49,420 nucleotides of DNA from Tannerella sp. (GTDB lineage Bacteria; Bacteroidota; Bacteroidia; Bacteroidales; Tannerellaceae). This document shows, piece after piece, positions 1 to 49,420 of the stretch. The DNA lies in the NCBI GenBank assembly GCA_031276675.1, contig JAISMO010000135.1:1-49420 (forward strand). The letters run 5' to 3'. The position numbers were made by a program, and so were the translations under genes. Below the pieces are notes generated by a model that saw only the letters and a list, made by a program, of their open reading frames with translations, made no database searches and had not been told where the DNA came from. Positions within the stretch are counted from its first letter, which is position 1, and the number at the start of each line of letters is the position of its first letter.

Positions 1-1701
1 GAAGGACCCGGGCCTAAGCCCGTTGATCCAGATGAGGTGGTGGAAGGTATTCCTACGTATGCCACCTTTAATTTTGTGGTGCAGGAAGGCGGCGCCGGAA
101 CAAGAGCCATGTCAGGCGATGCAGGGGGGGAAAGCAACGCGGTGAATAATCTCCGCATGTTGATTTTCAAAGGCAGTAATGACTCCATTGAGGCGAACGT
201 CTATGCTACTGGAAGCGCGTTGAAATCGCAAACCGTAAAAGTGAGTTCCGGCGAGAAAAAGATTTTTATCGTTGCAAATGCCGGAGGAAGAAGTAATCTT
301 AACGCCGAATTAAGCGCCTTTCAACCAGGTTCATCCACGAAGGGTAAGGTAGCTGACTTGCTTGGAGTGATTGATTTGGTGGCCAGCGAGCCGTCTTATC
401 TTACTGCGACACCATATATTCCTTCGACAGTGCCGAGTGGTGTTCCCGGACTGGCAACATTAGTCGATCAAACTGCTGGCCATGTTATGACGAATGCATT
501 GGATAACCGCTGTATTAAAATCTTGAATGCAAATGTGGATTCTACGGATTCGAATACAGGCGCTCCGAGTGCTGTTACGGACAATACGAATGCGACCAAT
601 TCCATTACGATTGGTATTCAACGGACGGTAGCTAAAGTGTCAACGATATATGCTGCCTCCGCTACGAGTACGGTAGACGGGAGAGGTACGCTTGGTGGTT
701 TAAAATCTGTTTTGCAGAATGTAAACCGTTCGCTTTATCTTTTCCAGAAGTTCTCCGGTTATCCGATTCCCAACCCTTTGCCCAATCCGCTGACTTCTTA
801 TCCGCAATCGCCTTACTATGAATATACGGCTGCACCGGCGGATACCGCGAAATGGAAAAATCATTATTACAGCTATCCGGCAGGTGACTTAGCTGCAATG
901 GCAACTACAGTAGGAACTTCATATTATCTAACGGAGAATACGCAGGGAGATCCCAATCACTATAGAGGTTCCGTATCGTATGTTGCCATTCAGGGGCAAT
1001 ATTTTCCGAAAGCGAATAGCCATCCTGCGGTTCTCAATTATATTGCCGGTCCCGCGAGAGGTACCACTGCACCGTATAACGATTCAATCACATTTAATGC
1101 GGGTACACGTGTATTCACTGTGAAGTCTACTCGTTATCCGGCTGCTGCTATTACCACTTACGCTACAGGTGCAAAATTGTACCAGGTTCGCGGTATGTTA
1201 GGGGCTACCGGTATCCCCGACAGTATGTTTTTCACTGACAGGGAGGCTGCTTACTTTGTAGCATGGTGTATCAATGGTGGTAATCCTACGGCAGCCCCTG
1301 GTGCCGGCGGTTTTGATCCCAGTGGTACTAACTATAACAAACTTCCTGCGGGATATACATCTCCGAGTGCAACTGCCGAATATACAACAATTACGTCTTT
1401 GACATATGACAAACAGACAAACAACAATCCGGGAGCAGCATTAGTCTATGAATATGATCAAGGGTATACGTATTACCGAGTTCCTTTGTATAACCCGAAC
1501 GGTTCGCCCAAAACAGGCGTGATTCGGAATCACTGGTACAAGGTAGATGTTAAGGCCTTCAAGGGAATCGGAGAAACGGGTCTGGATGATTTGAATTATC
1601 CGCCGGACACTCCGGAAGAACAGGGTCAAACGTTTGTAACGGCAACCATCACGATTGATCCGTGGCGTGTAGTTGATGTTCCTGTAGACGTTGTCGAATA
1701 A
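1..1701 (+). CDS. Major fimbrial subunit, Mfa1/FimA family (5' end outside window)
   Basis: The frame is open from base 1, so the start codon and signal peptide lie upstream; the first residues seen, EGPGPKPVDPDE, resemble the linker just after the lipidated Cys of Mfa1-type precursors. At least 566 residues are present. The N-terminal half has the fimbrillin pattern, including a strand ending LRMLIFKG and a later strand KIFIVANAGG. The C-terminus carries RNHWYKVDVKAFKGIGE and ends in ATITIDPWRVVDVPVD, as expected for a fimbrillin C-terminal domain with its final donor-type strand. In this family the precursor is a lipoprotein that is cut by an Arg-specific protease and polymerised at the cell surface; an Arg (GAGTRAMSG) about 35 residues in is a plausible cut site. 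It heads a run of four fimbrial genes and is followed by a terminator-like hairpin. Confidence 0.85.
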   Translation, partial: EGPGPKPVDPDEVVEGIPTYATFNFVVQEGGAGTRAMSGDAGGESNAVNNLRMLIFKGSNDSIEANVYATGSALKSQTVKVSSGEKKIFIVANAGGRSNLNAELSAFQPGSSTKGKVADLLGVIDLVASEPSYLTATPYIPSTVPSGVPGLATLVDQTAGHVMTNALDNRCIKILNANVDSTDSNTGAPSAVTDNTNATNSITIGIQRTVAKVSTIYAASATSTVDGRGTLGGLKSVLQNVNRSLYLFQKFSGYPIPNPLPNPLTSYPQSPYYEYTAAPADTAKWKNHYYSYPAGDLAAMATTVGTSYYLTENTQGDPNHYRGSVSYVAIQGQYFPKANSHPAVLNYIAGPARGTTAPYNDSITFNAGTRVFTVKSTRYPAAAITTYATGAKLYQVRGMLGATGIPDSMFFTDREAAYFVAWCINGGNPTAAPGAGGFDPSGTNYNKLPAGYTSPSATAEYTTITSLTYDKQTNNNPGAALVYEYDQGYTYYRVPLYNPNGSPKTGVIRNHWYKVDVKAFKGIGETGLDDLNYPPDTPEEQGQTFVTATITIDPWRVVDVPVDVVE

Positions 1702-1734
1702 GGTTTTGTATTTATAATTTTTAAAACACAGTAA

Positions 1735-1770
1735 AAGGGAGGGAACTATTCTCCCTCCCTTCTACTTTTT
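1735..1770 (+). terminator. Terminator-like hairpin between fimbrillin and anchor gene
   Basis: A perfect 10-bp stem AAGGGAGGGA (1735-1744) / TCCCTCCCTT (1752-1761) with a 7-nt loop, followed by a T-rich stretch. It lies between the major subunit gene and the next, co-oriented anchor gene. Partial termination here would give much more major subunit than anchor and tip proteins. Strength is inferred from shape only. Confidence 0.7.
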
Positions 1771-1835
1771 ATTTCGATACATTTATAAAAGAAGGTCTTG
1801 ATTTTTAGTGTATAACAACCATAAAACCGGTTCGT

Positions 1836-2801
1836 ATGGAAAAAAAGCCGATAAAGAGAATGAAAATATGGAATATGGCCATGTGCATGACTGCCGTTTT
1901 ATTCGTCATACAGGGCTGTGTGAAGGATAATCTGGGTGACTGCGGATTGAGCATACGTGTGCAGTACACTATGAACAAAGACGAAGTAGACCGTTTGGGC
2001 GAAAGAGTACATCATCTGACATTATATGTATTTGATTCGAATGGGACCTTTGTGGCCGCCTATCCTTCGCGGGGAGAACTGTATAACGGTTATACCATAC
2101 CGCTGCTGTTAAAGGCGGGCAACTATGATTTTGTCGTCTGGGGAAATCTGGGTGAAGACTATGAAATCCCCGCGCTTGTGCCGGGAAAGACCCAGGTACA
2201 GGAACTGAATCTTAAATTCAAAAAAGTCGGAGCCGACAACCGTGTAATCGAGTTTCCGGACAGTTTATATTATGGCACATTAAAAACAAACGTACGGCCT
2301 GCGCTTCTGGATGAACAGGTGTATACGATTGATTTGATAAAAAACACGAAAAAGATAACGGTGATAGCTTCCGGTTTGCCGCTCAGCGGTCCGGACAGCG
2401 AAGGCGTGCAATTCGATTGTAACATCGTTTCACAAAATGCAGGCTTGCGGTTTTTTGACAACCGGATATCCGAAAATACAAAAGTGACATATGTTCCTCA
2501 CACCCGTGTGGATGAGCAGGAACGCCAGATTTCGGAGTTTATGGTGATCCGTGAAATACAGGATCGCTCTACCGACTCGCACCTTGTCTATACGAGGACC
2601 AACACCGTCACAGGCCAGGTCAAAACCGTGCTTGACAGAAGTCTGGTAGATATGCTGCTTTCATACATTTCCAACCGGAGATGGGATTTGACGATAGAAG
2701 ATGATTTTGTGATACAAATCACTTTTGACATAGGAAGTTTCACGACTGCTTCCATCACGATTAACGGATGGGAATATGAAACGATCCATATAGAGGTTTA
2801 A
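1836..2801 (+). CDS. Fimbrial anchor lipoprotein, Mfa2/FimB family
   Basis: 321 residues. A basic start and hydrophobic stretch end in the lipobox FVIQGC, giving a lipidated Cys28. After it comes the family signature CVKDNLGDCGLSIRVQYTMN. The conserved pair HHLTLYVFDSNG (about residue 60) and LKAGNYDFVVWGN (about residue 95) is the usual Mfa2/FimB core. These proteins sit in the outer membrane, cap the base of the fimbria and limit its length. The gene follows the major subunit after 134 bp containing a hairpin, and precedes two accessory subunits, as in Porphyromonas mfa/fim loci. A start at Met9 (1860) is also possible; no convincing ribosome-binding site decides. Confidence 0.88.
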   Translation: MEKKPIKRMKIWNMAMCMTAVLFVIQGCVKDNLGDCGLSIRVQYTMNKDEVDRLGERVHHLTLYVFDSNGTFVAAYPSRGELYNGYTIPLLLKAGNYDFVVWGNLGEDYEIPALVPGKTQVQELNLKFKKVGADNRVIEFPDSLYYGTLKTNVRPALLDEQVYTIDLIKNTKKITVIASGLPLSGPDSEGVQFDCNIVSQNAGLRFFDNRISENTKVTYVPHTRVDEQERQISEFMVIREIQDRSTDSHLVYTRTNTVTGQVKTVLDRSLVDMLLSYISNRRWDLTIEDDFVIQITFDIGSFTTASITINGWEYETIHIEV

Positions 2802-2823
2802 TGAATTTGATATAAACAGAGAA

Positions 2824-4227
2824 ATGAATATAAAGATGTTATATGATTGGTTGCGGATATGCCTGATGACGGTGGGTGTTTCTTCGTGCACATCGGAGTT
2901 TAACAAAGGAGTGGTTCCTCCTCCGGTAAAGGAAGTGAAAGGGGTGTTGTATGTCCCGATGACGCGGGGAACTCCGGAGGAAGAAAGCGCCATCACTGCA
3001 TCCAGGATGATCGTGTTCAAGGCTAACGGTGATTTTGTGCTGAATACGAATCAACCCGAACACTGGACCCCGACTCCTACGTTTATAGATACCGTGCCGG
3101 CAGGTTATCTGAATGTCTATCTGATAGCCAACGAACGATCCGGATGGAATCTGGCAAACATCACTACGGAAGCACAACTGAAAAAAGTGCAATATGATTA
3201 TATAACCGATTATGCGACCAAACTGCCGGAAGCGGACGGCACTCACCCGATTCCCATGTTCGGGATGCAGAAAAACGTATATGTGGACATGAATGGAGAA
3301 CTCAACTCCTACCGGATCGGGGTAAAGCGGATTTTTGCCAAAGTGACGCTCCGGCTGAGTTGCCTGTTTTCCGAACAGAATAACGGAAATACGCCGCTGG
3401 AACTGGACTCGATATGGCTCATGCGAATACCGTCGTGGTCATACCTGTATGCGGCCGAAACGGTTGTATTCGGCGACACTCTTATGCTTCCCGAACGCTT
3501 TATCGGTCCGTTTAACAGTGCGATTCATCCATTTTATCCCAATCCGGCTTCTCCGCCCGCTGGATGGCCGAAGTCGCACTATGAGGAAGATGCGGGAAAA
3601 TTTCTGGATACGGTGACTTTTTATATTCCCGAATATTTGCCGAACGACACCAGTACATATACCTTTTTGTCGTTGCGGGTAAACGTAAAGAATCAGCCAA
3701 GTATTGCGAAAACATACCGGCTGATTTTGGGTGAAGGCTTGAAATACGGCCTCCGGTTTATGAGAGGCGACAGTATTTTGCCGGCCGACCCGCCTCACCG
3801 ACCCGATCCTCACCAAAGAGACATCATGGATTTGAGTATCCAGCGAAATACGCACTATACCATTACGGCCAAGGTGAAAAACTTCGGTTTGACAGGTAAG
3901 GAGGATTTGGATGTGTATCTACAAGTGGAAGACTGGATGGAAACGGAGGTGGATACTACGGATATAGGAAATTATATGCTGAATATCAGTCAGGGTGAGT
4001 TTGAAATTCCGGTAGGGCACATGAGTGTGGTGAACATAGAAACGGATCATCCGAAGGGATGGAGTGCGACCGTAACCGGCAGTCTCGTTTTGACCGACAG
4101 TGGTGTGAGCAGCCTTGCGGGGCAGGACTCCGGACCGTTGACATTCAAGGCGACAAGCGCCGGGACGTATTATATTCATGTGACAATCGGCAAAATAACC
4201 AGGCACATCAAAGTGGAAGCCAGTTGA
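2824..4227 (+). CDS. Accessory fimbrillin lipoprotein (Mfa3/FimC-like position)
   Basis: 467 residues with a lipobox VGVSSC (Cys22). PMTRGTPEEE gives a possible Arg-protease site about 30 residues after the Cys. The pattern ASRMIVFKANGDFVLN followed by VPAGYLNVYLIANE is the fimbrillin N-terminal fold also seen in the neighbouring subunits. The last 80 residues form a separate beta-rich tail (about 390-467) with GWSATVT and a closing strand HVTIGKITRHIKVEAS, resembling bacterial Ig-like repeats. It starts 22 bp after the anchor gene and ends 25 bp before the next, so all are one transcript. Likely a minor fimbrial subunit near the tip; which Mfa/Fim paralogue it equals cannot be assigned. Confidence 0.75.
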   Translation: MNIKMLYDWLRICLMTVGVSSCTSEFNKGVVPPPVKEVKGVLYVPMTRGTPEEESAITASRMIVFKANGDFVLNTNQPEHWTPTPTFIDTVPAGYLNVYLIANERSGWNLANITTEAQLKKVQYDYITDYATKLPEADGTHPIPMFGMQKNVYVDMNGELNSYRIGVKRIFAKVTLRLSCLFSEQNNGNTPLELDSIWLMRIPSWSYLYAAETVVFGDTLMLPERFIGPFNSAIHPFYPNPASPPAGWPKSHYEEDAGKFLDTVTFYIPEYLPNDTSTYTFLSLRVNVKNQPSIAKTYRLILGEGLKYGLRFMRGDSILPADPPHRPDPHQRDIMDLSIQRNTHYTITAKVKNFGLTGKEDLDVYLQVEDWMETEVDTTDIGNYMLNISQGEFEIPVGHMSVVNIETDHPKGWSATVTGSLVLTDSGVSSLAGQDSGPLTFKATSAGTYYIHVTIGKITRHIKVEAS

Positions 4228-4252
4228 AACTAAATAAGAAGAAAGTATTTGT

Positions 4253-6634
4253 ATGGCAAAATGGATATTATATATAATGGCCTTTCTTTTTGCGGTGGTA
4301 TGTACATCGGAAAACGAAATTCCCATTCCGCCGGTAGGAGGAGATGGAGACGATCCGGGAAAAGTGACTCTGCAGATTGTGTTCCCGAAAATGGACGACG
4401 GAACGTTAGGGACACGGGCGCTTACGCCTGCGGAAGAAAACAGAATTGATTCGCTGGACGTGTTTGTTTTTAAAAACAACTCGTCAAGCCATTCCGTAAA
4501 TGATACCTGGCTGTACCGGGTATCCGTACCCAGGGACAGTATTCACCTCCATTCAAATGATACGACGTACAGAGTGACGGTAACGCTCGAGACAAGACCC
4601 GTAACGGGGCAACGCCTGATTTGTGTGGCCAATATACCCAAGGGACTGAATCTGTCCCTGACTGAGGAGGTCAGTACGGTGCAGGACCTTGTCGAGCAGT
4701 TGAAATTTGCCGGAGCGCCGTGGCATGAAGCGCCTACAAGCGCCAGTTACGGCCTTCCGATGTGGGGGCAAATGAATACGACCCTTACGTTTTCAACGGA
4801 TCCGGGAGGAGGACTGGTGGGAGGCATACCGGTTATTTCCATGATTCGTGCCATGGCAAAGATCGAAGTCGGCGTGGATGTGCGTGGAACAGGCGATCCT
4901 GCGCTGGGATTCGGTTATGTCTTTGAACTGGACAGCGTGTTTGTCTGTCAGGTCAGCGATTCGGGATACATAGCGCCTCACGCCGATTTTATAGATAAAA
5001 CGGCCGTCTCAATAACAAATCCGGTTGACAAAAGCAAGCGGATAAGCATGGCCAGATATAAATTTGCGGCAGACCCGTCCGGGAGCCGGAAAATGGCCAA
5101 TACCATCTATGTGCCGGAGACCGATTCGCTGATCACCTCCCCGCTGATTGCCCCGCCTTATCTCGTGATCAAGGCGAAATATTACGACGGTACTCCTTAT
5201 AACGAGTATTATTACCGGATTGATTTCGTCAGCGACAACAAATATCGACCCCTGTTGCGGAATCACAACTATCTGGTGAATATCCTCAATATCCGTATGC
5301 CCGGATACAGGACGCTGGGCGAAGCCATGAACGCGCCGCCGGCATCCACCAATTCCGCCGTAGCGATAGGTACGGGGGGGGGGCTGGAGGTGTCGCCGGA
5401 AATTATGGACGTTGTCGTATATAAGAATGAATACATGTTGGGCGTCAATACAAGTGAAGTGATGTTTGACTGGACGGGCGAATGGCTGGGCAAAACGTCT
5501 ACCGAGGCTCATGTTGAATTTAGACTGATGTTATATACCGACTGTGAAAACGGATGGGAGGCAGCCGTATCGTCCGGCAGTTCGTGGTTAAGTTTTGAGG
5601 GTGCACACCAGGGAGGAAAGACGCCTCCGGCCGCCGTCGGTTTGGGAATCAAGGCGGCAGCCAACACTACCGGTGAGGAACGCAGAGGCGAAATCACGCT
5701 CACTGCCGGACTGTTGACCAAGACGATTACCGTACGCCAGAGCGGTGGCGCCAATTCGGTCATCGTCAAGTCTAACCAACAACCATTGCGTATTCCGCTG
5801 AAGTTTGCTGAAAAAGCCAGGGCTGCACTTGGATTGCCTGCCGTTTCGGGAACAGTCGCTGTTGTCGGATGGAACAGCGGTACTAATATTACTACTTTAG
5901 AGCCGCTGACGATATCCGGCGACGAGATTCTTACTGCGGGAAATCTGGATGCGGTAGGAGATCAATGGGGTAATGCACTGGTTATACTTACGGCGGGAGC
6001 CGATACCGTCTGGAGCTGGCATGTCTGGGTGGTAAACGATGAAGATATCAACGCCAGTTACCACAGTATGAATACCCGGTCGGTGTTTATGGACAGGCTG
6101 CTGGGAGGGCCGAGGGGCGCTTTCTCGCAACCGGGACAGCCGTATTATCAATGGGGACGAAAAGACCCGTTCCTGCCCGGACAGTATGCGGTATCCGCCG
6201 CGGCAAATACGGGTATGATAGCGCAGGGTGTACGGAATCCAAGGACGTTTTATGCAAGTTCGGCCCCGAATTATAACTGGACAGGAGGTGCTTTTAATAA
6301 TAATTTATGGAACAATGCAGATACAGGCGAAAAGACGTATAGCGATCCCTGTCCGTCAGGCTGGCGTGTGGCACATTATCAACCGCCTGCCGTGACGCCC
6401 TGGCAAAACGAAACGCCTGCTAATATCCTGAATTATCGGAATACCGGTTATATTTCCACCGCGGGAACGTGGACTTCTTCGGCGGAAGGATTTATCTGGA
6501 CGGGCATTCCATACGGTTCAATGTCCTATTATGCAAACATTGGCACAGCCGGCGTTGTTCTTCCGCTGGAGAATGAATTTCGGGGGAAAGGATATGCCGT
6601 AAGATGTGTGAAAGATATTTCACGGAAATATTGA
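4253..6634 (+). CDS. Large accessory fimbrillin with BACON domain and C-terminal FISUMP-like domain
   Basis: 793 residues. The signal peptide ends at Cys17 (LFAVVC). Residues about 40-370 follow the fimbrillin plan (IDSLDVFVFKNN, RLICVANIP, MWGQMN, RNHNYLVNILNI). Residues about 405-500 are a BACON-type domain: GWEAAVSSGSSWLSFEG followed by RGEITLTAG..TKTITVRQSG, a fold thought to bind glycans or mucin. From about 585 the chain has WSWHVWVVN, FMDRLLGG, YYQWGRKDPF and CPSGWRVAHY, the pattern of the C-terminal domain common in Bacteroidetes surface proteins (Fibrobacter major paralogous, FISUMP-like). Size, position as last gene and the extra binding-type domains suggest a tip adhesin. Domain names are by recognition of motifs only. 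Confidence 0.78.
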   Translation: MAKWILYIMAFLFAVVCTSENEIPIPPVGGDGDDPGKVTLQIVFPKMDDGTLGTRALTPAEENRIDSLDVFVFKNNSSSHSVNDTWLYRVSVPRDSIHLHSNDTTYRVTVTLETRPVTGQRLICVANIPKGLNLSLTEEVSTVQDLVEQLKFAGAPWHEAPTSASYGLPMWGQMNTTLTFSTDPGGGLVGGIPVISMIRAMAKIEVGVDVRGTGDPALGFGYVFELDSVFVCQVSDSGYIAPHADFIDKTAVSITNPVDKSKRISMARYKFAADPSGSRKMANTIYVPETDSLITSPLIAPPYLVIKAKYYDGTPYNEYYYRIDFVSDNKYRPLLRNHNYLVNILNIRMPGYRTLGEAMNAPPASTNSAVAIGTGGGLEVSPEIMDVVVYKNEYMLGVNTSEVMFDWTGEWLGKTSTEAHVEFRLMLYTDCENGWEAAVSSGSSWLSFEGAHQGGKTPPAAVGLGIKAAANTTGEERRGEITLTAGLLTKTITVRQSGGANSVIVKSNQQPLRIPLKFAEKARAALGLPAVSGTVAVVGWNSGTNITTLEPLTISGDEILTAGNLDAVGDQWGNALVILTAGADTVWSWHVWVVNDEDINASYHSMNTRSVFMDRLLGGPRGAFSQPGQPYYQWGRKDPFLPGQYAVSAAANTGMIAQGVRNPRTFYASSAPNYNWTGGAFNNNLWNNADTGEKTYSDPCPSGWRVAHYQPPAVTPWQNETPANILNYRNTGYISTAGTWTSSAEGFIWTGIPYGSMSYYANIGTAGVVLPLENEFRGKGYAVRCVKDISRKY

Positions 6635-6700
6635 ATATTGCCGTTGAACAGCGGTGCAGGGTGACTGCACAGAGCACTGCAACCATTTAAAATAAACCCG

Positions 6701-6741
6701 CGGGAACGGAAACAAAGTGATTTTTCCGTTCCCGTTTTTTT
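6701..6741 (+). terminator. Rho-independent terminator of the fimbrial operon
   Basis: Perfect 12-bp stem CGGGAACGGAAA (6701-6712) / TTTCCGTTCCCG (6723-6734) with a 10-nt loop, then seven T. It ends two bases before the -7 element of the next gene, so the two transcription units are cleanly separated. Confidence 0.93.
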
Positions 6742-6742
6742 A

Positions 6743-6750
6743 TACATTTG
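6743..6750 (+). promoter_or_regulatory. Bacteroidetes-type -7 element (TACATTTG)
   Basis: Exact match to the TAnnTTTG consensus, 15 bases before the ATG at 6766 and directly after the upstream terminator. The 5' UTR would be under 15 nt. No clear -33 TTTG is seen. Confidence 0.65.
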
Positions 6751-6765
6751 CAAAAAAAAACGAGT

Positions 6766-7659
6766 ATGCAATTGGTTTTAAAGTTTGTTTTCGGCATATC
6801 CGCCTTTTGTTTCGGATGGGGTTGTTCGGGAGAAAAGGGTGAGCAGTGGATTCTTGCCTGCGGAGAGGATCGGGTGCTTATGATTGATCCGGCCGCCTCC
6901 GAGGGCGAAAAGGCACACATCGTCTGGCAGTGGCAGGTATCGGACTGTGCATCGCAAATACCCGAAATCTTTCTCCGGCAGTTGCCGTCGGTAGATGAGT
7001 GTAAACCGGTGGAGGGTAACCGTAAAATTCTTATTACGGGAGGCGCCGCCGTGGTGATGCTGGAGCGGGAAACAAAAAAATGTCTTTTTTATGCGCATAC
7101 GCCTAATTCCCATTCGGCTGAATTGCTGCCGAACAACCGGATTGCCGTGGCGCTTTCCATTGCCGAAGGCGGAAACAGCCTCCGGCTGTACGACGCGGAC
7201 AAGTCCGACCGGATTTTGTTCAAGGACAGTTTGTATTCGGGGCACGGTGTGGTCTGGATACCTGAACGCGAGCGACTGTATGCCCTTGGGTTTGACGAGT
7301 TGCGCGAATATTCCCTGAAAAACTGGGACACGGAATCGCCTGCGTTGCAACTGGAACGGATGTGGCGCTTGCCGGAAGACGACGGACACGACCTGTCGCG
7401 CGTGTCCAAAGACCGGTTGCTGGTGACAACAGCCCGCGATGTCTACCGGTTTGACCTTGTGCAGGAACGTTTCACGCCGTTCGAGCCGTTGCAGGGCGTT
7501 GCGGAAGTAAAATCGGTCAACTGCCACGAAACTACCGGCCAACTGGTATACACCAAAGCGGAAGAAAGCTGGTGGACACACCACATTTACCAGAAACAGC
7601 CGGATCGAACGCTGACTCTTCCGGATATCCGGCTGTATAAGGCACGGCTTATGAAATAA
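6766..7659 (+). CDS. Lipoprotein of DUF6528 type, predicted beta-propeller
   Basis: 297 residues from the ATG at 6766; an in-frame TTG at 6748 lies inside the promoter and was rejected. A hydrophobic leader ends at Cys20 (FGWGC), a weak lipobox. EQWILACGEDRVLMIDP at the mature N-terminus and repeated blade-like stretches (ILITGGAAVVMLERETKKCLFY, NSLRLYDADK, ERLYALGFDELREYSLK, RLLVTTARDVYRFDL) indicate a beta-propeller that probably sits in the periplasm or at the surface. No catalytic motif is recognisable and the function is unknown. It has its own promoter and lies 58 bp before the Tat-exported PHP gene, so the two may be co-transcribed. Confidence 0.75.
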   Translation: MQLVLKFVFGISAFCFGWGCSGEKGEQWILACGEDRVLMIDPAASEGEKAHIVWQWQVSDCASQIPEIFLRQLPSVDECKPVEGNRKILITGGAAVVMLERETKKCLFYAHTPNSHSAELLPNNRIAVALSIAEGGNSLRLYDADKSDRILFKDSLYSGHGVVWIPERERLYALGFDELREYSLKNWDTESPALQLERMWRLPEDDGHDLSRVSKDRLLVTTARDVYRFDLVQERFTPFEPLQGVAEVKSVNCHETTGQLVYTKAEESWWTHHIYQKQPDRTLTLPDIRLYKARLMK

Positions 7660-7717
7660 CATTCACCGTATGAAACCTGTTAATTTACCATTCATCATTC
7701 ATAATTAAATTAAGTCC

Positions 7718-8905
7718 ATGAGTAATCGTAGAGAATTTTTGAAACGTTCCGCCCTTGCCGGAACAGCAGCCGTCTGGGCGCCCTTTTCCCGCATGTCGGG
7801 AATGGAAGCAGCCCCGCAAATGTCGTCATCAGCCGCAAAAGCCGACGATACGTACACCGTAAGCATGAGCTATCTTGATGCGCCGGACATCCCGTCACGG
7901 CAAATCGTCATTCCGGATGTCGGCGGATTCAAGACGCTCAAGGGAGATTTCCACATCCATACGCTGTTTTCCGATGGCGGCGTGATGCCGGTCAACCGCG
8001 TGGCCGAAGCCGTACAGAACGGACTGGATGTGATCTCCATCACCGATCATATCGAATACCGTCCCTATTTCAGCAAAACCGGAAAATGGAAACTGAACGA
8101 AGACCAGGCCAATAATTACAATCTCTGGTATGAAATCGCCCTGCCGGAAGCGGAAAAACGAAACCTGTTGCTGGTCCGGGGCGCCGAGATCACGAAATCC
8201 ACCATGGCGCCGGGCCATTTCAATGCGCTTTTCGTGCAGGATACCAATCCGGTAGCCGCCGTGGTGGACGACTGGCGGAAGATGCTTCAGGTGGCCGCGG
8301 AACAGGGCGCCTTCCTGCTGTGGAACCATCCCGGCTGGGAAGCGCCGAAAAGCGGAGGCATTGAGCCGGGCGCACCGCTACGCTTCACCCAAGAACATGA
8401 GGATGCGCATAAAAAAGGCTGGTTGCACGGCATCGAAATTTTCAACTACAAGGAATATTATCCGGTAGTTTCCGACTGGTGCAACGAGCGCGATCTGGCC
8501 CTGTTTGCCAACAGCGACATCCACGACAGCGAACTGAACACGTATGGTATCCATAATCTGCTCCGACCCATTACGCTGGTACTGGCCCGTGAACGGACCG
8601 TGGAGAGTGTCAGGGAGGCGCTTTTTGCCCGGCGTACGATTGCCTGGGCGGCCAATACGCTGTGGGGACGCGACCCGTGGTTGCCGGCTCTGTTCAAGGC
8701 CTCGGTCGAGGTCAAGGCCGTCACGCCCGGTACACTGGAACTGATTAACAGGAGTTCGCTGCCGATCTCCGTATCGCTGGGAGGCGCCTCTTTCGAACTG
8801 CCGAAAGACGTCCGGCGACAGGTCTATCTGGCTTCCGGTGTCCGGAACATGACCGTCACCAACTGGATGACTGCCATGAACCGCCCGCTTGAAATCGGCG
8901 TGTAA
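7718..8905 (+). CDS. Tat-exported PHP-domain phosphoesterase
   Basis: 395 residues. The N-terminus SNRREFLKRSALAG is a twin-arginine signal, so a folded, metal-loaded protein is exported. The PHP metal-site motifs are intact: GDFHIHTLFSDGG (about 78-90), ITDHIEY (about 108), NHPGW (about 206) and NSDIHD (about 267). These place it in the PHP phosphoesterase superfamily (histidinol phosphatase/polymerase PHP fold). The C-terminal 60 residues form a small beta-rich domain. Length and layout resemble Bacteroides proteins annotated as Sb-PDE-family phosphodiesterases, so a periplasmic phosphodiester or phosphomonoester substrate is likely, but which one cannot be read from the sequence. Confidence 0.82.
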   Translation: MSNRREFLKRSALAGTAAVWAPFSRMSGMEAAPQMSSSAAKADDTYTVSMSYLDAPDIPSRQIVIPDVGGFKTLKGDFHIHTLFSDGGVMPVNRVAEAVQNGLDVISITDHIEYRPYFSKTGKWKLNEDQANNYNLWYEIALPEAEKRNLLLVRGAEITKSTMAPGHFNALFVQDTNPVAAVVDDWRKMLQVAAEQGAFLLWNHPGWEAPKSGGIEPGAPLRFTQEHEDAHKKGWLHGIEIFNYKEYYPVVSDWCNERDLALFANSDIHDSELNTYGIHNLLRPITLVLARERTVESVREALFARRTIAWAANTLWGRDPWLPALFKASVEVKAVTPGTLELINRSSLPISVSLGGASFELPKDVRRQVYLASGVRNMTVTNWMTAMNRPLEIGV

Positions 8906-8908
8906 GGA

Positions 8909-8989
8909 TTAGTGGTTAGCGGTTAGTGATTAGAGGTTAGTGGTACGAAACGCGACAAACAGGCGCCGTTTCGCACCACTAACCTCTAA
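8909..8989. repeat. TTAGNGR heptad tract and 23-bp-stem hairpin
   Basis: Just after the PHP gene are five heptads of the form TTAGNGR (8909-8943). The last two plus flanking bases (8930-8952) pair with 8967-8989 in a 23-bp stem with one mismatch and a 14-nt loop. No T-tract follows, so it is not a standard terminator, though it may act as a transcript 3' end. A related heptad tract in inverted orientation lies at 9664-9685. Confidence 0.75.
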
Positions 8990-9196
8990 TAATCAGGCTC
9001 AGCGGAAAAACAGTCTCCTAACGGCCGTTTTGTCGCCTTAAGTGAGGACGCTGTCACTAATAAAAGCGAGGATGGAGGTCCCGGGGGGATGCGAAATAAA
9101 CAGGACGGAACGAACGGGAAAACAGATGGCCTCCCGTTTGGGGCGGAGAAGGAAGAAAACTGTGTTTTTGTTTTTTTTGTTGAGTATTTGTTCTCC

Positions 9197-9400
9197 AAAA
9201 GCACTGACTTTTCCATCAAAAGCACTGACTTTTCCGGCAAAAGCACTGACTTTTCCATCAAAAGCACTGACTTCTGCGGCAAAAGCACTGACTTTTTCAT
9301 CAAAAGCACTGACTTTTGCGCCAAAAGCACTGGCTTTTCCGGCAAAAGTACTGGCTTTTCCGCCGAAAACGGTGACTTTTCCGCCGAAAACGATAAAACG
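9197..9400. repeat. Tandem array A: 21-bp palindromic units
   Basis: Nine successive 21-bp units from 9197 to 9385 plus a partial one, core AAAAGCACTGACTTTT; each core has the dyad AAAAG-N6-CTTTT, joined by a 5-bp linker such as CCATC or CCGGC. Because 21 is a multiple of three, several frames stay open on both strands (KSTDFSI-type heptapeptides on plus), but this follows from the period and gives no sign of a gene. The rest of the 885-bp gap 8906-9790 holds the heptad hairpin, a CCTGCCG/CGGCAGG hairpin at 9435-9454 and the leu promoter and leader; I see no gene in it. Confidence 0.92.
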
Positions 9401-9663
9401 AGAGGTTTGAAGGGAAAAAGAAAGGCTCCGGCCACCTGCCGACACTCCGGCAGGTTCACCGGAAACCCCCTCCGTTTAATTCATTTTATATAAAAAAGAT
9501 GCACGGAAAGCGACGATGATCGGCCCGTCAAAAACAGCGAACGGATTGCGCGGACAATGAATATCCATGACAGGATCAGCGTGCGGCTCGCCCGTCGGAA
9601 CGAATGTTTTCGGAGCGAGAATCTCTCTGTTTCGAGCGAGCACATGTGGATGCAGTTGCCCTG

Positions 9664-9685
9664 GCTAACCACTAACCGCTAATCG
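9664..9685. repeat. Inverted copy of the TTAGNGG heptad tract
   Basis: CTAACCACTAACCGCTAATC is the reverse complement of the TTAGNGG heptads found at 8909-8943. The two tracts thus bracket array A in opposite orientation. Confidence 0.6.
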
Positions 9686-9696
9686 GGGATTTTATG

Positions 9697-9704
9697 TACC
9701 TTTG
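9697..9704 (+). promoter_or_regulatory. -7 element (TACCTTTG) of the leu operon
   Basis: Exact TAnnTTTG match about 86 bases upstream of the leuD start. It implies a leader of roughly 80 nt that contains the hairpin at 9730-9770. Confidence 0.7.
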
Positions 9705-9729
9705 CACCGCAAAACATTTAAAGGCAAGT

Positions 9730-9770
9730 AAACTGTGAATTGATTTATTAAGTTCACAGTTTTCATTTTT
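9730..9770 (+). promoter_or_regulatory. Attenuator-like hairpin in the leuD leader
   Basis: Perfect 10-bp stem AAACTGTGAA (9730-9739) / TTCACAGTTT (9753-9762) followed by TTCATTTTT, inside the predicted 5' leader between the promoter and the leuD ATG at 9791. The shape is that of an intrinsic terminator, so the operon may be controlled by transcription attenuation. No leucine-rich leader peptide or T-box is visible, so the signal is unknown. Confidence 0.6.
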
Positions 9771-9790
9771 AGTTCATTAATAACAAACTC

Positions 9791-10390
9791 ATGTCTTCCA
9801 AATTCAACAAACTGACATCAACGATCGTGCCGCTTCCGCTGGAAAATGTGGATACGGATCAGATTATTCCGGCACGCTTTCTGAAGGCTACAACTCGTGA
9901 AGGCTTCGGCGACAACCTGTTTCGCGACTGGCGCTACGACAGGGACGGAAAACCGAATCCGGATTTTGTCCTGAACGGCGACATCTACCGGGGTGAAATC
10001 CTGGTGACGGGGAAAAACTTCGGCTGCGGATCAAGCCGCGAACATGCAGCCTGGGCCATTGCCGGATATGGCTTTCGGGTGGTGGTATCCAGTTTCTTTG
10101 CGGATATCTTCAAGGGCAATGCGCTCAACAACGGCTTGCTGCCGGTAGTGGTCACGCCGTCTTTCCTGGCCGGCATCTTTGCCTGCGCCGCCGTCGACCC
10201 GCAAATGACCCTGACCGTAGACCTCGAAAGCTGCCTGATTACCAACCAGGCCTCCGGCGCCTCGGAATCCTTCGAAATCAACGCCCGGAAGCGCGACTGC
10301 CTTTTGCAGGGACTGGACGACATCGACTACCTGCTGAGCCGCAAAGACCGGATTGAAGCATACGAAACGGAACGCTTCCGGAAACAATAA
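9791..10390 (+). CDS. leuD: 3-isopropylmalate dehydratase small subunit
   Basis: 199 residues, normal LeuD length. It carries the swivelling-domain motifs: [16 protein letters not shown] (about 17-32) and [17 protein letters not shown] (about 74-90), which bind substrate and complete the aconitase-type active site with LeuC. Together they isomerise 2- to 3-isopropylmalate in leucine synthesis; paired with a citramalate synthase the same enzyme can serve isoleucine synthesis. It is the first gene after the promoter at 9697. No leuC (large subunit) is in the window, although in Bacteroides leuC normally lies directly upstream, so the large subunit must be encoded elsewhere. Confidence 0.95.
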
Positions 10391-10406
10391 AAAAAACAGT
10401 TCGAAG

Positions 10407-11915
10407 ATGATAGAGATACTGGATACCACCCTGCGCGACGGCGAGCAAACCAGCGGCGTTTCCTTCTCCGTCCGCGAGAAAAAGGCGATTGCGCGGCTGC
10501 TGCTCAACGAATTGCAGGTAGACCGGATAGAGGTGGCCTCGGCGCGGGTTTCCGAAGGCGAGTTCAAGGCGGTCCGGCAACTGGCGCAATGGGCTGCCCA
10601 GACCGGCGCTCTGTCCCGTCTGGAGGTGCTGGGATTTGTAGACGGCGGCGCCTCGGTCGAATGGATACGGTCGGTCGGATGCCGCGTGATGAACCTGCTC
10701 TGCAAGGGGTCGCTCAGACATCTGACCGAACAGCTCCGCAAGACGCCGGAACAGCATATCGCCGACATCACGGAACAGATTCGTCTGGCGGCCCGGGCGG
10801 AGATGGACGTCAATGTCTATCTGGAAGACTGGTCAAACGGCATGTGTCATTCGCCCGCATACGTCTTCCGCTTAACGGACGCCCTGCTGCAACTTCCCGT
10901 CCGGCGCATCATGCTGCCCGATACGCTCGGCATCCTGGAACCGGAGAACACCCGTGCCTACTGCGCGGCGATGCTGGAACGCTATCCCGGTGTGCATTTC
11001 GATTTCCATGCCCACAACGACTACGATCTGGCCGTGGCCAACGTCTGTGCGGCCGTCCGGGCGGGCGTCCGTGGCATCCATGCAACCGTCAACGGCCTGG
11101 GCGAACGCGCGGGCAATGCCTCGCTGAGCAGTGTCGCAGCTGTCCTGCACGACCACCTGAAGCAGCCAACCGCCATCCGCGAGGAACGTATCCTCCGCGT
11201 CAGCAAAATGGTAGAAATGTATTCGGGCGTCCATATCGCCCCGAACAGCCCCGTGATCGGCGAACACGTCTTCACCCAGTGTGCCGGCGTACATGCCGAC
11301 GGCGACAGTAAAAGCAATCTCTACTGCAACGATCTGCTGCCCGAACGCTTCGGCCGGATGCGCGAATACGCGCTGGGCAAAACTTCCGGCAAGGCTAACA
11401 TCCGCTGCAACCTCGAGGCGCTGGGCATCGAGATGGACGAGGAGTCGATGCGCAAGGTTACCGAACGCATCATCGAACTGGGTGACAAAAAGGAAATCGT
11501 CACCCAGGAAGACTTGCCCTACATCATTTCCGACGTCCTGCACTATGACACGCAGGAAAATAAAATCAGCATATTGAATTATGCCCTGTCGCTGGTACAG
11601 GGATTGAAGCCGGTGGCAACGCTGAAAATCAAAATAGAGGGCAAAACCTACGAAGAAACGGCAACAGGCGACGGACAGTACGACGCTTTTGTCCGCGCCC
11701 TGCGCAAGATATACCAGTCGTTGAACCGTCCCTTCCCGATGCTTGTAAACTATGCCGTCTCCATTCCGCCCGGCGGACGCACGGACGCGTTCGTGCAGAC
11801 AATCATCACCTGGCGTCACGAAGGCGTGGAATTTAAAACGCGCGGTCTGGACGCCGACCAGATGGAAGCCGCCATCAAGGCGACCGTCAAAATGTTGAAC
11901 AGGATAGAAAAATAG
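10407..11915 (+). CDS. LeuA-like synthase: 2-isopropylmalate or (R)-citramalate synthase type
   Basis: 502 residues from the ATG at 10407, 16 bp after leuD; longer in-frame extensions run into leuD and were rejected. The HMGL-like TIM barrel has [17 protein letters not shown] at the N-terminus, FDFHAHNDYDLAVAN (metal-binding HxH, about 203) and [12 protein letters not shown] (about 230). The LeuA linker region reads AGVHADGDSK. A C-terminal regulatory domain (about 375-502, GQYDAFVRALRKIY) of the LeuA dimer type is present. The reaction is condensation of acetyl-CoA with a 2-oxo acid. Position in the operon fits the second LeuA-like gene of Bacteroidales leu operons; whether it uses pyruvate (CimA) or 2-oxoisovalerate (LeuA) cannot be told by eye. 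Confidence 0.85.
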   Translation: MIEILDTTLRDGEQTSGVSFSVREKKAIARLLLNELQVDRIEVASARVSEGEFKAVRQLAQWAAQTGALSRLEVLGFVDGGASVEWIRSVGCRVMNLLCKGSLRHLTEQLRKTPEQHIADITEQIRLAARAEMDVNVYLEDWSNGMCHSPAYVFRLTDALLQLPVRRIMLPDTLGILEPENTRAYCAAMLERYPGVHFDFHAHNDYDLAVANVCAAVRAGVRGIHATVNGLGERAGNASLSSVAAVLHDHLKQPTAIREERILRVSKMVEMYSGVHIAPNSPVIGEHVFTQCAGVHADGDSKSNLYCNDLLPERFGRMREYALGKTSGKANIRCNLEALGIEMDEESMRKVTERIIELGDKKEIVTQEDLPYIISDVLHYDTQENKISILNYALSLVQGLKPVATLKIKIEGKTYEETATGDGQYDAFVRALRKIYQSLNRPFPMLVNYAVSIPPGGRTDAFVQTIITWRHEGVEFKTRGLDADQMEAAIKATVKMLNRIEK

Positions 11916-11922
11916 CGAAGGC

Positions 11923-12228
11923 ATGGCTGGACTGAAAGTTTCGGCCTCCGGTCCGATCCGCGAACCGGACCGGGAGGTGAAGGACTGCAACTATGTTTTC
12001 GCGATCACCGGTGTCCGCCTTGACATTGAAAAGGGAATGCAGTCCGTCGCAAGGGGACTGAAACTGAAGTTTGTCAAACGGTTCGAAACAGTGGAACGCA
12101 TGAGTCCATTCCGGATTTCAACTGCCGGGTTCCGGAAGGACGACGGTGTGTATTGCCGGCTTGTATGCTCAAGGATGTGCGTACCGAAACAGCGTCAAGG
12201 GCATGAAACAGCCTTGAGAAAAAAATAA
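11923..12228 (+). CDS. Small ORF of unknown function, possibly frameshifted
   Basis: 101 residues, starting 7 bp after the synthase stop and lying inside the leu operon. I do not recognise it. No signal peptide or membrane segment is seen; the chain is basic, with KGMQSVARGLKLKFVKRFE in the middle. It stops at TAA directly after a run of seven A (12219-12225). The -1 frame stays open through that run to a TGA at 12300-12302 and would add about 25 residues (ending TAQRMTLAEDLI). It could be a small real gene, a gene with a frameshift, or non-coding filler between two operon genes. Confidence 0.35.
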   Translation: MAGLKVSASGPIREPDREVKDCNYVFAITGVRLDIEKGMQSVARGLKLKFVKRFETVERMSPFRISTAGFRKDDGVYCRLVCSRMCVPKQRQGHETALRKK

Positions 12229-12346
12229 AGAAATTGAACGGAAGAGGCTACACGGAGCATTTGACTGCACAGCGCATGACGCTTGCCGAAGACCTTATAT
12301 GAAAGGTCCGCCTTGTGGCCGTTCATCACAATAAAATGACAAGAAT

Positions 12347-12799
12347 ATGAACATGAACAGAAAATTAAACATTGCCCTTGTGGCACACGACAGGCGGAAG
12401 GCCGACATGGTAGAATGGTCGCTTCACAATGCCTGCTTCCTTTCGCCTCACCGGCTGGTATGTACCGGTACCACCGGCGGACTGATTGCCGAGGCCTTCC
12501 AGGAAAGAGGCGTCCGGGCCGAAATCACCTGCATGCATTCCGGGCCGCTGGGCGGTGACGCGGAAATTGCCGCCATGGTAGTACGCAAGGAAATCAACCT
12601 GGCCATCTTCCTGATTGACGACCTGAATCCGCAACCGCATGAGGCCGACATTCAGATGCTGCTCCGCCAGTGTCGCGTACACAACGTCCCCATCGCCTGC
12701 AACCGTTACAGTGCAGACCTGATGCTCACGAGTACCCTGTGGGACGACGACAGTTACGTCCCGATGGATCCGAAATACGTATACTTCAAAAGAAATTGA
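12347..12799 (+). CDS. mgsA: Methylglyoxal synthase
   Basis: 150 residues, the usual length. The MGS-like fold motifs are intact: [10 protein letters not shown] (about 13-22), [10 protein letters not shown] (about 43), [14 protein letters not shown] with the catalytic Asp (about 66-79), [17 protein letters not shown] (about 89-105) and [12 protein letters not shown] (about 115). The enzyme converts dihydroxyacetone phosphate to methylglyoxal and phosphate, bypassing lower glycolysis when phosphate is short or triose phosphates build up. It sits between the LeuA-like gene and leuB, 5 bp before leuB, so it is co-expressed with branched-chain amino acid genes to which it has no direct link. A start at 12353 (Met3) is equally possible. 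Confidence 0.93.
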
Positions 12800-12804
12800 C
12801 GCCG

Positions 12805-13875
12805 ATGAAATTGAATATAGCCGTATTACCGGGCGACGGCATCGGCCCGGAAGTCACCGCGCAGGCCGTGAAAGCCGTGAAAGCCGTCTGCACACGCTTC
12901 CGTCACGAACTTTCCGCGCAGGAAGCCCCTGTCGGCGCCGGCGCAATAGACGCCACGGGCAACCCCTATCCGGAGGAAACGCACGCGCTCTGCATGGCAA
13001 GCGACGCCGTCCTGTTCGGCGCCATCGGTTCGCCCCGATACGACAACGACCCCGCGGCCAAAGTCCGCCCGGAACAGGGCCTGCTGGCCATGCGCAAGCG
13101 CCTGGAACTGTATGCCAATATCCGTCCGGTGACGACCTTTGCGCCGCTGCTGCATCATTCCCCTTTGCGCCCGGAACTGATCGAGGGCGTCGACCTCCTG
13201 TGTATTCGCGAACTGACGGGCGGCCTGTATTTCGGACGGCCGCAGGGACGCAGCGAAGACGGGCAGACGGCCTACGACACCTGCGTCTATTCACGCGGAG
13301 AGATCGACCGCATTGTGCGGCTGGCCTGTGAGTATGCCCTGTCGCGGCGTCGGAAAGTGACCGTGGTCGACAAGGCAAACGTGCTGGCGACCTCGCGGCT
13401 GTGGCGTCAGGTGGCGCAGGAAATCGCCGGCGAATATCCGTCCGTCGAAACCGAATACATGTTCGTCGACAACGCAGCCATGCGTCTGGTACAGTGGCCC
13501 AAGAGTTTCGACGTGCTGGTAACGGAAAACATGTTCGGCGACATCCTGACCGACGAAGCCTCCGTGATAACCGGTTCGCTGGGGATGCTGCCCTCAGCCT
13601 CCATCGGCGTACACACGTCGGTATTCGAGCCGATCCACGGTTCCTATCCGCAGGCCGCCGGAAAAAACATCGCCAATCCGGTCGCAGCAATCCTGTCCGC
13701 AGCGCTGATGTTCGAGTACGCCTTCCGGCTGCCGGACGAAGGCCGCACGATACGTCAGGCCGTTGCCGCCTCCATGGAGGCAGGCGTCGTCACCGAAGAC
13801 ATCACCCGTACGCATCCCCGCTCCACTTCGGACGTCGGCGACTGGATAGCGGAACGGATACTTGCACAGCAATAA
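12805..13875 (+). CDS. leuB: 3-isopropylmalate dehydrogenase
   Basis: 356 residues from the ATG at 12805; the longer open frame overlaps mgsA and was rejected. [17 protein letters not shown] is the typical N-terminus. [10 protein letters not shown] (about 72), [22 protein letters not shown] (about 89-110), [12 protein letters not shown] (about 133), DKANVLATS (about 191) and [13 protein letters not shown] (about 236) are the substrate, metal and NAD-binding motifs. It oxidatively decarboxylates 3-isopropylmalate to 2-oxoisocaproate using NAD. Last gene of the leu operon. Confidence 0.96.
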
Positions 13876-13934
13876 GGCATGAGACTTGCGGGACAGGAAG
13901 ATTCAACGAATCTACCCGTCCCGTGCATCATGCC
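13876..13934 (+). terminator. Long imperfect hairpin after leuB
   Basis: Three nested stem blocks start right at the leuB stop: GGCATGA/TCATGCC, CGGGAC/GTCCCG and AGATTC/GAATCT with a 3-nt loop. There is no T-tract, so it is either a weak terminator or an RNA 3'-end structure. The remaining bases to 14047 show nothing else. Confidence 0.5.
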
Positions 13935-14047
13935 TCTCTCCCTGAAAAACAAACAATACCTCCGGAGATAATGCTTCCTGAAGTTATCATTCTTTAGCTT
14001 AAAAATCGTGCAGAGAGCCAAAATGTTCTTGTCTTGAGGAAATTTAG

Positions 14048-14078
14048 TTTGCAGAAAAATTTTTGTGCTATAATTTTG
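14048..14078 (+). promoter_or_regulatory. Bacteroidetes promoter of the NEW3-ABC operon
   Basis: A -33 TTTG (14048-14051) and -7 TAATTTTG (14071-14078) separated by 19 bp, matching the Bacteroides sigma-ABfr consensus. The ATG is at 14098, so the leader is only about 15 nt. Confidence 0.75.
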
Positions 14079-14097
14079 CCGCCGAATAAATAGAAGA

Positions 14098-15270
14098 ATG
14101 TGTAACAATTTTAATCTTATGTCTATGTCGAAGCAGAAAAAAATAATTGAAATGCTTTTATGTTCCCTGCTGGGAACTGTTGTTTTCGGGGTTCGTCCGG
14201 TGCAGGCACGGGACGTCACCGTTTATACCCCTTATACTGGAATATCGGTGCCTCCGGGCGAGGCGATCGATTACAATGTAGATGTCATCAACGACGGCAG
14301 TACGGTAGTAGCACTGGATGTAGCAGTGTCGGGCATGCCCAAGGGATGGGAGTATGAACTGAAATCGGGCGGATGGAAGGTCGGACGGATTTCGGTGTTG
14401 CCCGGAGAAAAGAAGAACATGACGCTCAAAGTGGAAGTGCCGATGCAGGTCAACAAGGGAACTTACCGGTTCAGCGTAACGGCAGGCGATTATTCGCTGC
14501 CGCTGTCGGTTACCGTTTCGGAACAGGGCACCTACAAGACAGAATTTACCTCTACGCAGTCGAATATGGAAGGTCAGGCCGGCGCAACCTTTACATACAG
14601 CGCCGGCCTGCGCAACCGCACGGCCGAAAAACAGCTCTATGCCGTCACTTCGGACGCGCCGCGCGGCTGGAACGTCCTGTTTCGCGCCAACGGCAAGCAA
14701 GTTACATCCGTGGAAGTGGAACCCAATGCCACGGTCAATGTCTCCGTCGAAATCAAACCGCCGACCGGCGTGAAGGCCGGCGCCTTCAAAATCCCGATCA
14801 AAGCCTCTACGGGCGCCACCTCGGCACAACTGGAACTGGAAGCGGTAGTGACCGGCGCGTTCAATATTGAACTCACGACGCCGGAAGGGCTGTTAAGTAC
14901 CGATATTACGGCCGGTCGAACGCGCAGGATAGACCTTGTGATTCGCAATACCGGCTCTTCCGAACTGAGGGATATTGAACTGACCGCCAACAAGCCGCTG
15001 AAATGGGAAGTCTCTTTTGAACCGCAGAAGATTGCTTCGCTGATTGCCGGCGCCACCACACAGGCAACGGCGGTCATTCAGGCCTCCGACAGGGCCATAC
15101 CGGGCGACTACGTCGTTCAGATGACCGCCAAAGTACCCGAAACCGCCACCTCGGCAGATTTCAGAATAACGGTCAAGACCTCCATCCTCTCGGGCTGGCT
15201 GGGCATACTGACGATCGGAGCCGTTATGGCAGCCGTTGTTTATCTGTTCCGGAAATACGGCAGGAGGTAA
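14098..15270 (+). CDS. NEW3-domain exported protein with C-terminal membrane anchor
   Basis: 390 residues. A signal peptide (to about VQARD, residue 40) is followed by repeated Ig-like NEW3/NPCBM-associated domains: IDYNVDVINDGSTVVALDVAVSGMPKGWEYEL, TFTYSAGLRNRTAEKQLYAVTSDAPRGWNV and RIDLVIRNTGSSELRDIELTANKPLKWEV. A single membrane helix (GWLGILTIGAVMAAVVYLF) and a basic tail RKYGRR end the protein, so the domains face the periplasm. It ends 4 bp before an ABC ATPase gene with the permease next, so it is probably the periplasmic part of that transporter. Met8 or Met10 could be the real start. Substrate unknown. Confidence 0.8.
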   Translation: MCNNFNLMSMSKQKKIIEMLLCSLLGTVVFGVRPVQARDVTVYTPYTGISVPPGEAIDYNVDVINDGSTVVALDVAVSGMPKGWEYELKSGGWKVGRISVLPGEKKNMTLKVEVPMQVNKGTYRFSVTAGDYSLPLSVTVSEQGTYKTEFTSTQSNMEGQAGATFTYSAGLRNRTAEKQLYAVTSDAPRGWNVLFRANGKQVTSVEVEPNATVNVSVEIKPPTGVKAGAFKIPIKASTGATSAQLELEAVVTGAFNIELTTPEGLLSTDITAGRTRRIDLVIRNTGSSELRDIELTANKPLKWEVSFEPQKIASLIAGATTQATAVIQASDRAIPGDYVVQMTAKVPETATSADFRITVKTSILSGWLGILTIGAVMAAVVYLFRKYGRR

Positions 15271-15274
15271 AGAC

Positions 15275-16204
15275 GTGGAACGGGTGATTGAACTTGCAGG
15301 ACTGACGAAACGGTACGGCTCGTTTACGGCAGTCGACCGGCTCGACCTGACCATTCGCCGGGGAGAGATTTTCGGCTTGCTCGGCCCCAATGGCGCCGGG
15401 AAGTCCACGACCATCCTCATGATGCTCGGCCTGACCGAACCTGCGGCGGGCAAGGTGGAAGTGTGCGGCATCAATTCGACTACGCATCCGCTGGAAGTAA
15501 AGCGAAAAGTCGGATACCTGCCCGAAGACGTAGGTTTTTATGACAACCGTACCGGTCTGGAGAATTTGATTTATATCGCCCGTCTGAACGGCCTGACGCC
15601 TGACCGGGCAAAAGAAAAAGCGCTGATGTTGCTCGAAAGGGTCGGGATGAGCGCCGAAGCGGGAAAGAAGACCGGAAACTATTCGCGTGGGATGCGTCAG
15701 CGGCTGGGGCTTGCGGAGGTGCTGATCAAAAGCCCCGAAGTCATCATCCTGGATGAACCCACTTCGGGCATTGACCCGGCCGGGGTACGGGAGTTTATGG
15801 AACTGATTCATCGCCTGAGCCGGGAAGAAGGGATCACGGTACTGTTTTCATCGCATCACCTGCATCAGGTTCAGCAAATCTGCGACCGCGTCGGCCTGTT
15901 TGTCAAGGGCCGTCTGATTGCGGAAGGCGATGTCGGCTCCCTGTCGCAAAAGCTGTTCGGAGGCGATTACCTGATGGTGAAGGCGCGTACGGAAAAAGAG
16001 CCGTCGCCAGCACTTCTGAAAACGCTTCAGGCAACGGAAGGCGTTCATGCCGTTCAGTATCGGGAGGGACTTTACCTGATCGAGTGTACGCGGGACGTAA
16101 CGCCGCTCATTGCCGAAACCCTTGTCAAGTCCGGCTCCGGGCTTACTTATCTTCAAAAGACGGAATACGGGCTGGACGATATTTATAACCGGTATTTCAG
16201 TTGA
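15275..16204 (+). CDS. ABC transporter ATP-binding protein (ABC-2 exporter type)
   Basis: 309 residues from a GTG at 15275. AGGAGG about 7 bp upstream is a rare clear Shine-Dalgarno for this phylum and supports this start over the longer frame. Walker A GPNGAGKSTT (about 39), signature SRGMRQRLGLAE (about 138), Walker B VIILDEP (about 157) and switch SSHHLHQ are all present. The C-terminal 80 residues are the extra domain usual in NosF/CcmA-like exporter ATPases. It couples ATP hydrolysis to the permease encoded 32 bp downstream. Confidence 0.92.
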   Translation: MERVIELAGLTKRYGSFTAVDRLDLTIRRGEIFGLLGPNGAGKSTTILMMLGLTEPAAGKVEVCGINSTTHPLEVKRKVGYLPEDVGFYDNRTGLENLIYIARLNGLTPDRAKEKALMLLERVGMSAEAGKKTGNYSRGMRQRLGLAEVLIKSPEVIILDEPTSGIDPAGVREFMELIHRLSREEGITVLFSSHHLHQVQQICDRVGLFVKGRLIAEGDVGSLSQKLFGGDYLMVKARTEKEPSPALLKTLQATEGVHAVQYREGLYLIECTRDVTPLIAETLVKSGSGLTYLQKTEYGLDDIYNRYFS

Positions 16205-16236
16205 TAGCAAAGAATGGTTGAATCACTAATTTATCA

Positions 16237-17241
16237 ATGAACATGAACGGATTTTTGTCACGAACAGGCAAGTTGAAACAGTCGGAGAGCCGTGCGGCGC
16301 ATCCGTTTGCCGTGATTGTAGGCAAGGAAATGTCAGACCACATACGCAGCTGGCGTTTCATCATCATGCTGCTCCTTATGGCGCTGACCTGTTTCGGTTC
16401 GCTTTACACCTCGCTGTCTAACTTCGGCAGCGTGGCGAAAACCGGCGACCCGGACGGCGCTTTTTTCTTCCTGAAACTGTTCACCTCCTCAGACGGCACG
16501 TTGCCCTCCTTTATGGTATTCATCAGCTTTCTGGGGCCGCTGCTGGGCATCAGTCTCGGCTTCGACGCCATCAATACGGAACATAACCGGGGGACGCTGA
16601 GCCGCGTGCTGGCACAGCCCATCCATCGCGACTACCTGATGAACGCAAAGTTTGTCGCCGCGCTGCTGGTCATCGGCTTCCTGTTTCTGGCGCTCGGCCT
16701 GTTAGTCGTCGGGTTTGGGCTGGTGATTATCGGGATACCGCCGTCGGCCGGCGAGTTTATGCGCATCCTGTTTTTTCTGCTGGTAGCGATCTGTTATGTA
16801 GCATTCTGGCTGAATCTGTCGATGCTGTTTTCCGTGCTGTTTCGTCAGCCGGCCACGTCTGCACTGGCGTGCATAGCGGTGTGGCTTTTTTTCACGGTAT
16901 TCTATTCCATGATCGTCAATTTGATCGCCAGGGCCATGATGCCGCCCGAAACGGTCGGCGTACAGTCTATGCTCGGATACCGGCATTTTATTTTGAATCT
17001 GTTGCGGGTGGCGCCGAGCCATTTGTTCAACGATGCCGGAACGACCCTGCTGATACCGTCGGTACGGAGTCTCGGCCCGCTGTCGATGGAGCAGGTGCAG
17101 GGCGCCATTCCCAGTCCGTTGCCGCTGGGACAGAGCCTGCTGATTGTCTGGCCGCAGCTGACCGGACTGATTGCTGCGACGGTCGGCTGTTTCGGCCTTT
17201 CCTACTATATCTTTATGCGGAAGGAAATACGGTCGCGTTAG
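16237..17241 (+). CDS. ABC-2 family transporter permease
   Basis: 334 residues with six predicted membrane helices: about 40-58, 88-105, 134-160, 170-190, 200-225 and a last one near 305-325. The pattern FDAINTEHNRGTLSRVLAQPIHRDYLMNAKF between helices 2 and 3 is the hallmark of ABC-2/NosY-like permeases. It completes the three-gene unit with the NEW3 protein and ATPase. No gene for a copper or nitrous-oxide system is nearby, so the NosY resemblance does not give a substrate. A start at Met3 (16243) is possible. Confidence 0.88.
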   Translation: MNMNGFLSRTGKLKQSESRAAHPFAVIVGKEMSDHIRSWRFIIMLLLMALTCFGSLYTSLSNFGSVAKTGDPDGAFFFLKLFTSSDGTLPSFMVFISFLGPLLGISLGFDAINTEHNRGTLSRVLAQPIHRDYLMNAKFVAALLVIGFLFLALGLLVVGFGLVIIGIPPSAGEFMRILFFLLVAICYVAFWLNLSMLFSVLFRQPATSALACIAVWLFFTVFYSMIVNLIARAMMPPETVGVQSMLGYRHFILNLLRVAPSHLFNDAGTTLLIPSVRSLGPLSMEQVQGAIPSPLPLGQSLLIVWPQLTGLIAATVGCFGLSYYIFMRKEIRSR

Positions 17242-17248
17242 GCAAGAC

Positions 17249-17292
17249 ACGGCTTCGCGCAGGGGCTTGCCTCTGCCGAAGCCGTTTTTTTT
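17249..17292. terminator. Terminator between convergent permease and hisS genes
   Basis: Outer stem ACGGCTTCG (17249-17257) / CGAAGCCGT (17277-17285) with an inner GCAGG/CCTCTGC-type stem, followed by eight T on the plus strand. Confidence 0.88.
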
Positions 17293-17319
17293 GGGTGGAG
17301 AGAAGGAAAAGGGTGCGGT

Positions 17320-18711
17320 TTAAATGCCCCTCTGCTCCTTCTCACTTTTTTCCCTTAGAAATTCAATGAGTTCATCCGGCGTCAACTGCGTTTGCCGGCC
17401 GGAGGCCATGTCCTTCAGCAGAAGGACGCCGGCGGCCATTTCCGTTTCGCCGGCAATGGCGACGAAGGGAATCTTTTTTGCATCGGCAAAACTCATCTGC
17501 TTCTTCATCCTGACTGCTTCGGGATAGATTTCCGTGCGGATACCGGCGGCCCTGGTACGGGCGGCCAGCGGCAGCAGCCATGCTTCTTCGCGGTCGCCGA
17601 AATTGACGAACAGTAACTGCGTTGTCTGCTGCGCGTTTTCGGGATAGAGGTTGAGCCGGTTCAGCACGTCGTAGATGCGGTCGGCGCCGAACGAGACGCC
17701 TACGCCGGAAAGACCGTCCACGCCGAAAACGCCTGTCAGATTGTCATACCGTCCGCCTCCGGCAATGCTGCCGATTTCGACATCCTGCGCCTTCACTTCA
17801 AAAATAGCGCCGGTATAGTAACTCAGGCCGCGTGCCAGCGTGAGGTCCAGTTCGAGCGTGGCCGTCAGCGAAAGCCGCTCCACGCGGTCGAGGATGCATC
17901 CTGTCTCTTCAATGCCTTTCCGTCCTGCGGCGGAGGAAGAGAGCAGACCGGTCAGCGCGGCCAGTTTTTCGCGGGCGCTTCCCGTCAGGCCGATCAGGGG
18001 CTGCAGCCGGGCGATGGCCGTTTCGGACAGGCCTTTGCCGCGGAGTTCGGCGTTGACGTTTTCCGCTCCGATTTTATCCAGTTTGTCAATGGCCACCGTG
18101 ATGTCGGCAATGCGTTCGGCTTCGCCGATGATTTCCGCGATACCGGTGAGTATCTTCCGGCTGTTTATCCGGATGCAGACGCGAATCCCCAGGCGGCGGA
18201 AGACTTCGTCCATGATCTGGATCAGTTCGGCTTCGTTGAGCAGCGAATCCGACCCGACAATGTCGCCGTCGCACTGGTAAAACTCGCGGTAACGCCCCTG
18301 CTGCGGCCGGTCGGCCCGCCAGACGGGCTGGATCTGGTAACGCTTGAAGGGAAACGTAAGTTCGTTGCGGTGCTGTACGACGAAGCGGGCAAAGGGCACC
18401 GTCAGGTCATAGCGCAATCCCTTTTCGCAGGCTTTCGCCGCAAAACGGACGGGATTCCTTTCCTGCAGTTCCTCATCCGTGATGCCGGCGAAGCAGTCGC
18501 CCGAATTGAGTATCCTGAACAGCAGCCTGTCGCCTTCTTCTCCATACTTGCCTGTCAGGGTAGAGAGATGCTCCATGGCGGGCGTTTCGATCTGCCGGAA
18601 ACCGAACAGATGATAGACCTCGCGAATGGTATTGAAAAGGTAGTTGCGCTTTGCAGTTTCTTCCGGAGAGAAATCCCGGGTTCCCTTGGGGATGGATGGC
18701 TTTTGTATCAT
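17320..18711 (-). CDS. hisS: Histidyl-tRNA synthetase
   Basis: 463 residues from the ATG complementary to 18709-18711; the frame continues upstream into the peptidase gene and that part is spurious. [12 protein letters not shown] starts the class II core. Motif 2 reads [25 protein letters not shown] (about 112-136), and the HisA region [15 protein letters not shown] (about 300) and GGRYDNL follow. A C-terminal anticodon-binding domain (from about 370: LLFVNFGD...[23 protein letters not shown]) is complete. It charges tRNA-His. It lies 14 bp after the zinc peptidase gene, so both share a transcript. Confidence 0.96.
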
Positions 18712-18725
18712 GTCCGGCCAGCGTG

Positions 18726-19421
18726 TTAATTCCGTCTTCCTCCCAGAAAGATCATCACGTAATAGAGCAGCATGGCCAGTGAACCCAGCGCCGCCACCAC
18801 ATAGGTGTATGCAGCCGAACGGAGTGCATCCTCCGCCTTTCCGTGCGTGGTCACATTGGTGATGCCCGTGCTGCGCAGCCAGGTCAGCGCCCGCAGGCTG
18901 GCGTTGATTTCCACCGGAAGGGTGATGAAACTGAAGAGCGTTGTCACGGCAAACAGCAGGATGCCAAAGAGTAGGAGCTGCGGGAAGACCTTGAGCGTGA
19001 ACATCCCGCCCAGCAATACCCACTGGACGATGCCGGATGAAAAACTTACCACCGGCACCAGCGCCGACCGCATCTTCAGAGGCGCATAGGCCGCGGCATG
19101 TTGCAGGGCATGGCCGCACTCGTGGGCGGCCACGGCGGCGGCCGCAAGGCTGTTGCCGCTGTATACCGGCTGACTGAGGTTTACCGTTTTATTAACCGGA
19201 TTGTAATGATCGGTCAAGTGCCCGGCCACGGAGGTCACGCTCACGTCATAGACGCTGTTTTCGCGCAGCATCCGTTCGGCGATGTCGCGTCCCGTCAGGC
19301 CGCCCGGCAGCGGGATTTTCGAATATTTCCCGAAGCGGGACTTCAACCGCGCCGAGACGGCCCAGCTGAGCGCTGCCATACCGATAAAGATTACCCAGTA
19401 TAAAGAAGATGTCATAATCAT
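18726..19421 (-). CDS. Membrane zinc metallopeptidase, YugP family
   Basis: 231 residues. An N-terminal membrane helix ([18 protein letters not shown]) precedes the conserved [54 protein letters not shown] block. HECGH is the zinc-binding motif (about residues 100-104). Three more helices follow ([54 protein letters not shown]). This is the Zn-peptidase-2 (YugP-like) family; its substrate is unknown. It is upstream of hisS with a 14-bp gap. A start at Met3 (19415) is equally good. Confidence 0.9.
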
Positions 19422-19595
19422 AATTCTTTCCTTTTTAAGTTATTGATACCGTTCTCCGGTCCTGCAAAAAGTTTGCCACTCGACAAAATGGCAGTCTGCA
19501 TGTGTCATTTTACAGGAGAATCAAATCCTTTCGGGATGTTTACTGCATGGAGAAAAGGGTTCACCGGCAAAACCCTGTGTTCACGCAGGGTGGCT

Positions 19596-19868
19596 GCCGG
19601 TCTTTTCTCCGGCGCTGAAGAGAGACTTTTCCTCTTCTGCATCGGGAAGATACGGGCAGGCGTTACTGTCTGTCGAGCAGTAGCGTTACGTCACGTTGAG
19701 TAGTAACGTTACGTCGTGTCGAGTAGTAACGTTACGTCGCGTCGAGTAGCAGTGTTACAAAGAGATGCTTTGTAGCGTTACAAAGAGATGCTTTGTAGCA
19801 TTACAAAGCGCCTCAACGGTTCGGCCATACTTTGCGGAAGCGTGCCGGGAGCTGTTTTCGGCGAGGGC
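19596..19868 (+). repeat. Composite dispersed element, copy 1 (with array B of 23-bp palindromes)
   Basis: Left flank 19596-19677 begins GCCGGTCTTTTCTCC and contains TTCCTCTTCTGCATC. Sub-array 1 has three 23-bp units with core GTAGTAACGTTACGTC (19675-19743). Sub-array 2 has two identical 23-bp units, dyad CTTTGTAGCGTTACAAAG (19754-19799), plus partial ones. Right flank 19826-19868 begins CATACTTTGCGGAAGCGTGC. Both flanks and the order of sub-arrays recur inverted at 48762-49150. The element fills most of the 500-bp gap 19422-19921 between two minus-strand genes. Short frames cross it, but the 23-bp period and non-silent differences between copies argue against coding. Confidence 0.88.
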
Positions 19869-19921
19869 AAACGCCTCCGGCGTACAGGGCGCTGCCCTCT
19901 GCCATCCACCTGCTTGCCGGG

Positions 19922-22372
19922 CTACAGCCGGATTGTCAGTACGTCTTCCGGCTGCATCCCTGTTTCCAGTATGCCGCCGGTCACGGGACAGGAAACGGGC
20001 TTCCCGTTCAGCGCGACGCTCATTTCAAACCGGTCTGCCGGCAGTTTTACCCGGAAACGGCCGCTTGCGTGCGCCTTCAGTCCGACCTCCTGCCAGCGAC
20101 CGTTTTTCCACCGGGCGGCCACTTCGCCTCCGCCCGCTACGCGCAAACCGCTGAAAGAGCCGGTTTGCCAGGCCGCCGGCAGCGCCGGCAGAAATTCAAT
20201 GTATCCGTTCCGGCTCTGCACCAGCATTTCTGCAATACCGGCGGCTCCTCCAAAATTTCCGTCGATCTGAAACGGCGGATGAGCGCAGAACAGATTGGGA
20301 TACGTTCCCCCGCCCTGCTCATAGTCGAATCCCTTCTTTGTGCAGGGCCTTAGCAGGTCGGTCAGCAGTTTGTACGCATGTTCCCCGTCGCGCAGGCACG
20401 CCCAGAAATTCACTTTCCAGGCCATCGACCAGCCGGTGCTTTCGTCGCCACGCGCTTCCAGCGTTTTACGCGCGGCTGCCGCAAGCTCGGGCGTCTTTTC
20501 CGGCGTAATCTCACTGCCCGGATACAGGCCGTAGAGGTGGGACACGTGACGGTGATGCGGATCGCTTTCCGGGAAAGGTTCCATCCACTCCATGATACGA
20601 CCGTCGGGGCTGATGGTGGTCGGCATCAGACGTGCCTGCCTGTCGGCGAGGGTTTTCACGAAGTCCCCGTCAACACCCAGTATCCCGGCAGCTTCGGTAA
20701 CGTTCTGAAACAGTTCGCGCAGGAGCTGGTTATCCATCGCGGAACCGGCACAGACACTGACGCGCTTCCCGCCGGGCATGACGTACGCATTCTCCGGCGA
20801 AGTGGTCGGCGCCGTGACCAGATACCGGCTGCGCGGGTCTTCTACCAGCATGTCCGTGAAAAACAGCGCCGCCTCCTTCATCACCGGATACACCCCGGCC
20901 AGGTAGGCCCTGTCCTGCGTATACAGGTAGTGATTGTACAGATGGGCGCACAGCCAGGCGGCCGAAGTATTGGTGGCGCCCCAGGAGGGATGATCGCCGG
21001 GCGCCGTGAACTCCCATACGTTGCCCAGTACGTGCGTGACCCAGCCCCGCGCGTTGTAGAACACCTTTGCTGTGTGACGACCGCTCTCCACCTGCTGTTT
21101 CGTCCATTCAATCAGGGGAAGATGCAACTCCGCCAGATTGCCTGATTCCGCCGGCCAGAGGTTCATCTGCAAATTGATATTCAGGTGATAGTCTCCGTTC
21201 CACGGAGTTTGAACCGTATGACACCACAGGCCCTGCAGATTGGGCGGAAGACCGCCGGGACGGGTGGATGAGATCAGCAGGTAACGCCCGAACTGGTAAT
21301 ACAGCGCCGCCAGGGACGGATCGTTGCCTTCCCGTTGAAAAGCCTCCAGACGCTGATTCATCGGCAGAGCCTCCTTCTCTTTCACATACCCGAAATCGAC
21401 CCTGACCCTGCTGAAAAGCTTCCGGTAAGCCGCCTCGTGCTCGCTTTTCAGCTGTTCATACCGTTTATTTTCCACCGCCTGAAACAGCGAGTCCAGCTGT
21501 CCGTTCACCTCTTTCCCGAAATAATCGGTAGCCATGCCCGTCAGCAGGATTATTTCGGAAGCGTTTTTCACCTGCAGGAGCGTATCGTCCGTAATGATTT
21601 GCTGACCGTCGCGCGGCAGGATCACCCGTACCCGCGCGCCATACCGGATGCCCTCCGGCGCCTTCAGGCTGTCGCCGCCGAACAGGCGTCCGCTCATCTG
21701 GAGGCCGGAGCCGCCGGGCGAAACGGCATACCGCTCGGGACGATCCAGCGAAATGCTCACGTTCAGCGCCTTTTCACTGTCTGCACACAGGTAGATCACG
21801 GCCAGATCCGCGGCAAACGAAGTGAAGGCCTCCCGACGGAAAGTCGTCCCGCCCTTTTTGAAAGAAACCGTGGCTACGGCCCTGTCGAGATTCAGTTCGC
21901 GCCGGTAGCCGGATACCTCCTCTGCATCTTCGTTGAAGGAATACCGCAGTCTCAGGTTACCCAGCACCTGATAACTGCCGTAGGGCAGGCTCGCACCGTT
22001 ACCCCGTCCGCCGCCTTCACCTCTGCACACAAACGTTTTATACATCAGTTCCTGCGCCTCGTCATTCCGTCCTTCAAACAGCAGCCTGCGGATTTCCGGC
22101 AACGCCCCCGCTGCCGCCGGATTGTCCGTATTCTGCCGGCTGCCCGACCACATCGAAATCTCGTTCAGCACACAGTTTTCCTGTTCCACTCCGCCGTCCG
22201 GCATCAGACCGATCCGTCCGTTTCCCAGCGGCAACGTCTCTTCCCACACGCTTGCCGGCGCGTCAAAATGATAGGACAAATCGCCCCTTGTCACAATTTC
22301 CACCACTTTGCCGCACCCGCAAACAAACAGGCACGACACCCAAAAAAATACCTTCACTCGGTTCATATCCAT
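19922..22372 (-). CDS. GH95 family alpha-L-fucosidase lipoprotein
   Basis: 816 residues, the usual GH95 length. The leader ends at the lipobox FVCGC, so the enzyme is a periplasmic or surface lipoprotein. The N-terminal beta-sandwich domain starts with LSYHFDAPASVWEETLPLGNGRIG and WSGSRQNTDNP. In the (alpha/alpha)6 barrel, GDYHLNINLQMNLWPAES supplies the two catalytic-site Asn, TTSPENAYV the acid Glu and FQIDGNFGGAAGIAEM the Asp, by comparison with Bifidobacterium AfcA. It would cut terminal fucose (alpha-1,2 in characterised members; some relatives act on L-galactose). It stands alone with its own promoter; no Sus genes are adjacent. Confidence 0.93.
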   Translation of the reverse strand: MDMNRVKVFFWVSCLFVCGCGKVVEIVTRGDLSYHFDAPASVWEETLPLGNGRIGLMPDGGVEQENCVLNEISMWSGSRQNTDNPAAAGALPEIRRLLFEGRNDEAQELMYKTFVCRGEGGGRGNGASLPYGSYQVLGNLRLRYSFNEDAEEVSGYRRELNLDRAVATVSFKKGGTTFRREAFTSFAADLAVIYLCADSEKALNVSISLDRPERYAVSPGGSGLQMSGRLFGGDSLKAPEGIRYGARVRVILPRDGQQIITDDTLLQVKNASEIILLTGMATDYFGKEVNGQLDSLFQAVENKRYEQLKSEHEAAYRKLFSRVRVDFGYVKEKEALPMNQRLEAFQREGNDPSLAALYYQFGRYLLISSTRPGGLPPNLQGLWCHTVQTPWNGDYHLNINLQMNLWPAESGNLAELHLPLIEWTKQQVESGRHTAKVFYNARGWVTHVLGNVWEFTAPGDHPSWGATNTSAAWLCAHLYNHYLYTQDRAYLAGVYPVMKEAALFFTDMLVEDPRSRYLVTAPTTSPENAYVMPGGKRVSVCAGSAMDNQLLRELFQNVTEAAGILGVDGDFVKTLADRQARLMPTTISPDGRIMEWMEPFPESDPHHRHVSHLYGLYPGSEITPEKTPELAAAARKTLEARGDESTGWSMAWKVNFWACLRDGEHAYKLLTDLLRPCTKKGFDYEQGGGTYPNLFCAHPPFQIDGNFGGAAGIAEMLVQSRNGYIEFLPALPAAWQTGSFSGLRVAGGGEVAARWKNGRWQEVGLKAHASGRFRVKLPADRFEMSVALNGKPVSCPVTGGILETGMQPEDVLTIRL

Positions 22373-22406
22373 TTCTTTTTTTTAGTTCCGTTCTTTTTTA
22401 CCGGGA

Positions 22407-22414
22407 CAAATATA
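22407..22414 (-). promoter_or_regulatory. -7 element (TATATTTG) of the GH95 gene
   Basis: Exact TAnnTTTG match on the minus strand, 34 bases before the GH95 ATG. The 299-bp divergent gap 22373-22671 also carries the porin promoter; a 75-codon minus-strand frame in it has no recognisable product and I do not call it. Confidence 0.65.
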
Positions 22415-22593
22415 GCACAGAATCCTTAAGGTTACGGTTGAAAAAATCGAGGTTAAAGATTTCCGCGCGGAGTATGCTGCCACAGGTCGATGACTCGCGC
22501 TCGGGAAACGGCGGCCTTCTTTTTCAGTCATAAAAATCAGGCTGATACCTAAAAACAGGTAGTACGGCAGTTTAAAATGGTCATTGGTAGTGA

Positions 22594-22624
22594 TTGTGTC
22601 CAGCGTCAAAAATGTTTAACTTTG
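22594..22624 (+). promoter_or_regulatory. Promoter of the porin gene
   Basis: -33 TTG (22594-22596), 20-bp spacer and -7 TAACTTTG (22617-22624); the ATG is at 22672. Confidence 0.65.
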
Positions 22625-22671
22625 CGGACTGAAAAAGGTTTGTCTGTCAGGCATCATTAATGAAGTAGAAA

Positions 22672-24012
22672 ATGAAAAAAAGATATGCACTGTTCCTTGG
22701 AACAGGATTGATGAGTATATGTATGGAGCTTTCGGCCCGTGACGGCATTGAAAGCGAAGGGCAGGTCACGGGTTCCGTGTCGGCGGTTGAGGCAGGCAGG
22801 ACGGTGAATCCGCCCGTGTCGCGCCTGCAACTGGGCGGCTATGGCGAGGCGGTGGCTCAGCGCATGTTCTACAGCGACAGCCCCGCGCGATACTGGTATC
22901 CGGAAACCAACAGGGATGCGGTTCATGGCCGTTTCGATCTTCCTCACGTTGTTTTTTATCTCGCCTATGATTTCGGTCACGGCTGGAAAGTGTCCACCGA
23001 AGTAGAGTTTGAACACGGAGGCACGGGTTCGACCTACGAAATCGAGACTACGGAGGCCGGCGAATACGAGACCGAAATCGAAAAAGGCGGTGAAGTCGCC
23101 CTTGAACAGTTCTGGATTGAAAAAAGTTTCTCGTCTGCGGCCAATCTGCGCATGGGACATATTATCGTGCCGGTGGGGCTGACGAATCAGCATCACATGC
23201 CTACGGAGTTTTTCTCCGTCCTCCGCCCGGAGGAGGAAACGGCCATCCTCCCCAGCACGTGGCATGAAACGGGCGTCAGTTTCTGGGGACGCCTGAAGGC
23301 ATGGCGTTATGAGATGCAGTTTATTTCCGGTCTGGACGCCGAACGCTTCAGCGAAGCCGGCTGGATTCAGGGCGGCTCGACTTCCCCCTACGAGTTCTCC
23401 ATTGCCAACAACTATGCGGGCGCTCTGCGGGTAGACAACTACTCGGTAGAGGGCTTGCGCATGGGGCTGAGCGGCTATTTCGGATTCAGTGCGAGAAATA
23501 GCCTGAAACCCGACCGCTATGTATATGACGGCTCGCCCGTCAACGGTTCCGTGACCGTCGGCACGCTGGACGCCGTCTACGACTACCGCGCGGTGCTGGC
23601 GCGTGCCAATGCCGTCTACGGTCACCTGGGCGATTCGTACACCATTTCGCGAGTCAACAAGAAGATGCCTTCCAAAAGCCCGTCGGCGCGGACGGACGTG
23701 GCCTCGGACGTGCTGAGCTGGTATGTTGAAGCGGGCTATGACGTGATGTCGTTCTTCCCCGGCCGCAGGTATCGGGGAGATAAATTATATGTATACGGGC
23801 ACTGCGGTTACTACCATTCGATGTACAGGACCGTCTCAAGCATCATGCCCAAAAGATGGTGCGAAAAACGAATCTTCAGCGCCGGATTGAACTACTTCCC
23901 CCTGCGCGACGTGGTTATCAAGGCCGAATATCAGTTCCGGAAGTTCGAGGCGCCGTACAACAACGAGCCGACCCTTTCGCTGGGCGTTGCCTATTCGGGA
24001 CTTTTTCTGTGA
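22672..24012 (+). CDS. Outer-membrane porin, probably linked to metal uptake
   Basis: 446 residues with a signal peptide ending near ELSARDG. LQLGGYGEAVAQRMFYSD is a first beta strand of a Bacteroidetes porin; strands with alternating hydrophobic residues continue through FDLPHVVFYLAYDFGHGWKVSTEVEFEHGG and RMGHIIVPVGLTNQHHMPTEFFSVLRPEEE, which resembles phosphate/short-substrate porins of the OprO/OprP type. The C-terminus is a classical last strand (PTLSLGVAYSGLFL, terminal hydrophobic residue). It lies 44 bp upstream of an imelysin-like lipoprotein and a di-heme oxidoreductase, a set often found together in Bacteroidetes and thought to serve iron acquisition. Substrate is inferred from context only. 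Confidence 0.75.
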   Translation: MKKRYALFLGTGLMSICMELSARDGIESEGQVTGSVSAVEAGRTVNPPVSRLQLGGYGEAVAQRMFYSDSPARYWYPETNRDAVHGRFDLPHVVFYLAYDFGHGWKVSTEVEFEHGGTGSTYEIETTEAGEYETEIEKGGEVALEQFWIEKSFSSAANLRMGHIIVPVGLTNQHHMPTEFFSVLRPEEETAILPSTWHETGVSFWGRLKAWRYEMQFISGLDAERFSEAGWIQGGSTSPYEFSIANNYAGALRVDNYSVEGLRMGLSGYFGFSARNSLKPDRYVYDGSPVNGSVTVGTLDAVYDYRAVLARANAVYGHLGDSYTISRVNKKMPSKSPSARTDVASDVLSWYVEAGYDVMSFFPGRRYRGDKLYVYGHCGYYHSMYRTVSSIMPKRWCEKRIFSAGLNYFPLRDVVIKAEYQFRKFEAPYNNEPTLSLGVAYSGLFL

Positions 24013-24056
24013 CATTCTATCATATAAGTATTCATTCAATAAAACAACAAGCAATT

Positions 24057-25241
24057 ATGAAGAAATTATTTTGTAACATTATGTCGGTAACGGCAACCCT
24101 GATACTGGTTGCCGGCATGTCCTCGTGCGAGAAAGACAAAGGCGGCGACGAGGGCAGGGAGACAAACAGCGATGAACTGTATCAGTCCATTCTCGGTTCG
24201 TATATTGAATCGACCGTTATTCCCACCTACCGGTCGCTGGCTGAAGCGGCGCTCGAAATGCGCGCCGCCAACACGGCGCTGAAAAACGACCCGTCGGATG
24301 CGAACATGAAAGCGGCTTCGGATGCGTGGATGAAAGCGCGCATCGCGTGGGAAATCAGCGAAGCATTCCTGTTCGGACCCGTGGGCGAACAGGCGCTGGA
24401 TATTGACGGGCACATTGATTCCTGGCCGCTGGAACTGGACCTGATACTGGCAACGCTGGAACAGGAAGCGACCGAACTGACCGGCGAGAAAGCCTGGGCG
24501 GAACTGGATGCCGAGGTCATCGGCTTTCATGTCACCGAATACCTCCTCTTTCGCGAAGGGCAGGCGCGACCGGTGAGCGACCTCTCGGAGGCTGAACTGA
24601 AATACCTTACGGCAGCTACCGACGCACTGGTGTGGGATTGCGTGCTGGCCTACGTAGCCTGGGCAGGCGAAAATGCGGTAACGACGGAGATGCGTGCCGT
24701 TTTCAACGAGAACCCCGACGTAAAAGCGCACCTGGAGGCCAATGCCAGCTATAAGGAATTTGCCGGGAAGCTGTCTCCGCGGTCGGCAGGCGGCAACTAT
24801 GCCTCCTGGGCCGATGCACTGAGCGAGATAGCCGTCGGCGCTGCCGAAATCGCAGGCGAGGTGGGCGCTACCAAAATTGCCGAACCCTACGAAAACCGGC
24901 GGACGGAAGATGTGGAATCCTGGTATAGCTGGCATTCGCTGGATGACTACCAGAACAATATCCGCAGCATTCAGAACGCCTATCTCGGCGGCATGGACGA
25001 CAATTCGCGCCGGACGGCCTGCCTGAGCGCCTGCATTGCCACGGTGGATGCCGACCTGGACCGCGACATCAAAGCCGGGATAAACGATTGCCTGACCAAA
25101 ATTGCCGCTATCGGAACGGGAGGCAAATCGTTCTACGAAGTCGTGCGCGACCAGATTAACGCTCCGCAGGTTGATGCGGCGGTCGAAGCCTGTATCACAC
25201 TTCAAAACCTGTTTGACCGTATCCCGGATATTATTGAATAA
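24057..25241 (+). CDS. Imelysin-family lipoprotein
   Basis: 394 residues from the ATG at 24057; an upstream in-frame extension overlaps the porin gene. The lipobox VAGMSSC gives Cys22. An all-helical body holds the imelysin (peptidase M75, ICMP-like) signature GFHVTEYLLF, that is GxHxxE, near residue 160. NTALKNDPSDANMKAASDAWMKARIAWEISEAFLFGPV is the typical first imelysin helix pair. Members bind iron or haem-related ligands in the periplasm or at the surface. It follows the porin by 44 bp and precedes the di-heme oxidoreductase by 86 bp, so it likely belongs to the same metal-uptake set. Confidence 0.88.
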   Translation: MKKLFCNIMSVTATLILVAGMSSCEKDKGGDEGRETNSDELYQSILGSYIESTVIPTYRSLAEAALEMRAANTALKNDPSDANMKAASDAWMKARIAWEISEAFLFGPVGEQALDIDGHIDSWPLELDLILATLEQEATELTGEKAWAELDAEVIGFHVTEYLLFREGQARPVSDLSEAELKYLTAATDALVWDCVLAYVAWAGENAVTTEMRAVFNENPDVKAHLEANASYKEFAGKLSPRSAGGNYASWADALSEIAVGAAEIAGEVGATKIAEPYENRRTEDVESWYSWHSLDDYQNNIRSIQNAYLGGMDDNSRRTACLSACIATVDADLDRDIKAGINDCLTKIAAIGTGGKSFYEVVRDQINAPQVDAAVEACITLQNLFDRIPDIIE

Positions 25242-25272
25242 CAGTCAATCAATAAATCAATGGCAAGTAAGA

Positions 25273-25309
25273 GGAAAAGTGCGGGTATTTTGTATATTTG
25301 CACTTTTCC
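25273..25309 (+). promoter_or_regulatory. -7 element inside an inverted repeat upstream of the di-heme oxidoreductase
   Basis: -7 TATATTTG (25293-25300) lies between the arms of a perfect 10-bp inverted repeat GGAAAAGTGC (25273-25282) / GCACTTTTCC (25300-25309). The ATG is at 25328. The repeat may be an operator covering the promoter, or the hairpin may act as a terminator or attenuator after the imelysin gene. Confidence 0.6.
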
Positions 25310-25327
25310 CATTCATTTAAAAAAGGT

Positions 25328-26860
25328 ATGAAAAGATTCAATTCACTGATCACTACAACGCTGCTGCTTGTGCTGGCGGCAGCCTGTTCGGACGACCCGG
25401 CCCTGGACCCGGTCTTGCCGGACGACAACGGGTATGGCGAAGAATGGTATGCCGGCGGCAAAAACGGTACCGTCTTCAACGCTACGGCACGCGCCTACAG
25501 GCAGCCGGTGCAGGCCATCAATGAAGACCCCGTGCTCTACCGTCAGTTTATGCGCGGCGAGGAACTGGCCGCCAAGAGTTTTGTGGCGGCCGGCGAAACG
25601 GGCTACTCCGGCCTCGGCCCGGTATACATCCGCAAGTCCTGCATCGCCTGCCACCCCAGCTACGGGGGACACAGCAAGCGGGTCGACAGGTTTGACACCA
25701 ACGACAGCCGCAACGGCTACCTGCTGATGATCTACGACCCGGCCTCGCCCACACTGGCGCTGGCCTCAAAGTATTTCACCGGCATGACGCAGACGCGCGC
25801 CGTCGCTCCCTTCAAGCCGCCCATCAACGAAGCGGGCATCCACCTGACGTGGCACGAATACGTTGACGAACACGGCAACCGATACGAAGACGGCACGCCC
25901 TACAGCGACGGCTACAGCTATGCCGGTACGCTGATCTATCCGACCGTCGAGGTCGATCAGAGCGCCATCCTGTTCCCCGACTTCGACATGAGCCGGCACG
26001 CCGCTTCCATCGAAGCCACCATCGGCATCTACGGCGTCGGCCTGATCGACGCCATCTCCGACGAGGATTTGCGGGCACAGTACGAAGAAGAACAGGCACG
26101 CGGATACTGTCCGGGCGTGATTGGCGCCGACATCGACGAGACCGGCCTGAATCCCTACTTCCCCGGCAAGCATCCCGGACGTTTCACCTACCTCTGTACC
26201 CGTGCGACGCTGGACAACGGGCCGGGCGCAAATGCCCTCTGGAACATTACCAACGTGACACGCCCCGACCGGAAGTATCACTACATCACCGAAGAATATG
26301 CCCGTGTCATGTCCGAGGACGCCGACGTGCAGGCAGCGCTGAAAAAAACGGCGGAGGAGATCAAAGCCGACCTGATGTCCACCCGGCTGGACGCGGAAAT
26401 GACGGCGGAAGATTTCGAGGCTTTCATGGTATGGCACCGCGCCCTCGCCGTGCCGGCCGCACGCAACCTCGACGACGAGACCGTACAGCGCGGACGCACG
26501 CTCTTTTACGAAACCGGCTGCACGGCCTGCCACCGTCCGTCGTGGACCACCCGCGCCGACTATACGCCGATGCCGGCCCTGTCGAACCAGAAGATTTATC
26601 CCTATTCCGACCTGCTGCGCCACGATCTGGACATGAAGGAACCGGGACGCGCCCGCGTATGCCGCACAACACCCCTGTGGGGACGCGGCCTGCTGCCCGT
26701 CACCTCGGGACACTCCGACATGCTGCACGACCTGCGTGCCCGCAACTGCGAGGAAGCCATCCTCTGGCACGGCGGCGAAGCCAAAAACACCAGGGAAAAG
26801 TTCCGTGCCATGCCGAAAGCCGACCGTCAAGCGTTAATCCGCTTCCTGGAATCAATCTGA
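25328..26860 (+). CDS. Di-heme oxidoreductase (DHOR/thiol oxidoreductase) family lipoprotein
   Basis: 510 residues from the ATG at 25328; the lipobox LAAAC places it in the envelope. Two c-type haem sites are present: CIACH (105-109) and CTACH (398-402). GLGPVYIRKSCIACHPSYGG and GRTLFYETGCTACHRP are the usual surroundings in the DUF1111/DHOR family, related to di-haem peroxidases. The TTPLWGRGLLP and MLHDLRARNCEEAILWHGGEA motifs near the C-terminus are the family's distal-ligand region. Its partner proteins here are the imelysin lipoprotein and the porin, and the three probably handle iron. The exact redox substrate is unknown. Confidence 0.9.
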   Translation: MKRFNSLITTTLLLVLAAACSDDPALDPVLPDDNGYGEEWYAGGKNGTVFNATARAYRQPVQAINEDPVLYRQFMRGEELAAKSFVAAGETGYSGLGPVYIRKSCIACHPSYGGHSKRVDRFDTNDSRNGYLLMIYDPASPTLALASKYFTGMTQTRAVAPFKPPINEAGIHLTWHEYVDEHGNRYEDGTPYSDGYSYAGTLIYPTVEVDQSAILFPDFDMSRHAASIEATIGIYGVGLIDAISDEDLRAQYEEEQARGYCPGVIGADIDETGLNPYFPGKHPGRFTYLCTRATLDNGPGANALWNITNVTRPDRKYHYITEEYARVMSEDADVQAALKKTAEEIKADLMSTRLDAEMTAEDFEAFMVWHRALAVPAARNLDDETVQRGRTLFYETGCTACHRPSWTTRADYTPMPALSNQKIYPYSDLLRHDLDMKEPGRARVCRTTPLWGRGLLPVTSGHSDMLHDLRARNCEEAILWHGGEAKNTREKFRAMPKADRQALIRFLESI

Positions 26861-26957
26861 GGCAAAGTTTCATTTCGATGGCCGGCTTCTCCGAAAGATT
26901 TTGAGCGTATTATCTCATGTTACGCATCCGGGTTTATCCACCGCTATGGCAGACACG

Positions 26958-27095
26958 CCGCTGTGCCGTCGGAGCGGGTGACCGCTATGCATTAGAGCAG
27001 CCGCCCGCTATGCATTAGAGCGGGCGCCTGCCATGCATTAGAGCGGGTACCCGCTATGCATTAGAGCGGGAGACCGATATGCATTATTAAACGGG
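26958..27095. repeat. Tandem array C: 23-bp palindromic units
   Basis: Five clear 23-bp units (26981-27095) preceded by one degenerate unit (26958-26980). The core CCGCTATGCATTAGAGCGG has a dyad with arms CCGCT/AGCGG around ATGCATTAG. It occupies the gap 26861-27208 between the di-heme oxidoreductase and a GNAT gene. The period is not a multiple of three. Outside the array the gap holds only a 13-base word shared with 42729-42741 and the GNAT promoter. Confidence 0.92.
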
Positions 27096-27155
27096 ACGGC
27101 CTGATTGTCGGCATCGAGGCTGCCCGATGGAGGCAGAAATACCGCATACAGGGTA

Positions 27156-27186
27156 TTTGGCAGGGGATGCAAAGCCTCTACTTTTG
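27156..27186 (+). promoter_or_regulatory. Promoter of the GNAT-GST pair
   Basis: -33 TTTG (27156-27159), 19-bp spacer and -7 TACTTTTG (27179-27186), a full match to the Bacteroidetes consensus; the ATG is 22 bp further on. Confidence 0.75.
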
Positions 27187-27208
27187 CGCTCAAAAAAACA
27201 GGTTTGTA

Positions 27209-27643
27209 ATGACGGAAATTATCAGGATAACTGCGGGTGTGGCATGGCAGATGGCGGGCGTGTATTATGTCCGGACGGAGGGAATGGTGAAAGGATTTGG
27301 CGTGCCGATTGAGTTGGAATTTGAAGACGACGGCCCCGCCTCGCTCTATATCCTGCTTTTGGAGGACGGATTACCGGTGGCAACCTGCCGTCCGAGAATT
27401 TTGGATGCGGATACGGCAAAAATTGAGCGTGTTTGCGTGACGGAGGCGTTTCGCGGCAGAGATTTCGGGAAACAGGCGATCCTGGCCGCCGAACAGTGGC
27501 TCAAAGAGTCCGGCGTCCGGAAAATCATCATTAACAGCCGGGACAAAGTGACGGGCTTTTATGAAAAGTTGGGCTATACAGCTGACTGGAACCGGATTCA
27601 TCAGGGATTTTTTCCGGAAGTACACATGGAAAAACAGCTGTGA
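27209..27643 (+). CDS. GNAT family N-acetyltransferase
   Basis: 144 residues from the ATG at 27209; a longer frame starting at 27167 would begin upstream of the promoter and is rejected. Motif A reads IERVCVTEAFRGRDFGKQAILAAEQWLKE, with RGRDFGKQ as the acetyl-CoA-binding Q/RxxGxG/A-type loop. It ends with NSRDKVTGFYEKLGYTADW, the usual GNAT strand 6-7 region. It probably acetylates a small molecule or protein amine. It precedes the GST-like gene by 35 bp. Confidence 0.88.
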   Translation: MTEIIRITAGVAWQMAGVYYVRTEGMVKGFGVPIELEFEDDGPASLYILLLEDGLPVATCRPRILDADTAKIERVCVTEAFRGRDFGKQAILAAEQWLKESGVRKIIINSRDKVTGFYEKLGYTADWNRIHQGFFPEVHMEKQL

Positions 27644-27678
27644 ACAGAAATAAAAAATAGAAATACATACACAATCGG

Positions 27679-28620
27679 ATGATGGCATACAAAACATGGT
27701 TTCTGGATGAAACAAGCAAGGCCGGGGCGTTTGTCCGGCAGAAAAATCAGTTTACAACACCCTTTGGGGAGGGCGAAGGGGAACTGCCCGTCGTTGCCGG
27801 CAAGTATCGGCTGATATGGTCGCAGGCCTGCCCCTGGGCGCATCGGCAGGTAATCGTTTTGTCGCTGCTGGGACTTCGGGAGGTCATCAGCATAGGCACC
27901 GTAGATCCCGTCCGCCCGGAAAAGGAACGGAGCGACTGGGCGTTTACGCTGGACGAAAGGGGCGAAGACCCCGTGCTGAAGGTGAAATTCCTGAGCGATC
28001 TGTACCTGAACGCAAAGGCCGGCTACAGAGGACGTTTCACGGTACCCGCCATAGTGGATATTGAAACGAAAAAGGTGGTAAACAATGATTATTTCAATCT
28101 GACTTACTACTGGGAAACGGTCTGGAAAAAGTATCACAAACCGAATGTTCCGGATTTACTGCCGGAGCATCTGAGAAACGATATTTTCAAATTGAACGAT
28201 ATTATTTTCAACGACATCAACAACGGTGTGTACAAGGCAGGATTCGCTCGCAGCCAGCAAGCGTATGAGAAAGCCTACGATCTGGTATTCGGGAGACTGG
28301 ACGAGTTCGAACAGCGACTCTCCCAAAGCAGGTTTCTTTTCGGAGACACGCTCACGGATTCGGATGTACGGTTATATGTGACGCTGGCCCGTTTTGACGC
28401 TGCGTATTACAGCGTCTTCCGTCTTAACCGGCAGCGGCTTGTGGACTTTCCGAACTTGTGGGCGTATGCGCGCAGGCTGTATCAGATCCCGGAATTTGGC
28501 GGCACAACCGATTTTGATGCCATCAAAAAGCACTATCACATCTGCTGTGATCCGGGAAATGAAAGCCACATCGTACCCAAAGGGCCGGATGTGTCTGTCT
28601 GGAAAACAAAGGGAACATGA
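27679..28620 (+). CDS. Glutathionyl-hydroquinone-reductase-like glutathione S-transferase
   Basis: 313 residues, the typical YqjG/ECM4 length. The thioredoxin-like N-terminal domain has LIWSQACPWAHR with the catalytic Cys of the Xi/omega class (about residue 53) and GRFTVPAIVDIETKKVVNNDY, the cis-Pro and gamma-glutamyl-binding region. The helical C-terminal domain includes RFLFGDTLTDSDVRLYVTLARFDAAYYSVFRLNR, which is diagnostic of the family, and the closing YYQ/HICCDPGNESHIVPKGP stretch. Known members reduce glutathionyl-hydroquinones. Most Bacteroidales do not make glutathione, so the physiological thiol is open. It follows the GNAT gene in the same transcript. Met2 may be the start. Confidence 0.9.
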   Translation: MMAYKTWFLDETSKAGAFVRQKNQFTTPFGEGEGELPVVAGKYRLIWSQACPWAHRQVIVLSLLGLREVISIGTVDPVRPEKERSDWAFTLDERGEDPVLKVKFLSDLYLNAKAGYRGRFTVPAIVDIETKKVVNNDYFNLTYYWETVWKKYHKPNVPDLLPEHLRNDIFKLNDIIFNDINNGVYKAGFARSQQAYEKAYDLVFGRLDEFEQRLSQSRFLFGDTLTDSDVRLYVTLARFDAAYYSVFRLNRQRLVDFPNLWAYARRLYQIPEFGGTTDFDAIKKHYHICCDPGNESHIVPKGPDVSVWKTKGT

Positions 28621-28653
28621 TTCCGTCCGGGTTCAGTATCCGGGAGACGGAAG
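28621..28653. terminator. Hairpin between convergent GST and RDD genes
   Basis: TTCCGTC-CGG pairs with CCGG-GACGGAA immediately after the GST stop, followed by GAAGAAGCTTTTTG. It sits in the only 49 bp between two converging genes and could stop transcription from both sides. Confidence 0.55.
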
Positions 28654-28669
28654 AAGAAGCTTTTTGAAA

Positions 28670-29410
28670 TTAAACCTCCTCCAGCGCGTAATACTGATAA
28701 TCGCGGGTAAGGGTTTGGAGCAGGGCCTCATCGTCGACCGGCGGATTGATTTTCAGATACCGGCGTACCTTGACGCCCAGTTCGCGGATGTGTTGCGAAC
28801 GCCCGGCGTCGTGGCGGGACAGCGTCCGGCCAATCAGATTGACCTGCTCGAGCGACAGATTTTCGGCCTGCGGAAAGACCGGCCGGTAGTGGACGCTCAG
28901 ATGCGTAAATTCATCCAGCGTGACATGGATGCGGTGATAGTTCTTTTCCTTGATCACCAGCGTACCGGCGGCCAGGTCGCCGATACGCTGACTGTTTTTG
29001 GTCACAAGGATGAACACCAGACCAAGACACTGGAACAGATGAATATCTATCAGCAGAAACAGCCAGCGCAGCAGGCTGGCGCCCAGTGTCGGCGTGCTGC
29101 CGTCCTTCATCACCACGCGCAGGCCGAGCAGCTTCTTTCCGGGCGACTGTCCGCGGTTGAAAAGCTCCCACAGCAGGGAATAAAACAGTACGGGGAGCAG
29201 GAACAGCAGGACGGTCACAATCAGCGCGGTTTCGTGGCGGTACAGGCCCGGAAAGAGCTTGTTACACAGGATGATGATCGTGAAGAAGGCGGCTTCGTAC
29301 ACGAACATCACAAGCATGTCAATCACCCGCGCCAGCAGGCGTTCGCCGGCGCTGGCCGGCGTCTGGTCTATCTGTATATATTGACCGGTAATAATCGCTG
29401 TATCTGCCAT
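28670..29410 (-). CDS. RDD family membrane protein
   Basis: 246 residues. The RDD signature is ASAGERLLARVIDMLVMFVYEA (Arg near 23, Asp near 31 in the first helix) followed by helices at about 65-85 and 115-135. GQSPGKKLLGLRVVMKDG and RIGDLAAGTLVIKEK are the conserved loops of the family. The last 90 residues are a soluble tail. It stands next to, and divergent from, the SpoIIM/DUF4129/DUF4350 cluster, an arrangement seen in many Bacteroidetes. The role is unknown; RDD proteins have been linked to ion or solute transport. Confidence 0.9.
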   Translation of the reverse strand: MADTAIITGQYIQIDQTPASAGERLLARVIDMLVMFVYEAAFFTIIILCNKLFPGLYRHETALIVTVLLFLLPVLFYSLLWELFNRGQSPGKKLLGLRVVMKDGSTPTLGASLLRWLFLLIDIHLFQCLGLVFILVTKNSQRIGDLAAGTLVIKEKNYHRIHVTLDEFTHLSVHYRPVFPQAENLSLEQVNLIGRTLSRHDAGRSQHIRELGVKVRRYLKINPPVDDEALLQTLTRDYQYYALEEV

Positions 29411-29436
29411 TCCTGTTTCTTTTTATTCGGTTCGGG

Positions 29437-29468
29437 TTGCAAATGTATGAATAAAAGTCGTATTTTTG
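29437..29468 (+). promoter_or_regulatory. Promoter of the SpoIIM cluster
   Basis: -33 TTG (29437-29439), 21-bp spacer and -7 TATTTTTG (29461-29468). It overlaps the RDD promoter face to face, so RNA polymerase can probably use only one at a time. Confidence 0.6.
29440..29447 (-). promoter_or_regulatory. -7 element (TACATTTG) of the RDD gene
   Basis: Exact consensus match on the minus strand, 29 bases upstream of the ATG at 29410. It lies in the spacer of the divergent SpoIIM promoter. Confidence 0.65.
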
Positions 29469-29520
29469 CGGACACATTGAAGGCGCTCCATGCAGAGCGC
29501 CGTTTCAGCAGACTTTAACA

Positions 29521-30516
29521 GTGAAGGAAATATCATTCATCCGTCAGCACATCGAGAAGTGGAAAACGCTTGAGTCGGTGGTAGACCGGGCGTCGGAAGA
29601 GCATCCGGAACGTCTGGTGAACGCATATCTGGAAATCACGGCCGACCTTTCGTTTTCGCGGAGTCATTACCCGCATTCGCGCATCACCGTTTACCTGAAC
29701 AACCTGGCCTCGGCGCTCCATCATTCCCTCTACAGAACCGGCAGGGAATCGGGGTGGCGGATAGTCACCTTCTGGACAACCGAACTCCCGCGCATCATGT
29801 ATGCCTCGCGAAAGGAACTGCGCTATTCCCTGCTGGTGTTCCTGATCAGCGCCTCCATCGGTTGCCTGTCCACACTGAACGACGATATGTTTCCCCGCCT
29901 CATCCTGGGCAACAGCTATATTGACATGACGGTCGACAACATCGAACGGGGCGACCCGATGGCGGTGTACGGCGACATGTCGCCCGTGCCGATGTTCTTC
30001 TACATCATGATGAACAACGTGCGCGTGTCGTTCGTCATCTTTCTTTTCGGGCTGCTGACCGGATTCGGCACGGGCGCCGCGCTGTTCTACAACGGCGTAA
30101 TGATCGGAACGTTTCAAACGTTTTGTTTTCAGCAGCAGGCCGGACTGGAATCGCTGCTGGCCATCTGGCTGCACGGCACGCTGGAGATTTCGGCGGTGGT
30201 GGTGGCCGGAGCGGCCGGGTTTGCGCTTGGCAACGGATGGCTTTTTCCGGGAACTTATCCGCGCGGTTACGCCTTCCGTCAGGGGGCGGTGCGGGGACTG
30301 AAAATCGTAGTCGGAACGACGCCCGTCTTTATCCTTGCCGCCTTTATCGAGAGTTTCCTGACGCGCCATACCGGAATGCCCGACGCGGTTCGCGGAGGGT
30401 TTATCCTGCTTACGCTTGCATTTGTCCTGTTCTATTATATTTACTTACCGAAACGATTGAATCATGAACATCCCTCCAAACCCAAAAATCCGGTTTTACC
30501 GGATACGGACGTTTAA
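29521..30516 (+). CDS. SpoIIM family (stage II sporulation protein M-like) membrane protein
   Basis: 331 residues starting at a GTG (29521); the next Met lies far inside the domain. A cytoplasmic N-terminal region (about 1-95) is followed by helices at about 100-118, 170-195, 215-245, 265-285 and 300-320. MFFYIMMNNVRVSFVIFLFGLLTGFGTGAALFYNGVMIG and IWLHGTLEISAVVVAGAAGFALG are the conserved SpoIIM core. In non-sporulating Bacteroidetes the gene always travels with RDD, DUF4129 and MoxR-type genes and its role is not known. It overlaps the next gene by 53 bp. Confidence 0.9.
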   Translation: MKEISFIRQHIEKWKTLESVVDRASEEHPERLVNAYLEITADLSFSRSHYPHSRITVYLNNLASALHHSLYRTGRESGWRIVTFWTTELPRIMYASRKELRYSLLVFLISASIGCLSTLNDDMFPRLILGNSYIDMTVDNIERGDPMAVYGDMSPVPMFFYIMMNNVRVSFVIFLFGLLTGFGTGAALFYNGVMIGTFQTFCFQQQAGLESLLAIWLHGTLEISAVVVAGAAGFALGNGWLFPGTYPRGYAFRQGAVRGLKIVVGTTPVFILAAFIESFLTRHTGMPDAVRGGFILLTLAFVLFYYIYLPKRLNHEHPSKPKNPVLPDTDV

Positions 30517-31393
30517 CGAAAAAATGAACGTCACCTTCGACTTCCTGCGCGAGAATCTGAAACCGCTGCTGAAGTTTTCTTTTTATGTGATATTTCCGCT
30601 CTGCCTGATACAGTCCTTTTTCATGAACTCCTTCATGCGGATGTACGTGGGTGCAGTTGAAAGCGGCGACGTGGCAGGCCTTATTGCCGTCGGGAGTTAC
30701 TACGGCGTGTTGATGCTGTGCATCCTGCTCGGTTCCATCCTCCTTTCGGCGCTGGTGTGCAGCCTGATGCAAACCTATGAACGGCGCGACAGACGCCTGC
30801 GGGAGCTTGTCTTTGCCGACTTCGGGGCGTCGTTCCGGACCTGCTGCGTCAAGGCGCTGCGGATTACGCTGTTCTCTGTCGGCATGGTGATTGCAGCCGT
30901 GGCAATCATATCGCTGCTGGCATGGATTTCGATCTGGACGCTGCTGCTGACGCTGACGCTGGTAACGATCGGATTGCTCGTCGTCATGGTGCCGTTCTCC
31001 CTGTTTACGCCGCTTTACCTGTTTGAAGACCTGCCCTTTGCCGCCGCCCTGCGCAAGGCCATGAAATACGGATTTTCCGCATGGGGCGAGATATTCCTTG
31101 TCCTGCTGGTCTTCGGACTGCTGGCCAATATCCTCAGCAGCATAACGAGTTTGCCGTGGACGATTGTAAGCATCGTCGGTTCCGTCTTCTCGTCGGCTGT
31201 GCCCGATTCGGGCCTTGCCGACTCCGTCTGGTACCAGTTTCTTTCGTATATACTGGGAGTGCTTATGGCATACGGCGCCTGCGTCAGCATGATCATCAAC
31301 TCGGCAGGGATGGCGTTCCAGTATTTCCACCTGCGCGAAAAAAAGGAAGGTGTCACCATGCGGACGGATATTGCAAATTTTGACCGGCTGTAA
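30464..31393 (+). CDS. Multipass membrane protein of the SpoIIM/DUF4129 cluster
   Basis: 309 residues. After FYRIRTFNEKMNVTFDFLRENLKPLLKF there are about six membrane helices (near 40-58, 80-105, 135-180 as two, 210-235 and 260-285) in the layout of the membrane domain of glycerophosphodiesterase-like proteins. The start at 30464 overlaps SpoIIM by 53 bp; a start at 30524 (Met21) would avoid it, but the FYRIRTFNEKM segment looks like part of the family and favours the longer form. Function unknown; it sits between SpoIIM and DUF4129 and is presumably part of one membrane complex. Confidence 0.82.
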   Translation: MNIPPNPKIRFYRIRTFNEKMNVTFDFLRENLKPLLKFSFYVIFPLCLIQSFFMNSFMRMYVGAVESGDVAGLIAVGSYYGVLMLCILLGSILLSALVCSLMQTYERRDRRLRELVFADFGASFRTCCVKALRITLFSVGMVIAAVAIISLLAWISIWTLLLTLTLVTIGLLVVMVPFSLFTPLYLFEDLPFAAALRKAMKYGFSAWGEIFLVLLVFGLLANILSSITSLPWTIVSIVGSVFSSAVPDSGLADSVWYQFLSYILGVLMAYGACVSMIINSAGMAFQYFHLREKKEGVTMRTDIANFDRL

Positions 31394-31395
31394 CC

Positions 31396-32019
31396 GTGAC
31401 GCATCCGGCTGATACCTTCGTTTACGACGCGGCCAAAATCGCCGCATACCAGGCCGACAAACGCTTCGACTACAACAGTCAGCTGCTCGTTCCGCAATAC
31501 AGTCTGCCGGAAGAGATCCGACGCTGGATAGCGCGCATGTTGAAAGCCGTCTTCGGCAACGAAACGGCGGAAAGCACGGTTACGTGGTTGCTGATTGGCT
31601 GTTTCGTGCTGGCCGTGGGAGGGGTGGTTTTCTTCCTGTACAAAAAGCGTCCGGGACTGTTTCTTTGGGAGAAAAGGAAGCCGCTGGCTTGTGGGATAGA
31701 AGAAGAGAATATCTACCGCATCGACTTTGAGAAGGAACTGGCGGCGGCGCTGGCGGCGGGCGATTTTCGGCTGGCCATCCGGATGCTCTATCTCCAGACG
31801 CTGCGTCTGGCGGCCGACAGGCAATGGATTGACTGGCAAATCTACAAAACCCCGACGGAATACGTCAGCGAACTGAAGCCGGTCAGCTTGAAGACTCCGT
31901 TTCGCGATCTGACCGGTCGTTTCCTGCAGGTACGCTACGGCAACTTCAGGGCGACGCGCGAGCTGTTCGACTTCATGTGCCGCCTGCAGGACGAACTCAG
32001 GGAAGGAGGCGAGGAATGA
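31396..32019 (+). CDS. DUF4129 domain-containing membrane protein
   Basis: 207 residues from a GTG 2 bp after the previous stop. A single membrane helix (VTWLLIGCFVLAVGGVVFFLY, about 62-83) separates a short periplasmic part from a cytoplasmic DUF4129 domain (about 120-200: GDFRLAIRMLYLQTLRLAADRQWIDWQIYKTPTEYVSEL and FLQVRYGNFRATRELFDFM). DUF4129 usually occurs with MoxR ATPases and transglutaminase or DUF58 proteins. Its last codons overlap the next start by 4 bp (ATGA), so the two are translationally coupled. Confidence 0.85.
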   Translation: MTHPADTFVYDAAKIAAYQADKRFDYNSQLLVPQYSLPEEIRRWIARMLKAVFGNETAESTVTWLLIGCFVLAVGGVVFFLYKKRPGLFLWEKRKPLACGIEEENIYRIDFEKELAAALAAGDFRLAIRMLYLQTLRLAADRQWIDWQIYKTPTEYVSELKPVSLKTPFRDLTGRFLQVRYGNFRATRELFDFMCRLQDELREGGEE

Positions 32020-33437
32020 AACTGACCGGCAACAGGCTGTATTTCCTGCTGCTGGCCGTATGCCTGCTGCTGGTATTCCTGTATCAGTATTATACGCCGA
32101 GAGAGTTTGTCTGGCAGCCGACCTTCAGCAAATACGACCGGCAGCCGTTTGGCAGCTACGTGTTTGACGACGTGCTTGCTTCCTCCCTCGAAGGCTATCG
32201 GGTCGTCAACCGGACGTTTTACCAGCTGTTACAGGAAACGGAAGAGGCTGCCGCATTGTGGGAAGAGGAAGAAAGCATCTCTGAAGAGCGGGAAGAATCG
32301 GCCGTCGAACCACTGCCCCCGGAGGCGCGGCGTTCCATTCTGGTGACGGAATATCAACCTGTTTTTTCGGAAGTAGACATAAAGGCGTTGCAGACGCTGC
32401 TTAAACAGGGCAACAAGGTCATGCTGTGTCTCGATCTCTTTCGGGACGCCCTGTGCGACACGTTCTGTCTCTCGGAGACCCGTGATTTCTATCCCGGTGC
32501 ATGGTATATAAAGCAGTATGTGAGGGACGGTTTCCAGCGCGACAGTCTTTTGCTGGGCGTCGACTCGCTGCATCCGGAAAGCATCTGTACCGTTTTTCCG
32601 CACATGCATCCGAACGTCCTGAAGGAAGGATGCGAACGCGATCGCCCGGAGCATCCGGAGGACTCGATTCGATGTTTGCACCTGAACTGCGACTCGTCCC
32701 GGATACCGGTACGCAACGGGAAAGGCGAAGCGGTCGCGCTGCAACTCTTCATCGGCGAAGGAGAACTGTTCCTGGTCAGCACGCCACTGATGTTCACGAA
32801 CTACGGTTTGCTGGACGGCGACAATGCATCGTATGCCTTCCGACTGCTTTCGTATCTGAAAGGCGCTCCGGTGATACGGACGGAGGCTTACGGCATCAAC
32901 AGCGCCGGGTCGGAAAGCCCGCTACGCTACCTGCTGAGCTGCCCACCGCTGCAATGGGCCTTGTACGTGACGCTTGTTGCGCTGCTCCTGTATATGTTTT
33001 TCGCCGCCCGCCGCCGGCAGTGGGTGATCCCGGTCGTCCGTCCCCCGGTCAACGAAATGCTCCGTTTTACGCAACTGACAGGTCGTCTGTATTACCGGCG
33101 AAACGACTGTAAAGACCTGCTGAGCAGGAAATATCTTTACTTCTGTAACGAAGTGAAACAACTGACGGGATTCGACATGCAGTCCGGCGAACCGGATCGG
33201 GAAATCAGTGATCGGCTGGCGGAAAAAACCGGACAGGATGCCCGCCGGATGTGGCCGGTTTTCAGAGAACTGAAATACCGTCTGCGCGAACAGACACAGG
33301 TGAGCCGGGAGGAGATGATGCGCCACATGGACCGGATGAACGAATGGAAACGGATGATAAGCGATCATGAAGGTGTAGCGACCGGTCTGTCCGGAGGCGC
33401 TTTTTCATCCCGCTTTTCCTCCGTCGGTGAAAACTGA
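32016..33437 (+). CDS. DUF4350 domain-containing protein
   Basis: 473 residues from the ATG at 32016, which shares ATGA with the previous stop. An N-terminal helix (YFLLLAVCLLLVFLYQYY) precedes the DUF4350 domain: SKYDRQPFGSYVFDDVLASSL, then RSILVTEYQPVFSEVDIKALQTLLKQGNKVML and FLVSTPLMFTNYGLLDGDNASYAFRLLSYL. A second helix lies at about 312-330 (WALYVTLVALLLYMFFAARRR), followed by a cytoplasmic helical tail. It is the last gene of the run; the MoxR ATPase and DUF58 genes that usually follow are absent here and array D takes their place. Confidence 0.85.
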   Translation: MKLTGNRLYFLLLAVCLLLVFLYQYYTPREFVWQPTFSKYDRQPFGSYVFDDVLASSLEGYRVVNRTFYQLLQETEEAAALWEEEESISEEREESAVEPLPPEARRSILVTEYQPVFSEVDIKALQTLLKQGNKVMLCLDLFRDALCDTFCLSETRDFYPGAWYIKQYVRDGFQRDSLLLGVDSLHPESICTVFPHMHPNVLKEGCERDRPEHPEDSIRCLHLNCDSSRIPVRNGKGEAVALQLFIGEGELFLVSTPLMFTNYGLLDGDNASYAFRLLSYLKGAPVIRTEAYGINSAGSESPLRYLLSCPPLQWALYVTLVALLLYMFFAARRRQWVIPVVRPPVNEMLRFTQLTGRLYYRRNDCKDLLSRKYLYFCNEVKQLTGFDMQSGEPDREISDRLAEKTGQDARRMWPVFRELKYRLREQTQVSREEMMRHMDRMNEWKRMISDHEGVATGLSGGAFSSRFSSVGEN

Positions 33438-33521
33438 CGGCCCTGTGACGGGCATCTCCCTTTTTTCGGAACAGGATCCGGAGCGGATCGGGGAGGAAAA
33501 CGGAAAAATGCTCCTGCCGAC

Positions 33522-33771
33522 CGGCAGAACCATAAAAACGAACGGATTCATGCTCCCGTCCACAGGCAAAACCGTAAAAAAAAACGATTTCATGCTTCGT
33601 ACCTGCGGCAGAACCGTAAAAATGACTGTTTTCATGCTTCATACCAGCGGCAGAACCATAAAAACGGCCGTTTTCATGCTTCGTACCAGCGGCAGAAGCA
33701 TAAAAACGACTGTTTTCATGCTTCGTACCAGCGGCAGAAGTATAAAAATACTCGGAAACACGATTCTGCCG
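33522..33771. repeat. Tandem array D: 42-bp units made of two inverted 21-bp halves
   Basis: Five 42-bp units (33522-33731) and a last partial one. Each unit begins CGGCAGAACCATAAAAAC and continues GACTGTTTTCATGCTTCG; the second 21 bases are a degraded reverse complement of the first, with the clearest dyad AAAACGACTGTTTT. The final unit closes in a perfect hairpin, CGGCAGAA (33732-33739) / TTCTGCCG (33764-33771), with a nested GTATAAAAATAC. It lies in the 492-bp gap 33438-33929 between converging genes. Frames reading FYGSAAGTKHENSH arise from the 14-codon period. Nothing else is recognisable in the gap. Confidence 0.9.
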
Positions 33772-33929
33772 CAAGTATGAAGTATAAAAACAAGCATAAA
33801 CCCGCTTCCGCCTGTCCGAAGCGTGAAGAAGCGGGAATGAAGCGTCAGGCGAACGACGGAAAGGCGCCCGGAAAAAGACCGCGCATTGCGAGAGAAAAAC
33901 AGCAATGCGTGAAGCTTTTCATCCGGCAG

Positions 33930-35375
33930 TCAGTAAAGTGTGAAACGGCGGTTGACGCAGGCGGGCAGTTCTTCGGGAGTGTGTGTAACGTAAATCAGGG
34001 TTTTTCCCCTGCGGCGGCAGAAAGCCTCAATGATGCGGGTAGCGTGTTGGCGGTTGGAAACATCCAGTCCGTGCAGCGGCTCGTCGAGAATCAGCAAGTC
34101 CGGATTCTTCACAAACGCCCTTGCCAGCAATACCAGACGCTGCTCGCCGAACGAGAGCGCCGGAAAGACACGGTCTTTCAGCGACTCGATACCGAAAAGT
34201 CGCATCCAGTCGACCGCATGTCGCATCTGTGCCACGCTGCACTTTCGGTACAGGCCGGCCGAATCGAAAAAACCGGAACAGACCATATCCGCAGCCGGGA
34301 TATTTTCCGTGCTGTAGAGGTGCATCTCCGGAGAGACGAAGCCAATGCGCCGCTTGATGTCCCAGATGCTTTCGCCCGTTCCCCGGCGACGGTCGAAGAG
34401 GTAAAGCGTCTGGGCATAGGCTTGCGGATTGTCGGCATAAATCAGGCTTAGCAGCAGCGTTTTGCCGCTTCCGTTCGGGCCGTACAGCGCCCATTTCTCG
34501 CCGTTTTTCACTTCCCAGCAAAGGTTTTTCAGGATGGTGCGTCCCTCGTAGCAAATGTGCACCCGTTCCATCCGGAAAGTAATCAGGTGGTGCGCATCCT
34601 TTTTCCGTTTGCTGCGGGGCAGCGCAACGGGCGCCTCCTCCTCCGGCGGAAACAGTTGCGCCTGCAGGGCGGTATCTGCCAGAAAAGCAGCGCGCGACAT
34701 CGGCGCGAAGAGCCGACGGTCGCACACCGGCAATACATGGGTAATCATGTCCGGAATCTCCGCGGGATTCGACAGCAACAGGATCACCTGCAATCCCTCT
34801 GCATGGGCCAGTCGGAGCAGCATCTCCGACACGGTCCGGCGCGAATCCGCGTCCAGACCGATGAACGGACTGTCCAGCAGAAGGATTTTCGACTTCGAGA
34901 GCAGCGTGCGCAGGATCAGGAATTTGCGAAGCTCTCCGCTGGAAAGATGGATGAGTTTCTCCGACAGGAATTCGCGGGTGCGGAAGCAGATCCAGAGCGT
35001 TTCGCCGCCCTTGGCCGGTAAAGTGCGGCCCAGCAGGTCGGCCACCGTCGGACATGCGTCCGTTTCCGTGGCATGCCAGCGCTGCTGGTAATACACATCC
35101 CGGCCGTTGGCGATGGAATGGATGTCCTTGAAGGCGATGCCTTTCACCTGTGCGAAGGATTGGCCTTCGAAGTGAAGGCGTACAGCGCCTTCTTTCAGCA
35201 GGTAACGGCCTTGCAGTATACCGGCCAGCAGCGTTTTGCCGCTTCCGTTCGGGCCGACAACGGCCCATTGCTCGCCTTTACGGAGGCGCCATTCCACTGG
35301 CTCGCGGAAACGCATGTCCGGCAACTGCGGCACAGCCTGTTCGATGCTGGCGGTCAGGGGTGGCAGGTGATTCAT
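33930..35375 (-). CDS. Double ABC ATPase (ModF-like)
   Basis: 481 residues from the ATG complementary to 35373-35375; a TTG 15 bp upstream is less likely. Two ABC domains lie in one chain. The first has Walker A GPNGSGKT (about 40), signature-like LSSGELRKFL (about 143) and Walker B ILLLDSP. The second has Walker A GPNGSGKT (about 290), LSFGEQRLVLLARA (about 415) and LLILDEP with a TH switch. There is no membrane domain. The layout matches ModF-type soluble twin ATPases, whose role is uncertain. In the first domain Walker B carries Ser instead of the catalytic Glu (DSP), so that half may be poor at hydrolysis. It begins 1 bp after dgkA ends. Confidence 0.85.
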   Translation of the reverse strand: MNHLPPLTASIEQAVPQLPDMRFREPVEWRLRKGEQWAVVGPNGSGKTLLAGILQGRYLLKEGAVRLHFEGQSFAQVKGIAFKDIHSIANGRDVYYQQRWHATETDACPTVADLLGRTLPAKGGETLWICFRTREFLSEKLIHLSSGELRKFLILRTLLSKSKILLLDSPFIGLDADSRRTVSEMLLRLAHAEGLQVILLLSNPAEIPDMITHVLPVCDRRLFAPMSRAAFLADTALQAQLFPPEEEAPVALPRSKRKKDAHHLITFRMERVHICYEGRTILKNLCWEVKNGEKWALYGPNGSGKTLLLSLIYADNPQAYAQTLYLFDRRRGTGESIWDIKRRIGFVSPEMHLYSTENIPAADMVCSGFFDSAGLYRKCSVAQMRHAVDWMRLFGIESLKDRVFPALSFGEQRLVLLARAFVKNPDLLILDEPLHGLDVSNRQHATRIIEAFCRRRGKTLIYVTHTPEELPACVNRRFTLY

Positions 35376-35376
35376 G

Positions 35377-35778
35377 TCAGCACAGTGCAATAAGTTTGGG
35401 CAGGAAAATGATCAGGCCTGTCGCTGCGGCGGCCAGGGCGACAAGGAGTACCGCGCCGGCGGCCAGGTCCTTGACCTGTTTGATCTTTTCGCTGTATTCG
35501 GGCGAGAGTGTGTCCGACAGCGCCTCGATGGAGGTATTGAATGTTTCGGCGGCCAGGACGCCTCCCGTTGCCAGCCCGATGGCCGTCCATTCGGCGGCGG
35601 AGATGCGGAAGCAGTATCCGGCAACCGCCGTGCAGAGCGCAACCAGCAGATGGATGCGCATGTTCTGCTCCCGGCACATCACCCGGCGAAGGCCGTTGAA
35701 GGCATGGCCGAAGCTTCCGGCCAGACGCCTGACGGAGATGATTCCGGAGGCAGTTGTATTTTTTCGTTTCAATTCCAT
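35377..35778 (-). CDS. dgkA: Diacylglycerol/undecaprenol kinase family protein
   Basis: 133 residues with three membrane helices (about 45-60, 63-80, 108-128). FGHAFNGLRRVMCREQNMRIHL is the amphipathic N-terminal helix, and AAETFNTSIEALSDTLSPEYSEKIKQVKDLAAGAVLLVA is the DgkA active-site signature (E..NTxIE..SD and K-DLAAGAV). In Gram-negative bacteria it recycles diacylglycerol; in others the same fold phosphorylates undecaprenol. It sits between nrnA (6 bp) and the ABC ATPase gene (1 bp) in one operon. Confidence 0.92.
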   Translation of the reverse strand: MELKRKNTTASGIISVRRLAGSFGHAFNGLRRVMCREQNMRIHLLVALCTAVAGYCFRISAAEWTAIGLATGGVLAAETFNTSIEALSDTLSPEYSEKIKQVKDLAAGAVLLVALAAAATGLIIFLPKLIALC

Positions 35779-35784
35779 GCCTTT

Positions 35785-36843
35785 TCAGGTTTGTGGAGAT
35801 CCGTCTTCCGGCCCTTTCCGCCAGGCGACCGGGTTCCATTCCTCCAGTCCTTCTTCAAAGATGCGCACGGCTTCCTCCAGCGTGCCGGCGTATTCGCCTC
35901 CCGCCGCATTCCGGTGGCCTCCCCCCTGGAAACAGGCGGCAGCGAAGCGGTTGCACGGAAAGTCTCCCACCGAACGGAAAGAGAGGTTGATGCCGTCCGT
36001 ATTTTCGCGGATGAAGACCGCGAACTGAATCCATTCGATGCTCAGCGGCAGGTTCACAAAGCCTTCCACATCGCCCGGCACATAGTTGAAACGGTTCAGC
36101 TCGTTAAGTGACAGGGTGATCAGCGCGGTCTTTTTTTCCGGATAGACTTTCATTTTCTCATACAGCGCATACCCCATCAGCCGGAGCCTCGATTCGGAAT
36201 AGACCTGATACACCCTCCGGTAGATACGGTCCTTGTCGACCCCTGTCCGCAGCAGTTCCCGGATAATCAGGTAGAGGTCGGGGTCGTTGGAGCGATAGGT
36301 AAAGGCGCCGGTATCGGTCATCATGCCGGTGTAGATACATTCGGCGGTTTCGCGGCTGATTGCATCGGCGGCTTTCAGGGCGCAGAGCAGGCGGAAGATC
36401 ATTTCGGAGGTGGAGGACATTTCCGGATGCGAAATAATCAGCTTGCAGAAGTTTGACGGGTTGGGATGATGGTCAATCATGACCTTGCGGGCCGTGGCAG
36501 CCTCCACTGCCGGCGCCAGCCGGCCCATGCGTTTCGGCTCGTTGAAATCCAGGCAGAAAATCACGTCTGCCCGGTCAATCAACTGTTCCGCATATTCCCG
36601 GTGCCGGTCGTAAACGATGATGCTCCCCGCATCCGGCATCCATTTCAGAAAGGCGGGAAAATCATTCGGCGATATCACATTGACCGTGCTGCCCTGAGCG
36701 ATCAGGTAATGATAGAGTCCCAGCGAAGCGCCGATGGCGTCGCCATCGGGAGAAACGTGCATGACAATCACGAAGTCGTCTCCCTTGTCCATATAAGTTT
36801 CAAGTTTCTGAATCTTTTTCTCGTCAAAGATTTTTGTTAGCAT
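35785..36843 (-). CDS. nrnA: DHH/DHHA1 phosphoesterase, NrnA type (oligoribonuclease/pAp phosphatase)
   Basis: 352 residues from the ATG complementary to 36841-36843, 20 bp downstream of a clear -7 element; the longer frame starts before the promoter. HVSPDGDAIGASLGLYHYL, FCLDFNE, MIDHHPNPSNF and TGMMTDTGAFTYRS are the DHH metal motifs in order. The DHHA1 domain ends with GGGHRNAAGG (about residue 312). NrnA degrades short oligoribonucleotides and dephosphorylates 3'-phosphoadenosine 5'-phosphate. First gene of nrnA-dgkA-ABC. Confidence 0.93.
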   Translation of the reverse strand: MLTKIFDEKKIQKLETYMDKGDDFVIVMHVSPDGDAIGASLGLYHYLIAQGSTVNVISPNDFPAFLKWMPDAGSIIVYDRHREYAEQLIDRADVIFCLDFNEPKRMGRLAPAVEAATARKVMIDHHPNPSNFCKLIISHPEMSSTSEMIFRLLCALKAADAISRETAECIYTGMMTDTGAFTYRSNDPDLYLIIRELLRTGVDKDRIYRRVYQVYSESRLRLMGYALYEKMKVYPEKKTALITLSLNELNRFNYVPGDVEGFVNLPLSIEWIQFAVFIRENTDGINLSFRSVGDFPCNRFAAACFQGGGHRNAAGGEYAGTLEEAVRIFEEGLEEWNPVAWRKGPEDGSPQT

Positions 36844-36861
36844 ACTTTTTATTTGTTTGGT

Positions 36862-36869
36862 CAAAGATA
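36862..36869 (-). promoter_or_regulatory. -7 element (TATCTTTG) of the nrnA operon
   Basis: Exact TAnnTTTG match on the minus strand, 18 bases upstream of the nrnA ATG, giving a leader of about 15 nt. Confidence 0.7.
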
Positions 36870-36960
36870 CAACATTTCCAGAAACCCTGCATACTTCCCG
36901 CACCGTTCAAATGTCGCCGGATGAAGCCGGAAACGTCGCGCCACCCCTTCCCCTCCTCCC

Positions 36961-37001
36961 GAAAAAAAGACCTGCCGGTGTTTGACTTCCGACAGGTCTT
37001 T
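36961..37001 (-). terminator. Rho-independent terminator of susC-susD
   Basis: On the minus strand AAAGACCTGTCGG (from 37001) pairs with CCGGCAGGTCTTT (to 36966) with a 10-nt loop, and the stem runs into a T-tract. It lies 25 bp after the susD stop. Confidence 0.9.
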
Positions 37002-37025
37002 CGACATTTGTTTTACCCGATTCAA

Positions 37026-38621
37026 TCAGTTAGGCTCACAGAGCGGATTGTAATCCAGTTCGTTTTTCGGAATTTGCATCGTCATCAGGTTGACGGGATA
37101 CGTGATCTTCGACGGATGATTCTTCGAAGAGGTCCGGTCAACGGGAATATTCCAGCGTTTGTTGTTGTAAAATTCCAGTCCGCGTTCACCCCACATTTCA
37201 ATGCGTGTCTGCAACTGTATCAGTTGCATCAGTGTCATGCCGTTTGCTCCCAGGTAGTTGTCGCAGGTCAGGGTTGGCGCGCCGGCCTTTGTGCGTGCGG
37301 CCAGCAGGAGGTTCAGCGTTTCCCTGGCGCCGGCTTCGTTGTTTGACTGCGCCTGCGCTTCGGCTTTCATCAGGAGCACTTCGGACACGCGCATGTAGTA
37401 GTCGCATACCTGGTTGTTCGTCGCCTTGTCTTTGCCGCCGCCGATGCCTACCATGGCGGCAAACTTGAGGTTGGAATAGGCCGGGATATAGGCCGTGTTT
37501 CCGGCCGATTCGGGCGGATAGAGGTATTCGCCGAAAGGTTCCGTCAGGAAATTGTCTTTCCTGTAGTCGTTGTCGTCGATACGTTCATAGAGTCGGTCGT
37601 CGATACGCCAGAAACATTCCTCCGATCCTCCGTAGCTGCTGGTAAAGATGTTGCGCCATGCGCCGCTGGTTTTTGCGGAGTTGCTTGCGCTCCATCCGAG
37701 CAGCACTTCCGGATTGCGTGCATTGTTGAGGAAGCCGGTGCTGTCTGCCCGGTAGAGGGCGGTGTCCCGGCTCAGTTTCTGGACATACTGGTCTTCGGTC
37801 ATCAGTTTGCTGTTCTTGGCCAGGATCAGGTCGCAGGCAGCCACGACCGTCTCCCAGTCGCCCATGCACAGGGCTACGCGCGCCTGCGTAAAGGCCGCCA
37901 CGCCCAGGTCTACGTCTTCCGTGCTTGCGGTGTAGCCGATGGTTGCGTTGAACAGGGAGACGGCTTCGGCAATGTCGGCCTTGATATTGGCATAGGTCTG
38001 GACGGCTGTTTCGCGCGGCTTGTTCGGCTGCAGCGGGTTCCAGGTGTCATACCACATCAGTCCCAGTTTGCTGCTTCCGCCGTTCATGTAGGCATCCTGG
38101 AAATTTTCCATCAGGTAGTTGTAGTAATAGGCACGTACCGTGAGCGCCACTGCCTTGTACTGTTTCAGTACGGCCGATTCGCCCACGATGTCGGGAGTCA
38201 GGTAGGTCAGCAGTTTGTTGGCCGTATTGATGTTTTCCCATCCGAGATCCCAGTAGTATACCGATTTGCCGGCGCTTTCCGAATAGAGGTCTCTCATCAT
38301 GTATTCGTCTGCTCCCCAGCTGCGCGGCTCCCGGTCGCCGAAGACCACGTCATTGCCTTCCAGGTTGCGCATACAGTCCAGACCCTGTGCATTGTTGTAG
38401 CGTCCCACACTTTCGCCGTTCGGCACGTTGGCACGGAAGCGGGCGGGCAGTCCTCCGACCAGTCCGCTGAACACCAGCTGCCGGGTGGCTTCGTCGCCGT
38501 TTTTCAACAGTTCGTCAATCTGCTCCTGCGTAATGTTGTTGGGAGGCGTAACCTCCAGCTGATCGCTGCAGGAAGTCATTATCAATCCCGTTAAGAGGAT
38601 TCCGATCAAATATTTTTTCAT
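37026..38621 (-). CDS. SusD/RagB family nutrient-binding lipoprotein
   Basis: 531 residues. Signal peptide with lipobox IMTSC (Cys18). The helical TPR-like core starts with ITQEQIDELLKNGDEATRQLVFSG and WENINTANKLL. The C-terminal SusD domain has YYMRVSEVLLMKAEAQAQSNN and IEMWGERGLEFYNNKRWNIP, the canonical last motif. It binds the substrate at the cell surface and acts as lid of the adjacent SusC channel. It lies 24 bp after susC. No glycosidase, peptidase or regulator gene is next to the pair, so the substrate cannot be guessed from context; the Gly/Asn-rich binding face gives no direct hint. Confidence 0.95.
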   Translation of the reverse strand: MKKYLIGILLTGLIMTSCSDQLEVTPPNNITQEQIDELLKNGDEATRQLVFSGLVGGLPARFRANVPNGESVGRYNNAQGLDCMRNLEGNDVVFGDREPRSWGADEYMMRDLYSESAGKSVYYWDLGWENINTANKLLTYLTPDIVGESAVLKQYKAVALTVRAYYYNYLMENFQDAYMNGGSSKLGLMWYDTWNPLQPNKPRETAVQTYANIKADIAEAVSLFNATIGYTASTEDVDLGVAAFTQARVALCMGDWETVVAACDLILAKNSKLMTEDQYVQKLSRDTALYRADSTGFLNNARNPEVLLGWSASNSAKTSGAWRNIFTSSYGGSEECFWRIDDRLYERIDDNDYRKDNFLTEPFGEYLYPPESAGNTAYIPAYSNLKFAAMVGIGGGKDKATNNQVCDYYMRVSEVLLMKAEAQAQSNNEAGARETLNLLLAARTKAGAPTLTCDNYLGANGMTLMQLIQLQTRIEMWGERGLEFYNNKRWNIPVDRTSSKNHPSKITYPVNLMTMQIPKNELDYNPLCEPN

Positions 38622-38645
38622 ATGCTTTATGCGTTAAGTTGTTTA

Positions 38646-41600
38646 TTAAAATGAAATATCAATACCCGCAGACATGCTTGACATGTAGGGATAGGGCGAA
38701 GCGCCCACATCGGCGCCGCCGGTCAGCGACATACGCGGTTCGAGGCCGCTTTTGGCCGTGAGGGTATACATGTTGTCCAGCGTGACGAACACCCGCAGGT
38801 TGCTGATGTATCCGATCCTGTTGAGCAGCGAGGCCGGCAGGGTATATCCTGCGGTCAGGTTCTTCATGTTCAGGTACGAAGCGCTGAAGAGGGCCATGTC
38901 GGTGTATTTCCAGCTGCCCAGCGTGCAGCCGGTCGTGTAGGGATCGTTTGAATACATTTGCATGGGGAACCTGGCTGCGGTGTTTTCCGGCGTCCAGGTG
39001 TTGCCCAGCAGGTCTTTGGAGAGCGCTATGCCGAGCTGTCCGGCGTTTCCGTTGTACAGGTTGTAGGCGTAGTCGTTGCTCAGGTATTTTCCGCCGAGCT
39101 GGAACGAGAACAGTGCGGTCAGGTCAAAGCCTTTGTATTGCAGCGTCGTGCCGAAGCCGCCGATGATGTCGGGCGTAGCCGAACCCATTTCGTAGCGGTC
39201 GGCTATTTCGTAGTTGATGGTCTGGATAATATCGCCCACCTGATGTCCCCGCACATCGTTGAAGCGGGCATCGTTCGGATTGTTTGCCGCATTCTCCAGG
39301 TCGATTGCCGACACGGTGGCCTGATAGAGGGCAAGCCCCGTGTTCTGGTCCACACCGCAGTATTTGTAGTAATACAGGTTATAGAAGTCTTTTCCTTCGC
39401 CGCGCAGGAAGGTTCCGTTATAGGCTTCCCAGGTGTTGTCTGCGCCGGAACCGACTCCCGCGGGTACCGACTTGATGACCGACCTGTAATGGGTGCCGTT
39501 CAGATTCACCGACCAGAACAGATTTTTGTTTCGGATCAGGGCAATATCCAGCGCGGCTTCCACACCGTAGTTGTTCATTTTGGCCGTGTTCTTGTCCAGC
39601 GTGCGCTGTCCGAGCGAGAAGGCAATGGGCTGTGCCCAGATCATGTTCACCGTGGTTCGGTTGTAATATTCCACCGTTCCGGCAATCCGGTCGAAGAGGC
39701 GAAATTCGACGGCTCCATCCAGCGTATGCACATTTTCCCACGTCAGAGCGTCGTTCGGGAAGCCGCCGATGGAGAGCGTGTAATTGGCCGGCAGGACGCT
39801 CCACGAAGAGCCGGAATACGTATAGGAAGACGCTCCGAGAGTCCATGTCTGATAACCGGAATAGTATCCCAGTCCGTTCTGGTTGCCGATCACACCGTAG
39901 CTGCCGCGCAGTTTCAGGTCGTTCAGCCATTCGCTGGTGCCTGCCATGAAATCTTCGCCGGAGATGCGCCAGCCGCCACCTACGGACCAGAACAGTCCCC
40001 AGCGGTTTTCGGCTTTTTTGAACTTGGAGGAACCGTCGCCGCGCAGGGAGACTTCGCCGTAGTACTTGTTGTTATAGGAATAGTTGGCGCGTCCGAAATA
40101 GCTTTCCATCGCAAACCGGTCCTTGCCGCCGCCGTTACCCGAGAAGGTGCTGCTCTGGTTGAATCCGACAAAGTTGGCATAGGTGTCGAACCCGGGTATC
40201 AGGGAGTTGTTGTATTTGGTCGACATGGTTTCCGTCCGGTACAGCTGATATTCGTGACCCGCAACCACATCAATCTGATGCCGTCCGAGGCTCTTGTCAT
40301 ACTTCAGCAACTGCTGTACGTCCAGGTTGTAACTGTGCTGGAAGGTTTCGCCGAACGCGCCCCGATAGTTGGTAGCGGCGCCGGTTTCGCTGTTCCAGTA
40401 GCGGTGACGCAGCGTGAAGAAGGCATCCTGGTTGACGAAAGCCGTAAAGGTGAAATCTTTCAGGAATTTGGCTTCGACATAGCCCCGGAAACTCACGTCG
40501 TTGGAGGTTTGAACGTCTTTGTCCATTTTCAGCAGTTTCTCCAGATCGTAGGCTCCATAGAGCACATTGGTCACTCCCAGAGGAGAATCCGTCAATCCCT
40601 GCGCGCTGGTAAAGATTTTGTTGCCGTTTTGGTCCAGTTTGTAGGAACCGTCCAGATTGTGCGCCCAGACGGAAGCCAGCGGATTGCCCGCTTCATACCA
40701 CCGGAAAAGGTTTTGTCCCGCCGCACCGGCATTGCGTCCGTAGCGGGTAGCGGGCGCTTGGGTCGTACGGTTGGAATAGGATGCATTGATGCCGGCCTTC
40801 AGCCAGTCGTTGACTTGGGCATTGACATTTCCCCTGGCGGAGTAGCGCTTGAACATGGCGTTTTTGACGTAGGCCGGGTCGTCCAGGAATCCGGTCGAAA
40901 TAAAGTAGTCCACTTTGTCGTTAGCCCCGCTGATGGTGACGTTATGTTCCTGCCGGAACCTTTTCACGAAATACCAGTCATAATACTTGTCGTTATACAG
41001 CAGGCGGGCGTTGGGGTTCAACTTGCCGTCGGTGCCTACCAGATAGGCGCCGCTCATCGTGGCGCCGGCATCATTGCTGTTCGGCCCCGTCTTGGTGTAC
41101 TGAGCGCCCGGCACGTCATAGAGCATCCAGTTACCCAGTGCATTTCGCTTGAACTTGCTCGGGTCCGTACTTCCATCATAGTCGAACAGATGTGCGCTGG
41201 CAAATTCCCTTGCTTCCTGATCGCTCATGTTGGGATTCTTCACGTTGGTGCTCATCGTCTGGAGGGCTTTGTAACGCACGTCGTTGTATACAGACAGCCA
41301 TGCGTATTCATAATAATCCTTCGGGTCTTCGATCAGGTCGAAGCGTCCGTTCGAACTGACCTGATTCACGCCGAACCGGCCTTCATACGCCACTCTTGCC
41401 TTTCCCTTCGCACCCTTCTTGGTGGTCACCAGCACAACGCCATTGGCGCCGCGCGATCCGTACATGGCCGTCGAGGCCGCATCTTTCAGTACGGTAATGG
41501 ATTCAATGTCTTTGGAATTGACGGTAGTCAGCACATCCCCCGTCAGGGCCGGTACGCCGTCGATAACTACCAGCGCGAAAGCGCTGTTTTCATTGGCCGA

Positions 41601-42212
41601 TCCCAGTCCGCGCACGCGGATTTGCAGGTCCATGCCGGGCTGTCCGTCAATAGCCGACAGCTGCACGCCCGGCACGGCGCCTTCCAGCGCCTTGGATACC
41701 GTCGAAACGGATTGCAGTCCGACCACTTTCGAATCAATCGTGGATACGGAACCGATCAGGTCCTTTTTTCGGGCCGAACCGTAGGCAATCACCGTGACTT
41801 CCTCCAGCGCCACATTGTCTTCGTGCAGCACAATGTGGAAGCGGGTTTGCGAACCGACCGCCACCTCCTGCGTCACGAATCCGACGAAGGAGAAAGTCAG
41901 TACCGCATGGCTGTTCGGCACATGCAGCGTGAAATGTCCCTCCGCGTCCGTGATGACGCCGGTAGTCGTTCCCTTTATGGCCACGTTTGCTCCCGGCAGC
42001 GGATCGCCGCTGGCGTCCACCACCGTACCCGTCACCTGCGTGCCTTGCTGCGGTTCCATAAACTCGCTCGGCGCGCCTTCGTGATTGTGAACCGCCGACT
42101 TTTGGCCGGATTTGGCCGACAAACCGGTCGCTCCGACGAAAAGCATCAAATACACACACATACATTTCATTTTCCGATTCCATTCGGAACAAAGTCTTCT
42201 TTTGTCATCCAT
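38646..42212 (-). CDS. SusC/RagA family TonB-linked outer-membrane transporter
   Basis: 1188 residues. A signal peptide MKCMCVYLMLFVGATGLSA begins at Met15 (42170), which may be the true start. Then come a CarboxypepD-regulatory-like domain (about 60-140: TGTVVDASGDPLPGANVAIKGTTTG), the TonB box EEVTVIAYG (about 145), a plug with RVRGLGSANENSAFALVVIDGVP and SITVLKDAASTAMYGSRGANGVVLVTTKKG, and a large beta barrel ending in GIDISF with a terminal Phe. No STN domain is present, so it is not of the anti-sigma signalling type. It imports the ligand held by the SusD protein encoded downstream, using TonB energy. Confidence 0.97.
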   Translation of the reverse strand: MDDKRRLCSEWNRKMKCMCVYLMLFVGATGLSAKSGQKSAVHNHEGAPSEFMEPQQGTQVTGTVVDASGDPLPGANVAIKGTTTGVITDAEGHFTLHVPNSHAVLTFSFVGFVTQEVAVGSQTRFHIVLHEDNVALEEVTVIAYGSARKKDLIGSVSTIDSKVVGLQSVSTVSKALEGAVPGVQLSAIDGQPGMDLQIRVRGLGSANENSAFALVVIDGVPALTGDVLTTVNSKDIESITVLKDAASTAMYGSRGANGVVLVTTKKGAKGKARVAYEGRFGVNQVSSNGRFDLIEDPKDYYEYAWLSVYNDVRYKALQTMSTNVKNPNMSDQEAREFASAHLFDYDGSTDPSKFKRNALGNWMLYDVPGAQYTKTGPNSNDAGATMSGAYLVGTDGKLNPNARLLYNDKYYDWYFVKRFRQEHNVTISGANDKVDYFISTGFLDDPAYVKNAMFKRYSARGNVNAQVNDWLKAGINASYSNRTTQAPATRYGRNAGAAGQNLFRWYEAGNPLASVWAHNLDGSYKLDQNGNKIFTSAQGLTDSPLGVTNVLYGAYDLEKLLKMDKDVQTSNDVSFRGYVEAKFLKDFTFTAFVNQDAFFTLRHRYWNSETGAATNYRGAFGETFQHSYNLDVQQLLKYDKSLGRHQIDVVAGHEYQLYRTETMSTKYNNSLIPGFDTYANFVGFNQSSTFSGNGGGKDRFAMESYFGRANYSYNNKYYGEVSLRGDGSSKFKKAENRWGLFWSVGGGWRISGEDFMAGTSEWLNDLKLRGSYGVIGNQNGLGYYSGYQTWTLGASSYTYSGSSWSVLPANYTLSIGGFPNDALTWENVHTLDGAVEFRLFDRIAGTVEYYNRTTVNMIWAQPIAFSLGQRTLDKNTAKMNNYGVEAALDIALIRNKNLFWSVNLNGTHYRSVIKSVPAGVGSGADNTWEAYNGTFLRGEGKDFYNLYYYKYCGVDQNTGLALYQATVSAIDLENAANNPNDARFNDVRGHQVGDIIQTINYEIADRYEMGSATPDIIGGFGTTLQYKGFDLTALFSFQLGGKYLSNDYAYNLYNGNAGQLGIALSKDLLGNTWTPENTAARFPMQMYSNDPYTTGCTLGSWKYTDMALFSASYLNMKNLTAGYTLPASLLNRIGYISNLRVFVTLDNMYTLTAKSGLEPRMSLTGGADVGASPYPYMSSMSAGIDISF

Positions 42213-42231
42213 GTTTGAAAAAATTAAATTC

Positions 42232-42243
42232 TACAATGTTGTA
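42232..42243. promoter_or_regulatory. Palindrome TACAATGTTGTA in the susC leader
   Basis: A 12-bp palindrome with arms TACAA/TTGTA lies between the susC -7 element and its start codon. Its placement just downstream of the predicted transcription start would suit a repressor operator. No regulator gene is nearby. Confidence 0.4.
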
Positions 42244-42253
42244 ATTTCGGCAG

Positions 42254-42261
42254 CAAAGGTA
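42254..42261 (-). promoter_or_regulatory. -7 element (TACCTTTG) of susC
   Basis: Exact TAnnTTTG match on the minus strand, 41 bases upstream of the ATG at 42212. Confidence 0.7.
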
Positions 42262-42880
42262 GCAGTATTTCAACCGCACATTTCGATTCCTTGCGTTAAA
42301 TAACAAAAAAACAATTTGCGGAGCAGGCAGACTATCGCCCGAAAAACACGTTGCGCAGGGAGAAGGAAAACGCTTCTCATGCCCGTCAGGCAACCGTTCA
42401 CCGGGGGTGCGGAAAGGGAAAAACGGCTCGAACACAGACTCCGGTCGACGGGGTAGACGGCAGGAAGCCGTTTTTATGTCGGAAGTTTACGAAAGAAGAC
42501 TGCACCTTTTTCAGCAAAAGAAAAGTAGAGAAGCGTAAAAGATGTACAACCGTTTCAGGGCACCGACAGGTGCGGGGCATGATAAATTTAACCGGAGTGT
42601 GGCACGCTGTTTTGTTTCGCTTGCACAAGAGTTCTAAAATTTAACACCCTGATAAATAACCCCCGAACCGGCAAAGCGCCGTGCGGAGCAGGGAAACCCG
42701 TCCGGAACGCGGCGCGAAGAAGCAGTAACTCATGTTACGCAGCATCCTCCGGGCATTTCAGCCGGTTGCACCCTGATGGTTGGAGGCCAATGTCCTCAAG
42801 TGAAGGATTACGTTGCATGTTTATAGTCGGTTAGCATATGATATTTACCGCCGGACTTTCCATTTTCAACTCCCAGAAAC

Positions 42881-43122
42881 TTCCGGGGAGTTCCCGGAGA
42901 CTTTTCGGGAACTCTCAAAATCTTTCGGGAACTCCCCGAAATCTTCGGGGAACTCACCGAAACCTGCGGGGAGTTCCCCGGAACTTCCGGGGAACTCCCA
43001 AAAACCTTCGGGGAATTCCCAAAAACTTTCGGGGAACTCCCCAAGCCTTCGGGGAACTCCCCGGAAGTTCCGGGGAACTCCCAAAAAACTCTGGGGAACT
43101 CGCCGGAACTTTCGGGGGAGAC
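42881..43122. repeat. Tandem array E: 21-bp palindromic units
   Basis: About eleven 21-bp units in strict phase, core TCGGGGAACTCCCC, dyad CGGGGA-N2-TCCCCG in the best units. Variation is mainly in the linker between cores (CGAAATC, AAAAACC, GGAACTT). GGGGAGTTCCCC-type variants show both strands of the same motif. Confidence 0.92.
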
Positions 43123-43714
43123 AAAAAAGGATTCATTTTCAGCCATATCGCATTTTCCCTGTTACAGCATACAAGTATGAACCGCTTAAAAAGAAATGAA
43201 ATGAGCGGAAACTTGCCGGCAGATGTCCGAGACGCCGCCCACGGACCGGTCGGAACCCGTACACGGCGAATTCACCGCCCGTTCGCCGCTGAGGCTGTCT
43301 TTCAAAGGATACGACCGCGGCAAACGTATCTACTTTGCCGCACGCCGGAAAATACCCGCGGGGTAAAGGGGCATGTCATCAAGTTAAGCGATGAAAAAGG
43401 AGGTTTTATCGTTGCCTGTCCAACAGGAGGGGTTGTTATATGCTATTGATTTTTCATCCCTGAGCAAAAACGGGTGATAGGGATGGAGTTAAAAGAAAGG
43501 GTCGCACGCTGCGCCGGAGGCGTCGGGAGGAGACCCTTCGAAATGCGCCCGAACAGTCTACATTTTTGCAGTCTTCAGGGCTTTTCCCCTACATTTCCGA
43601 AACCTCCCGTGCCGTATTCCTTTCTTCCGTGAAAGCGGACAGACGGTCGGGAATGACTGACTGTCTGCATATTGTTCACGTTATGCAATCTTTTGAATAT
43701 CGAATCGGCTGTTT

Positions 43715-43730
43715 TGGCACAGGTATTGAA
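43715..43730 (+). promoter_or_regulatory. Sigma-54-type promoter upstream of nifB
   Basis: TGGCAC-AGGTA-TTGAA matches the -24/-12 consensus TGGCAC-N5-TTGCA with the exact spacing (10 bp between GG and the -12 G) and one important mismatch, GA instead of GC at -12. The predicted start is about 43741 and the nifB ATG is at 43761. A NifA-type activator is encoded at 46603. No TGT-N10-ACA upstream site was found. Confidence 0.6.
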
Positions 43731-43760
43731 AAGAAAGGGAACAAAACAGTTCAATGAATT

Positions 43761-45023
43761 ATGAAGGATTTGTCCAGACATCCCTGTTTTCAGGCGGAAG
43801 CCGGGCGGCGCTATGCACGGGTGCATCTGCCTGTGGCGTCGCGGTGTAACATTCAGTGCAACTATTGCAACCGGAAATACGATTGCTGCAATGAGAGCCG
43901 TCCGGGCGTGACGAGCGCCGTACTGTCGCCTTTGCAGGCAGTGCACTATCTGCAAGCGCTGGAGGCGAAAATCCCCGACATCAGCGTCATCGGCATTGCC
44001 GGGCCGGGAGATCCCTTTGCCACTCCGGAGGAAACGATTCAGACCCTCCGGCTGGTCAGGCAGGCCTTTCCGGACAAGTTGCTCTGTCTGTCTTCCAACG
44101 GACTGGAACTGTCGCCCTTCATTCGTGAAATTACAGAAGCCGAAGTTTCGCATGTCACGGTCACGGTTAATTCGGTGCGACCGGAGACTCTGGCGAAAAT
44201 CTACCGCTGGGTGAGGTACAGCCGGCGTGTGTATCGCGGCGAAGAAGCCGGAAGGATTTTGCTGGAGCAGCAGTTGAAGGCGATTCTCCTTTTGAAGGAA
44301 AAAGGCATGACCGTCAAGATCAATACGGTGATTTGTCCGGGCGTCAATGACGGCGAGGTTGCGGAAATCGCCGAACGGGTAGCCTCACTGGGCGCCGACA
44401 CGATGAATCCGATTCCGATGGTTCCTGCCGAAGATACGGAATTTGAGACGCTGCCCGTGCCATCCAAGGAACAGATGAAAAGAATCAAATCGGACATTGC
44501 ACGCCACATTCGGCCAATGACCCACTGTGCCCGTTGCCGCGCCGATGCGGCCGGACTGCTGGGACAGGATCACCCGGAGGCCATGCAGCTGATCGGACAG
44601 TTCTCGGCGCTGGTCGTGAACAGGGGCGAAGGGCGCGAACGGGTAGCCGTGGCCAGTCAGGAAGGACTGCTGGTCAATCTCCATCTGGGAGAAGCCCGCA
44701 GGATGTATGTCTTCGAGCAGTCGAAAAACGGCTACCATTTTGTGGAAATCCGGCAAACGCCGCCCGCAGGCGCCGGATTGCAACGCTGGCAAGAACTGGC
44801 CGCCAGGACGCTGGCCGACTGTAAGGCGATACTGGTGGCCGGGATCGGCGAAACGCCGATGAAGGTGATTCAGGAAAACGGCATCCGGGTGATTCAGATG
44901 AGCGGTCTTATTGACGCGGGACTGGACGCCGTCTATCTGGATTTGCCCATCCGGACGCTGTGTCGCAGCGAATACATGCGCTGCGGCGAGTCCTGCCGGG
45001 GTACGGGCGCCGGTTGCGGTTAA
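43761..45023 (+). CDS. nifB: Nitrogenase cofactor biosynthesis protein NifB
   Basis: 420 residues. The N-terminus HPCFQAEAGRRYARVHLPVASRCNIQCNYCNRKYDCCNESRPGV is the NifB signature; the radical-SAM Cys are 29, 33 and 36 (CxxxCxxC). GIAGPGDPFATPEET and CPGVNDGEV are further NifB motifs, and MTHCARCRADAAGLLG ends the SAM domain. Residues about 285-400 form a NifX/NafY-like domain, so this is the fused form; the tail CGESCRGTGAGCG is Cys-rich. NifB builds NifB-co, the 8Fe-9S-C core of the nitrogenase cofactor. First gene of nifB-ferredoxin-nifV. A gene for NifB with these Cys almost always means real nitrogen fixation capacity, but nifHDK are not in the window. Confidence 0.97.
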   Translation: MKDLSRHPCFQAEAGRRYARVHLPVASRCNIQCNYCNRKYDCCNESRPGVTSAVLSPLQAVHYLQALEAKIPDISVIGIAGPGDPFATPEETIQTLRLVRQAFPDKLLCLSSNGLELSPFIREITEAEVSHVTVTVNSVRPETLAKIYRWVRYSRRVYRGEEAGRILLEQQLKAILLLKEKGMTVKINTVICPGVNDGEVAEIAERVASLGADTMNPIPMVPAEDTEFETLPVPSKEQMKRIKSDIARHIRPMTHCARCRADAAGLLGQDHPEAMQLIGQFSALVVNRGEGRERVAVASQEGLLVNLHLGEARRMYVFEQSKNGYHFVEIRQTPPAGAGLQRWQELAARTLADCKAILVAGIGETPMKVIQENGIRVIQMSGLIDAGLDAVYLDLPIRTLCRSEYMRCGESCRGTGAGCG

Positions 45024-45073
45024 GCGGTTAACAGGAAAAGTAGAATGATCGGTATATAATAAATGAACAAACG

Positions 45074-45376
45074 ATGAAGAAGCCGGATTATATGATTTTG
45101 GTATGCAACTCCTACCGGGTGGCGGGAGATGCGCAGGGTTACTGCAACAAACAGGGCGCCGCTTCGCTGGTGCAGTATTTAACGGAAGAATGCAGCGATC
45201 GGGGCATTGACGCCGCGGTCACCACCACGGCCTGCCTGAGCCTGTGCAGTCAGGGGCCGGTCGTGGTGATTCAGCCCAACAACTACTGGTACGGAGAAGT
45301 GACCGAAGACAAGCTGGACCGCATCCTCGACGCACTGGAAGCCGGCGAGGCGGTAAAGGAATATTTGATTGCGTGA
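45074..45376 (+). CDS. Thioredoxin-like [2Fe-2S] ferredoxin, nif-associated
   Basis: 100 residues. Cys11, Cys24, Cys54 and Cys58 have the C-x12-C-x29-C-x3-C spacing of thioredoxin-fold 2Fe-2S ferredoxins such as Clostridium pasteurianum 2FeFd and the Azotobacter nif-linked ferredoxin; Cys40 is extra. MILVCNSYR and TACLSLCSQGPVVVIQPNNYWYG are the characteristic cluster loops. It lies 50 bp after nifB and its stop abuts the nifV start, so it is part of the nif operon and probably supplies electrons to or interacts with cofactor assembly or nitrogenase. Confidence 0.92.
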   Translation: MKKPDYMILVCNSYRVAGDAQGYCNKQGAASLVQYLTEECSDRGIDAAVTTTACLSLCSQGPVVVIQPNNYWYGEVTEDKLDRILDALEAGEAVKEYLIA

Positions 45377-46525
45377 ATGTGGCTGATTGATACGACACTT
45401 CGCGACGGCGAGCAGGCGCCGGGCGTCGCCTTCCGTGCGGAGGAGAAAATCCGGCTTGCGCAGATGCTGAACGAGATCGGCGTTGACGAAATCGAAGCCG
45501 GTACGCCGGCCATGGGCGAATCCGAATGTGAGGTTGTGCGCCGCATGGTCGCCCTGCGGCTGAACGCCCGCGTTTCCGTCTGGAGCCGTGCACTCGAAAA
45601 AGACATCCGGCAGGCGGCGGCCACGTCGGCCGAAGCCATTCACATCGCCTTTCCCGTGTCGGACATTCAGTTGAAAGCCATGAGCAAGGAATGGCAATGG
45701 GTGAAAGATACGCTGCCGGAACTGGTGACCTGCGCCTCGAAACTGTTTCCGTATGTGAGCGTCGGCGCGCAGGATGCCGGCCGGTGCACACCGGAACGGC
45801 TGGCGGAATTTTTGCAGCTGGTCGGCCGGCAGCCTGCGGCCGACCGCATCCGCCTGGCCGATACGGTGGGGATCATGACGCCCTTGAGCGTGGCTGCGCT
45901 GATGCGGCAGGTGCGGGACATAGTGCCGGTACTGGCTATTGACTTTCACGGGCACAACGACCTGGGGATGGCGACGGCCAACGCAATCACGGCATGGCAG
46001 TCGGGCGCCACAGCCGTAAGCGTGACCGTCAACGGACTGGGTGAACGCGCCGGAAATGCCGCGCTCGAAGAAATCCTGATGATACTGTCGCAAGTGTACC
46101 GGATGGAAAAATACGCCACCTCGACCCTGTTTGCTCTGTGCCGATACGTTGCCGGCATTTCCGGACGCCCCGTTCATCCGGGCAAACCGGTCTGCGGCGA
46201 CATGGCCTTCAGTCACGAATCGGGTATCCACGCCAAGGCGACGCTGGCCGATACGCTGGCGTTTCAGGCATTCGACGGCAAACGGGTCGGTCGCGAAAGC
46301 TTCCGGACGCTTTTCGGCAAACATTCCGGTCGCGGAGCGGTCGGGGAGTTGCTGAAAGCGCATCACCGGAAGGTCAGTGACGAACAAATATCCTGTCTGA
46401 CGGAACAGATCCGGCAGTCGGCGCAAACAAACAAACGTTCCGTCTCGCCACCGGAAATACGTATCATGCAAAACCGCATCTTCCTTCAACGTCCGCACAT
46501 AAAGAAAGACAAAATGACAAAATAA
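45377..46525 (+). CDS. nifV: Homocitrate synthase NifV
   Basis: 382 residues, starting directly after the ferredoxin stop. [48 protein letters not shown] is the NifV-type N-terminus ([10 protein letters not shown] rather than the DGEQ(S/T)xG of LeuA). [14 protein letters not shown] provides the metal His pair, [14 protein letters not shown] follows, and [14 protein letters not shown] and [11 protein letters not shown] end the barrel. There is no LeuA regulatory domain. It condenses acetyl-CoA and 2-oxoglutarate to homocitrate, the organic ligand of the FeMo cofactor. The link to nifB and the ferredoxin settles nifV over leuA. Confidence 0.94.
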
Positions 46526-46559
46526 CCGGATATAATTTATCATTCCGATTTATTTTTCT

Positions 46560-46567
46560 TACTTTTG
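46560..46567 (+). promoter_or_regulatory. -7 element (TACTTTTG) of nifA
   Basis: Exact TAnnTTTG match 35 bases before the nifA ATG. It suggests that nifA is transcribed by the housekeeping sigma factor while nifB uses sigma-54. Confidence 0.65.
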
Positions 46568-46602
46568 CCATCAGATAGACTAATTTATTTGATCAAAAGA
46601 CT

Positions 46603-48165
46603 ATGTATTGTAAAAGAAGCGGAAAGGATTGCTACGCGGAAACCGACCTGGAGTTCCTGCTCAATGTCAGTGACATCATCAGCCACAGCGAAGACATGTA
46701 CAAAAACCTGGAAGCCGTATTGAAAGATCTCTGTCTGTTTTTAAAAGCGCAATGCGGCATGATCACGATTGTCGACCACGAGCACGGGAAGATTATGATC
46801 GGTGCGGCTTACGGATTGACGCAGGAAGAACAGAACCGGGGCACCTACGGCATGGGCGAAGGAATTGTCGGCAAAGTGGCGGAAACGGGCAAGCCGGTGA
46901 TTATTTCCGATGTTTCGAAGGACGCGGCGTTTCTGAACCGGACCGGCGCCAAAAAACAGGACGGGAAAATCACGGCATTCCTGTGCGTCCCCGTCATTGT
47001 AAAAAACGAAATTATCGGCACGTTGAGCATCCACAGAGATCATCAGTGCGAGAGTGACTTTTCGCACGAAATCAAGTTCCTCAACATCGTCGGCATGTTG
47101 ATCGGAAAAAACGTGACCATCCGGCGCAAGCATATCGCGGAACTGGAAGAACTGCGCAGAGAAAACCTCCGCCTGAAGTCGGACAGGCCGGTGAAGCCGG
47201 ACAATATCATCGGCAATTCATCGCTGATGCACGACCTGTACCAGCTCATCGAACGTGTTTCGCCCACCGGCAGTACCGTGCTGATTCGCGGCGAAAGCGG
47301 CGTGGGCAAGGAACTGATTGCGGAAGCCATCCACAAGGCCAGCGCCCGGGCAGGCAAACCGTTTGTGAAGGTGAACTGCTCGGCCATGCCCGAAACGCTG
47401 ATCGAAAGCGAACTGTTCGGACATGAAAAAGGCGCTTTTACCGGCGCCATCGCCACGCACACCGGCAAGTTTGAACTGGCCAACGGCGGCACCATCTTCC
47501 TGGATGAAATAGGCGACGTGCCTCCCAGCATTCAGGTCAAGCTGCTCCGAGTGCTGCAACAGCGGCAAATCGAACGCATCGGCAGTAACAGGACGCTGCA
47601 TGTGGACGTACGCATCATTACGGCCACCAATCGCGACCTGGAAGAAATGATCCGGAACAATACCTTTCGCGAAGATTTCTATTACCGCATCAATGTCTTT
47701 CCCCTCTACGTGCCGGCCCTGCGCGAACGGAAAGCGGACATCACGATACTGGCCGACCATTTCATCAACAAGATCAACCGGCGGAACGGGATGAACGTCA
47801 AGCGGATTACCGGCGGCGCGCTGGACATGCTGATGATGTATTCGTGGCCGGGCAACGTCCGCGAACTGGAAAACGTGATTGAGCGGGCCATGATCATGAC
47901 CACCGACCATGTGATCCATTCCTACAACCTGCCCCCTTCGCTGCAAACGGCCGTTTCGTCGAACACGATCGACAAGGGTTCGCTCGGGCTGGTGCTGGGG
48001 AAGGTGGAAAAACAAATGATTATCGACACCCTGATTGCCAACAAGGGCAACATCGCCCGATCGGCGCTCCGGCTGGGCATCACCGAACGCATCATGGGAC
48101 TGCGTATCAGAAAATACGGTATCCATGCACAAAACTATAAACACCTCTCGAATGACAACGGCTGA
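46603..48165 (+). CDS. nifA: NifA-type sigma-54-dependent activator
   Basis: 520 residues. N-terminal GAF domain (about 30-175: [30 protein letters not shown]), then an AAA+ domain with Walker A GESGVGKE (230-237), the sigma-54-contacting loop GAFTGA (277-282), Walker B FLDE (Asp301, Glu302) and the R-finger region [15 protein letters not shown] Fis-type helix-turn-helix ends the protein (about 480-512: [28 protein letters not shown]). All Cys lie before residue 270, with none in the linker after the AAA+ domain, so the CX4C motif of oxygen-sensitive NifA is absent; two Cys (3 and 10) stand at the very N-terminus. It follows nifV and overlaps the next gene by 14 bp. Confidence 0.92.
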
Positions 48166-48628
48166 AACCTGCATCACGGCTTGCGACTACACCCGCAAAA
48201 CCCACCGGCAAGCCCTGGCAGAGATAATCAATGCCTACATCGAGGATGAAATGGGCGGCGGCGAAACCCTCTCCGAAGACGGGCAGCTCCGGCTGTCGGA
48301 AGGCCTGCAAGCTTGTCCCGGCGCCATCGTACTGCTGGCTGGACAGGCCGGCGTGTACTGCGGATTACTGACGGCCTTCGAGCATTTCTCCACCTTCACC
48401 GCACAGCCGATGATCAACATTCACGACCTCATTGTGCTGAAAGCATACAGAGGCCAAGGCATCGGACGGCAGCTGATGAACGCCCTCATCGCCGAAGCGG
48501 AAAACAGGCATTGCAGCCGGGTGACGCTCGAAGTCAGGCAGGACAACCTCGCGGCGCAGCGCCTGTACCGGAAGCTGGGTTTCGGCGATACCGATCCCCC
48601 GATGTTTTACTGGCGGAAATACCTCTGA
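48152..48628 (+). CDS. GNAT family N-acetyltransferase downstream of nifA
   Basis: 158 residues from the ATG at 48152, overlapping nifA by 14 bp in another frame; a longer frame starting inside nifA is spurious. [32 protein letters not shown] is motif A with RGQGIG as the acetyl-CoA loop, and [20 protein letters not shown] is the C-terminal GNAT signature. Overlap implies translational coupling to nifA. Its substrate and any role in nitrogen metabolism are unknown. Confidence 0.9.
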
Positions 48629-48635
48629 CCGCTTC

Positions 48636-48683
48636 GGCCTGTCTGCGGAAAAAAGACGCTGCCGTCTGTCCGTCCGACAGGCC
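48636..48683 (+). terminator. Hairpin after the nifA-GNAT unit
   Basis: GGCCTGTC (48636-48643) pairs with GACAGGCC (48676-48683) around a 32-nt loop, followed by CTTTCCCC. The long loop and lack of a T-tract make it a weak terminator candidate only. Confidence 0.35.
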
Positions 48684-48761
48684 CTTTCCCCGAAACAGCC
48701 ATACGGACGCTCCCCCGTAAAAAACCCGTACACTCACGGACTATACCGGCGGAGAGCCGGT

Positions 48762-49150
48762 CGCCCGTCGCCAAAAACAACTTCCGGCACGCTTCCACAA
48801 AGTATGTTGAATATTTGAGTCTCTTCGTAACGTTACGAAGTGTCGCTTCGTAACGTTACGAAGAGGCGCTTCGTACTGCTACGAAGAGGCGCTTCGTAAT
48901 GCTACGAAGAGGTGCTTCGTAACGCTGCGAAGAGACGCTTCATGGCGCTGTTGCGTGACACGCAGTAACGCTGTTGCGTGACACGCAGTAACGCTGTTGC
49001 GCGACACGCAGTAACGCTGTTGCGCGACGCGCAGTAACGTTACTGCGCGACACGCAACAACGCTGTTACTCGACGGGTCATCATGCTTGCCTGTATCTTC
49101 CTGATGGAGAAGAGGAAGTGTCTTTCCCGGAGGACGGAGAAAAGACCGGC
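48762..49150 (-). repeat. Composite dispersed element, copy 2 (with array F of 23-bp palindromes)
   Basis: Inverted relative to copy 1 at 19596-19868. Read on the minus strand, the left flank (49150-49078) starts GCCGGTCTTTTCTCC and contains TTCCTCTTCTCCATC. Sub-array 1 has five 23-bp units with core GTTACTGCGTGTCACGCAAC (49062-48948); sub-array 2 has five 23-bp units with the palindrome CTTCGTAACGTTACGAAG (48937-48823). The right flank (48806-48762) begins CATACTTTGTGGAAGCGTGC. The right-flank copies agree at 39 of 43 aligned bases plus one indel, all substitutions being transitions. It fills most of the 685-bp convergent gap 48629-49313; no gene is supported there. Confidence 0.9.
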
Positions 49151-49226
49151 GGAAATGCTGTGGTGAACCGCGAAATCTTCGGGTGAACCGTGAAGCCTTC
49201 GCGCAACCGTGCCGCGAGGCCGCTCG

Positions 49227-49268
49227 ACAAAACCAAACAGGGATGCACCGTTGCGGGTGCATCCCTGT
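49227..49268 (-). terminator. Rho-independent terminator after nqrF
   Basis: On the minus strand ACAGGGATGCACC pairs with GGTGCATCCCTGT (13 bp, 49268-49237, 6-nt loop) and is followed by TTGGTTTTG. It starts 46 bp after the nqrF stop. Confidence 0.9.
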
Positions 49269-49313
49269 TGCAGGTTTATCCGGAGCCTTGCGACTTCGGC
49301 GGCGCGGCGTCCG

Positions 49314-49420
49314 TCATCCGAAGTCGTCGAAATGCAGCATTTCGCGCGGGACGCCGAGGCTGTCGAGCATCCCTTCAACAGCCCTGGCCATCGGGCCGGG
49401 ACCGCACATATAGTATTCAA
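49314..49420 (-). CDS. nqrF: NqrF, Na+-translocating NADH:quinone reductase subunit F (C-terminal end only)
   Basis: Only the last 35 codons are inside the window. They read [18 protein letters not shown] and end HFDDFG, the invariant C-terminus of NqrF: the NAD-binding CGPxxM motif and the final FDDFG. NqrF takes electrons from NADH through FAD and a 2Fe-2S cluster in the sodium-pumping Nqr complex of the inner membrane. nqrF is normally the last gene of the nqr operon, and the terminator 46 bp later agrees. A 126-codon frame in another register here is spurious. Confidence 0.9.

Follow-up and report, generated by a model that had tools for sequence, protein, structure and literature searches.

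The two inverted copies in the window (the whole 49 420-nt stretch of Tannerella sp. DNA that was analysed) probably belong to a family of MITEs of the ISL3/ISAon1 group whose core is a minisatellite of 23-bp units and whose build resembles that of BrickBuilt, the ends being different. We place them in this group because they share their ends with an insertion sequence that bears pieces of the corresponding transposase. Judged from their sequences, the elements likely spread as miniature transposons by means of a borrowed transposase. The reading of a dispersed, perhaps non-autonomous mobile element, already raised in the preliminary description, is upheld by the family's presence at 24 places in the 2.9-Mb genome, by insertion-sequence-like terminal inverted repeats, by the 8-bp target duplication that flanks one of the copies and by the finding of no family copies in 40 congeners.

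The two copies and their family

Both copies lie where they had first been placed (19596–19868, plus strand; 48762–49150, minus strand; Table 1). As described then, they have in common a leader (GCCGGTCTTTTCTCC, then CTTCT.CATC, then GGAAGATAC), two consecutive 23-bp sub-arrays in the same order and a tail beginning at CATACTTTG. TRF reports 4.3 and 2.4 repeat copies within 19660–19808 for copy 1, and 5.6 and 5.2 within 48823–49074 for copy 2. Both elements run past the coordinates given earlier: copy 1 truly starts at 19558 (GGTTCACCGGCAAAACCCTGTG) and the tail end of copy 2 extends to 48709. The right end of copy 1 has been lost, and no clear left end was recognised for copy 2. The second class of palindrome array in Table 1 is related to arrays of the congener G026.

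Table 1. Parts of the two copies, and one further array, in the window
Feature	Position	Strand	Method
Copy 1, left terminal inverted repeat region (GGTTCACCGGCAAAACCCTGTGTTCACGCAGG)	19558..19591	+	
Copy 1, leader	19592..19657	+	
Copy 1, sub-array 1, 23-bp units, GTTACGTCG-CGTCG-AGTAGTAAC type	19660..19758	+	TRF
Copy 1, sub-array 2, 23-bp units, GTTACAAAG-AGATG-CTTTGTAGC type	19754..19808	+	TRF
Copy 1, tail, ending before the right terminal repeat	19809..19868	+	
Copy 2, leader	49089..49152	-	
Copy 2, sub-array 1, 23-bp units, GTTACTGCG-TGTCG-CGCAACAGC type	48946..49074	-	TRF
Copy 2, sub-array 2, 23-bp units, GTTACGAAG-CGACA-CTTCGTAAC type	48823..48941	-	TRF
Copy 2, tail with degenerate right terminal repeat	48709..48822	-	
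Palindrome array of a second class, 23-bp units (14-bp palindrome and linker ATGCATTAG)	26972..27086		

That there are two copies is true of the window but falls short as a count, and most of the 24 places in the genome have a row of 23-base repeats. Searching the genome with copy 2 as query returned 44 matching pieces, and with copy 1, 29; the likeness is thus far beyond chance. The earlier suggestion that the element 'is converted' is plausible: the best local matches of each window copy make it look like a mosaic.

Terminal repeats and target duplications

The preliminary description saw neither terminal inverted repeats nor a target duplication; for the family this does not hold, as both exist. 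The terminal inverted repeats (GGCTCACCYGCAAAACCCKGTGT) lie beyond the coordinates first considered. Four copies retain two ends, which are mutually inverted by pairwise alignment; at 256–393 bp these copies are too short for a transposase gene. One of the four (C110a, at C110:67.8 kb) is flanked by an exact 8-bp target duplication, GACAGGAG. A second, on C15, has CCTGAAAC/CCCAAAAC at its ends, alike at 6 of 8 bases with two transitions, and this looks like a decayed target duplication. The other two have none.

Empty sites were sought with the flanks of copy 1 in 41 genomes and with those of C110a and C133 in 11 genomes each, a search limited by fragmented assemblies, and none was found. Where both flanks of a pair were listed, they never shared a contig except in G003, a genome of one contig, where they lay far from each other. 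We considered whether the elements mark rearrangement breakpoints. In a 20-kb control in four relatives, the order was also split without an element: the two sides of window position 22423|22528, where no element lies, were on different contigs in 4/4, and so the breakpoint idea was dropped.

A candidate transposase partner

On L165, a Bacteroidales MAG contig, an insertion sequence of 1438 bp is enclosed by the ends seen in the present family. Its ends agree with each other at 24/25 bases and it has an 8-bp target duplication, CGAATATG. Compared with profiles of the ISAon1/ISL3 group (NCBIfam NF049916 and NF049917; Pfam PF01610), its frames match ISAon1_upstream (128.7 bits; cut-off 55), ISAon1_downstr (354.8; cut-off 250) and also DDE_Tnp_ISL3. 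The transposase frame is interrupted, the second part beginning at profile position 112. An element pair of 260 bp in another species has ends of this kind and the duplication CAATTAAC; overall, the target duplication was exact at 2 of the 11 end pairs in other species. A scan for the end pattern gave records titled with Bacteroidales groups in 108/116 cases.

In the genome that carries the family, an ISAon1-type transposase persists as a relic, 31 residues long and containing a stop, which adjoins an end remnant. There is also a 412-aa protein of the ISL3 family, distinct from this type. A search of the assembly (93.7% complete, 189 contigs) found no intact transposase of the ISAon1 type. Partner transposases are often lost, so an intact partner in the genome is not strictly required.

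The arms of the core mostly keep their pairing

The core unit is a 23-bp inverted repeat with arms of ~9 bp and a 5-bp centre, and the units run head to tail every 23 bp. The halves of a unit are usually complementary though their letters differ from copy to copy. Before the arm test, 34 of 145 units were set aside: those that were tail junctions or stray anchors, every unit of G014, where the anchoring was out of phase, and at least one genuine unit of copy 2. There were 42 arm-pair types, of which 28 singletons were left out; the main test used nine of the 14 types seen at least twice. These nine mutually distinct arm pairs kept 29/36 pairings against a permuted mean of 14.4, a value reached by 3 of 362 880 permutations. 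With all 14 types, 41/56 positions were paired (permuted mean 20.2), and 0 of 100 000 permutations reached this. Complementarity is not kept everywhere: the GTCG/AGTA type pairs at 1/4 inner positions, and it and its variants count against the pattern.

These observations are consistent with a mechanism in which a borrowed ISAon1/ISL3-type transposase would move the short element by its terminal repeats, while slippage would lengthen and shorten the 23-bp array. Hairpin-templated copying during replication could improve imperfect inverted repeats and so alter the two arms in concert, and the mosaics may stem from recombination among the copies.

Minisatellites across the genus

In a congener this design sits within elements whose ends are unrelated, a third type beside those of BrickBuilt and of the present family. 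Since one plan occurs with three kinds of ends, what recurs may be the core and not the transposon. In a sample of minisatellites from three genomes within the genus, 102/116 fell at 20–24 and 40–44 bp, a count that may include coding arrays as the open-frame check is weak (stop-free units stay open). By a score with a free dyad centre, picked after a first palindrome score by which few 23-bp arrays stood out, arrays of 20–24 bp were palindromic at P < 0.05 in 10/21 cases in G000, 5/10 in G026 and 1/9 in G003; for arrays of 40–44 bp the figures were 4/5, 1/4 and 23/53, respectively. Palindromes are common in the sampled minisatellites, not universal. The comparison set gave 1/8 palindromic arrays of 20–24 bp at P < 0.05, but this set (728 kb, L075–L190, 108/116 Bacteroidales by title) was picked for its ends, and some of its contigs, those with Tannerella sp. 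in their titles, may come from the genus itself. As to carriage by viruses, the array pattern matches 13 IMG/VR stretches, with a TRF period of 23 in 2 of them (L323 and L326).

A tentative extension, which we consider possible but rather doubtful, is that the 23-bp hairpin minisatellite is a module that renews itself and travels in unrelated MITE families throughout the genus. Its length would be fixed at roughly two or four turns of the helix (20–24 or 40–44 bp), and its palindrome would be rewritten in both arms and most units at once, via hairpin-templated copying or a dedicated protein that reads the spacing. Complementary arms that differ in sequence from copy to copy would amount to a natural record of palindrome rewriting in bacterial chromosomes, bearing on template switching, slippage and conversion as its routes; the clustering of lengths at 20–24 and 40–44 bp is a second clue.

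Alternative explanations

The elements might instead be kept as regulatory modules at 3' ends, transcribed rows of hairpins between converging genes that stop transcription or protect messages, mobility being only in their past. The arrays do fold strongly, and of the 21 sites classified, nine lie between convergent genes (one of them by manual assignment), compared with 7/75 gaps of 100–800 bp in the sampled contigs (P = 5.5e-5). However, promoter avoidance would produce the same bias, 10/21 sites are tandem and 2/21 divergent, and leader and tail show little covariation. Furthermore, copy 2 lies beyond a good intrinsic-terminator-like hairpin (49269–49236) that precedes it. We regard this explanation as unlikely. 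The earlier thought that the conserved flanks are perhaps a structural RNA fares worse and is highly improbable. Single-strand folds exceed those of shuffles (z = -9.3 for copy 2 as DNA, -5.6 for copy 1 as RNA), but such fold strength accompanies any row of inverted repeats. Rfam covariance models gave 0 matches at gathering score in the window, and neither leader nor tail revealed a conserved RNA fold; in these parts, changes on both sides occur at 2/14 and 2/18 predicted pairs, respectively.

Two other origins can be weighed against the MITE reading. Clustered intergenic palindromes would suit a family of the REP/BIME kind, mobilised by a tyrosine transposase (RAYT) and not by a DDE transposase, and REPs are known in many phyla according to the available text of PMC3733652; yet long terminal inverted repeats, an 8-bp duplication at one copy and ends matching an ISL3-group insertion sequence make this very unlikely, if marginally less so than a structural RNA. 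A single duplication of a larger segment as the source of both window copies was conceivable while two copies were all that had been seen. With 24 places in the genome, likeness that ends near the terminal repeats and adjoining genes that differ, its probability is negligible. Neither outcome that the preliminary description had set against its own reading, flanks confined to these two places and absent from relatives, or one recent duplication of a larger segment, was encountered.

Comparison with known systems

Among the matches listed for literature on ISAon1, MITEs and Bacteroidales minisatellites or palindromes, no description of the present element was found in the text available. CRISPR repeats are split by unique spacers, whereas the present units have none. 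GTAG- and CGTC-tagged REP/BIME sequences are likewise intergenic palindromes in clusters, but those in the available text of PMC3733652 have no leader and tail enclosed by terminal inverted repeats, and the GTAG-tagged ones are associated there with a tyrosine transposase. MITE464/PgRS of Porphyromonas gingivalis is a MITE with a tandem-repeat core, whose 41-nt unit falls within the 40–44 bp class seen here, and differs, as described in the available part of PMC4596501, in its IS5-type ends, repetitive flanks and unit length. ISAon1-type insertion sequences (ISL3 group) have their terminal repeats and 8-bp target duplication in common with the present elements, which differ by the minisatellite core and a length of 256–393 bp.

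The closest design is BrickBuilt, a MITE of P. gingivalis and P. gulae whose core is a minisatellite of 23-nt units (Klein et al. 2015, PMC4596501). In the layout described there, it too has a tandem core without spacers, a distinct leader and tail, and terminal inverted repeats; it has ~20 intergenic copies, including partial forms, with predicted long stem-loops and a variable core copy number. The BrickBuilt ends (GAGACCTTTGCA) match IS5-family ISPg1/ISPg9 (Table 2 of that paper), whereas the present ends (GGCTCACCYGCAAAACC) match those of an insertion sequence of the ISAon1/ISL3 type. Joint change of both arms from one copy to the next is not described in the available text of PMC4596501. 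The BrickBuilt plan thus recurs in another Bacteroidales genus with the ends of a different transposase group.

A dispersed family with inverted ends

Copies 1 and 2 lie where the preliminary description placed them, with a common leader, two consecutive 23-bp sub-arrays and a common tail. The element is not confined to these two copies but occupies 24 places in its own genome, counted by merging similarity matches (29 pieces with copy 1 as query, 44 with copy 2) with pattern matches and inspecting them by eye. Leader, array and tail, some partial, occur together at 13 places (including C15, with ~1 unit), leader and array at two, array and tail at two, array alone at one, tail alone at four (two, on contigs C143 and C4, weak) and leader alone at two. 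Two identical pieces at the ends of contigs C181 and C86 count as one leader-only place. One of the 13 joins a piece at the end of contig C188 to a piece on C73; from the matching ends and the TGCATA present on both sides, we infer a single copy, apparently interrupted by an insertion sequence whose ends are ACGTGAGTTCGA. These ends resemble those given for ISPg3-type MITEs in the available text of PMC4596501.

The same description saw neither terminal inverted repeats nor target duplications. Inverted ends were found beyond its coordinates: the leader starts with GGCTCACCYGCAAAACCCKGTGT, and the final bases of the tail are similar to GGCTCACCYGCAAAACCCKGTGT, inverted. Both ends are kept in four copies (C133, 393 bp; C69a, 371 bp; C110a, 327 bp; C15, 256 bp), one of which has an exact 8-bp duplication, GACAGGAG flanking C110a on either side. 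The 8-mers flanking C15 (CCTGAAAC and CCCAAAAC) agree at 6/8 positions, with two transitions; those flanking C69a and C133 do not match. Copy 1 has lost its right end, and the right end retained by copy 2 is degenerate.

The best local matches differ between halves. For copy 1 these are C109 on the left (89%) and C117 on the right (85%); for copy 2, C110a on the right (90%) and C48 (84%) or C69a (80%) on the left. Such a pattern would fit recombination among copies.

Positions of the features discussed
Feature	Sequence	Position	Detail
Copy 1	window	19596-19868	plus strand
Copy 1, left end	window	19558	retained
Copy 2	window	48762-49150	minus strand
Copy 2, right end	window	48709	degenerate
Stop codon near copy 2	window	49314-49316	
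Other 23-bp array	window	26972-27086	
Minisatellite	window	9196-9383	period 21 bp
Minisatellite	window	33522-33748	period 42 bp
Minisatellite	window	42868-43117	period 21 bp
Insertion sequence, C188 end	L049	from 2552	ends ACGTGAGTTCGA
Insertion sequence, C73	L050	to 489	ends ACGTGAGTTCGA
End remnant with transposase relic	C11	22924	
Related ends, congener G018	L240	330-353	type GGRTCACCNGYAAAACCCTGTGT
23-bp array, IMG/VR	L323	1985-2103	core GTAACGTTAC
23-bp array, IMG/VR	L326	3632-3697	core GTAACGTTAC

Core arms that differ yet pair

In a fixed frame, the core unit has 9 bases, a 5-base centre and 9 bases (e.g. GTTACGAAG-CGACA-CTTCGTAAC). Outer pairs vary little; the four inner ones change from array to array (AAAG/CTTT, GAAG/CTTC, TGCG/CGCA, TCTA/TAGA, GCTG/CAGC and TACC/AGTA; in congeners, TAAG/TTTA, CCCG/CGGG and TTGG/CCAA). 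Nine mutually distinct pairs were tested (GAAG/CTTC, TGCG/CGCA, AAAG/CTTT, GTCG/AGTA, TCTA/TAGA, TTGG/CGGA, GCCG/CAGC, TAAG/TTTA and CCCG/CGGG), and 29 of their 36 positions paired. When the right arms were permuted in all 362,880 ways, the mean was 14.4, and 3 arrangements reached 29. GTCG/AGTA is the clear exception (1/4 paired). Array folding is strong, at z -9.3 for copy 2 as DNA and z -5.6 for copy 1 as RNA, which is expected of any such repeat.

The window's other 23-bp array matches five places in congener G026. Four of these (L250-L253) have a common leader and tail, unlike those of the present element, and elements among them terminate in GGTTCATTCTTT, inverted over ~43 bp in L252 and ~10 bp in L253; a target duplication was seen at neither. 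Their arrays combine a linker, ATGCATTAG, with a 14-bp palindrome varying by copy (AGTGGTC/GACCACT, ATCTGCC/GGCAGAT, GGAAGCC/GGCTTCC). Taken together with L293, another G026 array, and the array in the window, they pair at 153/175 positions, a figure that leans high because only units with at least 4/7 paired were kept. L250-L253 and L293 form a second dispersed family of leader, copy-varying 23-bp palindrome array and tail; since leader, tail and ends differ, the same design recurs with unrelated ends.

Partner transposase and distribution

An exact end-pattern scan of a genome contig collection gave at least 116 stretches; among the matches listed, 108/116 record titles name Bacteroidales groups, and the remainder include plain chance matches. 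In L165 (Bacteroidales bacterium Gx481_bin90), two ends alike at 24/25 bases surround 1438 bp; the 8-bp duplication there is CGAATATG. Its frames exceed the cut-offs of ISAon1_upstream and ISAon1_downstr and also match DDE_Tnp_ISL3; the transposase gene is interrupted, since the second frame begins only at profile position 112. Among the matches listed, an exact duplication of 8 bp accompanies 2/11 distinct end pairs, those in L165 and in L108 (260 bp, CAATTAAC). L108 and five other loci of Dysgonamonadaceae MAG Cf509_bin64 (L088, L124, L125, L141, L183) are short elements of 260-422 bp that carry the same ends around long internal inverted repeats; they likely form a distinct MITE family in the same transposase group. 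The own genome holds a transposase relic (31 residues, 58%, one stop) adjoining an end remnant and, on C22, a different, apparently intact ISL3-family transposase (412 aa, 298 bits).

With complete copy C133 as query, the element was found in none of 40 congeners (12 of them ≥90% complete and ≤5% contaminated); the sole match, in G033, was a 23-bp array lacking both leader and tail. The core GTARCRTTAC-N13-GTARCRTTAC occurs in 4/41 genomes of the genus (strand matches: own 40, G033 9, G037 4, G014 1) and in 1/393 drawn from the order, the own genome; a reversed control gave 0 matches in both sets. Related ends (≤2 mismatches) matched in 6/12 congeners searched, so such ends occur in the genus without the present element. 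G018 is richest (22 matches; L240 and L257 are examples), one such end lying a little downstream of a tRNA-like sequence; this genome agrees at every base with two loci of the end-pattern scan, L091 (3501 bases) and L151 (2500 bases). Two IMG/VR loci also carry 23-bp arrays.

Gene context and repeat lengths

A codon model, with the sampled contigs plus the window as training data, assigned an orientation to 20/23 element rows: 10 are tandem, 8 convergent and 2 divergent. Three of the rows are tail-only or array-only pieces with convergent neighbours. With copy 2, assigned by hand from a stop codon, 9/21 are convergent, against 7/75 sampled-contig gaps of 100-800 bp (P = 5.5e-5). This bias would fit tolerance of insertions as well as a 3'-end role. 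Copy 2 sits past a terminator-like hairpin of the neighbouring gene.

TRF (period 10-100, ≥2.5 copies) placed 26/27 arrays in G000 (the own genome; 289 kb, window included), 14/18 in G026 (188 kb) and 62/71 in G003 (400 kb) at periods of 20-24 or 40-44 bp, compared with 8/22 (0 at 40-44 bp) in 728 kb of end-pattern-scan loci. The three window minisatellites fall in these classes, the prevailing ones in the genomes sampled from the genus. G003 (L299-L318; single contig, 3.01 Mb) is very dense in 40-44 bp minisatellites (53/71 arrays). For Porphyromonas gingivalis W83, the available text of PMC4596501 mentions 22-, 23- and 41-nt tandem repeats.

Comparison with BrickBuilt

The accessible part of PMC4596501 reports 19 copies of BrickBuilt, a P. 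gingivalis MITE, all intergenic: 11 keep parts of both leader and tail, 3 have the leader only, 2 the tail only and 3 neither. On that account the present element shares its 23-nt core, leader, tail and inverted ends, and would work like it; BrickBuilt ends are IS5-type, whereas those of the present element are not. We do not class it as BrickBuilt, because a defining feature was tested and found lacking. As far as the paper's available text goes, the overall plan is already known from BrickBuilt, and it is the core of the present element that merits study in its own right.
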